A stretch of DNA of 64,000 nt from positions 124,001 to 188,000 of the forward strand of contig NZ_CP108677.1 in NCBI RefSeq assembly GCF_035994945.1, read 5' to 3'. Made by a program: the position numbers and the translations under genes. The notes beneath the pieces are model-generated. The model made no database searches. It was not told the DNA's origin and saw only the letters and a program-made list of their open reading frames with translations. Of the stretch, positions 1 through 64,000 are shown in pieces. Source of the stretch: Streptomyces sp. NBC_01216 (GTDB taxonomy: Bacteria > Actinomycetota > Actinomycetes > Streptomycetales > Streptomycetaceae). Positions within the stretch are counted from its first letter, which is position 1, and each line of letters opens with the position of its first letter.

Positions 1-16
1 CCGGGCACTGAGCCCG

Positions 17-49
17 CCCCTTCCTCGCGGGCCCCGGCGAGGAAAGGGG
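17..49 (+). terminator. Hairpin, possible terminator of an upstream gene
   Basis: CCCCTTCCTCG pairs with a downstream CGAGGAAAGGGG that has one extra A, giving an 11-bp stem with a bulge around a GC-rich loop. There is no U tract, as is usual in this kind of genome. The gene it would end lies outside the window. Confidence 0.35.
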
Positions 50-459
50 GTGGCGTACACCGCCCTCGCCGATGCGGTCCTTGTTGGCAAAAGCAGAAAG
101 GCTGTGAGCGCGGTCGATGTGCAGCACTGCGTCGCCGCCGACCTTCCCGAGATCCGGCCTCCTCGATCGCTGACGAGAACACCTTCCCATCGACATCAAC
201 TACCCTGGCCCGAGCCACATAGACGTGTCCAAACTCCGGGGTCAAGGCCCGGCGCCCGCACGTGACACCGGTCGGTTCCCACCCACCGGTCTCGATCTGA
301 TCCCTCGTTGGCTACGCTTCGGCCTACGCGTTCGCCGGAGGGGAGAGCCGACGGCGAATCGGTTGCGCACCTCGACATCGGTGGTTCCTCCCGGGTTCCC
401 GTCACCTGAGCCGCTGAGCACCGCGTACGCATCCCCCACAAGCCGACAACGGAGTACGG
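50..459. other. No supported gene
   Basis: I recognise no protein on either strand. A minus-strand reading near 130-230 looks weakly coding (VYVARARVVDVDGKVF) but is not sustained, so it may be a decayed gene. GGAG at 451-454 is the likely ribosome binding site of the next gene. Confidence 0.4.
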
Positions 460-1725
460 ATGCCACCTCAGAACAACGGAGCCCAACCGGCTGCCGCATC
501 GTCCCAGGCGACCGGTCCCGGCGCACCCAAGGTGCGCCAGGCGGTCGCCTTGCCCGCAGTCGCCTGCGAGGCGGGAGCGGAACTCACCCCCGCCGGCAGG
601 CGGGGGCCTTCAGGTGACAGTGCCGGCGCGACAGAAGAGGCTTCCCCCAGGGAGACCGGCCGGGGGGACACGGGGACGGACGAGGCCGCCGAGGAGACAG
701 CGGGGAGCGCGGGAACCGGCCCGTCCCGGCGGGCTGCGGCGTCGGGCGGTACCCGCCGGACCGGATCGGGCAACGCTTCCGGCCGAGCCGCCGCTACGGA
801 ATCCACGCCCGTTCCGGGGTCGGACCCGACTTCCGGACCAGACTCTGACGCTGCGTCAGGTCTCGTCTCCGGGCCCGCCGCCGAAGGCGCCGAGGCTCAG
901 GCACTCTCCGGCTCCTCGGGAGGCCCGTCCTCCGGTACCGCAGCGGCGGGAACCGAGCCCGGACGTCCCAAGAAGCCGATGCTCGCGGCCGCGGTGATCG
1001 TCGGCGCACTCCTGGTCACCGTCCCCCTGGTGGTCCTGGCCAAGGACGACCGCGACGCCCCCTCGGCGAAGAACACCGCTGCCGCAGGGCCTGCCGACGA
1101 CACCGTGCTCGGGGCGGCACTCCCGTCCGCTCCGGGCGACTACACCCCCAAGGCCCGGCCGGCGAAGGGCGCGGCCTCGCCGTCCGTCTCCGCTTCCAAG
1201 CCGGCGACGAAGGCGTCCCCGAGCAAGGGCGCCGGGGACGCCAAGTCGGCCGAGCCCAGCAGCAAGCCCAAGACCACGCCCAAGAAGTCGCCGCCGGCCA
1301 GCTCTCCTCCCAAGAGCGACGAGGGGAACGGCAAGAACTCGTCGAAGACCGGCTACTTCCTGATCGCAGGGGGTGCCGGATTGTGTCTGAACCCGTCCTC
1401 CGCCGGCAGCCAACTGCGAATCGCGAAGTGCAACGACCGGGACGAACAGCGCTGGGATCTCCGCTCGGACGGCACCGTCCGTGCCAAGGGGCTGTGCATG
1501 ACTTCGGCTTCGTCGGCCAGCGGGGCGGCGATAGAGATAGCCCCGTGCAACGGCAGCCGAGGGCAGCAGTTCTATCTGAACAAGACGACCCACGACCTGG
1601 TCTCGCAGTCCAGCTCGAAGTGCGTGGTCGTCTACAACCTCGGGAAGACGGAGGGCACCCCGGTCATCGTGTGGCCGTGCGACGGCGCCGAAAACCAGAA
1701 GTGGTACCAGTGGATCGACCACTGA
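460..1725 (+). CDS. Membrane-anchored ricin B-type lectin protein
   Basis: 421 aa. Residues 1-170 are a low-complexity A/G/S/T/P-rich stretch, residues about 174-194 form one hydrophobic segment after KK, and a second K/S/P-rich linker leads to a ricin-type beta-trefoil at about 297-421. The trefoil has six Cys (CLNP, KCND, LCMT, PCNG, KCVV, PCDG) and three QxW-like positions (QRW, QQF, QKW). The likely topology is cytoplasmic N-terminus and extracellular sugar-binding domain, so the protein probably holds a glycan at the cell surface. The start fits GGAG five bases upstream. No catalytic domain is visible. The ligand is unknown. Confidence 0.8.
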   Translation: MPPQNNGAQPAAASSQATGPGAPKVRQAVALPAVACEAGAELTPAGRRGPSGDSAGATEEASPRETGRGDTGTDEAAEETAGSAGTGPSRRAAASGGTRRTGSGNASGRAAATESTPVPGSDPTSGPDSDAASGLVSGPAAEGAEAQALSGSSGGPSSGTAAAGTEPGRPKKPMLAAAVIVGALLVTVPLVVLAKDDRDAPSAKNTAAAGPADDTVLGAALPSAPGDYTPKARPAKGAASPSVSASKPATKASPSKGAGDAKSAEPSSKPKTTPKKSPPASSPPKSDEGNGKNSSKTGYFLIAGGAGLCLNPSSAGSQLRIAKCNDRDEQRWDLRSDGTVRAKGLCMTSASSASGAAIEIAPCNGSRGQQFYLNKTTHDLVSQSSSKCVVVYNLGKTEGTPVIVWPCDGAENQKWYQWIDH

Positions 1726-1825
1726 GGCTCCGCCAAGCTCGTTCCCGCGGTTCAGTGGGGCTGGTGAGGTCCTCACGCGGGTCTGAACGGTCAACGGTGC
1801 ATCTTCGAAAAGGAAGTGACACCTG

Positions 1826-1963
1826 ATGACCGACGTGATCGTCTCGGCTGAGGCCGTGAAGGAAGCACAGCTGGCCGGGCTGGCACCCGACGTACTTACA
1901 CGGACGCCGCCGCGGGGGGGATCAGCCCGGCACGTCGCCTTCGAGGGCGCCTCCCGTCGCTGA
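1826..1963 (+). CDS. Possible 45-aa peptide or gene remnant
   Basis: A short frame begins MTDVIVSAEAVKEAQLAGLA and its first half has plausible amino-acid use, while the second half (TRTPPRGGSARH) looks out of frame. It could be the 5' remnant of a longer gene. GGAAG lies just upstream. I do not recognise it. Confidence 0.2.
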   Translation: MTDVIVSAEAVKEAQLAGLAPDVLTRTPPRGGSARHVAFEGASRR

Positions 1964-1969
1964 CCGAAG

Positions 1970-2587
1970 TCAGCGTCGAGCTGTCCCTGTGATCCGGGCG
2001 TGGCCGATGACGTGACCGGACATCGTGAACGAGGCGACGGTCGGCGGCGTCGACGCGGGCAGGTCCAGCGTGGGCACGTCCAGCGCGTACACCGTGATGT
2101 CGTAGTGGTGGGTGAGGTCGCCGCCCGGCGGGCAGGGCCCGAGGTAGCCGGCCTTGCCGGAGTCGCCGGTGCCTGCGACCGCGCCGGTCGGCAGCGCGCC
2201 GTCCAGACTGGTGTGAGTGGTGGGGATGTCCCAGACGAGCCAGTGCCAGAATCCGGATCCGGTGGGAGCGTCGGGGTCGAACATGGTGATCGCGTAGCTA
2301 CGGGTGGCCTGCGGTGCGCCGCTCCATGACAGCCTGATCTGCCGGTTGCCGCCGGTGCAGCCGAAGGCGTCGGCCCAGAAGTCGGCCGGGAATGCCTCGC
2401 CGTCGCGCAGGTCCGGGCTGGCCACGGTGAAGCGCGCTGCGGAGTCGGGTACTCCCTTGCGTATCTCGGTGTAGCCGAATCCCGCCTGATCGACCGGGGC
2501 CGCCTTCGCCGCGGCGCTCTCGCATGCGGTCACGGCGGTGGGCGCGGTGACGGCCGCGGCCACGCCGGTGCGCAGGGACTTGTTCAT
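1970..2587 (-). CDS. YbhB/YbcL-type PEBP-family lipoprotein
   Basis: 205 aa. The N-terminus is a short signal ending in a lipobox-like VTAC at about residue 22, followed by a phosphatidylethanolamine-binding (Raf kinase inhibitor-like) domain. Diagnostic pieces are the FDPDAP loop, FWHWLVWDIP, YLGPCPPGG followed by HHYDITVYALD, and a C-terminal GHARITG. The molecular role of bacterial members is unsettled. It would sit outside the membrane. The ATG at 2587 begins the signal peptide; the frame is open further upstream but that part has no coding character. It is divergent from the XRE regulator at 2732, which may control it. Confidence 0.85.
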   Translation of the reverse strand: MNKSLRTGVAAAVTAPTAVTACESAAAKAAPVDQAGFGYTEIRKGVPDSAARFTVASPDLRDGEAFPADFWADAFGCTGGNRQIRLSWSGAPQATRSYAITMFDPDAPTGSGFWHWLVWDIPTTHTSLDGALPTGAVAGTGDSGKAGYLGPCPPGGDLTHHYDITVYALDVPTLDLPASTPPTVASFTMSGHVIGHARITGTARR

Positions 2588-2731
2588 CTGATCTCCTGAG
2601 ATTCGAGGGTGGGCGAATCGATGTTCGGGATCCGGACAGAGGGGAGGGAAGGCCCTTGCGATGCTGGTAGGCGCCGTACCCCTTTCCGCTCTGGACGCGA
2701 AGGTACGGCGCGGGGCGATGATGGAGGCGTG

Positions 2732-3664
2732 GTGAATCGTCGAGCGGGACGCAACGAGGAGTTGGCGCAGTTCCTGCGGGCTATGCGGGCGCGGCTGAGG
2801 CCGGAGGATGTCGGGCTGCCGGACCGGGAGCGTCGCCGGACGCCGGGACTGCGGCGCCAGGAGGTCGCCCAGCTGGCGGCCGTCAGCGTCGAGTGGTATG
2901 TGCGGCTGGAGCAGGGACGGGCGAGCGCTCCCGGCGCTGCGGTGCTCGACGCTCTCGCCCGCGCGCTGAGGCTGTCGCCCGTCGAACACCGGCATCTGCA
3001 CCTGATCGCCCGGGGGGAAGCGCCGGTATCCCGCCCTGTGAGCCTGCCCGTGAACAAGTCCCTGCGCGTCATGATGGACGGAATGCCGCTCCTGCCGGCC
3101 TATCTCGTCGACTTCAGGTTCGACGTCCTGGCCCACAACAGCGCCGCCGCGGCCTTGTTCGGCGAGGACTTCGGCTCAGGCGACGCGGACAACGTCGCTC
3201 GCATGCTCTTCCTGCCGTCCCATATGCGGGAGATGCAGCGGGACTGGGCCCGGGTGGCACAGGAGGCGGTGGGCAATCTCCGCGCCACGTTCGCACGCCA
3301 CCCCGACGAACCGCGGTTGCTCGAGGTGATCAGAGAACTACGTTCGGCGAGCCCGGAGTTCGCGGTGTGGTGGGACGACCACACGATCGGTGAGCGGGCC
3401 CACGGCACCAAACGGATCAGCCACCCCTCGGTCGGCGAGCTGACCGTCCACTACGACACCTTGGCCACCCTGGACGGAGCCGGACAGAGCCTGATCGTCC
3501 TGACCCCGGCCGACACGGCGGCCGAGAAGTGTCTGCGCGTGCTGATGGTCGATCGCGCAGGAGCCCTGGGCGGCCCCGGTCTGCATGCCCTGCCCGCCCA
3601 GCACCGGCACCTCGAGGTGCCCGGCGGTGGCGCACGACCCGAGTCGGCTCCCCGCAGCGGGTGA
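2732..3664 (+). CDS. XRE-family regulator with MmyB-like ligand domain
   Basis: 310 aa from the GTG chosen here; a GTG one codon earlier is possible. GGAGG at 2723-2727 favours this start over a distant ATG that would run into the divergent gene. The N-terminal helix-turn-helix lies in RTPGLRRQEVAQLAAVS and VEWYVRLEQG. The C-terminal part, with FRFDVLAHNSAAAALFGEDF and RELRSASPEFAVWWDDH, is the MmyB-type sensor domain common in actinomycete regulators. The usual target is the divergently transcribed neighbour, here the PEBP lipoprotein; that link is inference. The last 25 residues (PGGGARPESAPRSG) are probably disordered. Confidence 0.85.
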   Translation: MNRRAGRNEELAQFLRAMRARLRPEDVGLPDRERRRTPGLRRQEVAQLAAVSVEWYVRLEQGRASAPGAAVLDALARALRLSPVEHRHLHLIARGEAPVSRPVSLPVNKSLRVMMDGMPLLPAYLVDFRFDVLAHNSAAAALFGEDFGSGDADNVARMLFLPSHMREMQRDWARVAQEAVGNLRATFARHPDEPRLLEVIRELRSASPEFAVWWDDHTIGERAHGTKRISHPSVGELTVHYDTLATLDGAGQSLIVLTPADTAAEKCLRVLMVDRAGALGGPGLHALPAQHRHLEVPGGGARPESAPRSG

Positions 3665-3725
3665 CGTCCCTCCCGCCCCGGTCCGCCACCGCCGCGCGAT
3701 CGCCTCCTCCCCATAAGGTGGTTCC

Positions 3726-4628
3726 ATGGAGATCCGCGAGTTGCAGTGGTTCGTGGCACTTGCCGAGTCCGAGCACGTGACCTCTGCCGCCGAACGCCTC
3801 ACCATTGCCCAGCCCACCCTTTCCCGTGCCCTCGCCCGCCTGGAGAAACGAGTGGGTGTGGCGTTGTTCGACCGCCAGCAGAACCGGCTGCACCTCAACA
3901 AGTACGGCGAGGTGTTCCGGGCGCATGCCGTCCGTGCCATCAGCGAGATCGACCGTGCCGAACAACGCATCGCCACGCTGATCGATCCCGACACCGGGAC
4001 CATCGCCCTCGGCTTCCTCCACTCCTACGGGACCTGGCTGATCCCCGGGCTGCTCGCCGGGTATCACGCCATCGCACCGGCGACCACGTTCGAGCTGCGC
4101 GGGAGCGCCGCCGACTCCGTCGTCGACGAGGTGCGACGCGGCCGGCTGGACCTCGGGGTCACCAGTCCCCGCCCCGCCGACGACACGCTGCGCTGGACCC
4201 CGCTTCAGGAAGAGCCGCTGTCTCTTCTCGTGCCGTTGGGCCACCGGCTGGCCTCCCGGCACCGGGTACGGATGGCCGAACTGGCCGCCGAGGAGTTCCT
4301 GGCGCTGCGGCCGGAGTTCGGCCTGCGCCAGGTCGCGGACCGGTTGTGCCAGGCGGCAGGGTTCACTCCGCGGATCGTCATGGAGTGCACCGAGCTCAGT
4401 ACCCTCCGCTCACTGGTGTCCTCAGGGCTCGGTGTGGCCGTGGCGCCCGCCACCGGTGACGCGTCCGCCCGCCCGGCACGCACCGTCTCCGTACCCCTGG
4501 CGGATCCGAGGGCGTTCCGGACGATCGGCGTGATCGCGCCGGCCGGGGGCCCGCGTGCCGCGGTCGTGACGCGGTTCTACGAGTATCTGCGTTCCACCGC
4601 CCAGCCGTCCCCCAAGGACGTCCTGTAA
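3726..4628 (+). CDS. LysR-family transcriptional regulator
   Basis: 300 aa, normal length for the family. The winged helix-turn-helix is at residues 1-60 (ELQWFVALAESEHVTSAAER and QPTLSRALARLEKRVGVALF). Residues about 90-295 form the periplasmic-binding-protein-like effector domain (TIALGFLHSYGTWLIPGLL, LDLGVTSPRP). It follows the XRE gene by about 60 bp on the same strand, but nothing links their functions. No divergent partner is adjacent, so the target operon is not evident here. Confidence 0.9.
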   Translation: MEIRELQWFVALAESEHVTSAAERLTIAQPTLSRALARLEKRVGVALFDRQQNRLHLNKYGEVFRAHAVRAISEIDRAEQRIATLIDPDTGTIALGFLHSYGTWLIPGLLAGYHAIAPATTFELRGSAADSVVDEVRRGRLDLGVTSPRPADDTLRWTPLQEEPLSLLVPLGHRLASRHRVRMAELAAEEFLALRPEFGLRQVADRLCQAAGFTPRIVMECTELSTLRSLVSSGLGVAVAPATGDASARPARTVSVPLADPRAFRTIGVIAPAGGPRAAVVTRFYEYLRSTAQPSPKDVL

Positions 4629-4801
4629 TCCCCGGTGGATCAGCGCGCGGCGTCCGATGTGGTGTGGCACGGCGGAGGTCCGTCCTCATGCCGGTACACC
4701 GTGCAGCTTCGCCCCGGTGACCTGGGAAGATGCTCACCGCGCATCAGGTCGCCGGATAAGCGTCATTTCACAGGGCGAATCCCGGGGCCGAGCATTGTTC
4801 C

Positions 4802-5338
4802 ATGAACACTCCTACCACCACCGTGGCTGTGGAGCCGTGGGGAATCCGGAACCCGAGACGGGACCCGGCTTCCACGCCCGTTACAGCCGAAACAGTCCCG
4901 GCACCGAAGCCATGGTCCCTTGCACACCGGCGGGGAGCGGTCTTCGTGGCGGCCGAGAAGAGCATGGTCCGCGAGGTGCGGCAGTTCACCTCGTCCCTCC
5001 TGACCTCCTGGGGTGTGGCCGCCTCCGACCGCGAGTCGGCCCTCCTGATCATCGGCGAACTAGGCGCCAACGCAGCTCGGCACGGCGGTATGGAGCTCGC
5101 CGTATGCCTGTCCCTGCGGAATCAGAATCTCCGCATCGACGTACGCGACTCCGGCAGGCTCCCCACAGCCCGGCCGACCAGCTCCGCCCCCACGGCCCGG
5201 TCGGCCGGAGAAGGCGGCTGGGGGCTGGCCATCGTCGGTCACCTTGCCGACCGCGTCGAGACGTCGGTGTCCGAAGAAGGGCGTACGGTGCGGGCCGATC
5301 TGTGCCTCACCGCTCCCACTCCGGGCGGGGTCCTGTGA
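4802..5338 (+). CDS. Anti-sigma-type ATP-binding protein (HATPase_c_2)
   Basis: 178 aa. The GHKL fold is shown by the N-box ELGANAARHG (about residues 86-95), VRDSG, and the G2 box GGWGLAIVGHLADRV (about 139-153). It belongs to the single-domain SpoIIAB/RsbW-like kinases that are numerous in Streptomyces and normally bind a sigma factor or anti-anti-sigma partner. No partner gene is next to it. Its stop codon overlaps by one base the ATG of a broken CitE-like gene (TGATG), suggesting former translational coupling. Confidence 0.85.
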   Translation: MNTPTTTVAVEPWGIRNPRRDPASTPVTAETVPAPKPWSLAHRRGAVFVAAEKSMVREVRQFTSSLLTSWGVAASDRESALLIIGELGANAARHGGMELAVCLSLRNQNLRIDVRDSGRLPTARPTSSAPTARSAGEGGWGLAIVGHLADRVETSVSEEGRTVRADLCLTAPTPGGVL

Positions 5339-5590
5339 TGCCCCTCGCTCCCCGTCACGCCCGCTCGTGGCTGTGCACTCCGGGCCGACCGACCCTATCG
5401 CTACCCCCGCGGGGACAGCCGCGGTGCGGAGGCCGTCGTTCTCGACCTCGAAGACGCCGTCGCCCCCCAACGGAAGGACCTCGCCCGCCACCGCCTCACC
5501 CGGCCCGGCGGCGTCGAGACACCGGTCAGGGTGAGGATCAAAGACCGGACCAGCGGCGCACGACCCGGCCGCCGCCCACGTCACCGGAGA
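5338..5590 (+). pseudogene. Decayed CitE/HpcH-type lyase fragment
   Basis: From the ATG at 5338 the frame reads MPLAPRHARSWLCTPGR, the usual opening of HpcH/HpaI aldolase-citrate lyase beta family proteins. Coding sense then moves to another frame, reading DRPYRYPRGDSRGAEAVVLD then LEDAVAPQRKDLARHRL, the conserved LDLEDAVAP block. The sequence loses similarity before 5600, so about 200 residues of the barrel, including the remaining active site, are missing. A frameshift plus a large 3' truncation make this a pseudogene. Confidence 0.7.
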
Positions 5591-5597
5591 ACATGCG

Positions 5598-6780
5598 TCA
5601 CGAGTCGGTGCGGAAGTGCAGTGACGGGGACGCGTAGTAGTGGCGCTGCGTCGTGATCAGCGAGTCGTGCGGTTCCCCCCGCGCGGCCGGTGCCCACTTC
5701 TTGAGTCCGAGGAACATCCTGTCGCTGGTGAAGATGGCGACCGCTCCGTCACCCCGGTGCTTCATCGTCCAGACCCGCAGGGGATCCCCGGGCACGCAAG
5801 GGGCCTGCCGGACGAACGCCCCGTCCTTGGTGGTGCCGGAGTGCGACAGGCACTTGCCCGTACCCGCGTTCCTGAGCACGACCTTCCGGGATTGCTCCTG
5901 CGCGACCACGTCCCAGTCCTGCCAGGCCGCTCCCGTGCAGGTCGACTCCCTTGGCTGGACTCCGTCGCTGCCGCTGCCCATGGGAATCCCCATGCACATC
6001 CCCGTGGAGTCGATGCGCAGCCTGGTCCTGTCCCCCGTGGGCGCCTCCTCGGACGCGTAGTACTCCGCGCCCGTCGCCGCGCGCGCCGACGGGGACGCAC
6101 TCCCGCCGGGCCCCCGGTGGCGGAGGGCGCGGGCAGCGGTGATCCCGACGGCACGGGTGCGGACGGGGACGCGGAGGCCGGAACTGAACCGGAGGCGGAA
6201 GTGGAGACCGACACGGAAGCGCTGGCGGAGGCCGTCGTCCGTGCGGGAGACCGGGCGAACGCCGGCGCGGTTCGCCCGGGGTCCCGGCCGTCGGGCACAA
6301 CGGCTCACGACCAGAACGTGACGACGGCGACCGCCGCGGCCTCGCCGCCCACCACCGCGGCCGTGGAGAGGCCACCGGAGGAGGCCCCCGCCTCGGGGAA
6401 GACGGCCTCCCCTTGGTACGGCGACCCTTCCAGCCCCCGAGCGCCGCCTCGCCGAGCAACTCTCCGCGTGCCGGTCGTGCCGCCACGCGTTCCGGGACCT
6501 GTCGGATGCTCTGGGGCGCCGAGGGGTACACCGCGTCGTACGGCAGTGCCGCGGTCGCGGCGACGGCACCGGCCAAGGACGTCCTCCATGAGTTCGATGC
6601 GCCGAGCGGTGTCCGTCCACTCCATCGCCGTGCGCCGCACCACGGTCAGCGGATACGGCCGCAACGGCCCGGTCGGCCCTCCGCCGACCAGCACCGCTTC
6701 GACCGTCCTGGTGAACGCCTCCGCAGCCAAGTCCTCGGCCGTGTGCGCGTCCCTGCAGCAGGTCGACGCCCGGCCGGCGT
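5598..6780 (-). pseudogene. Decayed sigma factor-ricin lectin fusion
   Basis: The minus strand reads, in three successive frames, CCRDAHTAEDLAAEAFTR and LTVVRRTAMEWTDTARRIEL (sigma region 2), a hydrophobic STAAVVGGEAAAVAVVTFW segment, an S/A/P linker (TTASASASVSVSTSASGS), and a ricin domain ending YYASPSLHFRTDS. Streptomyces encode intact proteins with this order: sigma domain, zinc finger, membrane helix, ricin domain. Here the first roughly 40 residues are missing, most of the sigma-4 and zinc-finger part is unrecognisable, and at least two frameshifts separate the parts. Its 5' edge abuts the end of the intact sigma-CAP gene. Confidence 0.65.
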
Positions 6781-6781
6781 C

Positions 6782-8263
6782 TCAGGCGGGACCGGCCAGG
6801 GTCTGCACCCACACGGTGCCCTGCGGCCCCGGCACGGCCGCCAGCCCCATGTCCCGGTACCGGCAGTCGAGCATGTTCTCCTCGTGGATCGAGCCGTCCA
6901 TCCAGTCCTCGACCACCGTGGCCGCGCCCCGAGGCCCCCGGTGCAGGTTCTCCGCCCACGGCCCCACGTCGTATCCCGCGGCAGCGATCCGGTCGTCCGC
7001 GTGCCGCCCCTCCGGGCTCTCGTGCTCGAAGTAGCCCCGGTCCACCATGTCGCGCGCGTGCGCGCGGGCCGCGGCCGTCAGCCGGTCGTCCAGGCGCAGC
7101 GGGGCGCACCTGGCCTCGGCCCGGTGGGCATTGACGAGGTCGGCCACCTGGCGCGCCAGGCTCGGCCGCGCGGCAGTGGAGGCGGGCGTGGGTCTCGCGC
7201 TGTGCGTCGGCGGCACGGCGGACGGCGACGGCGACGACGACGGCGCACGGGAGGGGGCCGGCGGGGCCGACCGCGCCACGGCCGGTGCTTCCTGCGGACC
7301 CGGCGCGGGCGGGGACGGGGCCGTCCCGGGCCACAGCAGTGCCATCGCCAGCGCGCCGGCCACCGCCCCGCCCGCGGCCGCGGGCGCCTTCCACCGCGCC
7401 CCCTCCCGTACCGTGCCGCCATCGGGCCCGCCCGGCGGAGCCCACCCCGCCTCGGCACCGGTGAACGCCGTGTCCGCCACCCCCCGCAGCGACGCGAACC
7501 CGGCCACGGGCACGACCAGCGCAAGACCGGCCAGCAGACCCTCCGCCGGGACCAGCCCGCAGAGGTGGCCCTCACACGCGCCGCACCCCCGGGCATGGCG
7601 GGCGACCCGCTTGCGCCACACCGAGGACGGACGGCCGTCCCACTCCGCCGTGAGATCGGCCAGACCAGGGCACATCGGCCGCGTCGCGAGCGCCCGGACC
7701 ACCAGACGCCCCGTCTCCAACTGCGCCTTCATCCGCTGCACCCGCACCGCCGCATGGCGGTCGGAGACCCCCAGCGCCTCCGCCAGCTCCGCACGCGTCA
7801 GCCGCCCCGATGCCTCCTGCCACCACAGGGACAGCAGCGCCCGGTCGTCCTCGTCGAGCCACCGGGTGGCCTCGGCTACCTCATGGCGCTGCCCCGACAG
7901 CCCCAGCCGCAGGATCGTGAGGTCCACGAAGTCACCCGCGGGGTCCGGATGCTCTGCCAGCCGCTCCAGCGAGGCGGCGGCCGCCTGCCGCCGATCGGTC
8001 CAGCGCCGCCGTATCTGGTTCATCGCGATCGCGACCAGCCACGACCGGAACCGCGACGGCTCCCGCAGCCCGCCCAGCCCGTCCAGTGCCCGGAGCATCG
8101 TGTCCTGCACCACGTCGTCGACGTCGGCGTGCCCGTCCAGGGCCCGCCCCACGATGTTGTAGACGAGCGGGAGGTAGTCGGCGACGAGCAGCTCGCGCGC
8201 CCGGCCGTCACCCGCGCGTGCCGCGCTCACCAGCTCCCGGGTGTGCTCGCTGTCCGTGTGCAT
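6782..8263 (-). CDS. ECF sigma factor fused to extracellular CAP/SCP domain
   Basis: 493 aa. Residues 8-95 are sigma region 2 (ADYLPLVYNIVGRALDGHAD, DVVQDTMLRALDGL, FRSWLVAIAMNQIRRRW). Residues 125-185 are region 4 (LTRAELAEALGVSDRHAAVR). A zinc-finger anti-sigma-like HARGCGACEG lies at 223-232. A hydrophobic segment at about 297-313 is followed by a P/S-rich linker and a CAP/SCP domain at 365-493 (NAHRAEARCAPL, GYFEHESPEG, ENLHRG, IHEENMLDCRYRDMG). The family is built as a one-protein membrane sensor in which the outer domain may control the tethered sigma domain; that mechanism is inference. It is divergent from a second CAP protein. Confidence 0.85.
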   Translation of the reverse strand: MHTDSEHTRELVSAARAGDGRARELLVADYLPLVYNIVGRALDGHADVDDVVQDTMLRALDGLGGLREPSRFRSWLVAIAMNQIRRRWTDRRQAAAASLERLAEHPDPAGDFVDLTILRLGLSGQRHEVAEATRWLDEDDRALLSLWWQEASGRLTRAELAEALGVSDRHAAVRVQRMKAQLETGRLVVRALATRPMCPGLADLTAEWDGRPSSVWRKRVARHARGCGACEGHLCGLVPAEGLLAGLALVVPVAGFASLRGVADTAFTGAEAGWAPPGGPDGGTVREGARWKAPAAAGGAVAGALAMALLWPGTAPSPPAPGPQEAPAVARSAPPAPSRAPSSSPSPSAVPPTHSARPTPASTAARPSLARQVADLVNAHRAEARCAPLRLDDRLTAAARAHARDMVDRGYFEHESPEGRHADDRIAAAGYDVGPWAENLHRGPRGAATVVEDWMDGSIHEENMLDCRYRDMGLAAVPGPQGTVWVQTLAGPA

Positions 8264-8555
8264 CCTTGCCCTGCCCGTCGTTTAGTACGTCCTGTCGTCG
8301 GGAGACCCGTCGGCGCGCCGGCGACAACAGAAAGAACAGCCGGACCCTACGCATCCCGGCGCGGGAACGAAAACCCCCTTCCGGCCTCCCACCCCCGGGG
8401 ACACCACCCGCGCCGTGTCCGCGGCCCCCCGAGCGCCCGCGGACCGCAGCGCGCCCGGACGTCCGGTGGAAAAAACCGTTGTCCGGCCGCGGCCCGCCGG
8501 TCTCCCGGAGGCCGGGCACCGTGCCCGGCGGGTCCGCACCACCACGGAGCACAGC
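8264..8555. promoter_or_regulatory. Divergent promoter region between two CAP-domain genes
   Basis: 292 bp without a gene. It must hold the promoters of the sigma-CAP gene (minus) and the CAP gene (plus). A GGAAAAAACC tract at about 8467 resembles the G/A-rich -35 boxes used by ECF sigma factors, but no matching -10 is convincing. GGAG at 8545-8548 is the ribosome binding site of the plus-strand gene. Confidence 0.4.
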
Positions 8556-9422
8556 ATGCACCTGCACGACGAGCAGCCCACCACAAAGACGGAGACCGCA
8601 CACGAGGAGCCCCGCCGCCACCGCCACGGCAGGCGTCGCCGCCGCGCGGCGATCGGGGCGAGGACGGGCGCGGCGGCCCTGTGCGCCGCGGGGGTGGCCG
8701 CCCTGGTGGCCGGCGCGGTCGTGCTCACCCACGGGGACGACGACGCGGCGGACACGGCCGCCACCGCCCCCACCACCGCCTTCGCGGCCGCTCCCAAGGA
8801 CCGGCTGCCGCTGTCCCGGACCGCCAGCCCGTCCGCCTCCCTGTCCCCGTCCGCGACCGCCTCGCCGTCGACCTCACCGTCCCCGTCCACCTCCCGGACC
8901 CCCACCCCCGCCCGCAGCCGCACCACGACCACCCGCCCCAAGAGTCCCTCACCGGCACGGACCACCTCCCCGAAGGGCGGCCCAGTCGGCCCCGACCCCA
9001 GACTCCCCGGCCCCCGAACGACGACCCAGAGCACCACCGAGGCGGAAGCCATGTCGCTCAAGCTGCTCAACGCCGAGCGCGCCACAGTCAACCTGCCGCC
9101 CCTGAGCCTGCGCACGGACCTGAGCGACTTCGCCCGGCGATGGGCCCGGCACATGAGCACCTCGGGCTTCGGCCACTCCGACGACTCCGACACGCGGTAC
9201 CTGGTCACCGGCGGCCGCACCTGGATAGGCGAGAACATCGTTTGGTGGAGCGACAAGTCGATGACCGCCCAGGAGGCAGCCGAGAAGTTCCAGTCCATGT
9301 GGCGCCACAGCCCCGGCCACTACAAGAGCCAGACAAGCACCTCGTTCACCGAGGTCGGCATCGGCATCTACCACGACGACTCCGGCTGGTGGGGCGTGCA
9401 CAACTTCTCCGACGCCCCCTGA
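8556..9422 (+). CDS. Membrane-anchored CAP/SCP-domain protein
   Basis: 288 aa. A basic H/R-rich cytoplasmic start (HRHGRRRRRAAIG) precedes one membrane segment at about residues 34-55 (AALCAAGVAALVAGAVVLTH). A long S/T/P linker at about 75-160 leads to a C-terminal CAP/SCP domain (MSLKLLNAERATVNLPPLSL, ARHMSTSGFGHS, GENIVWW, HSPGHYKSQ, EVGIGIYHDD). The domain keeps the family's HS..H and GEN motifs. Its role outside the cell is unknown. It may be controlled by the divergent sigma-CAP protein, with which it shares the outer domain type. The ATG is set by GGAG six bases upstream. Confidence 0.8.
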   Translation: MHLHDEQPTTKTETAHEEPRRHRHGRRRRRAAIGARTGAAALCAAGVAALVAGAVVLTHGDDDAADTAATAPTTAFAAAPKDRLPLSRTASPSASLSPSATASPSTSPSPSTSRTPTPARSRTTTTRPKSPSPARTTSPKGGPVGPDPRLPGPRTTTQSTTEAEAMSLKLLNAERATVNLPPLSLRTDLSDFARRWARHMSTSGFGHSDDSDTRYLVTGGRTWIGENIVWWSDKSMTAQEAAEKFQSMWRHSPGHYKSQTSTSFTEVGIGIYHDDSGWWGVHNFSDAP

Positions 9423-9640
9423 GCCCCCGCACCCCCTCCCATCTCGGTTCGGATCGCAAGCGTGCAGTCCGCCTTGTGGTGAGGGCGGGCTACTCGGCCA
9501 CGTTGTCGGGGTCGGGCCGCCGGGGTGGGAAGTGCCGCTCCAGGATCTCCGCCCATCGGTCCAGGACGACGAAGCCGGTGGTGTCGGCCTGGGCCTGGAC
9601 CACCTCGGTGAGCGACGAACGGCTGGGCAGGCGTGTCCGG
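9423..9640. other. Junction with no clear gene
   Basis: Between the CAP gene and the transposase remnant. On the minus strand, 9490-9620 reads LTEVVQAQADTTGFVVLDRW, faintly like the C-terminal part of an IS5-type transposase (GFVVLPRRW). The match is too short to call. Confidence 0.25.
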
Positions 9641-10543
9641 GGGCGCCCGAGCTGACGCGGCAGGGGCGGCCGGGTCGGCTCGGACACGGTGCTCTCACTG
9701 CTGAAGGCGGAGGGGTTCCCTTCGCCGAGCGCCTCGAGGAGCACCGAGGGAGCCCGGCACCCGGACCGGGACGCCCAGTTCCGTCACATCAACAACCAGG
9801 TCACGGCATACCTCGCCGACGGGCGGCCGGTCATCAGCACGGACGCCAAGAAGAAGGAGACGCTGGGCAGCTACGCGGCCATCGGACGCGCATGGCACCG
9901 CGCCGGGCAGCCGGTGCAGGTCCGCGCGCACGATTTTCCCGGGAAGGGCGCCCAGAAGGCGGTGTCCTGCGGAATCTACGACATCGGCACCGACGCCGGC
10001 TGGGTGTTGGTGGGCTGCGACGGGGACACCTCCCCCTTCGCCGTGGCCGCCTTGCGCCGTTGGTGGGACGGTGCGGGGCGACGCCGCTACCCGCACGCTT
10101 CCCGCCTGTTGGTCACCGCCGACGCCGGAGGCTCCAACGGCTACCGCGTGCGCGCCTGGAAGAAGGAACTCGCGGACTTCGCCTATGAGACGGGTGCCGA
10201 GGTGACGGTCTGCCACTTTCCGCCGGGAACTTCGAAGTGGAACAAAATAGAGCACCGGCTGTTCTCGCAGATCAGCGTCAACTGGCGCGGCAGGCCCCTG
10301 ACCAGCCACGAAGTCGTCAGCACCATCGGAGCGACCACCACGCGCAATGGACTGTCCGTCCACGCCGACTTCGACCCTGGCACTTACCCCACCGGGGTCA
10401 CCGTCCCTGACAGTGTCATGGACCGCCTGCCCCTCACGCCGCACGACTGGCACGGCACCTGGAACCACACCGAGCGCCCCGAACCCCTCGCCCATGAACC
10501 GCCCCCCGCCCAGTGCCGAGTTCGGGCACTTCCCGGCCGGTGA
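9640..10543 (+). pseudogene. ISAzo13-family transposase, truncated and frameshifted
   Basis: The recognisable body runs from TVLSLLKAEGF through HPDRDAQFRHINNQV, RPVISTDAKKKETLGSY, LLVTADAGGSNGYRVR, VCHFPPGTSKWNKIEHRLFS and ISVNWRGRPLTSHEVV to HDWHGTWNHT, the full catalytic part of ISAzo13-type transposases. The preceding ELTRQGR lies in another frame, and everything N-terminal to it (at least 150 residues) is absent. No terminal inverted repeats were identified, so the element looks immobile. Confidence 0.8.
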
Positions 10544-10579
10544 CAGGCTGCCTGCCTGGCTGCGGCACCCCAGCCTCCC

Positions 10580-10939
10580 GGACTCGAGTCCGCCGCCTTT
10601 GACGATCTCGCCGTCCGCTACCGAGCCTGGTGCACCGAGCGCCCGCCGATCTTCCTGCCCGGCAAGCGCCCCGGCGGAGGCCCCGGCGCCGTCGGCAGGC
10701 GGCTCTCCATCGCCGACCAGCTCGTCGTCTTTCTCCTCAAGAAGCGCTGGTCCATGGACCAGGCACCGCTCGCCGAAGCAACCGGCCTGCCCAAGAGCAG
10801 GATCGGCGCGACCCTCCGGGAGGTCACCCCCGCTCTCGCCGCGCCCGTATGCGCGCGGACCGGGCGCCGACGTTACGTTCGCCCGGTGCATCCCGACACG
10901 CATCCGACACGCGGACCGATACGTTTGGGGCGTGAGTGA
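10580..10939 (+). pseudogene. Transposase-type helix-turn-helix remnant
   Basis: Right after the transposase, the plus strand reads AAFDDLAVRYRAWCTERPPI, LSIADQLVVFLLKKRWSMDQ and LAEATGLPKSRIGATLREVT. This is an N-terminal helix-turn-helix like those that precede DDE domains in several transposase families. No catalytic domain follows. It has no obvious start and dissolves near 10870 into the promoter region of the DUF4142 gene. Confidence 0.45.
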
Positions 10940-10971
10940 ACGCGGGCCGCCCCGCATCCGTACGAGACGCC

Positions 10972-11646
10972 ATGAACGCACACGCGCGAAGCCTCACCTC
11001 CCGGTACCCACGCGGTCTTGTCATGGCTGTCGTGGCGACGCTCGTCATGATTCTCGCCGCCGCGGCCCTATGGGCCACGCGCGGCAGCGCCAGCGCCTCG
11101 GAGCCGATAACCGCCGACTTTCCCAGTGCGGCGCCTGCCACCCCCGGTAGGGAGGTGACCACGGGTGGCGAGATCAGTGAGCTGGACAAGACACTGCTGA
11201 CGAAGGTGCGGCAGGCCAATCTCTGGGAGGCGCCGGTCGGTCGGCTTGCCCAGACCCATGCGTCGAGTGAAGCGGTCAAGCGGGCCGGGCTCCACCTGAT
11301 GGAGGGGCACAGCAAGCTCGACGGGAAGGTCCGCGAGGCCGCCCAGACCCTGAACGTCACCATCCCCGACGAAGCCACGCCCGAGCAGCAGGCCCTCGTA
11401 CGGAAGCTGCAGAACGCCCGTGGCGCGGAGTTCGACAGGCACTTCGCCAACATCCTGCGCGCCTCGCACGGCAAGGTGTTCCTCACGATCGCCCAGGTCC
11501 GAGCCACCACCAAGAACTCGGTGGTCCGTGACTTCGCCAGCCAGACCAACCTCACCGTGCTCGACCACCAGAACGTACTGGACGACACGGGCCTGGTCAG
11601 TGACGCGACCTACGACGAGATCGCCGCGGCCGTCGTCCCGCAGTGA
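10972..11646 (+). CDS. Secreted DUF4142-domain protein
   Basis: 224 aa from the ATG; a GTG at 10936 is an alternative start. A signal or anchor segment at about residues 14-36 (GLVMAVVATLVMILAAAAL) is followed by a ferritin-like helical DUF4142 domain (EISELDKTLLTKVRQANLWE, GHSKLDGKVREAAQTLNV, EFDRHFANILRASHGKVF, LDHQNVLDDTGL). The family is extracytoplasmic, common in Streptomyces and of unknown function. Nothing nearby suggests a specific role, as its neighbours are transposon debris. Confidence 0.85.
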   Translation: MNAHARSLTSRYPRGLVMAVVATLVMILAAAALWATRGSASASEPITADFPSAAPATPGREVTTGGEISELDKTLLTKVRQANLWEAPVGRLAQTHASSEAVKRAGLHLMEGHSKLDGKVREAAQTLNVTIPDEATPEQQALVRKLQNARGAEFDRHFANILRASHGKVFLTIAQVRATTKNSVVRDFASQTNLTVLDHQNVLDDTGLVSDATYDEIAAAVVPQ

Positions 11647-11756
11647 TCCTGCGGTGTCCGTAGACGCGCCTGCGGTGCCCCGCAGTGATCTTACGACCGC
11701 CCGCAGCGCCCTACGGCCGTTACGGGCGGTCGTCCCACAGCGGTCGCTGCGGAAGA

Positions 11757-11880
11757 TCACGCCGCGGACGTCGCCGCCGGGGGTGGCCGCTGCCATTTCG
11801 CGACGGTGTTCGCCGAGACCCGCCAGCCCCTGCGGACCAGCAGGATGAAGATTTTCGGTGATCCGTAGGTGCGACCGTCT
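11757..11880 (-). pseudogene. IS3-type OrfB fragment (N-terminal part)
   Basis: The minus strand reads RTYGSPKIFILLVRRGWRVS then ANTVAKW, matching the conserved early block of IS3-family OrfB (TYGSPRI..L...G..VS..TVA). Nothing else of the element is present, and it is joined upstream to an unrelated protein remnant. Confidence 0.65.
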
Positions 11881-12208
11881 CGTCGACCCCACTGGAGGTG
11901 GCGATCGGGGGCAACCGCGTCCAGTACAGCTCCCACTCGTCCTCTCCCCCGCGCTGGGCGGCGAGGGCATCGAGGTGGGCCAGACCGTCGGCGGGGCGGC
12001 CCTGGTCGAGGCACAGCTCGGAGAAAGCGTCGAGAATCCAGTCGTCGCCGTGATTGAACACTCCCTCCCGGTGCGGTTCAGCCGATGCCGTTGAGAGGGA
12101 GCGAGTGCTGAGCGACAGAACCAGGTCGACGTAGGTGGCGCGGTACGGGTCTCCCGCGTGGCGGATGAAGGCCCTCGCCTGGCACGGCCCCGAGACGCAG
12201 GCGGCCAC
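11881..12208 (-). pseudogene. Remnant of an unrecognised protein
   Basis: On the minus strand, ARAFIRHAGDPYRATYVDLV and VFNHGDDWILDAFSELCLDQ then GRPADGLAHLDALAA read as genuine protein, with helical, TPR-like composition. The frame has no good start and runs straight into the IS3 fragment, so this is a truncated gene. I cannot name the family. Confidence 0.4.
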
Positions 12209-12427
12209 CGCCTTCGCGGAGGGACGCTGGTCGCGGTGCGGACCGCCTGCGGCGAGGAGTCGGGGCGCCCCGTCGGCTGGGACGACCCCGCCTCCTATCG
12301 GGACGATCTGGAACGGGAGTACGAGGCGCCCTCCGAGCCGTGGACAGCCGGCGGTGGGCTGGCTGCCTGGTGGCGGCCCATGTGTTCCTCGCGATCTGGG
12401 TGAACGGACTCGTTGCCCTCTTCGACT
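12209..12427 (+). pseudogene. Plus-strand gene remnant, unknown
   Basis: TLVAVRTACGEESGRPVGWD and DPASYRDDLEREYEAPSEPW read as real protein in one frame. A hydrophobic end, HVFLAIWVNGLVALFD with a stop at 12427, reads in another. This suggests a frameshifted 3' end of a lost gene. Not recognised. Confidence 0.3.
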
Positions 12428-12439
12428 GACTCAGGTCAC

Positions 12440-12720
12440 CGTGGCCTGGAGCGCCGCGCAAGGTTCGGTGAGACCGTCCGGGACTGCCGTGAACGGGGAT
12501 GCGGGCTGTGGGCGAACACCCACTTGTCGACGCGCTTGCCGGACTCATCCACGATGGTCACGTCATGGATCTCGGGCGCCCAGTCCCTTCCGACCTCGGT
12601 GGCCCCGAGCCGGGCCGCTTCTGCCTCGGTGTCGGCCAGCTGCTCGCGCCGCTACGCGGCGCGTTCTTCCAGCACCACCCGGCACTCCCGTCCGGGAGAC
12701 GACCATCGCGGGAGGAGCAT
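12440..12720 (-). pseudogene. Hypothetical protein broken by an in-frame TAG
   Basis: The minus strand begins MLLPRWSSPGRECRVVLEER and AA, hits TAG, and continues in the same frame as RREQLADTEAEAARLGATEV and GRDWAPEIHDVTIVDESGKR then VDKWVF. The continuation after the stop has clear coding character. The first part may itself be the truncated end of a longer gene. Family not recognised. It lies just downstream of the phosphatase-fold gene's 3' end. Confidence 0.45.
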
Positions 12721-12761
12721 CTGTTCGGCATGCCGACAGCCGGAAGGTGCGGCGCCTCCGT

Positions 12762-13862
12762 TCAGCACGTGGACACCCGGAAGGTGCTGAGGACGGCCTT
12801 GTGGTCGCTCGGCCAGGTCCAGGTGGGCTCCCAGAACTTGTCCCTGCCTGACTCCCTCACCCGCTCGCTGCGCACGATGGTGCTGGACGGCCCGACGATC
12901 ACACTGTCGAGCAGGTGGATCCGCCGGTCCGGGTGGTAGAAGACAAAGTCGATCCGGTCCCGCTCGTCAGCCTTGGGCGCCCAGGTGAGCTTCCCGATGC
13001 CGACGCCCGGATTGTCGCTCGGCCAGGTGAAGCCCGGCGTCCGGACGGGGTTGGGGTGTGCCGCGCGGTAGCTGTCGCGGAAACCGGCGTCCTCGATGGC
13101 CTTGGTTGTCGACCACTCGACGACGGCACCATTGTGGTCGAACAGGTTCCGCGTGCGGTGGCCCCAGTCCCGATGCGAGGGCTCGTTGAAGTCCCCGGCC
13201 AGCAGCGTCAGTCGCCCCTTGGCCCGCTCCTTCTCGGCGTCCGCGAGCACCGTCCGCGTCACCTTCGTACGCCCCGATGCCTCGTTGAGCCGCATGATCA
13301 GGTCGACGTCGGTGATCGGACCGGTCGGGATCTCGCCCCAGCCGTACTCCGAGGTCTCCAGGGGCGCCGGCGTGCCACCGCCGTAGGCGCGCGGCAGGTA
13401 GTTGGCGTAGTAGCGGTACTCCAGGTGCCCGGAGTATGCCGCCACCTCAGTGCCGTCGACAGAGACGACCGCCTTCGACCAGGACGGGAAGGAGGCGCGC
13501 TCAATGATCGGGTGGCGCGAGATCACTCCGGGATCGGTCGGGTTCTCGTTGTCGAAGTAGGTCAGCCCTCGCTCGGCAAGGTCGGTCAGGAGGTTGGCCA
13601 CCCTGGTGGGGTCCGACTCGCTGAGCATTACCACGTCCGGCTCGACCGCGGCGATCGTGTCGGCTATACCTGCCCGACCACCCGGCACCTGGCTCCCGCC
13701 GTGCCAGATGTTGAACTGCATGACCTTGAGCGTGCGCTTCGAGGGACGGCGCCCCTTCCCTGCCCCCTTGCCCTGCGGCACGGCCTCGGCCGCGCCCGTC
13801 CCCAGCACTCCCACCGCCACGGTCGCACCGACCATCCCGAGCAGTTCGCGACGCCTGACCAT
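12762..13862 (-). CDS. Secreted endonuclease/exonuclease/phosphatase-family enzyme
   Basis: 366 aa. The N-terminus MVRRRELLGMVGATVAVGVL looks like a Tat signal (RRR followed by a hydrophobic stretch and AEA). The EEP fold is shown by VMQFNIWHGG, VVMLSESDPTR, ISRHPIIERASF, LLAGDFNEPSHRD, RIDFVFYHP and the C-terminal WPSDHKAVLSTF. The N, E, D-x-N and D-H catalytic residues are all present. Family members are metal-dependent DNases, sphingomyelinases or sugar/lipid phosphatases; the substrate cannot be told here. The ATG at 13862 is chosen because it starts the signal. Confidence 0.85.
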   Translation of the reverse strand: MVRRRELLGMVGATVAVGVLGTGAAEAVPQGKGAGKGRRPSKRTLKVMQFNIWHGGSQVPGGRAGIADTIAAVEPDVVMLSESDPTRVANLLTDLAERGLTYFDNENPTDPGVISRHPIIERASFPSWSKAVVSVDGTEVAAYSGHLEYRYYANYLPRAYGGGTPAPLETSEYGWGEIPTGPITDVDLIMRLNEASGRTKVTRTVLADAEKERAKGRLTLLAGDFNEPSHRDWGHRTRNLFDHNGAVVEWSTTKAIEDAGFRDSYRAAHPNPVRTPGFTWPSDNPGVGIGKLTWAPKADERDRIDFVFYHPDRRIHLLDSVIVGPSSTIVRSERVRESGRDKFWEPTWTWPSDHKAVLSTFRVSTC

Positions 13863-14467
13863 CCATGACCTCCAGCTGTTGCCCCGACCATGGCCCAGGA
13901 ACGATTCCGCACGGGCCAGGACAAGCGTTGAGGCACCTCGTGTATGACGCATGAACCCGGCCGCAACTTCGGATGATTGAACGATCAAAACCGCGCCCGC
14001 CACCCGGTCACCTATCCACTGCGGGCTGATCGGCGGCGGCTTGGCCGCCGGCTCCTGGAACCTCCGCCAGGTCGTCCCGCCGTCGTGTGTCTCCTCCGGC
14101 ATCTCGCCGGAGGAGACACACGACGGCGGGATGACGGTGCTGGCCCAGGCGATCGGCTGGGAGAGAAGGTCACCGTCAAGGATGCCCAGGGCACCGTGAA
14201 AGGCGGCCATCGAGTTCGATCACGGCGCCGAACTCGTACGGGGCGATCTCCAGTACGCCGTCCGTCGGTGGTCGCCTCAGGGCTCCGCTTGAGGGCGAGG
14301 GCGGCGGCGCCGCAGGCACGGGGCCTGCTCGCGACCGGAGGCACCGGGGTGAAGGTGCTCGCGGTACTGTTCGCTTCTCCTCGACAGTCCGGCAGGTCCC
14401 CGAGCAGGGCAACCGGAGTGCGGCCGGAACAGCGCTCGCGAACAAGCGGTGCGGGCGGCGGGCCGGG
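13863..14467. other. About 600 bp without an intact gene
   Basis: The region contains the 14076-14130 inverted repeat and short scraps that look coding (plus LGEKVTVKDAQGTVKGG near 14165; minus DGVLEIAPYEFGAVIELDGR near 14210), none sustained or recognised. It is probably an old junction between the EEP gene and the end of the NRPS operon. Confidence 0.4.
14076..14130. repeat. Perfect 25-bp inverted repeat with 5-nt loop
   Basis: Positions 14076-14100 and 14106-14130 are exact reverse complements (left arm starts CCCGCCGTCGTGTGTCTCC), separated by ATCTC. This is far longer than the other hairpins in the window. No intact gene end is close by: the EEP gene starts at 13862 going left, and the NRPS operon ends at 14507, also going left. 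It could be a transposon-end relic, a regulatory RNA hairpin or an old terminator. Confidence 0.85.
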
Positions 14468-14493
14468 CCCGGAACCCCCGCAGGGGCTCCGGG
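14468..14493 (-). terminator. Terminator of the NRPS operon
   Basis: CCCGGAACCCC pairs with GGGGCTCCGGG (ten pairs, one A-C mismatch) around a short loop, 13 bases past the last NRPS gene. Confidence 0.55.
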
Positions 14494-14506
14494 CGTGGCC
14501 GGTGGG

Positions 14507-17503
14507 TCAGGCGGTGTCGGGGGTCATGCCGCCGATCATCTCGGCCAGCACGGTCCGCCGGTCCTCTCCCGGCCGTGCCCGCAGGGGGCGGGCCAGGCGG
14601 GAGCCGTCGTAGTGCCAGCGGTGATCGAGGTCCCGGGTGACCTCCTCGGTGTGGCGGAGGTCGGCGCGGGTGTCGAGCAGTTCCGTGAGGTCGAGGGCCA
14701 GGTCACGCCAGGACACGTGGCCGCTCGCCGCGTTGGCGACCCCGTGCACGGGACGGACCAGGCTCTCGGCCACCGCGCGGGCCAGGGCGGCCGCGTGCAC
14801 CCAGGCCACTCCGTACCAGGGGTGTCCACCGGTACCGGGCCGCGGTAGTTCGATCGGCCGGCCCTCGCGGGCGGACTGGTAGAGCGTGCCGATGGCACCC
14901 CAGCGCAACTGTTCGCGCAGCCGGTCGTGCGCTCCCCACACGATCGGTGACCGTACGGCGCTCGCGCCGCCGCGTCCCTCGGTTCCCGCGGCGCGCAGCA
15001 GCATGGCCTCGCAGCCGAGTTTGGCCCTGCCGTACGGGCTGACGGGATCGTGGGGCGGCGCTTCCTCGGCGACCCGGTCCGTGACGGGGTGCCCGTAGGC
15101 GTCGACGCTGCTGACGAAGACGAACGGTCCGCGCCGCCAGGCGTCGACCATCGTCTCCATCGCCGCCAGGTCCACGTCGTGCCGGGTGAAGGTGCAGGCG
15201 GAGTGGACGATCGCGTCGGCGTGCGCGACGGCGTCCCGCAGCCCGGCCAGGTCGGAGAGGTCGCCCTCGATGACGTCGACGCCCTCGCCGGCGATCAGGT
15301 GGGCGGACTCGGGCCGGGCCAGGGCCAGGACGCGGCGGCCCTGTGCGGCCAGTTCGCGTACGACGAACGCGCCGACGCCGCCCGTCGCGCCGGTGACCAG
15401 GACCATGCCCGGGCGGATGTCCCGGGAGCGCGGGGCCGGCCTGCTCGCGGCCTTCGCGGCGCTCTGCCGTGCCGCGCGTTCGTCGAGAAGCGTGGTCAGC
15501 GCCCGGGGCGTACGGGTCTGGAGGACGTCGAGTCCCGTGAGGGGCAGACCGAGGTCCGTACGGAGCCGTTCGGCGAGTTGTACGGCCTTCAGGGAGTGGC
15601 CGCCGAGGGCGAAGAAGTCGTCGTCGGGCGAGGGGAGGACACCGAGCACGGCGGCGAAGGTCTCCGTGACCACTTCGGCCCGGGGGTCGGACGGGGCGCT
15701 CGGCGTCGACGACCCGGGCAGCCGGCCGTGGTCGAGGGGCCCGGCGGCCAGGCGCGGGAGCGCGTCGAGCAGGGTGACCGTGGCGGGCACGGCCTCGGCG
15801 GCGAGCGAGCGGCGCAGCAGGCCGAGCAGTTCGTGGCCGGAGGGGCCGACGCTGTCGCGCAGGACGGCGTAGGCCACGGGCGGCCCCTGGGCGGGCCGCA
15901 CCACCGTGGCGTCAGCGACCTGCGGGTGGGCGCGCAAGGCCCGCGCGGCCGGATGACCGTCGCCGTCTGGGTCTGCATTCGCTTCCCCGCTGTCCGGGCC
16001 GTCACCGTGGTCCGGTTCGGCGTCGGGGTCCGGGCCGGCCAGGGGCAGTTGGTCCAGGGCGTTTTCCGGGTCGGCCGCCACCGCGTGGAGCAGGGCCGCG
16101 TAGTCGCGTACAGCCGCCTCCGCCACGGTGTCGTCCAGCGTGTTCCCGTCGTACTGGACGAGCGCTACCGGCTGTGCGGCGTCGCCCAGGCCCAGGCCGT
16201 AGGAGAGGGTGAACTTCGCGCCGTCGGTGGCTACGTCGACGTACTCGGCCGACGTGCCCGGCAGGCGCAGGACCGTCGGCTCGCCGAGGACGTCGGAGGT
16301 GACGCGGATCAGCGCGGTGCCGTCGGCGCCGCGTGCCCCGGCGCCGAGGCGTTCGAGGACCAGGTCGAAGGGGATGTGCCGGTGGCTCTGGGCTTCGAGG
16401 AGTGCGGCGCGTACCCGGTCCAGCAGTTGGACGAAGGTCGGGTCGCCTGCGACGTCGACGCGTACGGGCAGGGTGTTGACGCACAGGCCGACCAGGCCGC
16501 GCATGGCCGTTCCGCTGCGGTGGGTGCCCGCCACTCCGATGACCAGGTCGTCGTCGCCGGTGAGACGGTGCAGTGCGGCGAAGGCCGCGGTGAGCGACAC
16601 CGCGAAGAAGGTGGCGTTGCGCTCCGCGCCCAGCGCGCGCAGGGCGTCGGGCACGGCCGCGGCGAGGGGTACGGTGCGCACAGCCGCGGGCCGGGCGGCG
16701 GTGGGCGGCGCGGACGCCGTCGTTCCGGGCAGGCGCGGTGGCGCGGCGTCGGCCAGCAGGTCGCTCCAACGGCCCAGTTCCGTCTCGAAGCCGGGTAGGG
16801 CGTCGTGCTCGCGGCGTGCGTGGTCGGCGTACTGCGGTGGCGCGGCGAGCGCGTGCCGGCCCGTCCCGTCGGTGGCCGCCGTGTAGAGGGCGGTGAGTTC
16901 GGCGGCCACCGTCTCCAGTGAGCCGCCGTCCACCGCGATGTGGTGGAACGTCACCAGCAGGGTGTGGTCCTGCGGGCCGTGGCGCAGGACGAGGGCCCGT
17001 ACGGCCTGGCCGGCCGCGAGGTCGAACGGCCGGGCCGACTCGCGCCGCAGCAGCCCGGGGGCGTGCTTCGCCTCGGTGTCCACGACAGGTACGGGGACCG
17101 TCCTCGGCGCCGGCAGCACCTCCTGGCAGGGCTCTCCCGCGCGCTCCGTGTAGCGGGTACGGAGGATGCCGTGCCGGGCCATCAGCGAGGTGAGGGCGTC
17201 GGTGAACGCGGCCACGTCGAAGGGGCCGCGTACCCGAGTGGCGAAGGGTACGTGGTACGAGTCGCCCGCGCCGCCGAGCCGCTCCATCAGCCACATGCGG
17301 CGCTGGGCGCGGGAGAGGGGGGCGCTGCCGGCCCACGGGACGGTACCGGAGGCGTGGCCGGTGTCCGGGGGTGCGGGGCCGGTCGCGCCGGCGGCGGGTT
17401 CGGCCGTCACGCGTCGGGCGGTTCCGGCGCGTGCCCGGCGCAGCAGTTCCCGCTGGAGATGCTGTTGGCGCTCGCGGGCCGCGGAGTCGGCGTCAGTGGA
17501 CAT
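14507..17503 (-). CDS. NRPS: condensation, relic adenylation, carrier, SDR reductase
   Basis: 998 aa. The C domain at about 62-475 carries HHIAVDG (187-193). Residues about 515-600 (ALRAHPQVADATVVRP, TLLDALPRLAAGPLDHGRLP) are only the C-terminal subdomain of an A domain, and the catalytic Lys of motif A10 is not there. The carrier domain has FALGGHSLKAVQ with the 4'-phosphopantetheine Ser at 637. The end is a Rossmann SDR (LVTGATGGVGAFVVREL at 703-719; SSVDAY; YGRAK with Tyr824/Lys828), probably reducing the carrier-bound thioester to release an aldehyde or alcohol. The start overlaps the upstream gene by 11 bases. It is the last gene of the operon. Confidence 0.9.
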   Translation of the reverse strand: MSTDADSAARERQQHLQRELLRRARAGTARRVTAEPAAGATGPAPPDTGHASGTVPWAGSAPLSRAQRRMWLMERLGGAGDSYHVPFATRVRGPFDVAAFTDALTSLMARHGILRTRYTERAGEPCQEVLPAPRTVPVPVVDTEAKHAPGLLRRESARPFDLAAGQAVRALVLRHGPQDHTLLVTFHHIAVDGGSLETVAAELTALYTAATDGTGRHALAAPPQYADHARREHDALPGFETELGRWSDLLADAAPPRLPGTTASAPPTAARPAAVRTVPLAAAVPDALRALGAERNATFFAVSLTAAFAALHRLTGDDDLVIGVAGTHRSGTAMRGLVGLCVNTLPVRVDVAGDPTFVQLLDRVRAALLEAQSHRHIPFDLVLERLGAGARGADGTALIRVTSDVLGEPTVLRLPGTSAEYVDVATDGAKFTLSYGLGLGDAAQPVALVQYDGNTLDDTVAEAAVRDYAALLHAVAADPENALDQLPLAGPDPDAEPDHGDGPDSGEANADPDGDGHPAARALRAHPQVADATVVRPAQGPPVAYAVLRDSVGPSGHELLGLLRRSLAAEAVPATVTLLDALPRLAAGPLDHGRLPGSSTPSAPSDPRAEVVTETFAAVLGVLPSPDDDFFALGGHSLKAVQLAERLRTDLGLPLTGLDVLQTRTPRALTTLLDERAARQSAAKAASRPAPRSRDIRPGMVLVTGATGGVGAFVVRELAAQGRRVLALARPESAHLIAGEGVDVIEGDLSDLAGLRDAVAHADAIVHSACTFTRHDVDLAAMETMVDAWRRGPFVFVSSVDAYGHPVTDRVAEEAPPHDPVSPYGRAKLGCEAMLLRAAGTEGRGGASAVRSPIVWGAHDRLREQLRWGAIGTLYQSAREGRPIELPRPGTGGHPWYGVAWVHAAALARAVAESLVRPVHGVANAASGHVSWRDLALDLTELLDTRADLRHTEEVTRDLDHRWHYDGSRLARPLRARPGEDRRTVLAEMIGGMTPDTA

Positions 17504-19379
17504 CGCTGTGCTCCGGGGTCTCGGGGTGGAGGTCGCCGTGGGCGGCCAGGAGGGCTCGTTCGACCAGTTCGGCCTGTGCGGCGACCGTCGGGGCGGCGAA
17601 GAAGTCGGCGAGGGAGAGTTCCACGCCGAGTTCCTCGCGCAGGTCGTCGGTGACGGCGAGGGCGAGCAGGGAGTGGCCGCCGAGGGCGAGGAACTCCGCG
17701 TCTGCCCGGGTGACCTCGCTGCCCAGTTCCCGGCTCCACACGTCGGCGACGGCCTTTTCCAGCGGGGTCATCGGCTGCCCCGGCGCCTCGGCGGGCCTGC
17801 TCTCGGCCGCGTGCGCCGCCTGGGCGGTGAGCGCGCGTCGGTCGACCTTGCCGGCCGGGGTGAGGGGAAGCCGTTCCAGGACGGTGACCGCGTCGGGCAC
17901 CAGGTGGGCGGGCAGGACCCTGGTGAGCCGCTCGCGCAGTGCTCCGCCGGACGGCACGGGGCCGGGCGCGGCGACGACGAAGGCGACGAGGGACGCCTCG
18001 GGGGTGCCGGCGGCGTCGACGGTGACGGCGGCGTCGTCCACGTCCGGCTGCTCGCGCAGGGCGTGTTCGACCTCGGCGGGTTCGATGCGGAAGCCGCGGA
18101 CCTTCACCTGGTCGTCGTTGCGGCCGTGGAACAGGAGGATGCCGTCGGTCCGGAGGGAGACGATGTCGCCGGTGCGGTAGAGCCGGCCGGCGTTGGGCTG
18201 CTCGACGAAGCGTTCGGCGGTGAGTTCGGGCAGGCCCGTGTACCCGTGGGCGAGCCTGCTGCCGCCGATCCACAGTTCGCCCCGGTCGCCGTCGGCCACC
18301 GGCCGGCCGTCGGCGTCCAGGACGTGCGCCGTGGCCCCGGCGATGGGCCTGCCGATCGGTATCGGCGCTTCGCAGTCCTGCTCGGTGACCCGGTGGGCGG
18401 TGGCGAAGGTGGTGGTCTCGGTCGGCCCGTAGCCGTTGACGAGCTCCAGCCAGGGGAAGGCGGTGAGCACCTCACGGGCCTGTGTGGCGGCCATCGCCTC
18501 GCCGCCCACGACGACCGAGCGGAGCTGGGCGAAGACGCGGGAGCGGCGTGCGGCGAGCTGGTGGAAGAGGGCCGTGGTGAAGAACGCCACCGTCACGCCG
18601 TGCCGCTCGACGTGCCGGGCCAGGTCCTCCAGGGTGGGGCGCCGCTCGGTGCAGACGACGACCGCGGCGCCGTTGGCGAGGGCGGCCCAGATCTCGAACG
18701 TCGAGGCGTCGAAGGTCATGGGCGAGTGGAACAGGACGCGGTCGCGGCGGGTGAGGGTGACGTAGTCGGGTGCGGTGACCAGCTCGGCGATGGCACCGTG
18801 CGGCACGGCGACGCCCTTGGGGCGGCCGGTGGAGCCGGAGGTGAACATGACGAACGCCGCGCTGTCCGGCTCGGACTCGTCGACCGGTCGGCCGCTGGTG
18901 AGCGGCTCCTCGGACAGGGCGAGGACGCGGCCGGGGAGCCTGGCGGCCTCCAGCGGTTTCGCGTCGCCGACGGTGAGCGCCACCTCGGCGTCGGTGATCA
19001 TCGCCTCGGTTCGCGGCCTGGGTTGGGCGGGGTCGAGCGGTACACAGACCGCTCCGGCGAGCCACAGCCCGAGCTGGGCCACGACCGTGCGGGACGACCG
19101 CGTCGTCAGCAGTGCCACCCGGTCGCCGCGCGCCACCTCGTGGTCGCGCAGGCGGGCCGCGAGGGCGTGGCCGGCCTGGAGGAGTCGGCCGTAGGTGAGG
19201 ACACTGTCACCGTCCACGACGGCGAGGGCGTTCGGGGTGAGTTCGGCGTGCCACGCGACGAGCGCAGGCAGGGTGGCCGCCCGTGCCGACGGCGGTACGG
19301 GTGTGGTGGTACGGGCGGCGGGCGGCGACAGGGGCGTGCCGTTCGCAGGGTCGACGGGCCGCAAGGTGGTGGGGGTCAT
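17493..19379 (-). CDS. NRPS adenylation-carrier didomain, probably branched-chain specific
   Basis: 628 aa. An A domain spans about 40-530 (MFTSGSTGRPKGVAVPHG, NGYGPTETT, GELWIGGSRLAHGY, YRTGD, DDQVKVRGFRIEPAEVE, TPAGKVDRRAL) and a carrier domain follows at about 550-615 (FLALGGHSLLALAV). Reading the ten-residue code against GrsA gives D-A-F-F-V-G-G-T-F-K, close to the known valine code DAFWIGGTFK, so Val or Ile is my prediction. There is no C domain in this protein, so bond formation must use a C domain supplied in trans. The start lies one base after the previous stop, so it is translationally coupled. Confidence 0.9.
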   Translation of the reverse strand: MTPTTLRPVDPANGTPLSPPAARTTTPVPPSARAATLPALVAWHAELTPNALAVVDGDSVLTYGRLLQAGHALAARLRDHEVARGDRVALLTTRSSRTVVAQLGLWLAGAVCVPLDPAQPRPRTEAMITDAEVALTVGDAKPLEAARLPGRVLALSEEPLTSGRPVDESEPDSAAFVMFTSGSTGRPKGVAVPHGAIAELVTAPDYVTLTRRDRVLFHSPMTFDASTFEIWAALANGAAVVVCTERRPTLEDLARHVERHGVTVAFFTTALFHQLAARRSRVFAQLRSVVVGGEAMAATQAREVLTAFPWLELVNGYGPTETTTFATAHRVTEQDCEAPIPIGRPIAGATAHVLDADGRPVADGDRGELWIGGSRLAHGYTGLPELTAERFVEQPNAGRLYRTGDIVSLRTDGILLFHGRNDDQVKVRGFRIEPAEVEHALREQPDVDDAAVTVDAAGTPEASLVAFVVAAPGPVPSGGALRERLTRVLPAHLVPDAVTVLERLPLTPAGKVDRRALTAQAAHAAESRPAEAPGQPMTPLEKAVADVWSRELGSEVTRADAEFLALGGHSLLALAVTDDLREELGVELSLADFFAAPTVAAQAELVERALLAAHGDLHPETPEHSDVH

Positions 19380-19380
19380 G

Positions 19381-21318
19381 TCAGGCTCCTTCCGGGCGCG
19401 GGGTCCGGCGCTGGTCGAGGAGGGCTGCGAAGGCCCTCAGGTCGGTGCTGAGGAGCAGCTCGTGGGCGCGCGGGCGTACTCCGGTCTCGCGTTCGACGAT
19501 CGCCAGCAGCCGTGCGGCGACGACGGAGGTGCCGCCGGCGTCGCTGAAGTGGTCGCCGAGGGAGGTGGCGGGACGGCCGAGGAGGTCGCGCACGGACGTC
19601 AGCACGAGCCGCTCGGTGGTGGTGGCGTCGGCGAGGTCGTCCGTGTCGGCGGTCCGTGACGGCACGGGGAACGGGGCCTGGGCCTGGGCTGCCAGGGCTG
19701 CCCGGTCCACCTTGCCGTTGGCGTCGAGCGGGTGGCCGTCGACGATCCGTACGGCGGCGGGCACGGCCTGCTCGGGGAGCCAGGCACGGACCGCGGCGAG
19801 GAGGTCCTCGGTCGTGGGTGCGGCGCCGTCGGCGGGCCGTACGTGTGCGACGAGGCGGCTGTGGCCGGAGCTTTCGCACAGCACGGTGACGACGGCGCTG
19901 CGCACCCGGTGGTCCTGCTCGAAGGCGGCTTCCACCTCGGCCGGTTCGATCCGCACCCCGCTGATCTTCACCTGGTCGTCGAGGCGGCCGAGGAAGTCCA
20001 GGGTGCCGTCGGCGTTCATCCGTACGCGGTCGCCGGTGCGGTAGAGGCGGTCGATCCCGGACCGCGCCAGTTCGCGCGGAGCCTCGGTGAACCGGCGTGC
20101 GGTGAGTTCGGGGTCGAGGTAGCCGAGCGCCAGGCAGTGGCCGCCGACGCGCAGTTCACCGTCCTGCCCGCGGGCGACGGGCCGACCCTCGTCGTCCGTG
20201 ACGACGAGGGTGACGCCCGGCAGCGCGGTGCCGATGGGCGGCGGTGTCGGGTCGCCGGCCTCCGGATCGGTGCCGCGCATGGCGTGGGTGGTGGTGACGA
20301 CCGTGGCTTCCGCGGGGCCGTAGGCGTTGTGGACGGTGGCGGTGACGTCGGCGCCGGGGCGGCGGCGCATGCGGTCACCGCCGACGACGAGGTGACGCAA
20401 CATCAGGTTCGGCGGCCACGGTCGGTCCAGGAGCGGTTCGATGGTGGGGGTGGCCGCCACGGCGTGGGTGAGGCCGGTGTCGCGCCACCAGTCGGTGAGC
20501 ACGTGCGAGTCCCAGCGGGTGTCGTCCGGGGCCGGGACGAGGGCCGCGCCCGAGGTGAGGGCGGCCCACAGTTCCAGCAGGTGCGGGTCGAACGCGACAC
20601 CGATGAGCAGGGACTGGCGGTCCCCCGGCGCCAGGGCGGTCTCGGCCCGGTACCAGTCCAGGGCGACGGACAGCGAGGGCTCGGCCACGGCGACCGCCTT
20701 GGGGCGGCCGGTGGAACCGGAGGTGAGGACGGCGTACAGGGCGCCTTCGGGCGCGCGCCGGGTGCCGCGGCCGGAGCCGGCGAAGGCGGCCACCGCTGCG
20801 GCGGGGGCGTTGACGCCGTCGGTGGGCAGCGGCAGCGGGGCGTGCTCCCCGCTCCGGTGTTCCGCAGGCAGGACGGCGGGGTCGCCGATGAGGCAGGCGA
20901 CGTCGAGGTCCTCTGTGACGGCCTGGGTGCGGCGTTCGCCGGGGCGGGGGCCGAGCGGCAGGTAGACGGCGCCGATCCGGGCGAGCGCGACGGCGGTGAC
21001 CACGAGGGCGGTGGAGCGGTCGAGGCAGACGCCGACCAGGTCACCGGGCCGTACGCGGTCGGCCAGGGCGGCGACGACCCGCGCGGCCGCCGCGTCGAGG
21101 TCCTGGTACGTCCAGGTCCGCGTTCCGTCGATCACGGCCGGGGCCTGCGGGTCGCGCCGGGTCTGCTCCTCGAAGCGGGCGAGGACACCGGTCGGTTCGG
21201 CGGCGGGGCCGTGGGTGACGCTCGGCACGGCGCCGGTGTCGGTGCCGTGCATGGTGGCGAGGCCGGTGTCGACGGGCGTGGCGGGCGCCACGGGAAGGCT
21301 CGGGGACTGGGTCATCAC
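19381..21318 (-). CDS. NRPS adenylation-carrier didomain, specificity unclear
   Basis: 645 aa. The A domain spans about 50-540 (VLTSGSTGRPKAVAVAEPSL, HNAYGPAEATVV, GELRVGGHCLALGYLDPEL, LYRTGDRVR, DDQVKISGVRIEPAEVE, DANGKVDRAAL). The carrier domain carries FSDAGGTSVVAARLL, with GGTS in place of the usual GGHS. The code reads D-P-L-A-V-G-A-V-V-K, which I cannot match to a known substrate; Pro at position 236 is unusual. It has no C domain. The ATG overlaps the stop of the C-A-T gene by four bases (ATGA). Confidence 0.88.
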   Translation of the reverse strand: MMTQSPSLPVAPATPVDTGLATMHGTDTGAVPSVTHGPAAEPTGVLARFEEQTRRDPQAPAVIDGTRTWTYQDLDAAAARVVAALADRVRPGDLVGVCLDRSTALVVTAVALARIGAVYLPLGPRPGERRTQAVTEDLDVACLIGDPAVLPAEHRSGEHAPLPLPTDGVNAPAAAVAAFAGSGRGTRRAPEGALYAVLTSGSTGRPKAVAVAEPSLSVALDWYRAETALAPGDRQSLLIGVAFDPHLLELWAALTSGAALVPAPDDTRWDSHVLTDWWRDTGLTHAVAATPTIEPLLDRPWPPNLMLRHLVVGGDRMRRRPGADVTATVHNAYGPAEATVVTTTHAMRGTDPEAGDPTPPPIGTALPGVTLVVTDDEGRPVARGQDGELRVGGHCLALGYLDPELTARRFTEAPRELARSGIDRLYRTGDRVRMNADGTLDFLGRLDDQVKISGVRIEPAEVEAAFEQDHRVRSAVVTVLCESSGHSRLVAHVRPADGAAPTTEDLLAAVRAWLPEQAVPAAVRIVDGHPLDANGKVDRAALAAQAQAPFPVPSRTADTDDLADATTTERLVLTSVRDLLGRPATSLGDHFSDAGGTSVVAARLLAIVERETGVRPRAHELLLSTDLRAFAALLDQRRTPRPEGA

Positions 21319-24300
21319 GACTCCGTGGAATGGGTGGTGGTGGCGAGGGCCTCGGCCTGGTCGGCGAGCACGGGGTTACGGAAGAGCACCTTCAGCGGCG
21401 GGCGCGTGCCCAACCGGGGCTCCAGCCAGGCGGCCAGTTCGGCGGCGAGCAGGGAATGGCCCCCGCTGTGGAAGAAGTGGGAGCGGGCGTCGAAACGGCT
21501 GTGGCCGAGGACCTCGCGCCAGCCCTCCGCGAGCAGCGCCGTCATCGGATCGTCGGACACGGCGGTAACCGCGGTCCCGGTTCCGGGACCGGGCTCGGAA
21601 CCGGGTTCGTCCTCGGACGTCACGGCGTCGTCGGGGTCGTCGGGGTCGAGCGCCGCCGCGCGGCGGGACAGCGCCGTACGGTCGGGCTTGCCTCCGGCGA
21701 GGGTCGGCATGGTCTCCAGCCGTGCCCACCGAGCGGGTATGAGCGGGCCTGGGAGGCGCAGGCTCAGTTCGGCGTGCAGCGCCTTCTCGTCGAAGTCCGC
21801 GCCGCCGGCGCCGTCTTCGAGGAAACCGACGAGCCTGGGGCCGCCCGTGCGCTCACGGTCCAGGACGACGGCGCAGGACCGGCCGCCGAGCACCGCGCAC
21901 GCCGCGGCCTCGATCTCCTCCAGCTCGATGCGGTGCCCGCGCAGCTTGATCTGGTTGTCTCGCCGCCCCAGGAAGTACAGCAGCCCGTCGAGACCGCGGT
22001 AGCCGAGGTCGCCGGTGAGGTAGACGCGCTCCCCGTCGAGCGCGTCGACGGGGACGAACCGGGATGCCGTCACCTCCGCGTTTCCCGGGTAGCCCTCGGC
22101 GAGACCGGGTCCGGCGACGGCGAGTTCGCCGACGGCGCCGGACGGCAACGGGCGGTGGTGGGCGTCCAGGACGAGGACCCGCTCGCCCGGGAGCTCGGTG
22201 CCCAGGGGGATCTCGGCGCCTTCGGCGAGGGCGCCGCGGGAGACCTCATGGACGGTCGAGCTGATCGCCGCCTCCGTGACTCCGTACACGTTGAGCACGG
22301 TCGCGTCGGTGTCGGCGAGGACGCCGCGCAGTGCCTCCGCGGGAAGGCGTTCGCCACCGAGGACCAGGAGCCTCGGCGTCCAGCTCTCGTCGCGCAGCGC
22401 GGGACGCAGGTCCTCGCGGATGGCGAGGAAGTAGCTGGTGGGCAGGTTGGCGACGGTGACCCTGGCGGACACGAGCAGTTCGGCGAGCTCCGCGCCCGTG
22501 GGCACCTCGTGCTCGGGCAGGACCAGGCACGCCCCGGCGTGCAGGGTCGGCAGCACCTCTTCCAGCGCCACGTCGAAGGACGGCTGGGCGAACATCAGGA
22601 CCCGGTCCGAGGTGACGAGGCCGAACCGGTCGGCGGCCGCCGTCATGTGGTGCGTCAGCGCCGCGTGGCCGACGGCGACGGGCTTCGGCGTGCCGGTGGA
22701 GCCCGAGGTGTGGATGACGTACGCGGCGCCGGGGAGTTCGGCGCCCTCGCGCGCGGCGGGCAGTGCCGGGGCGTCGATCCGGGCGATCGGCAGTGCTTCC
22801 GGCAGGGCCGGGGCACCGTCACCGGTGAGGACCAGGGCCGGGGCGAGGCGCTCCAGCAGCAGTCCGAGGCGGGCCGGCGGGTCGGAGGGGGAGAGCGGGC
22901 AGTAGACGGCGCCGGTCCGCAGGCACGCGAGGAGGGCGACGACCGAGTCGGTTCCCCTGGGCAGGACCACGGCCACCGACCGGCCGGGTGTCACACCGGC
23001 GGCGCGCAGCCGCTCCGCGAGCGAGCCGACGCGGTCGTCGAGTTCGCCGTAGGTGAGGCGGCGCGCGCCGCACAGCAGGGCGGGCAGCGTCGGGTGGTGC
23101 GCGGCGACGGGGTCCAGCGGATCGCGGTCGGTCGGCACAGGAACCGTCTCGGCGGCCGGTTCCACGGCGGTCGGTGCCAGGTCGGCGAGCGGGATCTCGG
23201 GGCTGTCGAGGTAGGCGCGCAGCAGGTCCAGGAAGCGGCCGGAGAGCAGCCGGGCGACGTCCTCGCCGAGGAGGTCCGTGTCGTAGTCCCAGACCAGGGT
23301 CATGCCGGGCGCGCCGTGGCGCGGTGTGACGCCGCGCCGGTCGTCGGGGAGCAGCACCACGTCGAGGTCGAAACGGGTGGTGCCGGTGTTGAACCCCTCG
23401 AAGAGGGTGATGTCGAGACCGGGTACCTCGATCTCGGGCAGCGGTGCGTCGTGGGCGCTGAACATGACGGAGAACAGCGGGTTGTCGGCGCCGGAGGTGT
23501 GCCTGCCGAGCGCCCGAGTCAGCTCCTGGACCGGCACGTCCTGGTGCGGCAGGGCCCGGATGAGGGTGTCGGTGACGTCGTACATGGTCTCCTGGGCGGA
23601 GACGGCGCCGTCCAGGGCGAGCGGCAGCGGGATGGTGTTGACGAACATGCCCACGGCGTCCTCGTAGCCGAGGGGGCGGTTGCCGACTGCGGTGCCGATG
23701 ACCATCCGGGAGCGGCCGCTGTGCCGGCGCAGGAGTTCGGCGAACAGCCCGAGGAGCGTGGCGAACGGGGTGAGACCGCGTGAACGGGTGTGGCCGCGCA
23801 GGCGTTCGGCGAGATCGGCGCCGATCGTCTGCCGCAGCTGGCCGCCGTTGTGCCGGCGACGGGCACCGGGGCGGGCGAGACCGGGCAGCGGCAGGTCGTG
23901 GGGCTGGTCGGCGAGTTCGGCCCGCCAGAAGTCCAGCGATTCGGGAGCGTACGCGGCCTCGTCCCGGGCCCGGACATGGTCCGCGTACGACGAGGCGGGC
24001 GGGAGCTCCAGGGTCTCGCCGAGGACGTGGGCGCGGTAGACGCGGAAGACGTCGTCGAGCAGGATCGCGAAGGAGTGCCCGTCGTGGATCAGGTGGTGCT
24101 CTACGTGAACCAGCCGGTGATGGCGCTCGGCCAGCCGCACGAGCGTCCAGCGGATCATCGGTGCCTCGAAGGTGTCGAGCGGTGTCTCGGCCTCGACGCG
24201 CAGGAGATCGGCGAACGCCGCCTCGGGGTCGGCCTCCGTGCCGAGGTCGATGGTGCGCAGCCTCGGCTGACACCGCGGCGCGACCCGCTGGCCCGGTACG

Positions 24301-24494
24301 GACCCGGCGGACGCGACGAGTTCGAGGCGCAGGCCGGGGTGGCGTGCCAGGGTGGCGGCGAGTCCCAGCCGCAGCGCCTCGGCGTCGAGCGGGCCCCACA
24401 GGTCCAGCGCGGCGGTGAAGTTGTAGGCGCGACTGCCGGGCTGCATCTGTTCGTGCAGCCAGACGATCTCCTGCGAGGAGGAGAGGGGGAGCAT
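21315..24494 (-). CDS. NRPS condensation-adenylation-carrier module
   Basis: 1059 aa. It opens directly with a C domain (MLPLSSSQEIVWLHEQMQPG; HHLIHDG), then an A domain (HTSGSTGTPKPVAVGH, NVYGVTEAAIS, YLTGDLGYRGLDGLLYFLGR, DNQIKLRGHRIELEEIE, LAGGKPDRTAL) and a carrier (FFHSGGHSLLAAELA). The code reads D-V-E-N-V-G-V-I-S-K, resembling the ornithine-type code DMENLGLINK, so a basic or ornithine-derived residue is my guess. No ornithine hydroxylase is present in the window. A much longer upstream open frame was rejected because it enters the preceding gene in the wrong frame. This is the only complete extension module here. Confidence 0.9.
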   Translation of the reverse strand: MLPLSSSQEIVWLHEQMQPGSRAYNFTAALDLWGPLDAEALRLGLAATLARHPGLRLELVASAGSVPGQRVAPRCQPRLRTIDLGTEADPEAAFADLLRVEAETPLDTFEAPMIRWTLVRLAERHHRLVHVEHHLIHDGHSFAILLDDVFRVYRAHVLGETLELPPASSYADHVRARDEAAYAPESLDFWRAELADQPHDLPLPGLARPGARRRHNGGQLRQTIGADLAERLRGHTRSRGLTPFATLLGLFAELLRRHSGRSRMVIGTAVGNRPLGYEDAVGMFVNTIPLPLALDGAVSAQETMYDVTDTLIRALPHQDVPVQELTRALGRHTSGADNPLFSVMFSAHDAPLPEIEVPGLDITLFEGFNTGTTRFDLDVVLLPDDRRGVTPRHGAPGMTLVWDYDTDLLGEDVARLLSGRFLDLLRAYLDSPEIPLADLAPTAVEPAAETVPVPTDRDPLDPVAAHHPTLPALLCGARRLTYGELDDRVGSLAERLRAAGVTPGRSVAVVLPRGTDSVVALLACLRTGAVYCPLSPSDPPARLGLLLERLAPALVLTGDGAPALPEALPIARIDAPALPAAREGAELPGAAYVIHTSGSTGTPKPVAVGHAALTHHMTAAADRFGLVTSDRVLMFAQPSFDVALEEVLPTLHAGACLVLPEHEVPTGAELAELLVSARVTVANLPTSYFLAIREDLRPALRDESWTPRLLVLGGERLPAEALRGVLADTDATVLNVYGVTEAAISSTVHEVSRGALAEGAEIPLGTELPGERVLVLDAHHRPLPSGAVGELAVAGPGLAEGYPGNAEVTASRFVPVDALDGERVYLTGDLGYRGLDGLLYFLGRRDNQIKLRGHRIELEEIEAAACAVLGGRSCAVVLDRERTGGPRLVGFLEDGAGGADFDEKALHAELSLRLPGPLIPARWARLETMPTLAGGKPDRTALSRRAAALDPDDPDDAVTSEDEPGSEPGPGTGTAVTAVSDDPMTALLAEGWREVLGHSRFDARSHFFHSGGHSLLAAELAAWLEPRLGTRPPLKVLFRNPVLADQAEALATTTHSTES

Positions 24495-24705
24495 GGGCGA
24501 TCCCTGAGGTTGTCGGGTCGGTTTCCGGTGCCGGTCACGGTTGTGTCCGGTGGTCGTGATAGCGGCTTCGCGGGTCGCGCGGTGCCCTTGCGGGCGTGGG
24601 GGGATGCCATGGGGGTGCGCGGCGGTGTGGGACGCGCGGTGCGCCGGTGCGGGGGCTGCGGCGCGGTGATGCCCGGAGGGGCCGGGGCCGGGGTCCGGGG
24701 CGGGG

Positions 24706-26001
24706 TCAGACCGCGGTGTGCGAGGCGGGGCGCAGCGCCTGGGTGAGCGCGTCGAACGCCCGGTGCGCGGCGTCGTCGTCGAGTACCGCGCGGTCCCACA
24801 CCATCCGCAGGCGGATCTCCGCTCCCTGGGTGACGGAGACGGCGAAGGGACCGCGGACCGGTCTGCCGTCGACGTGGACCTCCCGTCCCTCGACACCGGC
24901 CAGTGTGAGGGGCGGGCGACGGCTGTCGTCGTCCACGGTGAGCAGTCCGTCGAGGCCGCCGGTCCAGCCCGAGCCGGCGGCCCGCACCGCGGTCACGACC
25001 GCGTCGAAGGGCATGTCGGCCCGGTCGAGGTCGTCCCACCAGGCGTCTGCCGTCGCCTCCGGGTCGGGTGCGGGTCCGGTGTCGGCGGGGAAGACGACGG
25101 TGTTGAGAAAGCAGCCGATGACAGGCTCCGCCCCCGGGGGACGGCCGCCCCACGGGTAGCCGAGCGGGATCACGAGGTCCGGGCCGTACAACGCGCGGGC
25201 CGCGGAGCGGCAGGCGTCGAGCAGTCCGGGGAAGGGTATGCCGCCGTGGTGCGCGGGCAGCCGGGTCTGCGCGGCGCCGCTGGACGACCCGCCGCCAGGC
25301 ACGCGCTCCGGACGGGGTGCCGGGGCGTGGGCCTGGAGCGGACGCAGCCGGTCCGCCCAGTACGCGGCCGCCTCGGGCGTCTCCGCCCCTTCCTCGGCGG
25401 CGAGTTGCCGCAGGACCGTGTCCCGGTAGGCGGCGAGCTCGGCATCCGTCTCCCCCGGTGCGACGCGGGAGGCGGTGGTCTCCTCGCGGTACGCGGCTCC
25501 GAGTTCGTCGACGATCCGCGCCAGCGACTGGCCGTCGCAGGCGGCGTGGTCCAAGACGACGGCGAGGATGTCCTCCTCCCGTTCCTCGTCGTGTACGAGG
25601 AAGAGCCGCAGGGGGGAACCCTGTGCGTCCCAGGAGGCCAGCGCGCGCCGCAGCGTGTCGGCGGGCCGCCTCCCCGGCATCGGAGCCGGCCGGGCCACAG
25701 CCACGTCCGGATCGGCGACGCGCAGGACGGGAGTACCGCGCACGACGGCGGGCCGCGAGCGCAGGGCGGTGTGCCGTGCGGCGAGCCTGTGGGCCGCTGC
25801 CCGCAGGCGTTCGATGTCGATGGTCCCGTACGGGAAGGCGAAGAACATCGGCACCAGGTCGGGACGGCCCGACGGGTCCAGCGAACGCACCAGGAGGAAG
25901 CGGCGCTGTGCTCCGGTGACCGGCAGCAGGACGTCGGACCGGTCGCCGGCGGCGGTGAGACGCCGGTAACGGGCCAGGTACTGACTCGTGATGCTGAGCA
26001 C
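24706..26001 (-). CDS. Stand-alone condensation-fold protein with altered active site
   Basis: 431 aa, the length of one C domain. LLPVTGAQRRFLLVRSLDPS matches motif C1, GCFLNTVVFPADTG corresponds to C5, and DMPFDAVVTAV to C6. The active-site motif HHxxxDG reads DHAACDG (residues 151-157): the second, catalytic His and the Asp-Gly are kept but the first His is Asp. It may supply amide formation for the C-less A-T proteins downstream, or release or acylate the product. It lies 81 bp after the MFS gene and 211 bp before the C-A-T gene in the same operon. Confidence 0.82.
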   Translation of the reverse strand: MLSITSQYLARYRRLTAAGDRSDVLLPVTGAQRRFLLVRSLDPSGRPDLVPMFFAFPYGTIDIERLRAAAHRLAARHTALRSRPAVVRGTPVLRVADPDVAVARPAPMPGRRPADTLRRALASWDAQGSPLRLFLVHDEEREEDILAVVLDHAACDGQSLARIVDELGAAYREETTASRVAPGETDAELAAYRDTVLRQLAAEEGAETPEAAAYWADRLRPLQAHAPAPRPERVPGGGSSSGAAQTRLPAHHGGIPFPGLLDACRSAARALYGPDLVIPLGYPWGGRPPGAEPVIGCFLNTVVFPADTGPAPDPEATADAWWDDLDRADMPFDAVVTAVRAAGSGWTGGLDGLLTVDDDSRRPPLTLAGVEGREVHVDGRPVRGPFAVSVTQGAEIRLRMVWDRAVLDDDAAHRAFDALTQALRPASHTAV

Positions 26002-26082
26002 GTGGTTCTCTCTGTCGAGGCCGCGGTCGCGGTCGCGCGGAAGGGTGTGGCGGTGCGGGTCGTCCCCGCGCGGTACGAGTGG

Positions 26083-27480
26083 TCAGCCGGTGGGTGCGGG
26101 GGCGGGCCGTTCGCCGCCGTCGGCGGTGGAGTTCCCCCGCGCCGTCTCCTCGGCGGCGCGGGCGCCGTCCTGCGGACGGGGGTCGTGCGGGGCCTCGTCC
26201 CGCGGACCGGGGTGCTGCGGCGCGTCTTCCTGCGGGTCGGGCAGGTCCCGCAGCCGGCGCAGCGGGGAGAGCAGCAGTGGCAGCGGTACGGCGAGGATGC
26301 CGACGGCACACCAGGCGAGTGCCGTGCGCGACCCGTAGGACTGGGCGAGGATGCCGCCGATGAGCGCGCCGAGCGGCAGGGTGCCCCACATGAGGAAGCG
26401 CAGGGTGGCGTTCATCCGGCCGAGCAGGCGTGGCGGGCAGAGCCCTTGGCGGAAGCTGACCTGGGCGATGTTGTAGACGACGGCGCCGAAGGAGACGACC
26501 GCCGATCCGGCGGCGAACAGCACCGCCCCGGAGAGGCCGTGCCCGGACAGGGGCCACAGCAGGGCGAACGGTCCGGTCACCAGGACGGACAGGAGGATGA
26601 CCCGGGCCTGTCCCAGCCGGGCGGCTAGTCGTCCGGCGCAGAGGGCACCCAGCAGCCCTCCGACGGCGGAGGCGGACAGCACCAGCCCGAGCCCGCCGGG
26701 CTCCAGTCCGACGACGCGGACGAGGTGCACGGTCTGTGTCGCCATGAGGACGGCGGTGCAGAGGTTGGCGAGGCCGGTGGTGAGGGCGATGACCCGAAGC
26801 AGCGGATGGCCGAAGACGAAGCGGACGCCTTCGGCGATCTCCTTGCGCAGGGAGGCTCCGGCGGCGGGCTCGGGTGTCTCCTCGGGCTGCTTGACGCGCA
26901 GGAGGAACAGGGCGGAGAGCAGGTAGCCGATGGCGTCGGCGACGACGGCGAGGTGCGCTCCGACGAGCTGGACCAGTCCGCCGCCGACGCCGGGGCCGGT
27001 CACCTGGGCGGTGGAACGGACCGTCTCCAGCGCGCCGTTGCCGGCCACGAGTTGGTCCCGGGGCAGGATCTGCGGCAGGTAGCTCTGATGGGCGACGTCG
27101 AAAAACACGGTCGCCACGCCGATCACGAGCGCGACGACGTAGAGCTGGGCCATGGTCAGGGCGTGGGCGAGCGCGGCGGCGGGGATGCTCGCCATGGCCA
27201 CGGCGCGGACCAGGTCCGCGCGGATCATGAGAGACCGCTTGCGCATGCGGTCGACGAGTGCCCCGGCGGGCAGCCCGACGAGCAGGAAGGCGGCGGTCTC
27301 CGCAGCGGTCAGGAGGCCCACCTGGAAGGCGGGGGCGTCGAGTTCGAGCACGGCCACGAGGGGCAGCGCCACAAGTGTGACCTGGGCACCGAGCTGCCCG
27401 GTGGCGGCTCCCGCGAGCAGCAACCGGAAATCGCGCACACGAAGGGGGCCACCGGCGGCGGCTCGGGATGTTTCGGACAT
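26083..27480 (-). CDS. MFS exporter of the NRPS operon
   Basis: 465 aa from the ATG (a GTG at 27495 would add five residues). Twelve hydrophobic segments are visible, with the MFS loop signature ALVDRMRKRSLMIRAD after the second helix and a typical enterobactin-exporter-like layout (FFDVAHQSYLPQILPRDQLV). The last 60 residues are a hydrophilic P/D/E/R-rich tail. It is the first gene of the NRPS operon, so export of the peptide product or self-resistance is the obvious role; siderophore-type exporters belong to the same group. Confidence 0.87.
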   Translation of the reverse strand: MSETSRAAAGGPLRVRDFRLLLAGAATGQLGAQVTLVALPLVAVLELDAPAFQVGLLTAAETAAFLLVGLPAGALVDRMRKRSLMIRADLVRAVAMASIPAAALAHALTMAQLYVVALVIGVATVFFDVAHQSYLPQILPRDQLVAGNGALETVRSTAQVTGPGVGGGLVQLVGAHLAVVADAIGYLLSALFLLRVKQPEETPEPAAGASLRKEIAEGVRFVFGHPLLRVIALTTGLANLCTAVLMATQTVHLVRVVGLEPGGLGLVLSASAVGGLLGALCAGRLAARLGQARVILLSVLVTGPFALLWPLSGHGLSGAVLFAAGSAVVSFGAVVYNIAQVSFRQGLCPPRLLGRMNATLRFLMWGTLPLGALIGGILAQSYGSRTALAWCAVGILAVPLPLLLSPLRRLRDLPDPQEDAPQHPGPRDEAPHDPRPQDGARAAEETARGNSTADGGERPAPAPTG

Positions 27481-27850
27481 GTGACCGACATTCACCGACC
27501 CACCGATCAGGAGTCAAAGCAACCCTGCCAGTTTCGGACTTCTTTTGCGTCACCGTGGGGGCAACTCAGGAAATCCTTCGCCCTACCCGGGGTGCGGCAG
27601 CGTGAATTCCTGCAGTTCGGGCTCGAACGCGGGACAGCTGGAGCAAGGGGGAGGCAAGGGGCGCGGGGAACACCCGAACGACCCACCTCACGCAGAGTGA
27701 CTGGTTCGATCATGACCGAAAACGCTCGCCCATGATCACATCCCTCCGGAATCACTCATTCCGCCCGCTATGAACATCACGCACCGTCGATCAAGGCCGT
27801 ATGGCGTCGACGCCGCGTCAGCGGAGGGTTCGCTGCCCGGCGGGGCCCGG
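27481..27850. other. Probable promoter region of the NRPS operon
   Basis: About 370 bp without a credible gene, upstream of the operon's first gene and downstream of a small convergently placed membrane-protein gene. It is slightly less GC-rich than its surroundings around 27700-27790. No operator-like repeat stood out. Confidence 0.35.
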
Positions 27851-28096
27851 TCAGTCCCAGAGGGAGATCGCCAGGGCAAGGACGGCAACCGGGACCAGCA
27901 GCCACGGCTCGGCCAGGATCAGGAGCCCCGTGAAGGCCAGGGCGAGGTACGCCAGTGCCTTGGCCATGCGCCGCCGGCCCTTGTTCCTCTTCGTGCCCTT
28001 GGTCTTCTTCGTGCCCTTGTCGTGAGACGCCTCCGGGCCGGGGGCCACCTCGAGCAGGCCGGTTGCGATTGCGGGGTTCGTGTCGTTGTTCGTCAT
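27851..28096 (-). CDS. Small basic membrane protein
   Basis: 81 aa. A soluble N-terminal half rich in K, T and G (SHDKGTKKTKGTKRNKGRRR) precedes a hydrophobic hairpin (MAKALAYLALAFTGLLILAE, LLVPVAVLALAISLW). It is probably a small integral membrane protein of unknown function. The ATG at 28096 starts the sensible part; an upstream extension (MVITYVGG...) would overlap the palindrome at 28146-28155. Confidence 0.55.
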   Translation of the reverse strand: MTNNDTNPAIATGLLEVAPGPEASHDKGTKKTKGTKRNKGRRRMAKALAYLALAFTGLLILAEPWLLVPVAVLALAISLWD

Positions 28097-28145
28097 GGCA
28101 CTCAGCTTCGTCGCGTGAGCACCGCCCTCGCGTCGGCGATGCCCG

Positions 28146-28172
28146 CCTACGTAGGTGATGACCACCGACGCG
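28146..28172 (+). promoter_or_regulatory. Element shared with the 31294 site, 52 nt before an ATG
   Basis: TAGGTGATGACCACCGACGC starts at 28152, exactly 52 nt before the ATG of the DUF2255-type gene. The same element with two differences sits 52 nt before the MFS gene at 31346. Here it also overlaps a perfect palindrome, CCTACGTAGG (28146-28155). It is likely a binding site or promoter for the LuxR protein encoded between them; this is inference from spacing and repetition. Confidence 0.6.
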
Positions 28173-28203
28173 TACGTAGTGGCGGCGCGGCGAATGTGGG
28201 TCC

Positions 28204-28578
28204 ATGGACAGTGTCATGAATCGCTCGGAGATCGTTTTGTGGGTACGGGATGCGGACGGCCGGTGGTCGGCCAGGACGGTCTGGGTGGTGGTGCTCGGCG
28301 GGGAGGCGTATGTCCGCTCGGCCTTCGGACGGCGCAGCGGCTGGTACCGGCGGGTCCTGCGGAACGCGGCCACGGAAGTGGAGGTGGCCGGGGTCCGGCT
28401 TTCGGTGACCCTCCAGCCGGTGGCGGACCCCGCGCTCGTCCAACGCGTCTCCGGCGCCTACCGAACCAAGTACGGGCTGAGCTGGCCCGGCCCCGTGGAG
28501 TCGATGAACGGGCACGAGGCCGCGGCAACCACCATGCGGCTAGCGGATGTCGGGCAGGTCTCGCAGTTGCCTGCGTGA
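28204..28578 (+). CDS. DUF2255-like small protein
   Basis: 124 aa. EIVLWVRDADGRWSARTVWV, VVLGGEAYVRSAFGRRSGWY and RRVLRNAATEVEVAGVRLSV resemble DUF2255 and flavin-nitroreductase-like beta-barrel proteins (I/V..R...G..SR...W.V...G..YVR....RSWYR). The function is unknown. The element at 28152 suggests control by the neighbouring LuxR regulator. Its last 39 bases overlap the 3' end of that gene on the other strand, and the overlapping C-terminus (AATTMRLADVGQVSQLPA) may be an extension acquired by readthrough. Confidence 0.7.
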   Translation: MDSVMNRSEIVLWVRDADGRWSARTVWVVVLGGEAYVRSAFGRRSGWYRRVLRNAATEVEVAGVRLSVTLQPVADPALVQRVSGAYRTKYGLSWPGPVESMNGHEAAATTMRLADVGQVSQLPA

Positions 28579-31203
28579 GGTGAGCCCGAGCTTGCGGAAG
28601 ATGTTGCGCAGGTGCGCGTCGACCGTCCGCGGGCTGAGGAACAGCTTCGCGGCCACCTCCTTGGAGGTGGCGCCGTCGGCGACCAGACGTGAGATGTGCA
28701 CCTCCTGCATCGTCAGCTGGTCGTATGCCTTCGTCGTACGGCTGCGGGCCTGTTCGCCCGTGGCGCGCAGCTCGCCGGCGGCGCGCTCGGCGAGCGCCTC
28801 CACGCCGAGGTCGGACAGCGGCTCGTGCGCCAGTCGCAGCGCTGAGCGGGCGTCACGCCGTCGGCCCTGGCGGCGCAGCCACTCTCCGAACAGCAGATGT
28901 GCCCGAGCACGGTAGACGACCAGTGTGCTGTCGTCGAGCAGGTCGATCGCCTCCCGGTAGGCGGACTCGTCTCCGGTGACCAGGGCCCGCGCGTATGCCT
29001 CGACGCCGAGGCCCCACGCCTGCCCGCCGGCCTGCGTGCGCTCCTGGAGTGACGCGAGGGCCGTGGCGGCGACCTCGGTCTCGCCGCACCGCGTGGCCGC
29101 CTCGACCAGCTCGGGCAGGGCCAGTCCGGCCGTGCCGACGGCCCCGTACTCGACCGCCAGCTTCGCCGCCTTCAGCGCGGCCGGGTAGTCGGCCAGGCCG
29201 TTGCTGAGGACGGCGGTCGCCCACTGCACGCTGAGACTCATGCGGTGGTCCACCGACACGAACAGTTCGACGGCGTCCGTGCGCCGCCCGCGTATCGCGG
29301 CCAGGTGAAGGCGTGGGTAGACCAGCGGCGCCGCGCCGGTGGCGTCGGCGATCGCCTCCTCCTCGGAGATCAGCTCCATCGCGGCGCCGAAGTCGCCCTT
29401 GTGCGCGGCCGCGGTGGCCTGCATGGCCAGTCCGATGGGCAGCGCGTGGAAGGAGCCCGACTCGCGACCGGCGGTGACGGCACGGGTGGCGATGGCGTGC
29501 AGGGCGTCGAAGTTCCACAGTTCGGTGGCCGCCATGAAGCCCAGTGACGGGCGCCTGACCCAGACCTCGTGGTCGGCGTCGCCGACGACGGGCCTGAGGA
29601 TCTCCCCCGCAGCCCGGTGCCCGTCGCTGACCAGACTGATCAGACCGGTCAGGACCACCGCCGCGCCCGATGCCGGCTCGCCCGACGGCGGGGCGTTCCT
29701 GGCGGCCTCCACCACGTGGTCGAGGCCGCCGATCAGGAGGCCCATCTCGATGGCGTCCAGGTAGCACTCCCCTGACCAGGCGGGGTCGGTGGCGGCCAGC
29801 CGGGCGGCGGCGCGCAGCAGGTGCTCGGTGGGTCCTTCGTCTCCTCGGCGGCGGACGAAGGACAGCCTGCCGCGGAGGAGGTCGGCCCTGGCCGCCTGGC
29901 GGGGATCGTCGGTCCGGAGGGTGGTGAGCAGATCCGCCGACGTGTCGAAGTCGCCCACCGAGAGTTTCGCTTGGGCGGCGGCGAGGACCCGCTCGGCGCG
30001 TTGGACCGGGCTGGTCGTGAGGGCGGCCGAGCGTTCGAGGAAGGCCGCCGCCGCCGCGACGCCGCCGCGTTCCTGGGCACGGGTGGCGGAGGCTTCGAGC
30101 TCTGTGGCGACTTGCTCGTCCGGGCCGGCACTGGCCTGGGCGCGGTGCCAGGCCCGTCGGTCGGGGTCGGCGACCGGGTCGGTCGCGGCGGCCAGCGCCT
30201 CGTGCGCCCTGCGCCGATCCTCCGGGGCCGCGGCGCGGTAGGCGGCCGAGCGGGCGAGGGGGTGGCTGAATCGGATCCGGGTGCCGAGCTCGAGCAGCGG
30301 GACGGACTGCGCGGCGGCGGCCGCGTCGACACCGAGGAGTTCGGCCGCGCGCCACAGCAGGCCGGGGTCGCCGATCGGGTCGGCGGCGGCGATGGTCACC
30401 AGAAGCCGGGCGCCGGGCGGCAGGAGCTCCAGCCGGGTCCGGAAACTCTGCTCGATGACGCCGGGTACCGAGTCGGGCTGGGCGAAGCCGCCCGCCATCC
30501 CTGCGAGTCCGGCGGTCCTGGGGAGCTCCACCAGCGCGAGGGGGTTGCCGCGCGCCTCGGCCAGGATGCGGTCGCGGACGTGCTCGTCCAGCGGGGCGCG
30601 GACCGCTGCGGCCAGCAGCGCGCGGGCCTCCGATTCGCCGAGTCCCAGCAGTGTACGGCTGGGCAACTCGTCCAGTTCGGGCGGGCGGCCCGGCTCGCGC
30701 GCGGCGAACACGAGGGCGATCGACTCGGCCGGGATCCGGCGGGCCAGGAAGGCCAGGGCCTTGGCGGACGCCTGGTCCAGCCACTGTGCGTCGTCGACGA
30801 CGCACAGGAGCGGGCGTTCGCGCACGGTCTCCGTCAAGAGGCCCAGCGACGCGACGCCGACCAAGAACGGATCGGGTGCACCGGTGTCGAGGCCGAAGGC
30901 GATCTCCAGCGCCTTGCGGTGCGGCGCAGGCAACGCCGCCAGCCGCCCGGTGACGGGCGCGAGCAACTGGTGCAGCGCGGCGAACGGCAGCTCCATCTCG
31001 AACTCCGCGCCGGACGCCTGCATGACGAGGAATCCGGTCGCGGCCTCGTCCAGTCGTCTCAGCAGCGCGCTCTTGCCGATGCCCGGCTCGCCGCGCAGGA
31101 CCAAGGCGCCGCCCCGGCCCTCCCGTGCTGCTTGGAGCAGCGCGTCGAGCCGGCGCATCTCGTCCTGCCGGCCGATCAGCACATCCGTGTTCGTCTCGAG
31201 CAT
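28540..31203 (-). CDS. Large LuxR-family ATPase regulator (LAL type)
   Basis: 887 aa. It starts MLETNTDVLIGRQDEMRRLD. Walker A is GEPGIGKSALLRRL (about residues 44-57) and Walker B LLCVVDDAQWLD. A long alpha-solenoid follows, and the C-terminal 62 residues are a LuxR helix-turn-helix (LTMQEVHISRLVADGATSKE, VAAKLFLSPRTVDAHLRNIF, RKLGL). Such regulators usually activate neighbouring transport or catabolic genes. It is divergent from an MFS/carotenoid oxygenase operon, and an identical-spacing element lies before both flanking genes, which makes those its best target candidates. Confidence 0.9.
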   Translation of the reverse strand: MLETNTDVLIGRQDEMRRLDALLQAAREGRGGALVLRGEPGIGKSALLRRLDEAATGFLVMQASGAEFEMELPFAALHQLLAPVTGRLAALPAPHRKALEIAFGLDTGAPDPFLVGVASLGLLTETVRERPLLCVVDDAQWLDQASAKALAFLARRIPAESIALVFAAREPGRPPELDELPSRTLLGLGESEARALLAAAVRAPLDEHVRDRILAEARGNPLALVELPRTAGLAGMAGGFAQPDSVPGVIEQSFRTRLELLPPGARLLVTIAAADPIGDPGLLWRAAELLGVDAAAAAQSVPLLELGTRIRFSHPLARSAAYRAAAPEDRRRAHEALAAATDPVADPDRRAWHRAQASAGPDEQVATELEASATRAQERGGVAAAAAFLERSAALTTSPVQRAERVLAAAQAKLSVGDFDTSADLLTTLRTDDPRQAARADLLRGRLSFVRRRGDEGPTEHLLRAAARLAATDPAWSGECYLDAIEMGLLIGGLDHVVEAARNAPPSGEPASGAAVVLTGLISLVSDGHRAAGEILRPVVGDADHEVWVRRPSLGFMAATELWNFDALHAIATRAVTAGRESGSFHALPIGLAMQATAAAHKGDFGAAMELISEEEAIADATGAAPLVYPRLHLAAIRGRRTDAVELFVSVDHRMSLSVQWATAVLSNGLADYPAALKAAKLAVEYGAVGTAGLALPELVEAATRCGETEVAATALASLQERTQAGGQAWGLGVEAYARALVTGDESAYREAIDLLDDSTLVVYRARAHLLFGEWLRRQGRRRDARSALRLAHEPLSDLGVEALAERAAGELRATGEQARSRTTKAYDQLTMQEVHISRLVADGATSKEVAAKLFLSPRTVDAHLRNIFRKLGLTSRRQLRDLPDIR

Positions 31204-31293
31204 GTCCGAAAATCTATGCGGTCGTACGCGGCAGGGAAATCCGGGAACGCCCCCAGTCGCCCGAGGGCCTCCCCGCGGGCCTTCGTAGTCGTA

Positions 31294-31314
31294 TAGGCGA
31301 TGACTACCGACGCG
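31294..31314 (+). promoter_or_regulatory. Element shared with the 28152 site, 52 nt before the MFS ATG
   Basis: TAGGCGATGACTACCGACGC matches the 28152 element at all but two positions, and the next base (G) also matches. The distance to the start codon, 52 nt, is identical. It lies in the divergent gap between the LuxR regulator (starts 31203) and the MFS gene. No good -35 hexamer precedes it, as expected for an activator-dependent promoter. Confidence 0.65.
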
Positions 31315-31345
31315 AGCGGGAGGCGCCCCCTGCGAGTGTCCATCC

Positions 31346-32629
31346 ATGACCCGCACCGCGATGCAACGGACCACCACCACCGGCTGGATGCCGCTGGCGG
31401 CCCTGGCCACGGCCCAGTTCCTGGTCGTGCTGAGCGCTTCGATCGTGAACGTCGCCCTGCCCCGGATCCGGGCCGGGCTCGAGCTGTCGGAGACGGGCCA
31501 GGCATGGACGGTCAACGCCTACGTACTGGTCTTCGGCGCACTGCTGCTGCCGGGCGGGCGGGCAGGCGACGTATACGGCCTTCGCCGCGTGTTCCTTGTC
31601 GGCACCGGCCTGTTCGCCCTCTCCTCCCTGGGCGCGGCACTGGCGCCGACGGCGGGCACCCTGATCGCCTTCAGGGCCGTGCAGGGAGTCGGGGCCGCAC
31701 TGCTGGCACCCACGGCGCTGGCTCTCGTGCTGACGCTCTCTCCCGACGAGAAGCGGCGTGGCGCCGCGCTCGGAGTGTGGGGCGCGGTCTCCGGCGCCGG
31801 CGGGGCGGCGGGCGTGCTGCTGAGTGGGCTGCTCACCGACCTGTACGGCTGGCGTGCGGTGTTCGTCGTGATGGCGCCCCTGGCCCTGGCCGCGATGGCG
31901 GCCACCTGGCTGCTGGTCGGGGCCGACCAGCCACGCGGCGGAAGCCTGGACGCGCCGGGCGCGGTGACGGTGACGGCAGGTCTGGTCGCGCTCACCTACG
32001 GCCTGTCCGGCCCTTGGCCGCTCGCGGTGATAGGTCTGGCGCTGCTCGGCCTGTTCGCGGTGCTTCAGCGCCGTTCCGCCGACCCGCTGCTGCCTGCGCG
32101 TATGAGCGTGGTGGCGGCGTCCAATGTACTGATGGCGCTGCTGGGCGCGGTCTGGCTCGGCCTGTTCTACTTCCTGCCCCTCTACCAGCAGGGCACGCTG
32201 GGCTACTCGCCCTTGGAGGCAGGACTGACCCAGCTTCCCCTCGCCCTCGTGATCGCCCTCTCGTCGTGGGTCACGGGCAAGGTCTCCGGCCGCCCCGTAC
32301 TCCCCGTGGGTCTGCTGGTCCTCGCGGCCGGGCTGGCATGGCTGTCCCGAGCACCGGCCGACGGAAGCTTCCCCGTGGACCTGCTCGGCCCGACGCTCCT
32401 CATCGGCACCGGCCTGGGGGTGGCCTTCGTCCGGCTCACCGCGATGTCCTCCACGGGCGTCCCGGCCGCCGACAGCGGCCTGGCCGGCGGGCTGGTCAAC
32501 GCCACCCGGCAGATCGGCGGAGCCCTCGGTCTGTCCTTCCTGACCCTGCTCCCCTCCTCCGGCGCGGCCTTCCTGGCCTGCGCCGCCCTGACGCTGCTCA
32601 TCTCGGCTCTCTCGACCCGGAAGGCATGA
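31346..32629 (+). CDS. MFS drug/metabolite exporter, cassette copy 1
   Basis: 427 aa, shorter than the 14-helix EmrB/QacA type but with its motifs: NVALPRIRAGLELSETGQAW, GALLLPGGRAGDVYGLRRVF, FRAVQGVGAALLAPTALAL, GVWGAVSGAGGAAGVLLSGL. The family exports hydrophobic compounds by proton antiport. It overlaps the carotenoid oxygenase gene by four bases (ATGA), so the pair is translationally coupled. Related MFS genes stand next to the other two oxygenases (intact at 54038, broken at 44503). Confidence 0.9.
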   Translation: MTRTAMQRTTTTGWMPLAALATAQFLVVLSASIVNVALPRIRAGLELSETGQAWTVNAYVLVFGALLLPGGRAGDVYGLRRVFLVGTGLFALSSLGAALAPTAGTLIAFRAVQGVGAALLAPTALALVLTLSPDEKRRGAALGVWGAVSGAGGAAGVLLSGLLTDLYGWRAVFVVMAPLALAAMAATWLLVGADQPRGGSLDAPGAVTVTAGLVALTYGLSGPWPLAVIGLALLGLFAVLQRRSADPLLPARMSVVAASNVLMALLGAVWLGLFYFLPLYQQGTLGYSPLEAGLTQLPLALVIALSSWVTGKVSGRPVLPVGLLVLAAGLAWLSRAPADGSFPVDLLGPTLLIGTGLGVAFVRLTAMSSTGVPAADSGLAGGLVNATRQIGGALGLSFLTLLPSSGAAFLACAALTLLISALSTRKA

Positions 32630-33996
32630 CCATGACGCTGGAAAAGCCCTACATCAGCGGCCACTTCACTCCCGTCACCGACGAGATCACCGGCCACGAG
32701 CTGAAGGTACGCGGCACTCTCCCGCCCGAGCTGAACGGCCGCTACTTCCGCAACGGTCACAACCCGAAGCCTGGCATCACCCCCACCCACTGGTTCCGCG
32801 GTGAGGGCATGCTCCACGGCGTCCGCCTCAAGGACGGCCGGGCCGAGTGGTACCGCAACCGCTGGGTGCGCACCCCCTTCCTGGACGGCGTGCCGTTCAC
32901 CGGAACCGAGCTCGACGTCAGCGCCGCCGCCACCAACATCATTTTCCACGGAGGCCGCTACCTGGCCCTGCAGGAGGCCAACCTGCCCTGGGAGGTCAGC
33001 GCCGGCCTCGACACGATCGGTGTCTACGACTTCGGCGGCAAGCTCACCAGCTCGATGACCGCCCACCCCAGAGAGGACCCGCAGACCGGCGAACTGCACT
33101 TCTTCAGCTACAGCCCCTTCCCGCCGTATCTGACCCACTACGTCGCCGACGCCTCCGGCGCCATCGTCAGCTCCCAGGTCGTGGACGGCTCCGGCCCGTC
33201 GCTGATGCACGACTTCGCCATCACCCGTGAGCACGTCGTCTTCATCAACTCGCCGGTGGTCTTCGACCACGCCGAGCACTCCGGCATCCCCTACCGCTGG
33301 CACGACGACGTCCCGCTGCGCATCGGCGTGATGCCGCGCGCCGGAGGCAGGACCACCTGGTTCGAGGCACCCGACCAAGCGGCCCTGCTGCACGTCGCCA
33401 ACGCCTACACCGACGCGCAGGGCCGGGTCGTCCTCGAAGCACCGCGCTTCGACCGTTCCGCCTGGGAGAACTCGTGGAAGTGGTGGGTCGGTGCTCCCGG
33501 CTACGGCACCAGCCCCGACGCCGGCTCGACCTTCCACCGGTGGATCATGGATCCGGCCACGGGCAAGGTCACGACCGCGTCCCTCAACGACCTGGTCACC
33601 GAGTTCCCGTCGATCAACGACGTCCACACAGGCTCGGACTACCGCTACAGCTACGCCATCGCCTTCCCCGGCGCGGGCCTGTCGGGCTACCACACCGTCA
33701 GACTCGACTCCCGGACCGGCGAGCAGAAGCTGCTCGCGCACGGCGAGGGCCGGATGCCCGGCGAGGCCGTCTTCGCGCCCGCCGACGGCGGTACCGCCGA
33801 AGACGACGGCTACCTGCTCACCATCGTCAGCGACCTCAAGACCGACACCTCGGAGCTGCTCGTCCTGGACGCGAGCGATCTGAGCACCGTCGCCGCCGTC
33901 GAGCTCCCCCGCAGGGTACCCGCCGGCATCCACGGCGACTGGATCCCCGACTCCGAGACACCTGCCCGCCCCACCTCGGCCGAGATCACGGCCTGA
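32626..33996 (+). CDS. Carotenoid oxygenase family protein, cassette copy 1
   Basis: 456 aa. It is a seven-bladed propeller, non-haem Fe(II) enzyme family that cleaves carbon-carbon double bonds in carotenoids, apocarotenoids or stilbenes. The four iron-binding His sit in MTAHPRED, SLMHDFAITREH, LLHVANAYTDAQ and GIHGDWIPDSE. Other family blocks are RNGHNPKPG, HWFRGEGMLHGVRL, WYRNRWV and GELHFFSYSPFPPYL. The ATG at 32626 overlaps the MFS stop; an ATG two codons on is equally possible. No carotenoid pathway is in the window, so the substrate is unknown. Confidence 0.9.
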   Translation: MTMTLEKPYISGHFTPVTDEITGHELKVRGTLPPELNGRYFRNGHNPKPGITPTHWFRGEGMLHGVRLKDGRAEWYRNRWVRTPFLDGVPFTGTELDVSAAATNIIFHGGRYLALQEANLPWEVSAGLDTIGVYDFGGKLTSSMTAHPREDPQTGELHFFSYSPFPPYLTHYVADASGAIVSSQVVDGSGPSLMHDFAITREHVVFINSPVVFDHAEHSGIPYRWHDDVPLRIGVMPRAGGRTTWFEAPDQAALLHVANAYTDAQGRVVLEAPRFDRSAWENSWKWWVGAPGYGTSPDAGSTFHRWIMDPATGKVTTASLNDLVTEFPSINDVHTGSDYRYSYAIAFPGAGLSGYHTVRLDSRTGEQKLLAHGEGRMPGEAVFAPADGGTAEDDGYLLTIVSDLKTDTSELLVLDASDLSTVAAVELPRRVPAGIHGDWIPDSETPARPTSAEITA

Positions 33997-34008
33997 CCAC
34001 CCCAGCCG

Positions 34009-34047
34009 CCCGGGCCGCCGCTGACTCCCCCGCAGCAGCGGCCCGGG
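34009..34047 (+). terminator. Terminator after carotenoid oxygenase copy 1
   Basis: CCCGGGCCGC (34009-34018) pairs perfectly with GCGGCCCGGG (34038-34047), with partial inner pairing, 12 bases past the stop. It separates the oxygenase from the SRPBCC remnant. Confidence 0.6.
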
Positions 34048-34245
34048 TTCCTGTCCATCGAATCCACCGTCTACGCGGTCGACACAAGCGACGCCCCGCA
34101 CCGCATCCTGCGGGGCGGCCCCGCGCACGCCGTCATCGGCGCGCACCAGTGGACCTTCGCCGAGGACGGCGACGCTGTCGTCGTCCGTACCCGGGAGTCC
34201 TGGGCGGGCGAGGCCGTCGACACCGACCGGGATCTTCATCCGCTG
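34048..34245 (+). pseudogene. SRPBCC-family fragment, cassette copy 1
   Basis: FLSIESTVYAVDTSDAPHRI, LRGGPAHAVIGAHQWTFAED and VVRTRESWAGEAVDTDRDL align with the central third of the intact SRPBCC protein at 53498 (IVWGGPANGITGVHVWTFEQ, VIVRTEESWSGAPVD). The first roughly 65 and last roughly 25 residues are absent. It lies after the oxygenase, whereas in copies 2 and 3 the SRPBCC gene lies between MFS and oxygenase. Confidence 0.7.
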
Positions 34246-34454
34246 CCGCGCCGGGCAGAGGGAGAGAAGAGGGAAGGAGAGGGGGGCGGACTCCGCCCGG
34301 GGATGCTGACCCGCGGTGAATCACTCGGCCACCTTCGCGAGGTAGCCGTGCGCCATGTTGAGTATCCGCACAAACGTTTCTGAGCACGCGTACTCACGGT
34401 TCGACAGCCACCAGGCGGCGAGAGTGAGAACAGACCAAACAACGGGAGAAGATC

Positions 34455-34799
34455 GTGAGCATGCCCCACAGGACGAGCCGGCCTATCACCGCCTTCCGGC
34501 CGGGAAGGTCCCGCGTCGTTGCTGCTGCTCTTGTGAGCGTGGCAGCGGTCGCGTCACTCACCGGCTGTGCCGGTTTCAGCTACCAGGACGACATCTGCAG
34601 CAGCGGTGAGTACCCCGTCATGAGCGTGGGCGGAACCGGCTCCGCGTGCGTCTCGGACGGGACGGAGCCACCGGCGGGATACGTGCGCTACCCGGAGGGC
34701 AAGGTGCCGCAGCAGGTCGACGACACGTGGGACACGTACTGGAACACCCACACACTCGACAAGGACGGCAACATCATCGACGTACCGGACGCGGGCTGA
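34455..34799 (+). CDS. SCO0607-type small lipoprotein
   Basis: 114 aa. The signal peptide ends in a lipobox LTGC (VVAAALVSVAAVASLTGCAG), followed by about 75 polar residues with three further Cys (DDICSSGEYPVM, GSACVSDG). It matches my memory of a conserved Streptomyces lipoprotein family of unknown function (SCO0607 type). It would be anchored to the outer face of the membrane. GGGAG upstream supports the GTG; an ATG two codons on is possible. Confidence 0.75.
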   Translation: MSMPHRTSRPITAFRPGRSRVVAAALVSVAAVASLTGCAGFSYQDDICSSGEYPVMSVGGTGSACVSDGTEPPAGYVRYPEGKVPQQVDDTWDTYWNTHTLDKDGNIIDVPDAG

Positions 34800-34958
34800 C
34801 CGGACGGGACGAAAGGCGGGAGAGCGCGGTACAGCGCGGCCTCGAGCGCGCTTCGAAAGTGCTGGTCGCAGCCACTCAGCTCAGCTCAGTTGGTGTGTCT
34901 CCCCACTCGCCGTCGAAGTCGAAGGGGAAGGGATCAGGCTCGGGCAGTATGAGCACCC

Positions 34959-36962
34959 ATGACAGGTGGGAAAGGCGAGTTGATGGAGATGCCGCGGCGC
35001 GCCGGGCTGCGCGTCGCGGGTGACTGGAAGACCGAGGAGGTATTGCCTCCCCGTGCTGTGTGGCGCTCGGTCGTCGCGGGAGAAGCCAGGCCGACCGTGA
35101 GTGTGAGGGCAGACCGAGCGGACCTGGTCGCCGAGCTCAATGCGCAGTGGCACCGGCTCGGGACCGAGAGCGGGATCTTCGGCGGGAACGGTGTCTTCCT
35201 GATCGACGTCGCGGGCAACTGGACAGGCTGCGCGCCCAGGCCCTGGACGCGGGTGCAGCTCACGGAGCAGTGGGACCTCGCCGGAGTCTTGGGCGAGCGA
35301 CCCGGGCAGCCGGAGTTCGTCACCCTCTCGATGGACGGGGACACCCTGCTGGGGGCGACGACCGAAGAAGACGAGGTATGGCTGATCGGCGTGAGGCATC
35401 TGCGAGAGCGGCAGGAAACAGCCGCTCTCGCGGCGGCCCAGGAGAGCCCGCAGGAGCGGGCAGCCGCTTGGACATCGCTGTTCCAGGCGCCGGGGCCTTC
35501 GGAGAGGGTGCGTGAGATGTGGGCGCACGGGCTCGCACTCAACTCGGCCACCCCCGATGACCTGCGTGCCCGTCTCCTCGGTGTGTCGCACTTCCTCCTG
35601 TGGCGGCGGCTGCCCGCGGCGGTCGTCGAGGCGGCCATCGTCCACCCTGACGGGAAGGTGAGGCAGCTGCTGGCCGAAGCCCAGCCGGACCTCACAGCCG
35701 AGCAGTGGACTCGCCTGGTCCTGGGTGAGCGGGAAGCCCGGTCCCGCTGGATCCTCACCCTGCTCGCGGCTGATCAGCGCGCCGAGCTCACCGACACCGC
35801 GTATGAGCAGCTCGCCGCGGATCGTTCCGTCCGAGTCCGCGAAGAGACAGCCCGCCTGCGCGGACTGCCCATACGGATTCTGACCGCGCTGGTCGGCGAC
35901 GAGGATCCCTCCGTACGCGCCTCGGCCTGCCGAAGAGCCTGGCCTCATCTGGACGGCCCGGCGCGGCACAGGCTCCTGAGTGATCCTTCCGGCAAAGTAC
36001 GTGTCGAGGCGCTGTTGCGGCACCATCGAGAGCACCCGATGCCCCGCTCGGTGTTCGATACCGAAGGAGTCGAAGAGCGCGCGACGGAGACCTGCCGCCT
36101 CGAACGCGGTATCGCCGAACACCTGGCCCGCCACGGAGAGCCGGCCCAGCGCAGCTCGCTCGCGGGCAACCCGCACCTGGACCCGGATCTGGTCGAACTC
36201 CTTGCCCAGGACCCCGATGAGAACGTCCGCTTCGTGGTGGCCACACGCGCGGACATCACCGAGGAGCAGCGGGCGGGCATCCCGATCGACTTCGACCCGC
36301 GCGGACACTACTACCCACTCGACTGGGTCATGGCACTGCACGAGGATCCCGGCGCCATGCGCCGCTTGGCCGCCTCGCCTCACCCCCTGATACGCAGGAG
36401 CGTCGCCCGAGCCCGGCACCTGCCTGCGGACGTCGTCGAACGCCTCGCCCGCGACGACGACCGCGTCGTCCAGCTCTTCCTCGCGGAATCCTGCGACGAC
36501 GCGCCCGCCGACATGCTCCTGCGGGTGTGGCGGTGGTGGACCGGCAGCCTCAGCACCCCCGACCGCCCCCACGGCCACCCCAACTTCCCCCGACGCGACC
36601 TGCTCCGCTACGCCGACGACCCGAACGCCAGAATGCGCCAGCTTGCCCTGGACGACCCCAAGTCCACGCCGGAGCTGGTGGAGAGATTCAGCCGGGACAG
36701 CGACGCGGAAGTACGGCACCGGGCCGCGTCCGACCCACGCCTTTCGCCCGCGTCGGCGGTCCGACTGCTCGACGACCCGCACGAACGTGTCCGCTACGCC
36801 GCCGCCCTGCATCCCAGGCTGCCCGCCCAGGTGATGGTCCGGTTGCTGCGGGACACCGACACCGCGCAAACCGCGGCCCGAAACCCGGCACTGCCCGTCC
36901 CCGTCATGGAACGGATGCTCCAGCGGATCCAGCCGCCGGCCACGGCCACACCGGGACCGTAG
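34959..36962 (+). CDS. LRV/HEAT-repeat scaffold protein
   Basis: 667 aa. After a mixed 200-residue N-terminal region (GIFGGNGVFLIDVAGNWTGC), the rest is a string of roughly 24-residue leucine-rich-variant repeats with cores like DPDENVRFVVATR, SSLAGNPHLDPDLVELLAQD, DDRVVQLFLAE, DPNARMRQLALDD and DSDAEVRHRAASDPRL. These fold as an alpha solenoid and normally bind proteins. No enzyme domain is present and the partner is unknown. An ATG at 34983 is a possible later start. Many Streptomyces carry such proteins in accessory regions. Confidence 0.75.
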   Translation: MTGGKGELMEMPRRAGLRVAGDWKTEEVLPPRAVWRSVVAGEARPTVSVRADRADLVAELNAQWHRLGTESGIFGGNGVFLIDVAGNWTGCAPRPWTRVQLTEQWDLAGVLGERPGQPEFVTLSMDGDTLLGATTEEDEVWLIGVRHLRERQETAALAAAQESPQERAAAWTSLFQAPGPSERVREMWAHGLALNSATPDDLRARLLGVSHFLLWRRLPAAVVEAAIVHPDGKVRQLLAEAQPDLTAEQWTRLVLGEREARSRWILTLLAADQRAELTDTAYEQLAADRSVRVREETARLRGLPIRILTALVGDEDPSVRASACRRAWPHLDGPARHRLLSDPSGKVRVEALLRHHREHPMPRSVFDTEGVEERATETCRLERGIAEHLARHGEPAQRSSLAGNPHLDPDLVELLAQDPDENVRFVVATRADITEEQRAGIPIDFDPRGHYYPLDWVMALHEDPGAMRRLAASPHPLIRRSVARARHLPADVVERLARDDDRVVQLFLAESCDDAPADMLLRVWRWWTGSLSTPDRPHGHPNFPRRDLLRYADDPNARMRQLALDDPKSTPELVERFSRDSDAEVRHRAASDPRLSPASAVRLLDDPHERVRYAAALHPRLPAQVMVRLLRDTDTAQTAARNPALPVPVMERMLQRIQPPATATPGP

Positions 36963-37176
36963 GGGGCCGTTGTCAGCAGGAGCGGGGGCGGCGCCGACAG
37001 CAGGGGCGGGCGCGGGTACCCGGAGCCGGGGCGGGAGTGGGCGCGGCGCCCGGAGCAGGAACGGGGATGGAGGGGTGACGCGCGTCTGGTTGGCCGGGGT
37101 GGCCTGAGCCGCGGCCGCGGCTGTGAGCCTGTCTGCTGGTGACGTTGCTCTGGCGGGGGGGCGAGCAACCCGGCAG
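36963..37176. other. GC-rich spacer
   Basis: Low-complexity GGGGCGG-rich sequence between the LRV gene and the 808-bp repeat. No gene is supported. Confidence 0.4.
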
Positions 37177-37984
37177 GGGCGAGCTGAACCGGTGAGTGTT
37201 CGGGAGCGTCGTCTCACGGGGTGGGCGGGGTCCAGTCGGCGGGCAGGCCGGACTGGGAGAGGACGGAGTTGAGGCTGTAGTAGTCCTGGTCGGAGGCGAT
37301 CCGGTGGTGGGCGTCGAGGTCGAGGAGGGTTGCCATCGGCACGGCGAACGGCTTGGGCGCACCTTTCAGGTGGCCGGAGTAGACCGATTCGACGGTGATG
37401 TGGTCACCGTCGCGGTGGGTGGCCTTCACCGTGACGTGGACGTCGTCGATGAGGCTGTCGGTGCGGGCCTTCCAGCCGGAGACGTCCTGGCGGCCGTGGA
37501 AGGTGACGCCCAGGCCCTGGTCGGTGTAGGTGCCGTCCGCGGTGAACAGGTCGCCGAGCGCTTGGGGGTCGGCGCCGTTCCAGGCGGCGGCCCACGCGGT
37601 GACGGCCTTCGGCGGGCGCTCCTGGTCGGGCCACGCGACGGCGGCGGTGGTGCCGAGTACGGCGCAGACGGCCGTGGCGCTGATCAGCACGGTCAGGATA
37701 CGGCGCGGGCTGGACTTCATGATGGGGCTCCTTCGAGTGGCGACTGTGGTCGAGGTGGCCGGTCGGGACAGGGGAACGTTCGATGAGTACGTGTCAGGGG
37801 ACCAGGACGACCTTGCCGGAGACGGTGCCGGACTCGGCCAGCCGCAGCGCCTCGGCAGCCTCGACGAGCGGCAGTCGGGCGGCGATACGGGCCGTGACCT
37901 CACCACGGCGCACGGCCGCGAAAACCTCGGCGAGATCGGCGCCCGACCGAGCCCGGAAACGATCCCCACCCAGCACCCGGCCGG
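37177..37984. repeat. 808-bp direct repeat, copy A
   Basis: Matches 51198-52005 base for base apart from one difference I found (A at 37695, G at 51716). The offset is a constant 14,021 bp. It carries the NTF2-like gene and the last about 190 bp of the alcohol dehydrogenase gene. This copy is the likely source, since the dehydrogenase is whole here and cut in copy B. Both repeat edges fall inside otherwise unrelated sequence. Confidence 0.95.
37214..37720 (-). CDS. Secreted NTF2/SnoaL-like protein (copy A)
   Basis: 168 aa. An N-terminal signal or anchor (MKSSPRRILTVLISATAVCA) is followed by a SnoaL-like cone fold (AVTAWAAAWNGADPQALGDL, FTADGTYTDQGLGVTFHGRQ, IDDVHVTVKATHRDGDHITV). The fold binds small hydrophobic ligands or acts as an isomerase; the activity here is unknown. 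It follows the dehydrogenase by 73 bp on the same strand, so the two probably form an operon under the TetR regulator. Copy B differs by Leu10 to Pro (ILTVL to IPTVL), inside the signal. Confidence 0.85.
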   Translation of the reverse strand: MKSSPRRILTVLISATAVCAVLGTTAAVAWPDQERPPKAVTAWAAAWNGADPQALGDLFTADGTYTDQGLGVTFHGRQDVSGWKARTDSLIDDVHVTVKATHRDGDHITVESVYSGHLKGAPKPFAVPMATLLDLDAHHRIASDQDYYSLNSVLSQSGLPADWTPPTP

Positions 37985-38825
37985 CCCAGATGTTGTAGAA
38001 GTGGGCGCGGCGTCCATTGGGCAGGGTGTTCCAGAGCCAGGTGCGGGCGAGGATCTTCAGGACGGGCCACTGCTTGGAGCCGGTGTCGTCGCGGGTGGAG
38101 GCGCTGCCGTAGGAGACGAGGGTGCCGCCGGGGGCGAGCAGGTGCCAGGAGTCGACGACGCTCCGGCCGCCGACGTGGTCGAAGACGGCGTCGACCCCGC
38201 CGGGTGCCAGTTCGCGGACCCGCGTGGGCACGTCGCCGGCACGGTAGTCGACCGGGAGTACTGCCAGTTCCCGCAGGGCTTCGTGGTGTCGGGCGGAGGC
38301 GGTGCCGATGACCTTCACGCCCGCCGCGCGGGCGAGCTGGACCAGGACCGAGCCGACACCGCCGCTGGCGCCGTGCACCAGGACGGTCTGTCCGGCCCGT
38401 ACCCGGGCCTTGCGGTGCAGCATCTGCCAGGCGGTGATGCCGTTGACCACGACGGTCTCGGCCTCGGCGGCCGTGAGGCCCTCCGGGACTCGGACCGCGT
38501 CGTCGGCGTCGACGACGACGTGGCTGGCCCACCCGCCGACCTTCACCAGCGCGGCCACCCGCTGCCCGGTCAGGGCCGGGTCGACGCCCTCGCCGGTGGT
38601 CAGCACCCGGCCGACCAGGTCATAGCCGGGTACGAACGGGAAGGCCGGCTGGTCGTAGTAGCGTCCGCGGCGCATCTGCTGCTCGGCGAACGAGACGCCG
38701 GTCGCCTCCATGGCGACCACGATCTGCCCCCGGCCCGCCTCCGGAACGGCACTCTCGTGGATTTCCAGGCCCTCCGGCTCCACGATGCCCGGCAGGACGA
38801 CCTCGATGCGACGTTCGGTGCTCAT
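37794..38825 (-). CDS. Quinone oxidoreductase-type medium-chain dehydrogenase
   Basis: 343 aa. It is a zinc-independent MDR fold with an N-terminal GroES-like domain (FPFVPGYDLVGRVLTTGEGV) and an NADPH-binding Rossmann domain (VLVHGASGGVGSVLVQLARA). The structural-zinc cysteines of alcohol dehydrogenases are missing, as in quinone oxidoreductases. The family reduces quinones or enones with NADPH. It is divergent from a TetR gene, with repeated ATAAC-NTCTAAC sites between, a standard arrangement for induction by an electrophile or drug. Its last 190 bp are duplicated at 51815-52005. Confidence 0.9.
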   Translation of the reverse strand: MSTERRIEVVLPGIVEPEGLEIHESAVPEAGRGQIVVAMEATGVSFAEQQMRRGRYYDQPAFPFVPGYDLVGRVLTTGEGVDPALTGQRVAALVKVGGWASHVVVDADDAVRVPEGLTAAEAETVVVNGITAWQMLHRKARVRAGQTVLVHGASGGVGSVLVQLARAAGVKVIGTASARHHEALRELAVLPVDYRAGDVPTRVRELAPGGVDAVFDHVGGRSVVDSWHLLAPGGTLVSYGSASTRDDTGSKQWPVLKILARTWLWNTLPNGRRAHFYNIWAGRVLGGDRFRARSGADLAEVFAAVRRGEVTARIAARLPLVEAAEALRLAESGTVSGKVVLVP

Positions 38826-38858
38826 GACCGCCTCTTCCTCCTAGATACTTTCGCGTTC

Positions 38859-38918
38859 GTTAGAAGTTATAGCGCGACCAGGTCGCGAGAGTCAAGAACG
38901 ATGGTGATAACCTCTAAC
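38859..38918. promoter_or_regulatory. Operator array between dehydrogenase and TetR gene
   Basis: GTTAGAAGTTAT (38859-38870) and ATAACCTCTAAC (38907-38918) are inverted copies of one 12-bp site with one mismatch. Between them lies a perfect palindrome, CGCGACCAGGTCGCG (38873-38887). The region is AT-richer than its surroundings. It probably binds the TetR protein and covers both promoters. Confidence 0.7.
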
Positions 38919-38950
38919 CATCAAAGAGTGAAGAGAACGGAAGGCGGGTC

Positions 38951-39607
38951 ATGAGCGAACCGGACACAAGGACACCGAGGGAGCGATACCGGGCGCAGGT
39001 GCAGGAGGAGATCAAGCGGCACGCCTGGGGGCAGATCGCCACCGCCGGCGCCTCCGCGCTGTCCCTCAACGCCATCGCCAAGCAGATGGGCATGAGCGGG
39101 CCGGCCCTCTACCGGTACTTCGCCAACCGCGACGAGCTGATCACCGAACTCGTCAAGGACGCCTACCGCGGCCTGGCCGACACCTTCGCCGCCCGCGTCG
39201 AGGCCGGCGCCGACCTCGACGACCTGGCGGACGCACTGCGCAGGTGGGCCCTGGACAACCCCCAGCGGTACTTCCTGCTCTACGGCACTCCCGTGCCCGG
39301 GTACCGAGCGCCCGGGGACACCACGCGCATCGCCGACGAGATCATGGCGCACCTCCTCGACGTCTGCGCCGCCGGGCAGCCGACCACCACGCCGCACCCA
39401 CTCGACAGCCACGTCGCCGAGCACCGCGACGGGACCGACGAACGCCCGGCCCCGTCGCGGACGACCGGCAGCCGGGCCCTCGCCTTCTGGACCCGCCTGC
39501 ACGGCGTCCTCTCACTCGAACTCGCCGGACACTTCACCGGCATGGGACTCGACCCCGCCGAGCTCTACGCCGACGAGGTGCGAGCACTCGGGGACCAGTG
39601 GGGCTGA
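38951..39607 (+). CDS. TetR-family regulator (WHG-domain type)
   Basis: 218 aa. The N-terminal helix-turn-helix is ALSLNAIAKQMGMSGPALYR with YFANRDELITELV. The C-terminal ligand domain, with LRRWALDNPQRYFLLYGTPV and PGY and a C-terminal LAFWTRLHGVLSLELAGHFT, is of the WHG type common in actinomycetes. It should repress the divergent dehydrogenase-NTF2 operon and itself. The ATG is preceded by GGAAGGCGGGTC. Confidence 0.9.
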   Translation: MSEPDTRTPRERYRAQVQEEIKRHAWGQIATAGASALSLNAIAKQMGMSGPALYRYFANRDELITELVKDAYRGLADTFAARVEAGADLDDLADALRRWALDNPQRYFLLYGTPVPGYRAPGDTTRIADEIMAHLLDVCAAGQPTTTPHPLDSHVAEHRDGTDERPAPSRTTGSRALAFWTRLHGVLSLELAGHFTGMGLDPAELYADEVRALGDQWG

Positions 39608-40360
39608 CACCGCGCTGCCGGCCGAGGCGAAGCAGCACCACACCAACGTCGACGGCGGCCCGCTTCGGGAGACCGCCCCCTGCACCCAGGGTGGTTCCAC
39701 GCTCGCCGCTCCCGGGCCGGAGCGTGCGGCGAGGCGACGGCGCAGGCGTCCAGCCACGGACAGCGCGTCTTCGCCACCGGGCCCCTTTCGGGCACCGGCG
39801 CCGACGCCGTGTGTCCGGAAGCAGGGTGGAGAGCCTGACGCCGGAGCTCGGCGTGCGTACGCGTCCGGCACGGTGGGGACCGCCGGCGAGGCGGGCACGT
39901 GCCGATCTCCGCAACGCCCGGGGTGTTCGGCCCGGTTCGCGGCGTCAGGCTATAGTGCCCTCGGCGATCTCCACTGCGATCACCATCGAACCACTCCGAA
40001 GACGGCCCAAGCGGTCGGGCCGACGCAAAAGATGACAACGTTGCCCAGTACACGAGTTACCCCCCCGGTCGCGGCGCGGAAGACGGCGATCTCCCCTCGG
40101 CACGCTGCGCGCCGGGCCCGGGAGTGCCGCGCACCGACGAACGAGGCACGGTGTAACCTGCCCGGCTCCCGTCCGTTTTCCCCTCCGGTGCTGGTCACAG
40201 GAGACGGCCGAGCAGCCACCGCCGGGACCGGGAATCCAGCGGCGCATCCTCATCGGCCGGAGACGCCGTACACGGGGGTACGGCCGCCGAGCGTCGGCGT
40301 AGCCCCTTCTTCGCGCGGCGTCCCCCGTCGGCCCGTTCTCCCCGAGAGGTACCCGCGTCC
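39608..40360. other. About 750 bp without a supported gene
   Basis: Several open frames cross it, but none has convincing composition, a ribosome binding site or a recognisable motif. It probably holds the P450 promoter, as 39960-40060 is locally AT-richer. Parts may be decayed coding sequence. Confidence 0.4.
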
Positions 40361-41596
40361 ATGGCCGAGTCCCCCTTCAGCATCCTGTCCGAGAGCTTCG
40401 GCGCCGCACCCGATCGGTACTTCAGCCGGCTGAGGGAGCAGTCGCCGGTGCACTACGAGCCGTCGATCGACAGCTACTTCCTCTCCCGCTACCGCGATGT
40501 GAAGCGGGTGCTGACCGACCATGAGGCGTTCACCACCGAGACGTTGCAGACGCGCGCCGAGCCGGTGATGCGCGGGCCGGTCCTCGCCCAGATGACCGGG
40601 GCGGAGCACACCGCCAAGCGGAAGGCAGTCGTCCGGTTCTTCACCGGGGAAGCGCTGCGGCATCAGGTACGCGCGATCCGGGCCAACGCCGCCGAGCTCG
40701 TCGCGCCCTTCCTGACCCGCGGGGAGATGGACCTCGTCAACGACTTCGGCAAGCCCCTGGCCGTTCAGGTGACGCTGGAGGTCCTCGGCCTGGACAAGCG
40801 GGACTGGCGGCGGGTCTCCGGGTGGCTCGACGGGGTCACCGAGTTCATCACCAGTGTCGCCCTCACAGCCGAGCGGCGCCGACACTGTCTGGAGCGCGCC
40901 TCCGCGCTGGAAGGCTACCTCGTCCCGATCATCGAGGAGCGTCGCCGCCGCCCCGGCGAGGATCTGATATCGGCCCTCTGCGCGGTCGAGTTCGACGATG
41001 TCGTCATGAGCAACCGGGACGTCACCGCGCTGATCACCAATGTTCTGGTGGCCGCCGTGGAACCCGCCGACAAGACCCTCGGCCTCCTCTTCCGACACCT
41101 GATCGAGCATCCCGGTCAGCTGGCGGAGGTCCGCAGGGATCCCGCCCTGCTGCCCGCCGCGATCGCTGAGACGCTGCGCTACACGCCGCCGGTGCAGCTC
41201 ATACCCCGGCATGCGGAGAACGAGGTCGTGCTCGCCGGCACCCCCATCCCGGCCGGCGCCACCGTCTTCTGCATGATCGGCGCCGCCAACCGTGACCCCG
41301 ACGCGTTCAGCGCCCCGGACACCTTCGACATCCATCGCTCGGACCTGGGCACCGCCCGCTCCTTCACCGCCGCCGCCCAGCACCTGTCCTTCGGCAGCGG
41401 ACTCCACCAATGCGTCGGCACGGCCTTCGCGCGGGCGGAGATCGAGACGGTGGCCGCGTTGCTGATCCCCCTGCTCGACCAGGTCCGCTACAGCCCGGGT
41501 TTCCGCTACCGGGAGACAGGCATCTACACGCGCGGCCCCGCCGCCCTTCGGCTGGACTTCACCGCTTCCACGAAAGCGCTCGCGGCCCGTCCCTGA
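40361..41596 (+). CDS. Cytochrome P450
   Basis: 411 aa, the normal size of a soluble bacterial P450. The haem-binding loop is LSFGSGLHQCVGTAFARAE, the ExxR pair is ETLR in AAIAETLRYTPPVQL, and the I helix reads LVAAVEPADKT, where E-P replaces the usual G-x-D/E. The same A-x-E-P-A-D-K-T pattern is, from memory, seen in the pulcherriminic-acid synthase CypX group; I treat that as a hint only. No ferredoxin or reductase gene is adjacent. A SnoaL-like gene follows by 86 bp and may act on the same substrate. Confidence 0.9.
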   Translation: MAESPFSILSESFGAAPDRYFSRLREQSPVHYEPSIDSYFLSRYRDVKRVLTDHEAFTTETLQTRAEPVMRGPVLAQMTGAEHTAKRKAVVRFFTGEALRHQVRAIRANAAELVAPFLTRGEMDLVNDFGKPLAVQVTLEVLGLDKRDWRRVSGWLDGVTEFITSVALTAERRRHCLERASALEGYLVPIIEERRRRPGEDLISALCAVEFDDVVMSNRDVTALITNVLVAAVEPADKTLGLLFRHLIEHPGQLAEVRRDPALLPAAIAETLRYTPPVQLIPRHAENEVVLAGTPIPAGATVFCMIGAANRDPDAFSAPDTFDIHRSDLGTARSFTAAAQHLSFGSGLHQCVGTAFARAEIETVAALLIPLLDQVRYSPGFRYRETGIYTRGPAALRLDFTASTKALAARP

Positions 41597-41682
41597 CCGC
41601 TACCCTCACCCGGCTCCCCGGGCCGGGCCTCGCCCTTGACCACCACAGCCACGACCACCCGTACCTCCGGGAGGAGCACGCG

Positions 41683-42075
41683 ATGACGCCGACCGACATC
41701 ACCCGCGCGATCAACGACCTGCTGTTCACTCCGGGCCTCGATCTCGACACGGCCCTCGAGCGTCATTTCAGCACCGACTACCGCCAGCGCACCGACGGCG
41801 TGTGGAGCGACCGGTCCGCCTTCGCCCAGCACATCGACCGCCTCCGGTCCCTGATCCACAGCGGACACGTCGAGGTGCACGACGAGTTCCGCGACGGTCC
41901 ACGCTACGCCGACCGTCACACCGTCACCCTCACGCTCCGCGACGGCCGTACCTCCCGCACCGAGGTGTACCTCTTCGGCCGCTTCGCTCCCGACGGACGC
42001 TTCGAGAGCGTCGAGGAGACCACCCTCCTGCTGTCCGGCAACGCCGAGGACAGGAAACTGGGATCGGTCAGATGA
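41683..42075 (+). CDS. SnoaL-like protein, 130 aa (paralogue 1)
   Basis: 130 aa cone-fold protein. FSTDYRQRTDGVWSDRSAFA, HIDRLRSLIHSGHVEVHDEF and RYADRHTVTLTLRDGR are shared closely with the protein at 56113, which is also 130 aa. A strong ribosome binding site (GGGAGGAG) precedes the ATG. It is probably a ligand-binding or isomerase-type small protein acting with the P450 upstream; that pairing is inferred from position only. Confidence 0.85.
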   Translation: MTPTDITRAINDLLFTPGLDLDTALERHFSTDYRQRTDGVWSDRSAFAQHIDRLRSLIHSGHVEVHDEFRDGPRYADRHTVTLTLRDGRTSRTEVYLFGRFAPDGRFESVEETTLLLSGNAEDRKLGSVR

Positions 42076-42373
42076 CACCGAAAGAAACGTTCAGGCTGAA
42101 TCGGGCCGCTCCGTCCGCCCCTCCGGGCGGTCCGGGTCCCCACGCGTCTGGACACCGCGGCGCAGGCCCCCACCGCGTCCACGACCGCCCGGCGGTTCCA
42201 CCGGCCGCCGGCATGCCGGGTGCACCCGGCGCCCCGGTCAGAGGCCGCGCCTCGGTGGCCGCCCGCGCGGACCGACGCCGCGGCGATCGCGCCAGGCCCG
42301 AGGGCCTGACGCGAGGCCAGGCCGCCGAGGCGGCTCGCACCCGGCCCCGTCACCGCACAGAGGAAGGACCGTC
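42076..42373. other. Intergenic region, no gene seen
   Basis: About 300 bp of R/P/A-biased sequence between the SnoaL-like gene and the STAND ATPase gene. GGAAGG just before the next ATG is its ribosome binding site. Confidence 0.4.
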
Positions 42374-44377
42374 ATGGCGTCCGTCGAGAAGAGACTGAGC
42401 AGCGCACGTGTCCGGTTCTTCATCGCCCGGGAGGAGGAACTCGACCGCTTCGCCAAGGCCTTGGCCGGTGACGCGCAGGCGCCGTTCGCCTTCTGGCTCT
42501 TCGGACCGGGTGGCATCGGCAAGTCGACACTGCTGCGTCGCCTGGCCGACGACACGCGTGCCGAGGACCGGCCGCTCCTGGAGATCGACGGCCGCTTCGT
42601 GAGCCGCGACCCCGCCGATTTCGAACGTCTCGCCCGTCCTTTCCTGGAGGTACCCGGCACCGTCCTGTTCATCGACTCCTTCGAGCACTGCCAGTGGCTG
42701 GAGAGCTGGCTGTGGCAGCGGTTCCTGCCCCGCGCCGCCGACGACACCCTGGTGGTCCTGGCCGGCCGCCACGCACCGCAGCCCCAGTGGACCGCCGACC
42801 CGGCCTGGGCCGGGCTGCTGCACGTCCGTGAACTCGAACCGTTCTCCGCGGAGCAGGCCCGGAACATGCTGGCCACCGCGCAGGTGCCGCCCCCCTTGCG
42901 GGAGCGGATACGGCGGTTCGCGGGGGGCAACCCCCTGGCCCTGTCCCTCGCGACCGCCGCCAAGGCGGCGGACTGGAACCGGGAGGAGGTCTGGTCGCCC
43001 TCCGCCGACGTCCTGCGCACCCTGCTGTCAGGCCTGATCGGGGAGGTACCGAGCCCGGCCCACCGCCGTGCCCTGGAGGTGGCGGCCCAGTCCTACTCGA
43101 CCTCCGAGGAGCTGCTCGCCGCGGTGCTCCCCGACGAGGACGCCCACCGGCTCTTCGACTGGCTCAGGAACCTGCCCTTCATGGAGCCCACCCACCGCGG
43201 GCTGCACCCGCACGACGCCGCACGCGAGACGCTCTCCGCCGACCTGCGCTGGCGTGCCCCCCACGCATTCCTGACGATGCGCCAACGACTCGCTGACGAG
43301 TACCTGCGTCTGCTGCGCGAGGCACCCGACGAAGAACGGGTGTGGACCGTCACCGACGAACTCTTCTACCTCTTCCGCGAAGGAGAGATCGTGGCGCGCC
43401 TGCGCACCTGGTCCCGTGAGGACGAGGTGCACGACCGGCCCCTCCACCCGGACGACCTGGACGTGGTGCTGCGCATGGCCGAGCAGACCGAGGGACCGGA
43501 GTCCGCCGCGCTGGTGCGCTACTGGGCACGACGCCAGCCACAGGCGTTCAGCGTGTACCGGCTGGTGAGCACCGGCAGGATCGTGGCGTTCACCGCCCGC
43601 CTCGCCCTGCCCGCTCCCGCCGACCCCGAGGACCTGGCCACCGATCCCGTGGTGGCGGCCGCCTGGTCGTACGCCGACGCCACCGCACCGGTGCGTTCCG
43701 GCGAGCACATCGGCATCAGCCGCTTCTCGGTCTACCCCGAGCGCTACCAGGTTCCGTCACGCGTCATCGACCTGAGCAGTTCCCGCGCGCAGGCGGAATC
43801 CGCCCGCGCCGTCGGACGCGCCTACGGCTTCGCCGTCTGGCAGGACGCCGAGACGTGGTCCGCGCGCGTCCGGGGCAGTCTCGCCGATACCGGTGCGCGG
43901 CCTCGGGTCGGCGCGCATACGTACGGCGTGTTCGCCGTCGACTGGCGCCAGGTGCCCGTGGAGACCTGGCTGCGTCACTTCATCGCGGACACCTCCATCC
44001 CCACCCAGGCCGGGCCGTCCGGCGTCTCGCGCGACATGTTCGACCAAGCCGTACGCGAGGCCCTCGCGCACTGGCGCGACAAGGGCGCCTTCGCCGCCTG
44101 CGCCCTGACGCGCACCCGTCTGGCGGCCGATCTCGGCGAACCCGCCGAGGAACTGCGCACCCTGCTCCGCCAGGCCGTGGACGACCTCGCGCACGACCCG
44201 CGCGGGGTGCGTGCCCGCGACGCTCTGACGGCCGGCTATTTCTCCGGTGCGCCCACCCAGGAGGCGGCCGCCCGCCGCCTGGGCTTGCCGTACGGCACCT
44301 ACCGGCGCCACCTGCGCCAGGGTCTGGACCTGCTCAGCGAGGCGCTGTGGCAGCAGGAGTTGCACGGGCCCCGGTGA
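42374..44377 (+). CDS. STAND/AAA-type ATPase regulator with C-terminal helix-turn-helix
   Basis: 667 aa. REEELDRFAKAL, then Walker A LFGPGGIGKSTLLRRLADD (about residues 42-60) and Walker B PGTVLFIDSFEH. The middle is helical with no recognised repeat. Residues about 440-570 (FRVG-like RVGAHTYGVFAVDWRQVPVE) could be a small sensor domain. The end, TQEAAARRLGLPYGTYRRHL then RQGLDLLSEALW, resembles a region-4/LuxR-like DNA-binding helix-turn-helix. It is probably a signal-dependent transcription activator. It lies between the P450-SnoaL pair and cassette copy 2; either could be its target. Confidence 0.75.
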   Translation: MASVEKRLSSARVRFFIAREEELDRFAKALAGDAQAPFAFWLFGPGGIGKSTLLRRLADDTRAEDRPLLEIDGRFVSRDPADFERLARPFLEVPGTVLFIDSFEHCQWLESWLWQRFLPRAADDTLVVLAGRHAPQPQWTADPAWAGLLHVRELEPFSAEQARNMLATAQVPPPLRERIRRFAGGNPLALSLATAAKAADWNREEVWSPSADVLRTLLSGLIGEVPSPAHRRALEVAAQSYSTSEELLAAVLPDEDAHRLFDWLRNLPFMEPTHRGLHPHDAARETLSADLRWRAPHAFLTMRQRLADEYLRLLREAPDEERVWTVTDELFYLFREGEIVARLRTWSREDEVHDRPLHPDDLDVVLRMAEQTEGPESAALVRYWARRQPQAFSVYRLVSTGRIVAFTARLALPAPADPEDLATDPVVAAAWSYADATAPVRSGEHIGISRFSVYPERYQVPSRVIDLSSSRAQAESARAVGRAYGFAVWQDAETWSARVRGSLADTGARPRVGAHTYGVFAVDWRQVPVETWLRHFIADTSIPTQAGPSGVSRDMFDQAVREALAHWRDKGAFAACALTRTRLAADLGEPAEELRTLLRQAVDDLAHDPRGVRARDALTAGYFSGAPTQEAAARRLGLPYGTYRRHLRQGLDLLSEALWQQELHGPR

Positions 44378-44502
44378 CCGCGAGGAACCGGGAGCCGGTC
44401 GTATCGCCCTTGGAACGAGTGAGCAGGGGTGGACAGTGATGGACAGTGCCCGCCCGCTCCCGGCCTGGCAGGTGGACAGCGGTCGAGCCGAGTCTGTGTG
44501 CC

Positions 44503-45113
44503 ATGAACGTCGGACGCACGCCGAGGGATTCGGCAGCCGCAGCGGGTCACCGGCCGAGCGTGCTGATCGCCGCGCGTGCCGTCCAGGGACTCGCCGCATC
44601 GGCGCTCGCCCCGGCCCTCGCTCGCCCCGGCCTTGGCCCGGTTCCCCTCCGAACCCGGGCGCGGCGAGGCGCTGGGTATATGGGGTGCGGTCACCGGGGC
44701 CGGCGGAGCGGGCGGCGTCCTGCTGGGAGGGGCCCTCACCCAGACGTGGGGGTGGCCCTGGATCTTCCACTCGGTCGCCCTCGGATCGGTGCTCGTCCTG
44801 GCCTTCGTGTCGGCCGCGGTCCCGCCTGGGGCCGGGCGAGGAGCGGGACGCGCTGCCGGGCGAGCGGCCGGGCGAACGGTCGGGCGAACGGTCGGGCGGT
44901 TCGATCTGACAGGCACCATCACCGTCACTCTCGCCCCGACGTGCCTGGTGGGGTGCCTGGCCACCGCGCGGAAATCCGGCTGGACGGAGGCAGAATGCTG
45001 GGCGCCGTGAGCTCCGCCGCCGTCCTCCTGGCGGCCTTCGCCGTGATCGAGGTCCACCGGCGGGACGCCCCGGTGTCGCCGCGGCTGCTCACCACCGGCC
45101 GGTGGCCGCCGGA
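44503..45113 (+). pseudogene. Broken MFS exporter, cassette copy 2
   Basis: After MNVGRTPRDSA the sequence jumps to SVLIAARAVQGLAASALAPA, losing about 75 residues (three helices) compared with the copy at 54038. A frameshift then leads to FPSEPGRGEALGIWGAVTGA and GGAGGVLLGGALTQTWGWPW, and another to MLGAVSSAAVLLAAFAVIEV with HRRDAPVSPRLLTTGRW. About 250 C-terminal residues are gone. GRGAGRAAGRAAGRTVGRT is a local expansion. The upstream region (44430-44520) still matches the upstream region of the intact copy at 55534. Confidence 0.8.
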
Positions 45114-45114
45114 G

Positions 45115-45305
45115 GGACGGTCCCAGCGGAGGCGTCACCGGCATCCACGTGCTGGCCGTTCGAACAGACCGGCGACCACGCCATCGTCCGCATCGAGGAG
45201 TCCTGGAGCGGTGCCCCGGTCGTCGCCGCTCCCGCCGCTCCGGGCAAGGCATCCACTACTCGCCGCTGGGGAGCTGGATCGGTCGACTCAGGACCCGTGC
45301 CGAGC
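45115..45305 (+). pseudogene. SRPBCC fragment, cassette copy 2
   Basis: GGVTGIHV in one frame, then EQTGDHAIVRIEESWSGAPV in the next, correspond to GITGVHVWTFEQVGDHVIVR and TEESWSGAPVD of the intact protein at 53498. An end resembling SLENWLTHLKTRSEQ reads SPLGSWIGRLRTRAEQG. The first half of the gene is deleted, fusing it to the broken MFS gene. Confidence 0.75.
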
Positions 45306-45364
45306 AGGGTGTCTGACTCCCTGTCGCCACCCCGCGGTCGCCCGTGCACCGAAAGGTTCCCACC

Positions 45365-46729
45365 ATGACCTCCTCCCAGCCGTACCTGACCGGCCACTAC
45401 ACTCCGGTCGCCGATGAGATCACCGTCACCGGTCTGACCGTCGACGGCAGCCTGCCGCCGGAACTGACCGGCCGCCTGCTACGCAACGGCCACAACCCCA
45501 AGCCGGGTGTGACCCCCGCGCACTGGTTCAAGGGCAGCGGCATGGTCCACGGCATCCGCCTGCGTGATGGGCGGGCCGAGTGGTACCGCAACCGGTGGGT
45601 CCACACTCCCGCCCTGGACGGCGCCCCCTACATGACCCCACACGGGCCGGACTTGACCGTCAGCACGGCCGGCACCCACGTCATCGAGCACGCCGGACGG
45701 CTGCTCGCCCTGTGCGAAGCGAACCTGCCCTTCGAACTCACCCGGACACTGGACACCGTCGGCGCCTATGACTTCCACGGAAAGCTGCGCACCGCGATGA
45801 CCGCTCATCCCAAAGAGGACCCGGTGACCGGCGAACTCCACTTCTTCGGCTCCTCGCCCTTCCCTCCGTTCCTCACCTACCACGTCGCGGACGCCAAGGG
45901 CGAGATCGTCCACAGCGCGGAGGTGCCCGGCGCCACCGCAGCCCTCAAGCACGACTTCGCCGTCACCCGGCACCACGTGGTCTTCGTCGAGGGCAACGTC
46001 ACCTTCGACCCGACCGATCGGTCCGGCATCCCCTACGGCTGGAGCGACCGGCAGCAGGCGCGCATCGGCATCCTGCCGCGCGGCGCCGACGGCGCCCGGC
46101 TCGTCCGCTGGTTCTCCATCGAGCCGGGAAACATGCCGCACATCGCCAACGCCTACGAGGACGGCCAGGGCCGCGTCGTCCTGGAAGGCCCCGCCGTGGA
46201 CCGAGAGGGTTTCCGGCTCTCGTGGAACTGGTGGACCGGCGCACCCGGCCGCGGGGCCGAGCCCACCTCCCGCTCCTACACCCGCCGCTGGATCGTGAAC
46301 CCGGTGGCCGGCAGCGTGGACGAACAGATCATCGACGACCTGCCCGTGGAGTTCCCCACCCTCAACGGGAACCGCCTGGGCTCCGAGCACCGCTACCAGT
46401 ACGCCGTCTCCTTCCCGGACGAGGCGGGCTACGGCGGCTACGGCGTGGTGAAGTACGACCGGACCACGGGCGCCCGCCGCATCCACCAGGCCGGCGACGC
46501 CCGCATGCCCGGCGAAGCCGTCTACGTCCCCGCCGCCGGAGCCACACGGGAGGACGACGGCTATCTGCTCACCGTCGTCTCCGACCTCAAACAGGACGCC
46601 TCGCAACTCCTCGTCCTCGACGCCTCCGGCCTCGATCGCATCGCCACCGTTCATCTCCCCCGCCGCGTCCCCGCGGGGGTCCACGGCTCGTGGATCCCCG
46701 ACGACGGCACGACCGACGATCAGAACTGA
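45365..46729 (+). CDS. Carotenoid oxygenase family protein, cassette copy 2
   Basis: 454 aa, exactly the length of copy 3 and very similar to it throughout. Iron-binding His at about 148 (MTAHPKED), 196 (LKHDFAVTRHH), 259 (MPHIANAYED) and 440 (GVHGSWIPDD). All conserved blocks are intact (RNGHNPKPGVTP, HWFKGSGMVHGIRL), so it looks functional although its partner genes are destroyed. The former promoter lies about 860 bp upstream, so expression may depend on readthrough of the MFS remnant. Confidence 0.9.
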   Translation: MTSSQPYLTGHYTPVADEITVTGLTVDGSLPPELTGRLLRNGHNPKPGVTPAHWFKGSGMVHGIRLRDGRAEWYRNRWVHTPALDGAPYMTPHGPDLTVSTAGTHVIEHAGRLLALCEANLPFELTRTLDTVGAYDFHGKLRTAMTAHPKEDPVTGELHFFGSSPFPPFLTYHVADAKGEIVHSAEVPGATAALKHDFAVTRHHVVFVEGNVTFDPTDRSGIPYGWSDRQQARIGILPRGADGARLVRWFSIEPGNMPHIANAYEDGQGRVVLEGPAVDREGFRLSWNWWTGAPGRGAEPTSRSYTRRWIVNPVAGSVDEQIIDDLPVEFPTLNGNRLGSEHRYQYAVSFPDEAGYGGYGVVKYDRTTGARRIHQAGDARMPGEAVYVPAAGATREDDGYLLTVVSDLKQDASQLLVLDASGLDRIATVHLPRRVPAGVHGSWIPDDGTTDDQN

Positions 46730-47392
46730 CCCACCGCCGGTCCGAGCGCCTCCGGCACGACCCCACTCGCCCCGATCCCCCGGGCACAGTCCGATGACGC
46801 ACGAGATATCTCCCGTGGAGAGCACCCCGAGGGCCCGCGGCTGAATCAGCCGTCTACTCGGACATACCCCGACGGTGGCCGTCGCGCGGGATCCGTCGTG
46901 GGCGGTCGCGGCTCAACCGGCACGGCTCTGTGTCCAGTCCTCGCGCGGGACGAGGCCGGACCGGCCGCCGCCGGCGTCAGCGCCGGGCGCGCTTGCGTCG
47001 GCCGGTCAGCAACAGGAAGGCGCCGAGGGCCAGCAGTGCGGCGCCCGCCGGGGAGCGCGGCCGGTACGCCGCCCGCACTCCCGGTACGCCGAGACCGCGG
47101 CCGCTGTGTACCCGGCGGCGTGCCCACCACGCGGTACACGGCAGCAGACCCGGAGGCCGGACGGCACGGTGCCGGATGCCGCGGAAGGCAGGGCAGGGTG
47201 AGGCCAGGTCACCAGTCGGTGCGGAAGTGCAGGGGCGGGGTTCGGACGGTCCGCAAGTCGCTCTCCAGATCGCCGGTGCGGCGCGCGTACTCCGGCGGGA
47301 GACCGCAGGCTCCGCGACCGACACGCCGTCAGCTCTTTCGATCTGGTGACCGTTGTCCGTGTCCGAGCGTTCCCGCGCTGTTGCTTCTTCCC
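46730..47392. other. About 660 bp with gene-end remnants
   Basis: No intact gene. On the minus strand, 47209-47310 reads EYARRTGDLESDLRTVRTPP then LHFRTDW and stop, a C-terminus like that of the sigma-ricin pseudogene (SPSLHFRTDS); the two share 19 identical bases. Also on minus, 46977-47060 ends SPAGAALLALGAFLLLTGRR then KRARR, like the membrane tail of a surface protein. Confidence 0.35.
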
Positions 47393-48253
47393 CTACGGGA
47401 CCGGTGGTCCGTGCAGGTAGTCCCCCCTCTCGTCGTAGGGCCAGGCGTTGGGATGACAGCCCCGCAATCCCTTGATCTGCTGCATCATGGCCGGTGCCGG
47501 CTGGTTCGGACCGGGACAGGTCTCATGGCCCCGGCCGATCTCGTGCCCCACCTCGTGGTTGATGATCAACGCCCGGTATTCCTCTATGGGGCCGTCGAAC
47601 CGGGGTGAACCCCGCACCCATAGCTTCAGGTTGACCACCACCGAGTGATCGATACGGCAGTTGACGTTTCCCTTGCTGCTCGGCGTGGTCACGTGACAGA
47701 GCCGGTCGGTGGTGCCGGGGGTGGCGACGCGCACGGTGAAGTCCACAGGCCCGGACGCGACGAGCCGGAACCCGTACGCGGGGTTCCTGGTCCATCCCCG
47801 CCGGTCCCCGAGGACCGCGGCGACCGTCCGGGCGGCCTCGTCCGGATCGAGCGCGACGCCGTCCTCCACCTCCACCCGGTAGGTGCGGGCGCGCCCGCGC
47901 CCCTGCCGTTCGCCGGCGACGCGCGAGGCGGAGAAGGTGCCCGGTCCGTTCCGCGGCACGGGCACGGAGGGCGCGGGCCCGGAGCTCTCCGCCGGCGGAG
48001 TCGTATCCGGTGCGGCCGTCGGAACTGTCGGAACCGTCCGGCCCGGAGTCACCGGCGGGGTGCGGGAGGGGGTCGTGCCGGGCGGTTCCGCAGGCGGTGC
48101 GGACCGCGCCGCCCCGTCCTCCTGTCGCTGCGACACGGCCACACCGCCCGCACCGAGGAGCAGCGCGGCCACCGTGGTCAGCAGAACCCTTCTGTTGCGT
48201 CTTCGCCGGCGCCTTGCGGCTGTACGGGTGGTGCGAGAAGCGCGTCGGTTCAT
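47393..48253 (-). CDS. Secreted DUF3152 zinc-protease-like protein
   Basis: 286 aa. A basic N-terminus (RRRRRRNRR) and one membrane segment (VLLTTVAALLLGAGGVAV) are followed by a P/T/S linker to about residue 115. The DUF3152 domain (about 115-286) has HEVGHEIGRGHETCPGPNQP, a metzincin-like zinc motif H-E-x-G-H-x-x-G-x-G-H, plus Cys pairs (LCHVTTPSSKGNVNCRIDH). It is likely a cell-surface metalloprotease or relative. The ATG at 48253 is chosen because it begins the basic segment. It is single in the window, with remnants on both sides. Confidence 0.85.
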   Translation of the reverse strand: MNRRASRTTRTAARRRRRRNRRVLLTTVAALLLGAGGVAVSQRQEDGAARSAPPAEPPGTTPSRTPPVTPGRTVPTVPTAAPDTTPPAESSGPAPSVPVPRNGPGTFSASRVAGERQGRGRARTYRVEVEDGVALDPDEAARTVAAVLGDRRGWTRNPAYGFRLVASGPVDFTVRVATPGTTDRLCHVTTPSSKGNVNCRIDHSVVVNLKLWVRGSPRFDGPIEEYRALIINHEVGHEIGRGHETCPGPNQPAPAMMQQIKGLRGCHPNAWPYDERGDYLHGPPVP

Positions 48254-48744
48254 GGTGCCGTTCGCCGATGTCGAAGGAGGTACCCACGGACAAGATCGTG
48301 TTCTTGAAGGCCGCGGAGCCGTTTCCGCGGGAGCCCGCCGGGATGTACCCGCGGCCGCCCGTGAAACTGGTTCCGTGTACATGTGGAGGGTGTTATCCGT
48401 CGTGCGGTTCCGGTGGGAGGCGGTGTTGCTGTCGACCTTCTGGCGAGCCCAGCTCGGTGAGGCGTCCCCCGGAGTGTGGACACGGGGACTCGTGCCGCGC
48501 GTGTGAGCGTACGTGCTCTCCGCTGTTGTTGTTCGCATTCGGGTGCTGAGAGGTAGGGGCCTTCCCCGGAAGCGTGGACACTGTTCGCCACGCGGCACCG
48601 GCCGGCGTAACTGATCGCCGTTCAAAGGCGATCGGGCTGAGGCGGCCAAGCCTTTCGCTCCGTCAGGTGTTGTGGCGGGTGACCCACCGGAACACGACGA
48701 GACGGGCCGCACCCACCCCTGACCAGCGTTCCTTTCCTTGCGGG
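48254..48744. other. No supported gene
   Basis: About 490 bp between the DUF3152 gene and an IS3 scrap. It is locally AT-richer at 48520-48560. It probably contains the DUF3152 promoter. No recognisable protein. Confidence 0.35.
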
Positions 48745-48960
48745 GTCTCCCTCCGACGGGCAGATACGTGATGTCGCCGACGAACTCGGTGTTCGGCCCG
48801 CCCGCGGTGAACTCACGCGGCAGCGGGCCCAGCCCCTGCTGGAGTACTGATGCCGCAACCGCAGGTGGGGTCGTGGCCGCGTCGTTGGTGGTGGCAGCGG
48901 CGGGCTTGGGCCTGACTGCGGCGCCGGATGTGCGACCGGTCCGGCCCGGTCCCGAGGAGC
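48745..48960 (-). pseudogene. IS3-type OrfB fragment (middle part)
   Basis: The minus strand reads AAVRPKPAAATTNDAATTPP, then REFTAGGPNTEFVGDITYLP and VGG. It matches the stretch leading to the first catalytic Asp of IS3-family OrfB (DF.A..PN..WVGDITY). Similarity stops abruptly after this block. Confidence 0.65.
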
Positions 48961-49042
48961 TTGAACGTCGGCCTTCGCAACCCGTTTCGACGCCCCGGCG
49001 TCCAACTGCATGACGAACGAGTGCGATCACCAGGGAGGGCAC

Positions 49043-49363
49043 GTGGCGAAGAAGAACCTGACGGCGGACGCGGCGGAGGAGAGGGACCGCGAGAAGTGGA
49101 TGGCGCGTTTCCAGGTACGGCTGGCCATGCAGCCGGGCGTGGACCGGGCCGTCGTGCTCCAGGCGGTCAAGGAGGTCACGGCCCACTGCGGGGACACGGG
49201 AGAGCACCCGCAGAGGGCCTTCGGCGACCCGGACGCCTACGCCGTACAGGCCGCCGCGCGGCTGGTACCGGCGGACAGGGCGGCGCGCACGAGGCGGCAG
49301 GACGCCGTGGTGGAGGCGCTCGGCTCCGCACTCAAGAAGGCCGGGGACGTCGCCGGTCTGTGA
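49043..49363 (+). CDS. Small hypothetical protein, HAAS-like
   Basis: 106 aa from a GTG preceded by a strong AGGGAGGG; an ATG at 49010 in frame is less well placed. EERDREKWMARFQVRLAMQP and AVKEVTAHCGDTGEHPQRAF with GDPDAYAVQAAARLV resemble the helical segment with GEDPxxAFGDPxxYA found in HAAS-type proteins that pair with PadR-like regulators. No such partner is adjacent. Soluble; function unknown. Confidence 0.6.
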   Translation: MAKKNLTADAAEERDREKWMARFQVRLAMQPGVDRAVVLQAVKEVTAHCGDTGEHPQRAFGDPDAYAVQAAARLVPADRAARTRRQDAVVEALGSALKKAGDVAGL

Positions 49364-49392
49364 CTGGTCGAAGTGACGTCCGCCCGGGCCGG

Positions 49393-49414
49393 GCGGCCCC
49401 ATCGACGGGGCCGC
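49393..49414 (+). terminator. Hairpin terminator after the HAAS-like gene
   Basis: GCGGCCCC and GGGGCCGC form a perfect 8-bp stem around ATCGAC, 29 bases past the stop. Confidence 0.5.
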
Positions 49415-49621
49415 ACCGCGCTGGTTCGAGCGGTACCTCGACCCGGGAGAGGGCCTCTGCCTGCCGAGCGGCCAGGACGCCGCTTGTGACCCCTGGCCTG
49501 TGCAAGCAGCTCTCATGATGGAGGGAGCGGCGGAGCTGCCGGAGCCGGTTGGTGTGCCGTGTCGGCCGCCGTCACTCCCTCCAGGCGAGGTGGTGACGGC
49601 GACCGGCGGTGCGGGCCTGGT

Positions 49622-51103
49622 TCAGGTGGTGCATACGGTGCCGGGGGCGGGGAGTTCCCCGGTGGTCAGGTAGTGGTTGGTGGCTTTCTGGACGCACTCG
49701 GATGCCAGGAACATGCTGTAGTCGTCTCCTTCGTGGGCGAGGACGACGCTGCCGGGCAGCTGGGCGGCCATGGCCGCACCCGCCTGGAACGGTGCGAGGG
49801 CCTGGTGGGTGGACTGGAGGACCAGTGCGGGCGGAGCGCCGTGGATCGGGGCGCCCGCTGTGACGGTCTGGGCCGGGGTGGGCCAGCCGAGGCAGCCGGC
49901 GATGGCCTTGTAGGAGCGCACGGCACCGCCGAGGTGCGGGGATACCCGGGCGAGAGCCTTCCCCAGACGGGCCAGCTGGGCGAAAGTGCGCACAGGGCGG
50001 GCGGTGTCGAGACAGGCGGGCACCTGTACCTGGACCGGGTCGAGGGTGTCGTCCGGGTTGATGGTGAAGTCGGTCGAGTCACCCGACTGAGCCTTGACGA
50101 TGGCGTTCGCGAAGTCCGGCCAGGTCCGTCCGGACAGGGTCAGGTAGTCCTGGGTGGCCTCACGGATGTCCTCACCGCTCAGCGGCTGGTGGGCCCTGCC
50201 CCCGGTCGGGATCGGGGCGCGGTCCGCACGGGCGACGAGGGCGTCGTACTCGGCCGCGGCGTCCTTGCCGTGCAGCGCGCAGTCCTTCGACGTGGCGCAC
50301 CACGCGGTGAAGCGGTTGAAAGCCGTCTCGGCGGTGGCCGCCTCCTGGGTGACCCGGGTGAGAGGCGAGACGGTGTCGTCCAGAGCGGTGTCGAGGACCA
50401 TGGTGCGCAGCCTGCCGGGGAACAGCTTGGCGTAGGTGCGCCCGAGCAGCGTGCTGTAGTGGATGCCGTACCAGTTCAGCTGCTTTTCGCCCAGCCCGAT
50501 CCGCACCGCCTCGAAGTCCCGTGCGGTGCTGGTCTGGTCGACGTGGGCGGTGAGCCGGCCGTTCCGGCGCCCACAGTCCTCGGCGAAGGCCCGGTTGTGG
50601 TTCACCAGCGCCTTGAACGCGGCCTTGTCCTTCGGGAAGTGGCTCACTGAGGCGGGCTTGAGCGGTTTCGCGCAGAGGATCGGCGTGCTGTGCCCCACTC
50701 CACGCGGGTCCACCGCGACCACGTCGAAGTTCTGGGTCATGGCACCGGCGAAAGACGGGAAGTGGATGTGCATCGCCAGTCGCAACTGCTCGATGGAGGA
50801 ACCGCCGGCTCCGTCGTTGAGAAGCAGGGTGCCCTGACGGTGCGCCTGGTCATCCGCCGGACGGCGGACCATGGCAAGGGTGGTGCTCCCGGCGCGGGGG
50901 CGGGACCAGTCCACCGGAACCTGAAGCGATCCGCACTGCATGCCCGCGAAATCAGTGTCCGCGCAAGGACGCCAGCTGATAGCGCTCGCGGATTGCCGGT
51001 AGTCGGCGTTCTCCGTCGTCGCGAGCGCCGGTACGGCGATGGTGGCTGTGAGCGCGGAGAGGACCGCGACGGTCCAGGCTGCGGTCTTACGGGTTCTTGT
51101 CAT
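49622..51103 (-). CDS. Secreted alpha/beta-hydrolase of the tripeptidyl-peptidase type, nucleophile lost
   Basis: 493 aa. The signal peptide (RKTAAWTVAVLSALTATIAV ending PALA) is followed by a SlpD/tripeptidyl-aminopeptidase-like hydrolase: SWRPCADTDFAGMQCGSLQV, VPVDW, LLLNDGAGGSSIEQLR, FDVVAVDPRGVGHSTPILC, and a C-terminal cap (SECVQKATNHYLTTGELPAP, GTVC). Relatives have YGxSYGT at the nucleophile elbow; here it is WYGIHYSTLLGRTY, so the Ser is His and the next Gly is Ser. The protein may be inactive or work differently. The NTF2-like copy B gene lies 131 bp upstream on the same strand. Confidence 0.85.
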   Translation of the reverse strand: MTRTRKTAAWTVAVLSALTATIAVPALATTENADYRQSASAISWRPCADTDFAGMQCGSLQVPVDWSRPRAGSTTLAMVRRPADDQAHRQGTLLLNDGAGGSSIEQLRLAMHIHFPSFAGAMTQNFDVVAVDPRGVGHSTPILCAKPLKPASVSHFPKDKAAFKALVNHNRAFAEDCGRRNGRLTAHVDQTSTARDFEAVRIGLGEKQLNWYGIHYSTLLGRTYAKLFPGRLRTMVLDTALDDTVSPLTRVTQEAATAETAFNRFTAWCATSKDCALHGKDAAAEYDALVARADRAPIPTGGRAHQPLSGEDIREATQDYLTLSGRTWPDFANAIVKAQSGDSTDFTINPDDTLDPVQVQVPACLDTARPVRTFAQLARLGKALARVSPHLGGAVRSYKAIAGCLGWPTPAQTVTAGAPIHGAPPALVLQSTHQALAPFQAGAAMAAQLPGSVVLAHEGDDYSMFLASECVQKATNHYLTTGELPAPGTVCTT

Positions 51104-51146
51104 GGCGACTTTCCTTGGTCGGGGCCTCGTCCTGTGCGGATTCAAG

Positions 51147-51185
51147 GCGTTGTTCCGGGTGCTGTGGAGCGTTGTTCCGGGTGCT
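51147..51185. repeat. Tandem 17-bp repeat upstream of the hydrolase
   Basis: GCGTTGTTCCGGGTGCT occurs at 51147-51163 and again at 51169-51185, a 22-bp period (two helix turns), between the hydrolase start (51103) and the 808-bp repeat. The position suits an operator. No partner protein is assigned. Confidence 0.6.
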
Positions 51186-51234
51186 CGGGGAGGAGACGGG
51201 CGAGCTGAACCGGTGAGTGTTCGGGAGCGTCGTC

Positions 51235-51741
51235 TCACGGGGTGGGCGGGGTCCAGTCGGCGGGCAGGCCGGACTGGGAGAGGACGGAGTTGAGGCTGTA
51301 GTAGTCCTGGTCGGAGGCGATCCGGTGGTGGGCGTCGAGGTCGAGGAGGGTTGCCATCGGCACGGCGAACGGCTTGGGCGCACCTTTCAGGTGGCCGGAG
51401 TAGACCGATTCGACGGTGATGTGGTCACCGTCGCGGTGGGTGGCCTTCACCGTGACGTGGACGTCGTCGATGAGGCTGTCGGTGCGGGCCTTCCAGCCGG
51501 AGACGTCCTGGCGGCCGTGGAAGGTGACGCCCAGGCCCTGGTCGGTGTAGGTGCCGTCCGCGGTGAACAGGTCGCCGAGCGCTTGGGGGTCGGCGCCGTT
51601 CCAGGCGGCGGCCCACGCGGTGACGGCCTTCGGCGGGCGCTCCTGGTCGGGCCACGCGACGGCGGCGGTGGTGCCGAGTACGGCGCAGACGGCCGTGGCG
51701 CTGATCAGCACGGTCGGGATACGGCGCGGGCTGGACTTCAT
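51235..51741 (-). CDS. Secreted NTF2/SnoaL-like protein (copy B)
   Basis: 168 aa, identical to copy A at 37214 except Leu10 to Pro in the signal segment (MKSSPRRIPTVLISATAV). A proline in the hydrophobic core could weaken export. Here the gene lacks the TetR-controlled dehydrogenase upstream, since only that gene's last codons came along, so its original promoter is missing and expression would need an upstream minus-strand promoter. Confidence 0.85.
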   Translation of the reverse strand: MKSSPRRIPTVLISATAVCAVLGTTAAVAWPDQERPPKAVTAWAAAWNGADPQALGDLFTADGTYTDQGLGVTFHGRQDVSGWKARTDSLIDDVHVTVKATHRDGDHITVESVYSGHLKGAPKPFAVPMATLLDLDAHHRIASDQDYYSLNSVLSQSGLPADWTPPTP

Positions 51742-51814
51742 GATGGGGCTCCTTCGAGTGGCGACTGTGGTCGAGGTGGCCGGTCGGGACAGGGGAACGT
51801 TCGATGAGTACGTG

Positions 51815-52005
51815 TCAGGGGACCAGGACGACCTTGCCGGAGACGGTGCCGGACTCGGCCAGCCGCAGCGCCTCGGCAGCCTCGACGAGCGGCAGTCGGG
51901 CGGCGATACGGGCCGTGACCTCACCACGGCGCACGGCCGCGAAAACCTCGGCGAGATCGGCGCCCGACCGAGCCCGGAAACGATCCCCACCCAGCACCCG
52001 GCCGG
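51815..52005 (-). pseudogene. 3' end of duplicated dehydrogenase gene
   Basis: About 63 C-terminal codons (RVLGGDRFRARSGADLAEVF, AAVRRGEVTARIAARLPLVE) identical to the end of the gene at 37794. It is cut at the repeat edge, with no start or catalytic part. Confidence 0.9.
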
Positions 52006-52062
52006 GGCGGAGATCGACTCACGGGCCGGGCAGCTGCCCCGGCGGTGCGTCGTCGCTGTCGA

Positions 52063-53427
52063 TCAGCCCTCGGCGGCCTCCAAGGCGGTGTCGGGGATCC
52101 AGGACCCGTGAATGCCGGCGGTCACACGGCGGGGCAGGTGAACGGTGGCGATCCGGTCGAGGCCTACGGCGTCCAGGACCAGCAGCTGTGAGGCGTCCTG
52201 CTTGAGGTCGGAGACGACGGTGAGGAGATAGCCGTCGTCCTCGTTGGTGGCACCGGCGGCGGGAACGAACACCGCTTCACTGGGCAGCCGGGCATCGCCG
52301 ATCTGGTGGATGCGGCGGGCGCCGGTGGCGCGGTCGTACTTGACGACGCCGTAGCCGCCGAAGCCTTCCTGGTCCGGGAAGGACACCGCGTACTGGTAGC
52401 GGTGCTCGACACCGAGACGGTCCTCGTTGAGGGTCGGGAACTCCACCGCGAGGTCATCGATGATCTGCTCGTCGACCGTGCCGGCCACCGCGTCGATCAC
52501 CCAGCGGCGCATGTAGGAGCGGGTGTTGGGCTCGGCGCCGCGGCCGGGCGCGCCGACCCACCAGTTCCACGAGAGCCGGAACCCCTCGCGGTCCACGGTG
52601 GGGCCTTCCAGGACGATGCGTCCCTGGCCGTCCTCATAGGCGTTGGCCGCGTGCAGCATGTTGCCGGGTTCGACGGAGTACCAGCGGATGTGCTGGGCAC
52701 CTTCGCCTCCCCGGGGCATGACGCCGATGCGGGGCGGCCACTCGTCGCTCCAGCCGTACGGAATGCCGGAGTGCTCGGCGGGGTCGAAGGTGACGTTGCC
52801 TTCGATGAAGACCACGTGGTGGCGGGTGATGGCGAAGTCGTGCTTGAGAGAGGCGGTCGCTCCTGGGACCTCGGCGCTGTGGACGACCTCGCCCTTGGCG
52901 TCCGCGACGTAGTACGTCAGGAACGGCGGGAACGGTGAGGAGCCGAAGAAGTGGAGCTCTCCGGTCACCGGATCGACTTTGGGGTGCGCGGTCATGGCGG
53001 TGTTCACCCGGCCGTTGAAGTCATGGGCGCCGACCGTCTCCAGGCTCCGGGTGAGCTCGAAGGGCAGGTTGGCCTCACAGAGGGCCAACAGGCGGCCGGC
53101 GTGCTCGATGACATGGGTGCCGGCGGTGCTCGCGGTCAGGTCGGGCCCCCTGTCGGTCATGTAGGGGGCGCCGTCCAGGGCGGGAGTGTGGACCCACCGG
53201 TTGCGATACCACTCGGCACGGCCCTCGCGGAGCCGGATCCCGTGGACCATGCCGCTGCCCTTGAACCAGTGCGTCGGGGTGACGCCGGGCTTGGGGTTGT
53301 GGCTGTTGCGGATCAGGCGGCCGGTCAGCTCCGGGGGAAGGCTGCCTTCGACGGACAGATTGGTCGCGGTGATCTCATCGGTGACGGGGGTGTAGTGGCC
53401 GGTCAGGTAAGGCTTCGTAGCAGCCAT
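52063..53427 (-). CDS. Carotenoid oxygenase family protein, cassette copy 3
   Basis: 454 aa. Iron-binding His at 148 (MTAHPKVD), 196 (LKHDFAITRHH), 259 (MLHAANAYED) and 440 (GIHGSWIPDT). RNSHNPKPG has Ser where the other two copies have Gly. It is closer to copy 2 than to copy 1. It follows the SRPBCC gene by about 70 bp and the MFS gene before that, so this is the complete cassette. The ATG at 53427 gives the same N-terminus as the other copies (KPYLTGHYTPVTDEIT). Substrate unknown. Confidence 0.92.
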   Translation of the reverse strand: MAATKPYLTGHYTPVTDEITATNLSVEGSLPPELTGRLIRNSHNPKPGVTPTHWFKGSGMVHGIRLREGRAEWYRNRWVHTPALDGAPYMTDRGPDLTASTAGTHVIEHAGRLLALCEANLPFELTRSLETVGAHDFNGRVNTAMTAHPKVDPVTGELHFFGSSPFPPFLTYYVADAKGEVVHSAEVPGATASLKHDFAITRHHVVFIEGNVTFDPAEHSGIPYGWSDEWPPRIGVMPRGGEGAQHIRWYSVEPGNMLHAANAYEDGQGRIVLEGPTVDREGFRLSWNWWVGAPGRGAEPNTRSYMRRWVIDAVAGTVDEQIIDDLAVEFPTLNEDRLGVEHRYQYAVSFPDQEGFGGYGVVKYDRATGARRIHQIGDARLPSEAVFVPAAGATNEDDGYLLTVVSDLKQDASQLLVLDAVGLDRIATVHLPRRVTAGIHGSWIPDTALEAAEG

Positions 53428-53497
53428 GGCAGAGAACTCCCTCAGTGGATGCGAGGTGCGAGACGTGCGAGGTGTGTGGTGCACGGTGTGATGTTCG

Positions 53498-53938
53498 TCA
53501 GGCAAGTTGTTCCGAACGGGTCTTGAGGTGGGTGAGCCAGTTCTCCAGGGAGTCGTGAAGGGCCCTGCCGAGGTGGTCGGTCGCGGCGTCGACCGGTGCG
53601 CCGCTCCAGGACTCCTCGGTGCGGACGATGACGTGATCGCCGACCTGCTCGAATGTCCACACGTGGACGCCGGTGATGCCGTTGGCGGGACCGCCCCAGA
53701 CGATCCGCTCGCCGGGGACCAGTTCGTGCACGGTGGAGGTGATCTCCAGGCCGTGGGTGCGCCAGCGGAAGGAGTCGCCTGGCACCAGCAGACCGTTGAG
53801 TTCGGCCTGGTCGATGTCCGTGTTCCAGGTGGGCCAGGCGGCGATGTCGGTGTGCAGGTCCCACACCGTCGCGAGCGGGGCGTTGATCACGATGCTCAGA
53901 CGGACACGGACGGGGGCGGTCTCGTCGATGGTGAACAT
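53498..53938 (-). CDS. SRPBCC-family protein, cassette copy 3 (intact)
   Basis: 146 aa. It has the START/Bet v1-like helix-grip fold: VRLSIVINAPLATVWDLHTD, IAAWPTWNTDIDQAEL, FRWRTHGLEITSTVHELVPG, ERIVWGGPANGITGVHVWTF, then a long C-terminal helix (ALHDSLENWLTHLKTRSEQ). It binds hydrophobic ligands in a deep pocket and may be a cyclase or carrier. Position between an exporter and a carotenoid oxygenase suggests it handles the oxygenase's substrate or product. It is the only complete copy of three. Confidence 0.88.
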   Translation of the reverse strand: MFTIDETAPVRVRLSIVINAPLATVWDLHTDIAAWPTWNTDIDQAELNGLLVPGDSFRWRTHGLEITSTVHELVPGERIVWGGPANGITGVHVWTFEQVGDHVIVRTEESWSGAPVDAATDHLGRALHDSLENWLTHLKTRSEQLA

Positions 53939-54037
53939 GACTGCGGGTTCCTCTCTCTGGATGACACGTTTCGGTGAAGCGGCTGATCCATGGCGCGGCT
54001 GGTCCGTCGATTCGGCCTGATCCGGATTTCCGGCGGT

Positions 54038-55534
54038 TCAGGCGGGTCGCGGGCCGGAAGCAGGGCCGGGTGTGGAAGCACCGGCCGTGGCGGTGATGGT
54101 GGTTGTGGTCCGCTGGCTGATGCGGCGGGTGAGGAACTGTGCGAGAAGGGCTGTCAAGGCCAGGACCCCGGCGGCGACGGTGAAGGCCGCGCGGTAGCCG
54201 GCGGTGAGGGCCTCCGGATGGGGTTGGCGGGTGGCCGCGTGGGCGGTGACGGAGCCGGCCAGGGTGGTGAGGGCGGCGAGGCCGATCGCGCCTCCGACCT
54301 GGCGGGTGGTGTTCACCAGCCCGCCGGCCAGCCCCGCGTCCTGTCGCGGAACGCCCTCCACGGCGAATGCGGTGAGCTGCACGAAGGCGATGCTCAGACC
54401 GAGGCCGATCAGGATGCTCGGGCCGAGGACGTCGGCGAGGTAGCTCCCGTCGGCGCTGATCCGTGACAGCCACAGCAGCCCGGCCGCCTCGGTGAGCAGG
54501 GCCGCCGTCACGGTCGCGGGGCCGCCGATGCGCCGGGAGATGCGAGGCGCCAGGGCGGCGCCGAGCATATTGGCTCCGGCGAGGGGGAGTTGGCCTGCAC
54601 CGGTGACCAAGGGATTCGATCCGAGTACCAGTTGCTGATAAAGCGGCAGGAAGAAGAACAGGGCGATCCAAACAGACCCGAGCAGCGCCATGAGCAGGTT
54701 GCCCGCCGCGACCCTGCCGGTGGTGAACAGCCGCGGTGGCATCAGCGCGTCCGGTCGGCGAAGCTCGATCACCACGAAGGCACCGAGCAACGCGACGGCA
54801 CCGAGGAGGGCCCCGAGGACCCGGGCGTCCGCCCAGCCGGCCCCGCGTGCGGTGGTCAATCCCCAGACCAGGCAGGTCAGGGCGAGTGTGACGGTGGCAG
54901 TCCCCAGCAGGTCGAACCGCCCGGCGTTCCGGCCGGCCGTCGCCCGTGGCACGAGGGTCGCCACGGCGACCAGGACCAGCGCCGCCCCGAGCGCGACGGC
55001 GTGGAAGATCCAGGGCCAGCCCCATGCCTGGGTGAGCAGACCGCCCAGCAGGACGCCGCCCGCCCCTCCCGCGCCGGAGACCGCGCCCCACACGCCCAAG
55101 GCCCGGCCACGCCCGGGGCCGGACGGATACAGGTCCATCGTCAGAGCGAGCGCGGCTGGGGCGATGGCGGCGGCTCCGAGGCCCTGTACGGCGCGGGCCG
55201 CGATCAGCACGCCCGGGGAGGCGGCCACGCCGGCCGCCAGCGAGGACACCGCGAACAGCGCGAGGCCGGCCATCAGCACCCGGCGGCGCCCGAGCAGGTC
55301 GGCCGTCCGTCCACCCGCCAGGAGCAGCGCACCGAACGCGAGGCCGTAGGCGTTGACCACCCACGTGGTGCCGCCGTCCGACAGGCCCACACCGGCACGA
55401 ATCTGGGGCAGTGCCACGTTCACGATCGAGGTGGCGAGCATGACGGTGAACTGGGCCGCGGCGAGTGCCGCGAGCACGGCCGCCGGCCGAGGTGTCGGGG
55501 GCATCCGGCCCTTTTGTATGCGTCGGAGGTTCAT
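54038..55534 (-). CDS. MFS exporter of EmrB/QacA type, cassette copy 3
   Basis: 498 aa from the ATG at 55534; an ATG at 55504 (MPPTPRPAAV) is possible. Motifs: NVALPQIRAGVGLSDGGTTW, ALLLAGGRTADLLGRRRVLM, AARAVQGLGAAAIAPAALAL, GVWGAVSGAGGAGGVLLGGL. About 14 hydrophobic segments are visible, with a T/S/A/P tail. It is the first gene of the MFS-SRPBCC-oxygenase operon. The 80 bp upstream are conserved at the broken copy 2, showing a shared promoter or operator. Confidence 0.9.
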   Translation of the reverse strand: MNLRRIQKGRMPPTPRPAAVLAALAAAQFTVMLATSIVNVALPQIRAGVGLSDGGTTWVVNAYGLAFGALLLAGGRTADLLGRRRVLMAGLALFAVSSLAAGVAASPGVLIAARAVQGLGAAAIAPAALALTMDLYPSGPGRGRALGVWGAVSGAGGAGGVLLGGLLTQAWGWPWIFHAVALGAALVLVAVATLVPRATAGRNAGRFDLLGTATVTLALTCLVWGLTTARGAGWADARVLGALLGAVALLGAFVVIELRRPDALMPPRLFTTGRVAAGNLLMALLGSVWIALFFFLPLYQQLVLGSNPLVTGAGQLPLAGANMLGAALAPRISRRIGGPATVTAALLTEAAGLLWLSRISADGSYLADVLGPSILIGLGLSIAFVQLTAFAVEGVPRQDAGLAGGLVNTTRQVGGAIGLAALTTLAGSVTAHAATRQPHPEALTAGYRAAFTVAAGVLALTALLAQFLTRRISQRTTTTITATAGASTPGPASGPRPA

Positions 55535-55755
55535 GACGCAGAGCTTCGTGCCGAGCGCCGCCCACTTTCCAGGCCCGGCAGGCGCGGACACTGCCCACTC
55601 CTGTCCGCACCTGTCCGCCCGGCCCTGCCGGAGCCAGGCCCCTCACTGAGCCTTCGCCACCTTGAAGACGCAGGTCAAAGGGCTGGTGTGACCGGTCCTC
55701 GGGGTACTCGTGCTGGTCGTGGGCGGGAGACCACGGAGAAGATCACCCGTCAGCG

Positions 55756-55964
55756 GTTGAACTCGCCCAGTACAGCGCGGCCGCCTTCGCCGACGTCTGC
55801 CGCCGGCACGGCATCCGCCGCAGCATGGGCCGGGTCGGCTCGAGCTGTTCCGCTGGCTTTCGTACCGCCACCTGCGCCGTCGCCACTCCGAGCTCGGCTA
55901 CCTCACACCAGCCGAGTTCGAACAACGACTGATCACGACACGTACGCGGTCACTCGTCGCATGA
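55756..55964 (+). pseudogene. IS3-type OrfB fragment (C-terminal part)
   Basis: QYSAAAFADVCRRHGIRRSM with GRVGSS in one frame, then ELFRWLSYRHLRRRHSELGY with LTPAEFEQRL in the next. This is the end of an IS3-family OrfB with the stretch around DNA..E deleted, removing the catalytic Glu region. Confidence 0.8.
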
Positions 55965-56112
55965 AACCCGGTGTCCGCTCCCAGGGATCAACCTCATGCT
56001 CGGCCTCGCCCGCCATCCCCACCTCGCTCTTGCCGGATAGCGGGGGAGAACGAGAAGCCCAGCCACAGAGCTGCCTGCCTCAGCTATTCGATCATTGCCG
56101 GACAAGCCTCAG

Positions 56113-56505
56113 CTAACGGGCGCTGCCGATCGTGCGGTCGACGCTGGAGCCCTGGAGCATCAGGGTGGTCTCCTCGATGCGGCTGAACCGGCCGTCAGCT
56201 GCCAGGTCGGCGAACACGTACACCTCCATGCGCACGCTCGTGCCGTCCTTCTTCGTGATGTGGGCGGTGTGCCGGTCGGCGTACCTGCTGCCGTCGTACA
56301 GCTCCTCGTGGACCTCGACATGGCCGTCGGCGACGAGGGTGCGCAGGTGAGCGATGTGCTCCAGGAACTCGGTGCGGTCCGCCCACACCCCGTCGGTGCG
56401 CTGGCGGTACTCCGGGGTGAAGTGGCGGTCGGCTGCCTCCCGCGGGGTGAGGTCGCCGTTGAAGAGCAGGTCGGTCAGAGCGGCCTTGATACCGGTGCGG
56501 GTCAT
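56113..56505 (-). CDS. SnoaL-like protein, 130 aa (paralogue 2)
   Basis: 130 aa. FTPEYRQRTDGVWADRTEFL, EHIAHLRTLVADGHVEVHEE and RYADRHTAHITKKDGT align along the full length with the protein at 41683. It is divergent from a MarR gene across about 100 bp that holds two identical operators, so it is very likely that regulator's target. Probable small-ligand-binding or isomerase-type protein; activity unknown. Confidence 0.87.
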   Translation of the reverse strand: MTRTGIKAALTDLLFNGDLTPREAADRHFTPEYRQRTDGVWADRTEFLEHIAHLRTLVADGHVEVHEELYDGSRYADRHTAHITKKDGTSVRMEVYVFADLAADGRFSRIEETTLMLQGSSVDRTIGSAR

Positions 56506-56537
56506 GGGACTTCCTTTCGATAGATACGCACAGGAAT

Positions 56538-56554
56538 GCGTGCGTCGCGCACGC
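56538..56554. promoter_or_regulatory. MarR operator 1
   Basis: GCGTGCG-TCG-CGCACGC, a perfect 7-bp inverted repeat with a 3-base centre, near the SnoaL-like gene side of the divergent gap. It is identical in its arms to operator 2. Confidence 0.75.
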
Positions 56555-56578
56555 TTCTTCTTGACCGTAGCAGCAAGT

Positions 56579-56595
56579 GCGTGCGCCACGCACGC
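56579..56595. promoter_or_regulatory. MarR operator 2
   Basis: GCGTGCG-CCA-CGCACGC, with the same arms as operator 1 and centred 41 bp from it (about four helix turns). It ends 12 bases before the MarR start codon, so binding should block that gene's transcription. Confidence 0.75.
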
Positions 56596-56607
56596 TATTG
56601 TTGGGGA

Positions 56608-57051
56608 GTGGAGAAAGAAGTAGGACACGAGATCGCGGACGCGCTGGGCATCCTGCTGCGGCGCACCACCCGCACGAAGCTGCACAGGAAGCTGACCGAA
56701 GGCATGGGCGAGGCGGTGGACGAGCTCACTTACCCCGTGCTCAGCGCACTCGACCGGACCGGGCCCTGCAGCGCGGCCGACCTGGCGCCCGACGTGGGGC
56801 TCGACCGATCCGGCGTCACGCGCCGGGCCTCCCGGCTGGAGGACGCCGGCCTCATCCGACGCGAACCGGACCCCGTCGACCGGCGCGCGCATCTCCTCGT
56901 CCTCACCGAGCAGGGCAGGCTCACCGTGGCCGAACTGCGCGCACGCCTTGCCGCCCACATCATGGCGAGCCTGTCCTCATGGCCACCGGGCGAAGCCCAG
57001 GCGTTCGCCCGCCATCTGCGCTGCTTCACACTCGACGGCCCGTTCACCTGA
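56608..57051 (+). CDS. MarR-family regulator
   Basis: 147 aa from GTG; the in-frame open stretch upstream crosses both operators and is not coding. The winged helix-turn-helix is CSAADLAPDVGLDRSGVTRR with ASRLEDAGLIRREPDPVDRR, the typical MarR wing with D-x-R-R. GGGGA lies immediately before the start, so translation may begin close to the transcript end. It probably represses itself and the divergent SnoaL-like gene until a small ligand binds. Confidence 0.87.
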   Translation: MEKEVGHEIADALGILLRRTTRTKLHRKLTEGMGEAVDELTYPVLSALDRTGPCSAADLAPDVGLDRSGVTRRASRLEDAGLIRREPDPVDRRAHLLVLTEQGRLTVAELRARLAAHIMASLSSWPPGEAQAFARHLRCFTLDGPFT

Positions 57052-57281
57052 CAAGCCGACAGGGCGACACCCGACGGGAGCTGTTCGCCACCTGGGCACG
57101 TTCCCGCGTGCCTGGCCAGGATCCGGGGCCTGCCTCGAACGCCGTCGAGCTGACCGTTGACGAACGATCTGCTCCGCAGACCCTCGCCCACGACCAGCAC
57201 GAGACTTCTGATGAGGGGCCTGACGACCGCCCGGCCCGGTGCAACGCCGGACTGGACCGCCGCGAGTTCGGTAGAGAGATC

Positions 57282-57557
57282 TCAGTTGGTGGTGCTGACC
57301 AGGGGTTTCGTGGTCGTCAGAAGCCGTATCCTCTGCGCGACGATCAGCCCGTCCTGGACCCGGGGACGGCACCCGCCGCCGCCTTTCCAGCGGATCTCCG
57401 CGTCCGGCTCCCCCAGCCACACGAGCGTCGTGTCCGGGGCGACGACCTGCCACAGTTCCAGCACCCGGCGGTGCTCGTCGTCCGTCCAGGCCCGGTGTGA
57501 CCGGTCGTGCGGGCGAGATCCGGGTGCCCCCTCACGAGGGTGACGCCGTGTCCGCAT
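57282..57557 (-). CDS. Hypothetical protein, possibly truncated
   Basis: 91 aa at most. From about residue 24, AWTDDEHRRVLELWQVVAPD, TTLVWLGEPDAEIRWKGGGG and GLIVAQRIRLLTTTKPLVST read as real protein, while the first 20 residues do not. It may be the 3' end of a lost gene. Family not recognised. Positions 57052-57281 between MarR and this frame hold nothing I can support. Confidence 0.35.
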   Translation of the reverse strand: MRTRRHPREGAPGSRPHDRSHRAWTDDEHRRVLELWQVVAPDTTLVWLGEPDAEIRWKGGGGCRPRVQDGLIVAQRIRLLTTTKPLVSTTN

Positions 57558-57653
57558 CGACGGAGGGTGGCGTCCCTCCGTGTCGTGTCCGTCAGGCCCG
57601 CGGGCCGGCCACCCGGTGAAGCCAGGTGGCCCGTGTCATCCGGCTCGCTTCGG

Positions 57654-58004
57654 TCAGCAGGGGCGCACCGGCTGGTGGTTGTGGACGAATCGGGCCGATA
57701 CCCATCCGTTGAAGCCGTGGATCCGATACCAGACGGGGTTGCCGTCCACCCATCCGCCTCGCTTCTGGCAGTCGAGCAGGATGCGCTGGTGCGGACGGAG
57801 CGCCTTGGCGATGTCCGCGGACATCGTGGGCTTGCGCCGCACGTTGAGAGACGCGTCGGAGACCACTTCACCGGTCGGGTACTTGGCCGCCGCGGCCATG
57901 GGCCGGGGGGTGGGTGCGGCCTGTGCGACTGCCCAGCCGGGGGAGGTGACCGGGCCGGCCCACACAGCGGCACCGACCATGAACACGAGTGCTGTCTTCT
58001 TCAT
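57654..58004 (-). CDS. Small secreted SH3-domain protein
   Basis: 116 aa. The signal peptide (MKKTALVFMVGAAVWAGPVT ... AQA) is followed by a bacterial SH3 domain: SDASLNVRRKPTMSADIAKA, LRPHQRILLDCQKRGGWVDG, NPVWYRIHGFNGWVSARFVH. Such one-domain SH3 proteins are common in Streptomyces and probably bind cell-wall peptides. No enzymatic domain. Confidence 0.85.
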   Translation of the reverse strand: MKKTALVFMVGAAVWAGPVTSPGWAVAQAAPTPRPMAAAAKYPTGEVVSDASLNVRRKPTMSADIAKALRPHQRILLDCQKRGGWVDGNPVWYRIHGFNGWVSARFVHNHQPVRPC

Positions 58005-58537
58005 GTCTTGGCTTCTTTCCCTCAGGCCGGCGCCGGGGGCGCGCCGGTGGGCGTGAACGGCCCGACGCCACGCAGCCACTATCCGCACGACCGCTCCGGC
58101 CGCCGGGCGGACACGCCCGGCGGCCACCGGATGGGACCATCGCGCGGGTCGGACGCGCACCCATAAGGGTCCTTCGCCGCGGGCAGGAGGGCCGTTCCCG
58201 GTCGGAGGAGCGCGGCCGGTACGGCACCCTCTGCGGCGGATGCGACGACGATGAGAACGCTGATCACGCAAGGTGTCGGGGTCACGGAAGCGTGCGTCGC
58301 CTGTGGCGGTGTACTGATCCGCGACCTCGGCCAGGTCATCGGTGGGGGACGGCTGAGGCGGGGGAGCTCTCGGGTGCCTGCCAGGCCCGCCCCCTCCTGG
58401 TGCGGAGGGGGCAGCGGTATCGCGACTCCCGAGGGGATACGGCAGGCACTCCTCTCGCAACACGGATCTTCCCGTCACGTCCCGCCCCTCCCCCTGCCCC
58501 GTTCCATCCCGTGCGGGGGGCCGGTTCAGGTCAGAGG
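58005..58537. other. About 530 bp without a supported gene
   Basis: Between the SH3 gene and the 3' end of the decarboxylase-family gene. A minus-strand scrap near 58260-58340 (DLAEVADQYTATGDARFRDP) looks coding but is isolated. It contains the SH3 gene's promoter. Confidence 0.35.
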
Positions 58538-59026
58538 TCAGTCCCACTGTTCGTCCGCGAGGGAGGCGACCGGCTGTGGCTTGCCGATGACGGCCAGGGC
58601 GATGAAGAAGTTGACCTGGCCGATCGCGATGGTGAGGGTGGCCAGCGCCTTCTCGTCGTAGTGCCGGGCCGCCTCCGCGTACAGTGCGTCGGGAACCCGC
58701 TCCTTGCCGTACGGGGCGGGCTGGAGCGTGGCTTCCACCAGGGCGAGAGCGGCGCGTTCCGCGTCGGTGAAGTACGGCGCGTCCTGCCAGGAGGAGACGG
58801 CGGTGATGCGCTCCTCGGTCTCCCCCGCCTTACGCAGGAAGGCGGTGTTCAGGATCGTCAGATAGGTGTTGCCGACGATCTGCCCGGCACGCAGGTGCAT
58901 CAGACTCATCGTCGCGCGGGGGACGGAACGGTTGCCCGTCGCCCGGAAGAGAGCGGCGCTGACCTCGTGCAGTTCCGGCACGAACTCGGCGGGATTCGGC
59001 ATCCGGGAGATCGAGACGTCGTTCAT
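58538..59026 (-). CDS. Carboxymuconolactone decarboxylase/AhpD-family protein
   Basis: 162 aa. It has the all-helical AhpD-like fold: ELHEVSAALFRATGNRSVPR, LMHLRAGQIVGNTYLTILNT, SSWQDAPYFTDAERAALALV, EATLQ, HYDEKALATLTIAIGQVNFF. Family members that act as peroxidases have a CxxC after the EL..LR segment; here the place reads AGQIVGNT with no Cys in the protein, so a redox role is unlikely. The function is unknown. Confidence 0.82.
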   Translation of the reverse strand: MNDVSISRMPNPAEFVPELHEVSAALFRATGNRSVPRATMSLMHLRAGQIVGNTYLTILNTAFLRKAGETEERITAVSSWQDAPYFTDAERAALALVEATLQPAPYGKERVPDALYAEAARHYDEKALATLTIAIGQVNFFIALAVIGKPQPVASLADEQWD

Positions 59027-59334
59027 GATCGGTGCTCCTTCGCATCGGCCTGTATCGGCGGCTTCACAGCACTGACGGAACGGCCCGCCGAAACGTGACC
59101 GAGCCCCCGAAGAATCTTTCCGGCATGCCGTGTGCGTCCCGGGACAGCCGAGCCCTCGGCCCCCGCCGGAGCGGACCGGTACACCTGGTGCCGTGCCCCC
59201 GGACCCGGGTGCGGAGGTGCTTCGGCGGCACGGAACCGGTCGGAGGCACGTGCCCGCGCCGGTCCTGGGCCGTAAGGTGTCGGGGCGACGGGCGGAGCGG
59301 CGAGAGCCGGCGCACGGCCGCGAGGCGGAGCGCT

Positions 59335-59415
59335 CACTCGAGGACGGCGGTGGCCTCGATCTCCACCGGTTGGCCGGGGACGTCCAGGCGGCGCCCGTCC
59401 CCGACGATCCAGGGA
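59335..59415 (-). pseudogene. 3' remnant of a RidA-type gene
   Basis: The minus strand reads WIVGDGRRLDVPGQPVEIEA with TAVLE and stop, the end of RidA/YjgF-family deaminases (...VEIEA.A.L). Only about 25 codons remain; upstream sequence does not continue it in any frame. Confidence 0.5.
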
Positions 59416-59769
59416 CGGCGTGAACTCCGCCCGGGTCAGGGCCGATGGACGGGCCGGTGAAGCGCGGGAGGATATCCGGTGGTGGCCCGGTCGCGCCGAT
59501 GACAGGGTACGCACCATGCCGCGTCCCATGATCGATCCGGCGAGGATCGAAGCGGTGATCCGCCGTGTGGGCGAGGAGATCGGCCGCGCGTACGATCAGG
59601 CTCTCCGAGCCTGCCGGGTGACCTTCGATCGACAGACGGGCGCGGTCTGGTGCGTGCGATCCCAAGGCGCCGGGATGCCGCTACGGGGGAGTCACAGGGG
59701 CGTGTCGGCAACGCCGGCAGCGTGCGTGCCAGGGCGTGACCGCCCGGTCAGAGGCCACCCGACGGGCTC
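59416..59769. other. No firm gene; possible plus-strand scrap
   Basis: On plus, from an ATG at 59516, MPRPMIDPARIEAVIRRVGE and EIGRAYDQALRACRVTFDRQ look coding for about 50 residues, then composition degrades. It may be a truncated gene. Not recognised. Confidence 0.3.
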
Positions 59770-60717
59770 TCAGCCGAGAAAGACCCGGCCGCCGCAGACG
59801 GGACGTTCGTCCACCCCGTGCACGGAGGAGGAGTTGACGCTCCATCGGTACCCCGCGAAGACCCCGGTGACGTCGTCGGAGTAGAAGATCATGTGGCCGT
59901 AGCCGACGCCCGTGCCGTTGTCCCATCCCGTCACCGTCCCCTCCGGGTCGAGGACGGGTGTGAAGCGGGAGTCGGGGAACGCCTGGTAGTTGGCGAGATT
60001 TCCGTTGTCCGGGTCGCCGTGCGGCTGGTGGGTGCAGTCGATGATCTCGAAGACGCGCGGTGTGACGTCGCCTGTGAGCTTGGTGTCGACGGCGTGCCGG
60101 AAGACACCCTTGGCCTTGCGGATCATGACGATGTGTCCGGTGTAGGGGCTGCCGGGGTCGTCGTAGTCGATCGCGACCAGGTCACCCGGCCTGAGATTGG
60201 CCGGCTTGCGGACCCGCTGGATGTGGAGGATGTCCGCGGCGTTCTCGAAACCGGCGCGGTACTGCTCGGCGCTCGGTGCCCATTTCGATGCGTCCGGACC
60301 GGGCGGGCCCGGGAAGAAGTTGTCGCGGAAGTACTCCTTCGTCGCCCAGCCGGCGGAGGTACCTTCCCCGTACGCGCGCATCAGCGTTTTCGTCACGAAC
60401 GTCGAGCACTGCGCCAGGGCCCGGTACTCCTCGGCGCGACCGGGGCCACCCCAGTTCAGGACGGTCGACCTGGTATCGGAAGCCAGTTTGTACTGGTTGC
60501 GGTCCGTGTCCCGCGCGTCGGACATCCTCAGATAGTCGATCATCTGCTCCGCTTCCGTCTGATGCGGGAGCGTCGGCAGGTACGGGTCGGCGGCGGGTGC
60601 CGGGGGCGACGCGGCGCGTGCGGTACCGGCGGCGGCCAGGGCGCCGCCCGCGGCCAGGCCCGCGCCACCGGTGATCAACGTGCGTCGGCCCAGCCGGGGG
60701 AGGCCATTCGAAGGCAT
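59770..60717 (-). CDS. Tat-exported amidase-domain protein
   Basis: 315 aa. The Tat signal RLGRRTLITGGAGLAAGGAL ends near ARA (residue 36). The mature part has a papain-like NlpC/CHAP-type layout: the Cys in EYRALAQCSTFVTKTLMRAY, NLRPGDLVAIDYDD, and the His in YTGHIVMIRKAKG, followed by DCTHQPHGDPDNGNL. This matches Streptomyces amidase-domain proteins thought to cut cell-wall peptides. The substrate is unproven. The ATG at 60717 begins the signal. Confidence 0.8.
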   Translation of the reverse strand: MPSNGLPRLGRRTLITGGAGLAAGGALAAAGTARAASPPAPAADPYLPTLPHQTEAEQMIDYLRMSDARDTDRNQYKLASDTRSTVLNWGGPGRAEEYRALAQCSTFVTKTLMRAYGEGTSAGWATKEYFRDNFFPGPPGPDASKWAPSAEQYRAGFENAADILHIQRVRKPANLRPGDLVAIDYDDPGSPYTGHIVMIRKAKGVFRHAVDTKLTGDVTPRVFEIIDCTHQPHGDPDNGNLANYQAFPDSRFTPVLDPEGTVTGWDNGTGVGYGHMIFYSDDVTGVFAGYRWSVNSSSVHGVDERPVCGGRVFLG

Positions 60718-61045
60718 GGCGGTGCTCCGATCGGTCGGTGAAGAAGGACGCGGCACCCGGACGAGGTGCTCGGCGCACGCAACGATAGAAGATCGATTCC
60801 GCGCCGCCCGGACCGAGGTACAGGGCCGGCCGTTCACCCCGGCATCGCGCCGTTCGCTCGCACGGAGGGCTCCGCCGTCCACGGGGAGCGGCTCCCGAGG
60901 GAGTTCTCCCGGGAGGCGGACGCGGCCCGACGGGCGCGGGCGTCCCGCACCGCAGGCGAGCGTGCCACCCCCGAACCCCCGCTCCGCCGCGCTCGGCGAT
61001 CCGCCCTCTCCGGTCTCGGCCCGACAGGAGCGGGACCGTGCGGGG
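60718..61045. other. Divergent intergenic region
   Basis: About 330 bp between the amidase-type gene (minus) and the TetR operon (plus). It holds the promoters of both; no gene is supported. Confidence 0.4.
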
Positions 61046-61080
61046 TTGACATCACCTCAGTTAGTCAGTTGACTAACTGA
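61046..61080 (+). promoter_or_regulatory. TetR operator and promoter
   Basis: A consensus-like -35, TTGACA, is at 61046-61051. TCAGTTAGTCA-GT-TGACTAACTGA (61057-61080) is a perfect 11-bp inverted repeat ending one base before the TetR ATG. The operator overlies the expected -10 and the translation start, so bound repressor would shut off the operon. The AT-rich site stands out in GC-rich DNA. Confidence 0.85.
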
Positions 61081-61081
61081 C

Positions 61082-61648
61082 ATGGTTCGAACGCAGACCG
61101 GAAAGCGCCCCCGCCTGGTGCAGGCCGCGGCGAAACTCGTGCATGAACAGGGCTTCCATCGGGCGACGCTCGCGGACATCGCCCGAGAGGCGGATGTCCC
61201 CCTGGGCAACGTCTACTACTACTTCAAGTCCAAGGACGAACTCGGACAGGCCCTGATAGACGAACAGGCCGAGCTCTACGAGGGCCTGTGCCGGTCGTGG
61301 GGGGCGTCCGGCGAGCCCCGCGCGGAGCTGGACTCCTTCATCCTGATGACGCTCGACAGTCGGGACTCGCTCGCGCGCAGCGGGTGCCCCGTGGGCACAC
61401 TCTGCGCCGAACTCGGCAAGGAGGGAGGTCCGTTGGCCGAGCGGGCGGGCGGAGTCCTCGCGGGCATGCTCGGCTGGCTCACCGAACGCTTCCACGCCCT
61501 GGGGAAGGAACGGGAGGAGGCGCGGGCCTTGGCCGTGCACCTGCTGTCGGCTCTGCAGGGAGCCAGCCTGCTGACCCACACCTTCGGTGATCCGCGTCTC
61601 GTCGAGGGCGAGGCCGTACGCCTCCGCCGATGGGTGGCCGAGCTGTGA
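61082..61648 (+). CDS. TetR-family regulator
   Basis: 188 aa. The helix-turn-helix is ATLADIAREADVPLGNVYYY with FKSKDELGQALIDEQ. The C-terminal domain has SGCPVGTLCAELGKEGGPLA, typical of the AcuR/YcdC-like group; the two Cys in it might sense electrophiles or oxidants, which would suit the peroxiredoxin downstream (inference). It is first in an operon with the epimerase and peroxiredoxin-like genes and is controlled by the palindrome over its own start. Confidence 0.9.
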   Translation: MVRTQTGKRPRLVQAAAKLVHEQGFHRATLADIAREADVPLGNVYYYFKSKDELGQALIDEQAELYEGLCRSWGASGEPRAELDSFILMTLDSRDSLARSGCPVGTLCAELGKEGGPLAERAGGVLAGMLGWLTERFHALGKEREEARALAVHLLSALQGASLLTHTFGDPRLVEGEAVRLRRWVAEL

Positions 61649-61796
61649 GGCGCACCGCCCGGCGCCCGGTCTCCGGCGCCGCGCCGCCCCTGACCCCTGC
61701 GGCGCGCCAGGGCCGGTGGAGCCGTCCGGGTGCCGCCTTCCCCGCCGCCGGACCCGCCGGCCTCGTTCCACGACGGAAAGACAGGGAAGTGATCGC

Positions 61797-62834
61797 GTGA
61801 CCGGGCACGACGGCAGGACCCGGGTCCTGGTGACCGGGGCGACCGGATTCCTCGGTGGACAGGTACTCCGTGCGCTGGCGGCCGACCCCAGGGCCGAGCC
61901 GGTGGCGGCCTGCCGCACTCCTGAGCGGCTCCCGCCCGGCTTCCCGGGAGAGGTCCGGGCGGGAGACCTGAGGGACGCGGGCTATCGGCGGGCCGTGGTG
62001 CGCGACGTGGACGTGGTGTGCCATGCGGGGACGTGGGGGGCCTTCTGGGGCCACGCCCGGCAGGAACAGACACACTTCCTGGACCCCGCCCTCGACCTGC
62101 TCGAACAGGCGTGTGCGGCGCGGGTGCGTCGTTTCGTCGTGGCATCGACCGTGGCCGTCGGCACCCCGTCCCAGGACGGCGGGCCGGTGGACGACTTCTC
62201 AGCCCTGCGGTACACGGGATTCTGGCCGCACGCGGACAGGCTCATCGACCTGGACCACCACATGCGCGAGGCCGCCGGCCGGGGCACCGGCATGGTCGTC
62301 CTGCGGCTGGGGCACTTCGTCGGCGCCGGGAACTCCCTCGGCATGATCCCCGCCCTCGTGCCGCGGCTGCGGTCCCGCATGGTGCCCTGGCTCGCCGGCG
62401 GCCGCGCCCGTCTGGCGCTCGTGGCGGACACCGACCTCGGGCAGGGCATGGCCCTGGCGGCGCTGGCCGAGAGCCTGGACCCGTACGAGTCCTTCAACAT
62501 CTGCGGTCCCGAGTTCCCCACCATGCGGGAGGTCCTGGAGTTCGTCGCGCGGGAGACGGGCCTGCCCCTGCCGCGCTTCAGTGTCCCGTACCGCGCCGGC
62601 TACGCCTTCGGTCGTCTGATGGAGGCGCTCCACCCCGTACTTCCGGGCCGGTCCCCGTTCCTGACCCGCTCCCTGGTGCACGTGGCCGAGGACTGGTACT
62701 GCGTCGGCGACCGGGCCGCGGAGAAGCTCGGCTACGTGCCGGTGAAGGACTGGCGCACCGCTGTGCGGGAGACCCTCGCGGTACGGGCACCGGACGGATT
62801 TCCCTGGCCATCGCTCGCTCAGGAGACAGCGTGA
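61797..62834 (+). CDS. NAD-dependent epimerase/dehydratase
   Basis: 345 aa from GTG (AGGGAAG upstream). Extended SDR: TRVLVTGATGFLGGQVLRAL, DLRDAGYRRAVVRDVDVVCH, FVVASTVAVGTPSQ and RLGHFVGAGNSLGM. The usual catalytic YxxxK is not evident; the equivalent place reads HADRLIDLDHHMRE, so activity may be altered or it may bind rather than convert. The second half (FNICGPEFPTMREVLEFVAR) is like 3-beta-HSD/UDP-sugar epimerases. It overlaps the next gene by four bases (GTGA). Confidence 0.82.
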   Translation: MTGHDGRTRVLVTGATGFLGGQVLRALAADPRAEPVAACRTPERLPPGFPGEVRAGDLRDAGYRRAVVRDVDVVCHAGTWGAFWGHARQEQTHFLDPALDLLEQACAARVRRFVVASTVAVGTPSQDGGPVDDFSALRYTGFWPHADRLIDLDHHMREAAGRGTGMVVLRLGHFVGAGNSLGMIPALVPRLRSRMVPWLAGGRARLALVADTDLGQGMALAALAESLDPYESFNICGPEFPTMREVLEFVARETGLPLPRFSVPYRAGYAFGRLMEALHPVLPGRSPFLTRSLVHVAEDWYCVGDRAAEKLGYVPVKDWRTAVRETLAVRAPDGFPWPSLAQETA

Positions 62835-63406
62835 AGAACGTGTCGTCGATTGAGCGGCCCGCCGTGCGGTCCGCCCGCAGACTCACCCCCGGGGACGTGG
62901 TGAGCCCGAGGGCCGTGGAGACCATCACCGCGCGGACGACGCGTCTGCCGGACCCGGAATCCCTGGTACATCTCCAGTTCCGGCGTTTCGCGGGATGCCC
63001 CGTGTGCAACCTCCACCTCCGGTCGGTGGCCCGGCGCCACGACGAGATCCGCGCCGCCGGCGTGGTCGAGGTGGCGGTGTTCCACTCCCCCGTGGAGGCC
63101 ATGCTTCCGTACCAGGGAGACCTGCCGTTCGCCACCGTCGCGGACCCGGACAAGAAGCTGTACGTGGCCTTCGGCGTGGAGTCCTCACCACGGGCCCTGC
63201 TCGATCCCCGAGCCTGGCCGGCGCTGGTGCGCGGTGCCCTCACCCGTCGGCCGGCCGGCCCTGACGAGGGCGGGGGCGGTCTCGGCCTGCCGGCGGACTT
63301 CCTGATCGGACCGGAAGGCGGCATTCGCGAGGTCCGCTACGGTCGGCACGCCGACGACCAGTGGCCGGTGGAGGAGCTCCTGCGCCTCGCCGCCGTCCAC
63401 CGGTAG
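62831..63406 (+). CDS. Peroxiredoxin-like (AhpC/TSA-type) protein
   Basis: 191 aa. It has a thioredoxin fold with a CxxC at FRRFAGCPVCNLHLRSV (about residues 51-67), DEIRAAGVVEVAVFHSP, VADPDKKLYVAFGVESS, and an end FLIGPEGGIREVRYGRHADD. It resembles the AhpC/TSA-type redox proteins that accompany TetR regulators in actinomycetes. It is translationally coupled to the epimerase and probably part of an oxidative or electrophile response under the TetR protein. Confidence 0.82.
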   Translation: MKNVSSIERPAVRSARRLTPGDVVSPRAVETITARTTRLPDPESLVHLQFRRFAGCPVCNLHLRSVARRHDEIRAAGVVEVAVFHSPVEAMLPYQGDLPFATVADPDKKLYVAFGVESSPRALLDPRAWPALVRGALTRRPAGPDEGGGGLGLPADFLIGPEGGIREVRYGRHADDQWPVEELLRLAAVHR

Positions 63407-63433
63407 GACCGGTGGCGGTGACGGTCCTACCGG
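63400..63433 (+). terminator. Terminator of the TetR operon
   Basis: CCGGTAGGACCG and CGGTCCTACCGG form a perfect 12-bp stem with a 10-base loop. The stem includes the peroxiredoxin stop codon. Confidence 0.8.
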
Positions 63434-63460
63434 GGCCGGACGGCGAGGGAGCCACCGCGT

Positions 63461-63496
63461 CGCCTCCCGGCCCCGGCGATACCGGGCCGGGAGGCG
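63461..63496 (-). terminator. Terminator of the NPP1-family gene
   Basis: CGCCTCCCGGCCC and GGGCCGGGAGGCG form a perfect 13-bp stem with a 10-base loop, just past the stop of the convergent gene at 63519. Confidence 0.75.
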
Positions 63497-63518
63497 CGGC
63501 GGGCCGCCGGTGGTCCCG

Positions 63519-64000
63519 CTACAGGTACGGGTCGAAGGGGATGCCCGCCGGTTTGGCCTTCGCCAGATGGGACGCGAAGGAGCCGTCCTTGAGTCCGAAG
63601 TGCGCGCTTCCGAAATCGGCCCCGGTGAGCTTGTCCCGTACCGTCGCCGGGTAGCCCGACCAGCCGACGAGCGTGGGGAACTGCCAGGCGCGGTGGTGGT
63701 TCTCGGGCGGCTCGTCGTTGCTGTTCGCCGCCCGGAAGCAGTGGGTGCCGATACCGTCCTTGTGATAGACGATCTTGGGGTGGCTGCCGTCCCAGCGGAT
63801 GCGGTCGCGCGTATGGACGTCGAAGTCGCCGTGCGCGGAGGTCGCGACGTACTCCGCCACGCCGTCCCGTATCCAGACCACCACGTGCTCCCAGTCGTGC
63901 CGGTGCCCGCCGAGGCTGATGACGGGGAGGGCCTGGTCCTTCTCGAAGTACAGTGCGTAGATGACGGCACACCAGCCGTTGTTGCACTTCCAGCGGGAAT
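63519..64000 (-). CDS. NPP1/NLP-family protein (5' end outside window)
   Basis: At least 160 C-terminal residues are present; the start lies beyond 64000. The family heptad GHRHDWE is intact in LPVISLGGHRHDWEHVVVWI, preceded by WCAVIYALYFEKDQ. Other blocks: HGDFDVHTRDRIRWDGSHPK, CFRAANSNDEPPENHHRAWQ and LTGADFGSAHFGLKDGSF. NLPs are secreted proteins; cytotoxic forms bind plant sphingolipids through this region, but many bacterial homologues are non-toxic and uncharacterised. Secretion cannot be checked because the N-terminus is missing. Confidence 0.88.
   Translation of the reverse strand, partial: SRWKCNNGWCAVIYALYFEKDQALPVISLGGHRHDWEHVVVWIRDGVAEYVATSAHGDFDVHTRDRIRWDGSHPKIVYHKDGIGTHCFRAANSNDEPPENHHRAWQFPTLVGWSGYPATVRDKLTGADFGSAHFGLKDGSFASHLAKAKPAGIPFDPYL

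Follow-up and report, generated by a model that had tools for sequence, protein, structure and literature searches.

Within 24 kb of the genome of Streptomyces sp. NBC_01216, three carotenoid oxygenase (CCD) genes are each accompanied by intact or decayed genes for an MFS exporter and an SRPBCC protein. We read these gene sets, with about as much credence as doubt, as three representatives of a family of regulated actinomycete modules that cleave and export a hydrophobic conjugated compound. In the window, i.e., the whole stretch of 64,000 nucleotides that was analysed, PF03055 matches of 355-361 bits lie at 32665-33948 (+), 45401-46699 (+), and 52093-53391 (-). All three CCDs cover the profile at full length (1-469 or 2-469 of 469; cut-off 27 bits). 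A profile search confirmed these three genes, which a sequence-only reading of the window had already singled out, and found no other PF03055 match elsewhere in the whole genome.

We compared the window with named actinomycete CCD loci, the best 80 of at least 572 confirmed ones as ranked by similarity to CCD3, of which 61 belong to Streptomycetaceae. Because these loci were picked by CCD3 similarity, a CCD is present in every one of them by construction. Fetched CCD loci from other genomes are labelled with L-numbers (e.g., L004 or L059), and their genes were called by a home-made composition caller rather than a gene finder. The first CCD tree comprises 79 loci and the three window genes (82 rows), leaving out the partial CCD of L083, a locus that is counted in the synteny table as part of the remainder group A0; the borders of groups A2 and A3 were read off this tree.

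Copy 1 starts with the DHA2/EmrB-like exporter gene MFS1 (31346..32629, +; PF07690 1.1e-48), whose product is 89-90% identical to the MFS proteins of L059 and L072 and whose stop is overlapped by the start of CCD1 (32626..33996, +; type B; PF03055 1.7e-107). This is followed by an SRPBCC relic (34051..34233, +) of which only the middle part is left, matching SRP3 at 47.5% in tblastn and residues 62-119 of the 141-residue L065 SRPBCC segment at 70% identity. In copy 2, CCD2 (45365..46729, +; type A; PF03055 7.5e-106) is preceded by an MFS relic (about 44446..45102, +) that tblastn recovers as pieces in shifting frames with N- and C-terminal losses and by an SRPBCC relic (about 45119..45310, +) in pieces in two frames; compared with copy 3, about 1.0 kb has been lost, with a deletion joint at 45102/45114. 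Copy 3 is intact and comprises MFS3 (54038..55534, -; PF07690 1.8e-48), SRP3 (53498..53938, -), and CCD3 (52063..53427, -, with its start at 53427; type A; PF03055 2.3e-107). An MFS_1 match had been given for MFS3 over 54038-55591, and the gene start was placed at 55534. TIGR00711 (EmrB/DHA2 efflux) is the best-scoring model for both DHA2/EmrB-like exporters, at 181.1 bits for MFS1 and 217.5 bits for MFS3 and thus below its cut-off of 230.2. SRP3 is an intact SRPBCC/START-fold protein (PF10604, Polyketide_cyc2, 1.8e-15; model pLDDT 96.3) with 84% identity to the SRPBCC protein of L006. Protein-level search (tblastn) confirmed the relics, and the assignment of intact and broken parts to each copy in the sequence-only reading was borne out.

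That reading had spoken of three copies of one cassette, of which the three sets stand but the single cassette does not. Gene order is MFS-CCD-(SRPBCC relic) in copy 1 and MFS-SRPBCC-CCD in copies 2 and 3. The sets are not plain duplicates, since copy 1 comes from a separate lineage and copies 2 and 3 belong to different subclades. A local triplication, in which a single cassette gave rise to two further copies inside the window before decay set in, would fit the close packing of the sets, the 82.7% identity of CCD2 and CCD3, and the presence of a recent local duplication of 808 bp (see below). However, CCD1 shares up to 91% identity with CCDs from other Streptomyces and groups with three of them (L059, L065, and L072) at 100/100 in the 82-row tree, and copy 1 differs in gene order and regulator. 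CCD2 belongs to the A2 clade (98/96) together with 16 genes from other genomes and without CCD3 in the DNA tree, and the SnoaL-like SnoaLb (41683..42075, +; weak PF12680 match) shares 68-75% identity with genes of other genomes vs 53% with SnoaLd (56113..56505, -), a SnoaL-like protein encoded upstream of MFS3. The best tree keeps CCD2 and CCD3 apart, though an AU test does not reject their sisterhood (p=0.13). Local triplication is therefore refuted for copy 1 and disfavoured for copies 2 vs 3, and we consider it very unlikely overall.

All three oxygenases keep the four iron-binding histidines, as had been noted before: in a 16-row alignment including CCD1-3, these are invariant at the expected places (H153, H201, H264, and H445 in A1 numbering, which we take to be the Fe-binding ligands). 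The best-scoring NCBIfam model, NF052295 (8'-apo-carotenoid 13,14-cleaving dioxygenase), presumably describes the MtCCO-type enzyme and gives 337.4, 351.2, and 345.5 bits for CCD1-3, below its cut-off of 675. Plant CCDs are the closest solved structures by sequence (9luz, 209 bits; 3npe, 203 bits), and the plant CCD1/NCED enzymes (VP14) are the best structure matches by sequence and Foldseek. The window CCDs differ from these in being only about 28-34% identical, about 450 aa long, and encoded in a bacterial operon of a host without a carotenoid pathway. For the CCD3 model, Foldseek ranks plant CCD1/VP14 on top and VIA-align ranks LsdA/NOV1 on top with VP14 tied; this fold comparison did not separate stilbene from carotenoid cleavers.

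These data also bear on plant phenolic catabolism, in which the CCDs would cleave stilbenes or phenylpropenes like lignostilbene dioxygenases or isoeugenol oxygenases and the MFS would expel toxic aldehydes. The NCBIfam stilbene models reach 152-183 bits with CCD1-3 (maximum 182.5; cut-offs 650 and 800) vs 337-351 bits for the apocarotenoid 13,14 model, all of these scores being below cut-off. Unlike the lignostilbene dioxygenases LsdA, NOV1, CAO1, and PbLSD, the window CCDs lack the phenol-contacting Lys, corresponding to Cao1 Lys164 in our own alignment reading, which is replaced by Gln in 6/6 type-B rows and by Cys in 10/10 type-A rows. As far as the accessible text on PbLSD describes it, this Lys was docked against the resveratrol hydroxyl (PMC6097328). 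Stilbenes, which the sequence-only reading had put forward as candidate substrates, are weakened by its absence from CCD1-3. Furthermore, inspection by eye of 18 recurrent gene groups of the CCD loci revealed neither a ring-cleavage nor an aldehyde dehydrogenase group, and we regard phenolic catabolism as quite unlikely.

As far as tested, the host has no carotenoid pathway, in line with what had been stated earlier. Its two SQS_PSY genes are one HpnD (313.3 bits, cut-off 278.6) and one HpnC (324.2 bits, cut-off 250.45), a distinction from phytoene synthase that was judged by the HpnC and HpnD models alone, with no control genome over either cut-off. No crtI gene over the cut-off was found in the genome (best 155 of 238 bits). 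We therefore reject an own carotenoid as the substrate in this strain. In some other carriers it may be the substrate since 23 of 50 genomes drawn from the 80 loci have crtI. In a sample of 101 genus genomes, which contains the window's own genome and partly overlaps with the named set (one identical crtI place), crtI is present in 9/17 genomes with this CCD type, as defined by a 700-bit cut set after seeing the gap from 756.7 to 554.2, vs 36/84 without it (Fisher p=0.59). In this sample, the CCD type and crtI are not associated. We also rejected a limocrocin-type polyene cleavage, as the candidate cleaver there is Lim18, an Fma-ABM-like monooxygenase, in the portion of the source that we could consult (PMC11727611). 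Four stilbene/chalcone-synthase-like matches, two of them over cut-off, are found in the genome far from the window.

Beyond this strain, the three families indeed co-occur. Within 2.5 kb and on the same strand as the CCD, the best 80 of at least 572 loci have an MFS gene in 63, an SRPBCC gene in 45, and both in 42 cases. Streptomyces-type genomes are rich in MFS and TetR genes, which could favour a chance neighbourhood of common families (MFS, TetR, SRPBCC) around unrelated oxygenases. The counts refute this: near MFS genes in 63 loci (385 kb of near flank) stand against 2 other MFS matches in 652 kb of farther flank or other strand, and the 13 loci fetched for other CCD types in the same genus contain no SRPBCC and 2 weak MFS matches. 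Distances among the partners parallel those among the CCDs (Mantel r 0.82 for MFS over 63 rows and 0.86 for SRPBCC over 43 rows; 0/2000 permutations as high), which indicates co-inheritance, i.e., shared rather than unrelated histories. A chance neighbourhood is thus extremely improbable.

To call the association stable, as the sequence-only reading did, is nevertheless too strong given that SRPBCC is absent from 35 and MFS from 17 of these CCD-chosen best 80 of at least 572 loci. Export does not seem to be obligatory because some loci combine a regulator and a CCD without MFS or SRPBCC beside the CCD (L016, L019, L036, L045, L046, and L051, as well as L101 and L103, the last two fetched with flanks of 1.5 kb). 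Regulator homologues are common among the best 80 of at least 572 loci (TetR 32, AAA 21, LAL 12), with at least one type in 63 and none in 17. The reciprocal search in the 101 genus genomes yielded 17 SRPBCC matches above 150 bits, a cut set after seeing the gap from 153.8 to 139.4. Of these, 7 have an intact CCD as their neighbour, 2 have fragmentary CCD matches, 3 an MFS gene, 2 TetR and/or MDR genes, and 3 none of them within 1.5 kb; the 24 more distant matches (100-140 bits) were covered by fetching the loci of 14. A plasmid search found related CCDs in 105 records, two of which reach at least 60% identity. A literature search by title and start of abstract returned nothing about this cassette, which is consistent with its description as undescribed.

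Several neighbours that accompany CCDs elsewhere (LAL, MDR reductase/TetR, P450-SnoaL-AAA, and TAP hydrolase) had been omitted from the sequence-only reading, as had the 808-bp repeat. A LuxR-LAL regulator (28540..31515, -; AAA_16 and GerE by Pfam) is divergent from copy 1, and its homologues lie divergently upstream of MFS-CCD in L059, L060, L065, L066, L072, L075, L077, and L079. An MDR oxidoreductase gene (37794..38825, -; quinone oxidoreductase/VAT-1-like by Pfam; PDB 6lhr 1.3e-48) and a divergent TetR regulator gene (38951..39607, +; Pfam) form a pair that recurs in five loci (L023, L060, L078, L080, and L082). They are followed by a CypX/CYP134-like P450 (40361..41596, +; TIGR04538 503.2 bits, cut-off 500; PDB 3nc3 2.4e-144), SnoaLb, and a STAND/AAA NTPase (42374..44377, +). 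This putative regulator of copy 2 has an AAA_16 match below cut-off and a weak C-terminal sigma-4-like HTH (Sigma70_r4_2, E 0.047); its homologue lies upstream in 15/16 A2-type loci and on the opposite strand in the 16th. Homologues among the best 80 of at least 572 CCD loci number 12 for the LAL, 10 for the MDR gene (one weak at 34%), 9 for the window TetR (three at 31-41% only), 10 for the P450 (before the AAA regulator), and 8 for SnoaLb. The CypX-like P450 had pointed to a cyclodipeptide pathway; the genome gave no CDPS match in a search whose control gave no match either, and the translations of 39601-40460 contain no obvious cyclodipeptide synthase by eye.

The NTF2/SnoaL-like SnoaLa (37214..37720, -, with its start at 37720; PF12680), whose N terminus resembles a signal peptide by eye, is encoded within the first unit of the 808-bp direct repeat (37177-37984). 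The second unit (51198..52005; 1 mismatch) contains SnoaLc and the 3' end of the MDR gene and sits between CCD3 and a TAP-like alpha/beta hydrolase (49622..51103, -; PF08386). We saw no transposon signature, with 0 pairs of inverted repeats in 36900-38300 and 2 short pairs in 50900-52400 around the repeat block. The hydrolase is probably secreted as judged from its N terminus by eye and resembles mycobacterial carboxylesterase A/Hip1; homologues at 71-79% follow the CCD in L006, L008, L011, L020, L031, and L032. Copy 3 has no regulator gene next to it. TetR genes accompany many of its wider relatives, and its three nearest relatives are without one (AAA in L004, no regulator in L005 and L028).

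Counter to the module reading, the P450, SnoaL, and SRPBCC genes could equally serve a small biosynthetic pathway. In such a biosynthetic or signalling pathway, the aldehyde or ketone made by the CCD would be cyclised or dehydrated by SRPBCC (as in TcmN) and SnoaL proteins, the MDR enzyme would reduce it, and the MFS would export the product or signal. However, the accessory genes are unevenly distributed (among the best 80 of at least 572 loci, 10 have the P450 and 8 have SnoaLb), and representatives of the 18 recurrent gene groups (at least 4 loci each) revealed no scaffold-forming enzyme by eye except for an AMP-ligase-like group in 5 loci. Other START proteins, including abscisic-acid receptors, match the modelled SRPBCC fold equally well; by its model, SRP3 shares the START/helix-grip fold with TcmN-type aromatase/cyclases and PYR/PYL receptors at 9-23% identity. 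We see this pathway as a real but rather unlikely possibility. By analogy to the plant set of NCED, abscisic acid, and PYL receptor, with no homology claimed, one could also picture an apocarotenoid-like make-bind-export system in which the CCD would cleave a conjugated precursor from neighbours or plants, a dedicated START-fold partner would bind or cyclise the small cleavage product, and the MFS would export it as a signal or defence compound, which we judge to be decidedly unlikely.

For the regulated cleave-and-export modules that we favour, we infer induction, ligand class, order of steps, and export direction as follows. A co-located regulator (the LAL for copy 1, the STAND/AAA-HTH protein for copy 2) would sense a hydrophobic conjugated compound, either exogenous or derived from a non-carotenoid pathway. 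This compound or what is made from it would be bound by the START-fold SRPBCC protein, cleavage of a C=C bond by the Fe(II) carotenoid oxygenase would yield aldehydes or ketones, and the DHA2-like MFS exporter would expel the product or any excess of substrate. At some loci, additional processing may come from MDR-reductase, SnoaL, P450, and hydrolase genes. Parts of the module have been lost in copies 1 and 2, and MFS1 and MFS3 remain intact.

Judging by sequence, the module resembles the known mycobacterial TetR-CCO locus and differs in its MFS and SRPBCC additions. According to the part of the source available to us, carotenoid breakdown in Mycobacterium kansasii is under the control of the TetR-type ccoR, which lies next to cco1, and non-carotenogenic M. 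tuberculosis retains the same pair (Rv0653c-Rv0654, MtCCO; PMC9861118). Both systems have a CCO beside a TetR-type regulator, also in a non-carotenogenic host, to which the window adds MFS and SRPBCC, other regulators, and several versions together. These gene sets bear on why bacteria without carotenoid synthesis retain enzymes of the carotenoid cleavage oxygenase family. Because the recurrent operon combines regulators and an exporter with a single conserved pocket protein, it offers a handle on the natural substrate of these enzymes, as the ligand of the regulator and that of the pocket protein should indicate one compound. With three versions in a single strain, substrate ranges can be compared side by side, and the decay of two copies hints at the parts that the module can do without.

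The 7.72-Mb host genome (4 contigs, 99.97% complete) carries three PF03055 genes, the carotenoid oxygenases CCD1, CCD2, and CCD3, and all of them lie within the stretch 31346..55534, in which the sequence-only reading had described three MFS/SRPBCC/carotenoid oxygenase copies with intact oxygenases and partly broken partners. This description holds. In copy 1, the putative exporter gene MFS1 (31346-32629) is overlapped by the start of CCD1 (32626-33996), and of the SRPBCC gene there is a fragment (34051-34233). Copy 2 has an intact CCD2 (45365-46729) preceded by a series of MFS and SRPBCC remnants (ca. 44446-45310) and, with copy 3 as reference, lacks ca. 1.0 kb between 45102 and 45114. Copy 3 lies on the opposite strand with MFS3, the SRPBCC gene SRP3, and CCD3 all intact (55534 down to 52063). 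The four histidines at the expected, putative iron-binding places are invariant in a 16-row alignment, as had been stated for all three oxygenases.

The proposed association of these families is borne out beyond this genome. CCD3 as query gave 572 confirmed loci in named genomes; in the 80 best of them, which we analyzed, we found a same-strand MFS gene within 2.5 kb of the CCD in 63/80, a same-strand SRPBCC gene within this distance in 45/80, and both together in 42/80. The near flanks searched amount to 385 kb, while farther flanks (652 kb) or the other strand added just two MFS and two SRPBCC matches. Among these 80 loci the association is seen across five families, i.e., Streptomycetaceae (MFS 45/61, SRPBCC 35/61), Streptosporangiaceae (8/8 for each), Micromonosporaceae (3/3 and 2/3), Pseudonocardiaceae (2/2 and 0/2), and Nocardiaceae (5/6 and 0/6). 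Across the same loci, partner-gene distances track CCD distances, with Mantel r of 0.82 for MFS (63 rows) and 0.86 for SRPBCC (43 rows), each reached by none of 2000 permutations, and of 0.75 and 0.76, respectively, within type A (the lineage of CCD2 and CCD3) alone.

A less biased sample of 101 genomes of the genus, including the host, contained a related CCD (E<=1e-80) in 40 genomes and this CCD type (>700 bits) in 17 genomes with 21 genes. At one locus per genome and with 1.5-kb flanks, an MFS gene adjoins this type in 11/17 cases and an SRPBCC gene in 6/17, while none of 13 loci retrieved for other CCD types had an adjoining SRPBCC gene and two had an adjoining, weakly similar MFS gene. 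Three CCDs of this type were seen in the host only among the 101 genomes; two other genomes have two each, on separate contigs. The reciprocal search in this sample gave 17 close SRPBCC matches, of which seven adjoin an intact CCD, two CCD fragments, three an MFS gene, and two TetR and/or MDR reductase genes; in three, CCD, MFS, TetR, and MDR were all absent from the flank or contig. Of 24 distant SRPBCC matches in the genus sample (100-140 bits), 14 were fetched (L141-L154), and 12 of these adjoin homologues of the TetR gene (38951-39607) and/or the MDR reductase gene (37794-38825) of the window. Together with an SRPBCC that belongs broadly to this family, TetR and/or MDR reductase thus appear to constitute a second unit, and the SRPBCC family links it to the CCD cassette. 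Among the 80 best of the 572 CCD loci, 10 have an MDR homologue in the flank, including one weak match.

Gene order and regulators differ between versions of the cassette. Among the same best 80 of 572 loci, type B (the CCD1 lineage) is arranged as MFS-CCD-SRPBCC where a downstream SRPBCC gene exists (9/27), and by gene groups 9/27 have a LAL regulator, eight of them divergently upstream. Type A mostly shows the order MFS-SRPBCC-CCD, with a STAND/AAA-HTH (AAA) regulator upstream in 15/16 loci of subclade A2 and a TetR gene in 13/22 loci of subclade A3 (14/22 by tblastn) vs. 0/16 in A2. At least one of the three regulators has a homologue in 63/80 loci and none in 17/80. Copy 3 has no adjoining regulator gene, and TetR is also absent from its three nearest relatives, one of which has AAA (L004) and two none (L005 and L028). 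At five loci (L016, L019, L036, L101, and L103) AAA is followed by the CCD with MFS and SRPBCC missing in between, so the middle-gene loss seen in copy 2 has apparently occurred elsewhere, too. Three further loci (L045, L046, and L051) have TetR ahead of the CCD and no MFS or SRPBCC gene found in the locus.

Trees, proposed as a check of local origin, argue against it for copy 1, where CCD1 clusters with three other Streptomyces (support 100/100) whose MFS proteins are 85-90% identical to MFS1. CCD2 falls inside the A2 clade (98/96) with CCD3 outside, and copy 2 retains an A2-type locus (P450-SnoaL-AAA-CCD); a tree forcing CCD2 and CCD3 together was not rejected (p=0.13). An 808-bp direct repeat with one mismatch (37177-37984 and 51198-52005, 14 kb apart) comprises the terminal portion of the MDR reductase gene together with a SnoaL-like gene whose start, judged by eye, resembles a signal peptide. 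It is a very recent local duplication, and we infer that the copy beside CCD3 derived from the MDR-SnoaL locus.

Other neighbors include a CypX/CYP134-like P450 (40361-41596) that is barely above the cyclodipeptide-synthase-associated cut-off and has homologues in 10 of the best 80 of 572 CCD loci; a cyclodipeptide synthase search gave no match, and no control matched in it either. A 667-aa HEAT/LRV repeat protein encoded in the interval from copy 1 to the MDR gene (34959-36962) has no homologue (E<=1e-10) in these 80 loci. Directly before the CCD island, 14507-27495 holds an MFS gene and non-ribosomal peptide synthetase genes with condensation, AMP-binding, carrier, and epimerase-like domains.

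The cassette was said to occur without any carotenoid pathway, and the host genes tested agree: the two phytoene/squalene-synthase-family genes are in tandem and exceed the HpnD and HpnC cut-offs, respectively, and no crtI passes the cut-off in the genome (best 155 of 238 bits). crtI occurs in 23/50 named carriers and, in the genus sample, in 9/17 genomes with this CCD type vs. 36/84 without (Fisher p=0.59), i.e., we found no tie to own carotenoid synthesis in the host or the 101 genomes. The top profile for the CCDs is an 8'-apo-carotenoid 13,14-cleaving dioxygenase, at a score far under its cut-off, and stilbene-cleaver models reach about half that score. Among solved structures, sequence search ranks plant carotenoid 9,10-dioxygenase and VP14 first, and fold comparison does not separate carotenoid from stilbene cleavers. 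Stilbene cleavers use Lys where type B has Gln and type A Cys. The SRPBCC model (pLDDT 96.3) matches START-fold proteins, among them TcmN-like cyclases and abscisic-acid receptors, which reach comparable Z values. Its 24 invariant columns among 24 sequences include Trp26, Trp35, Trp38, Trp59, Trp81, His92, Trp94, Glu109, and Trp111, which suggests a conserved aromatic pocket.

We found no description of an MFS-SRPBCC-CCD cassette in titles and the first part of abstracts, mostly from outside subscription journals. The nearest experimental precedent found is the ccoR-cco1 pair of Mycobacterium kansasii, where insertions in the TetR gene ccoR and in cco1 are reported to have opposite pigment phenotypes (WW/YY, which we read as white and yellow; PMC9861118, PMC5133782); the same sources have non-carotenogenic M. 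tuberculosis keeping the pair as well. The TetR-CCD loci L045, L046, and L051 are the simplest form and nearest to it in content. By analogy with ccoR-cco1, the cassette may be a module under regulatory control that cleaves a conjugated lipid and that is extended, in the window, by a putative exporter and pocket protein.
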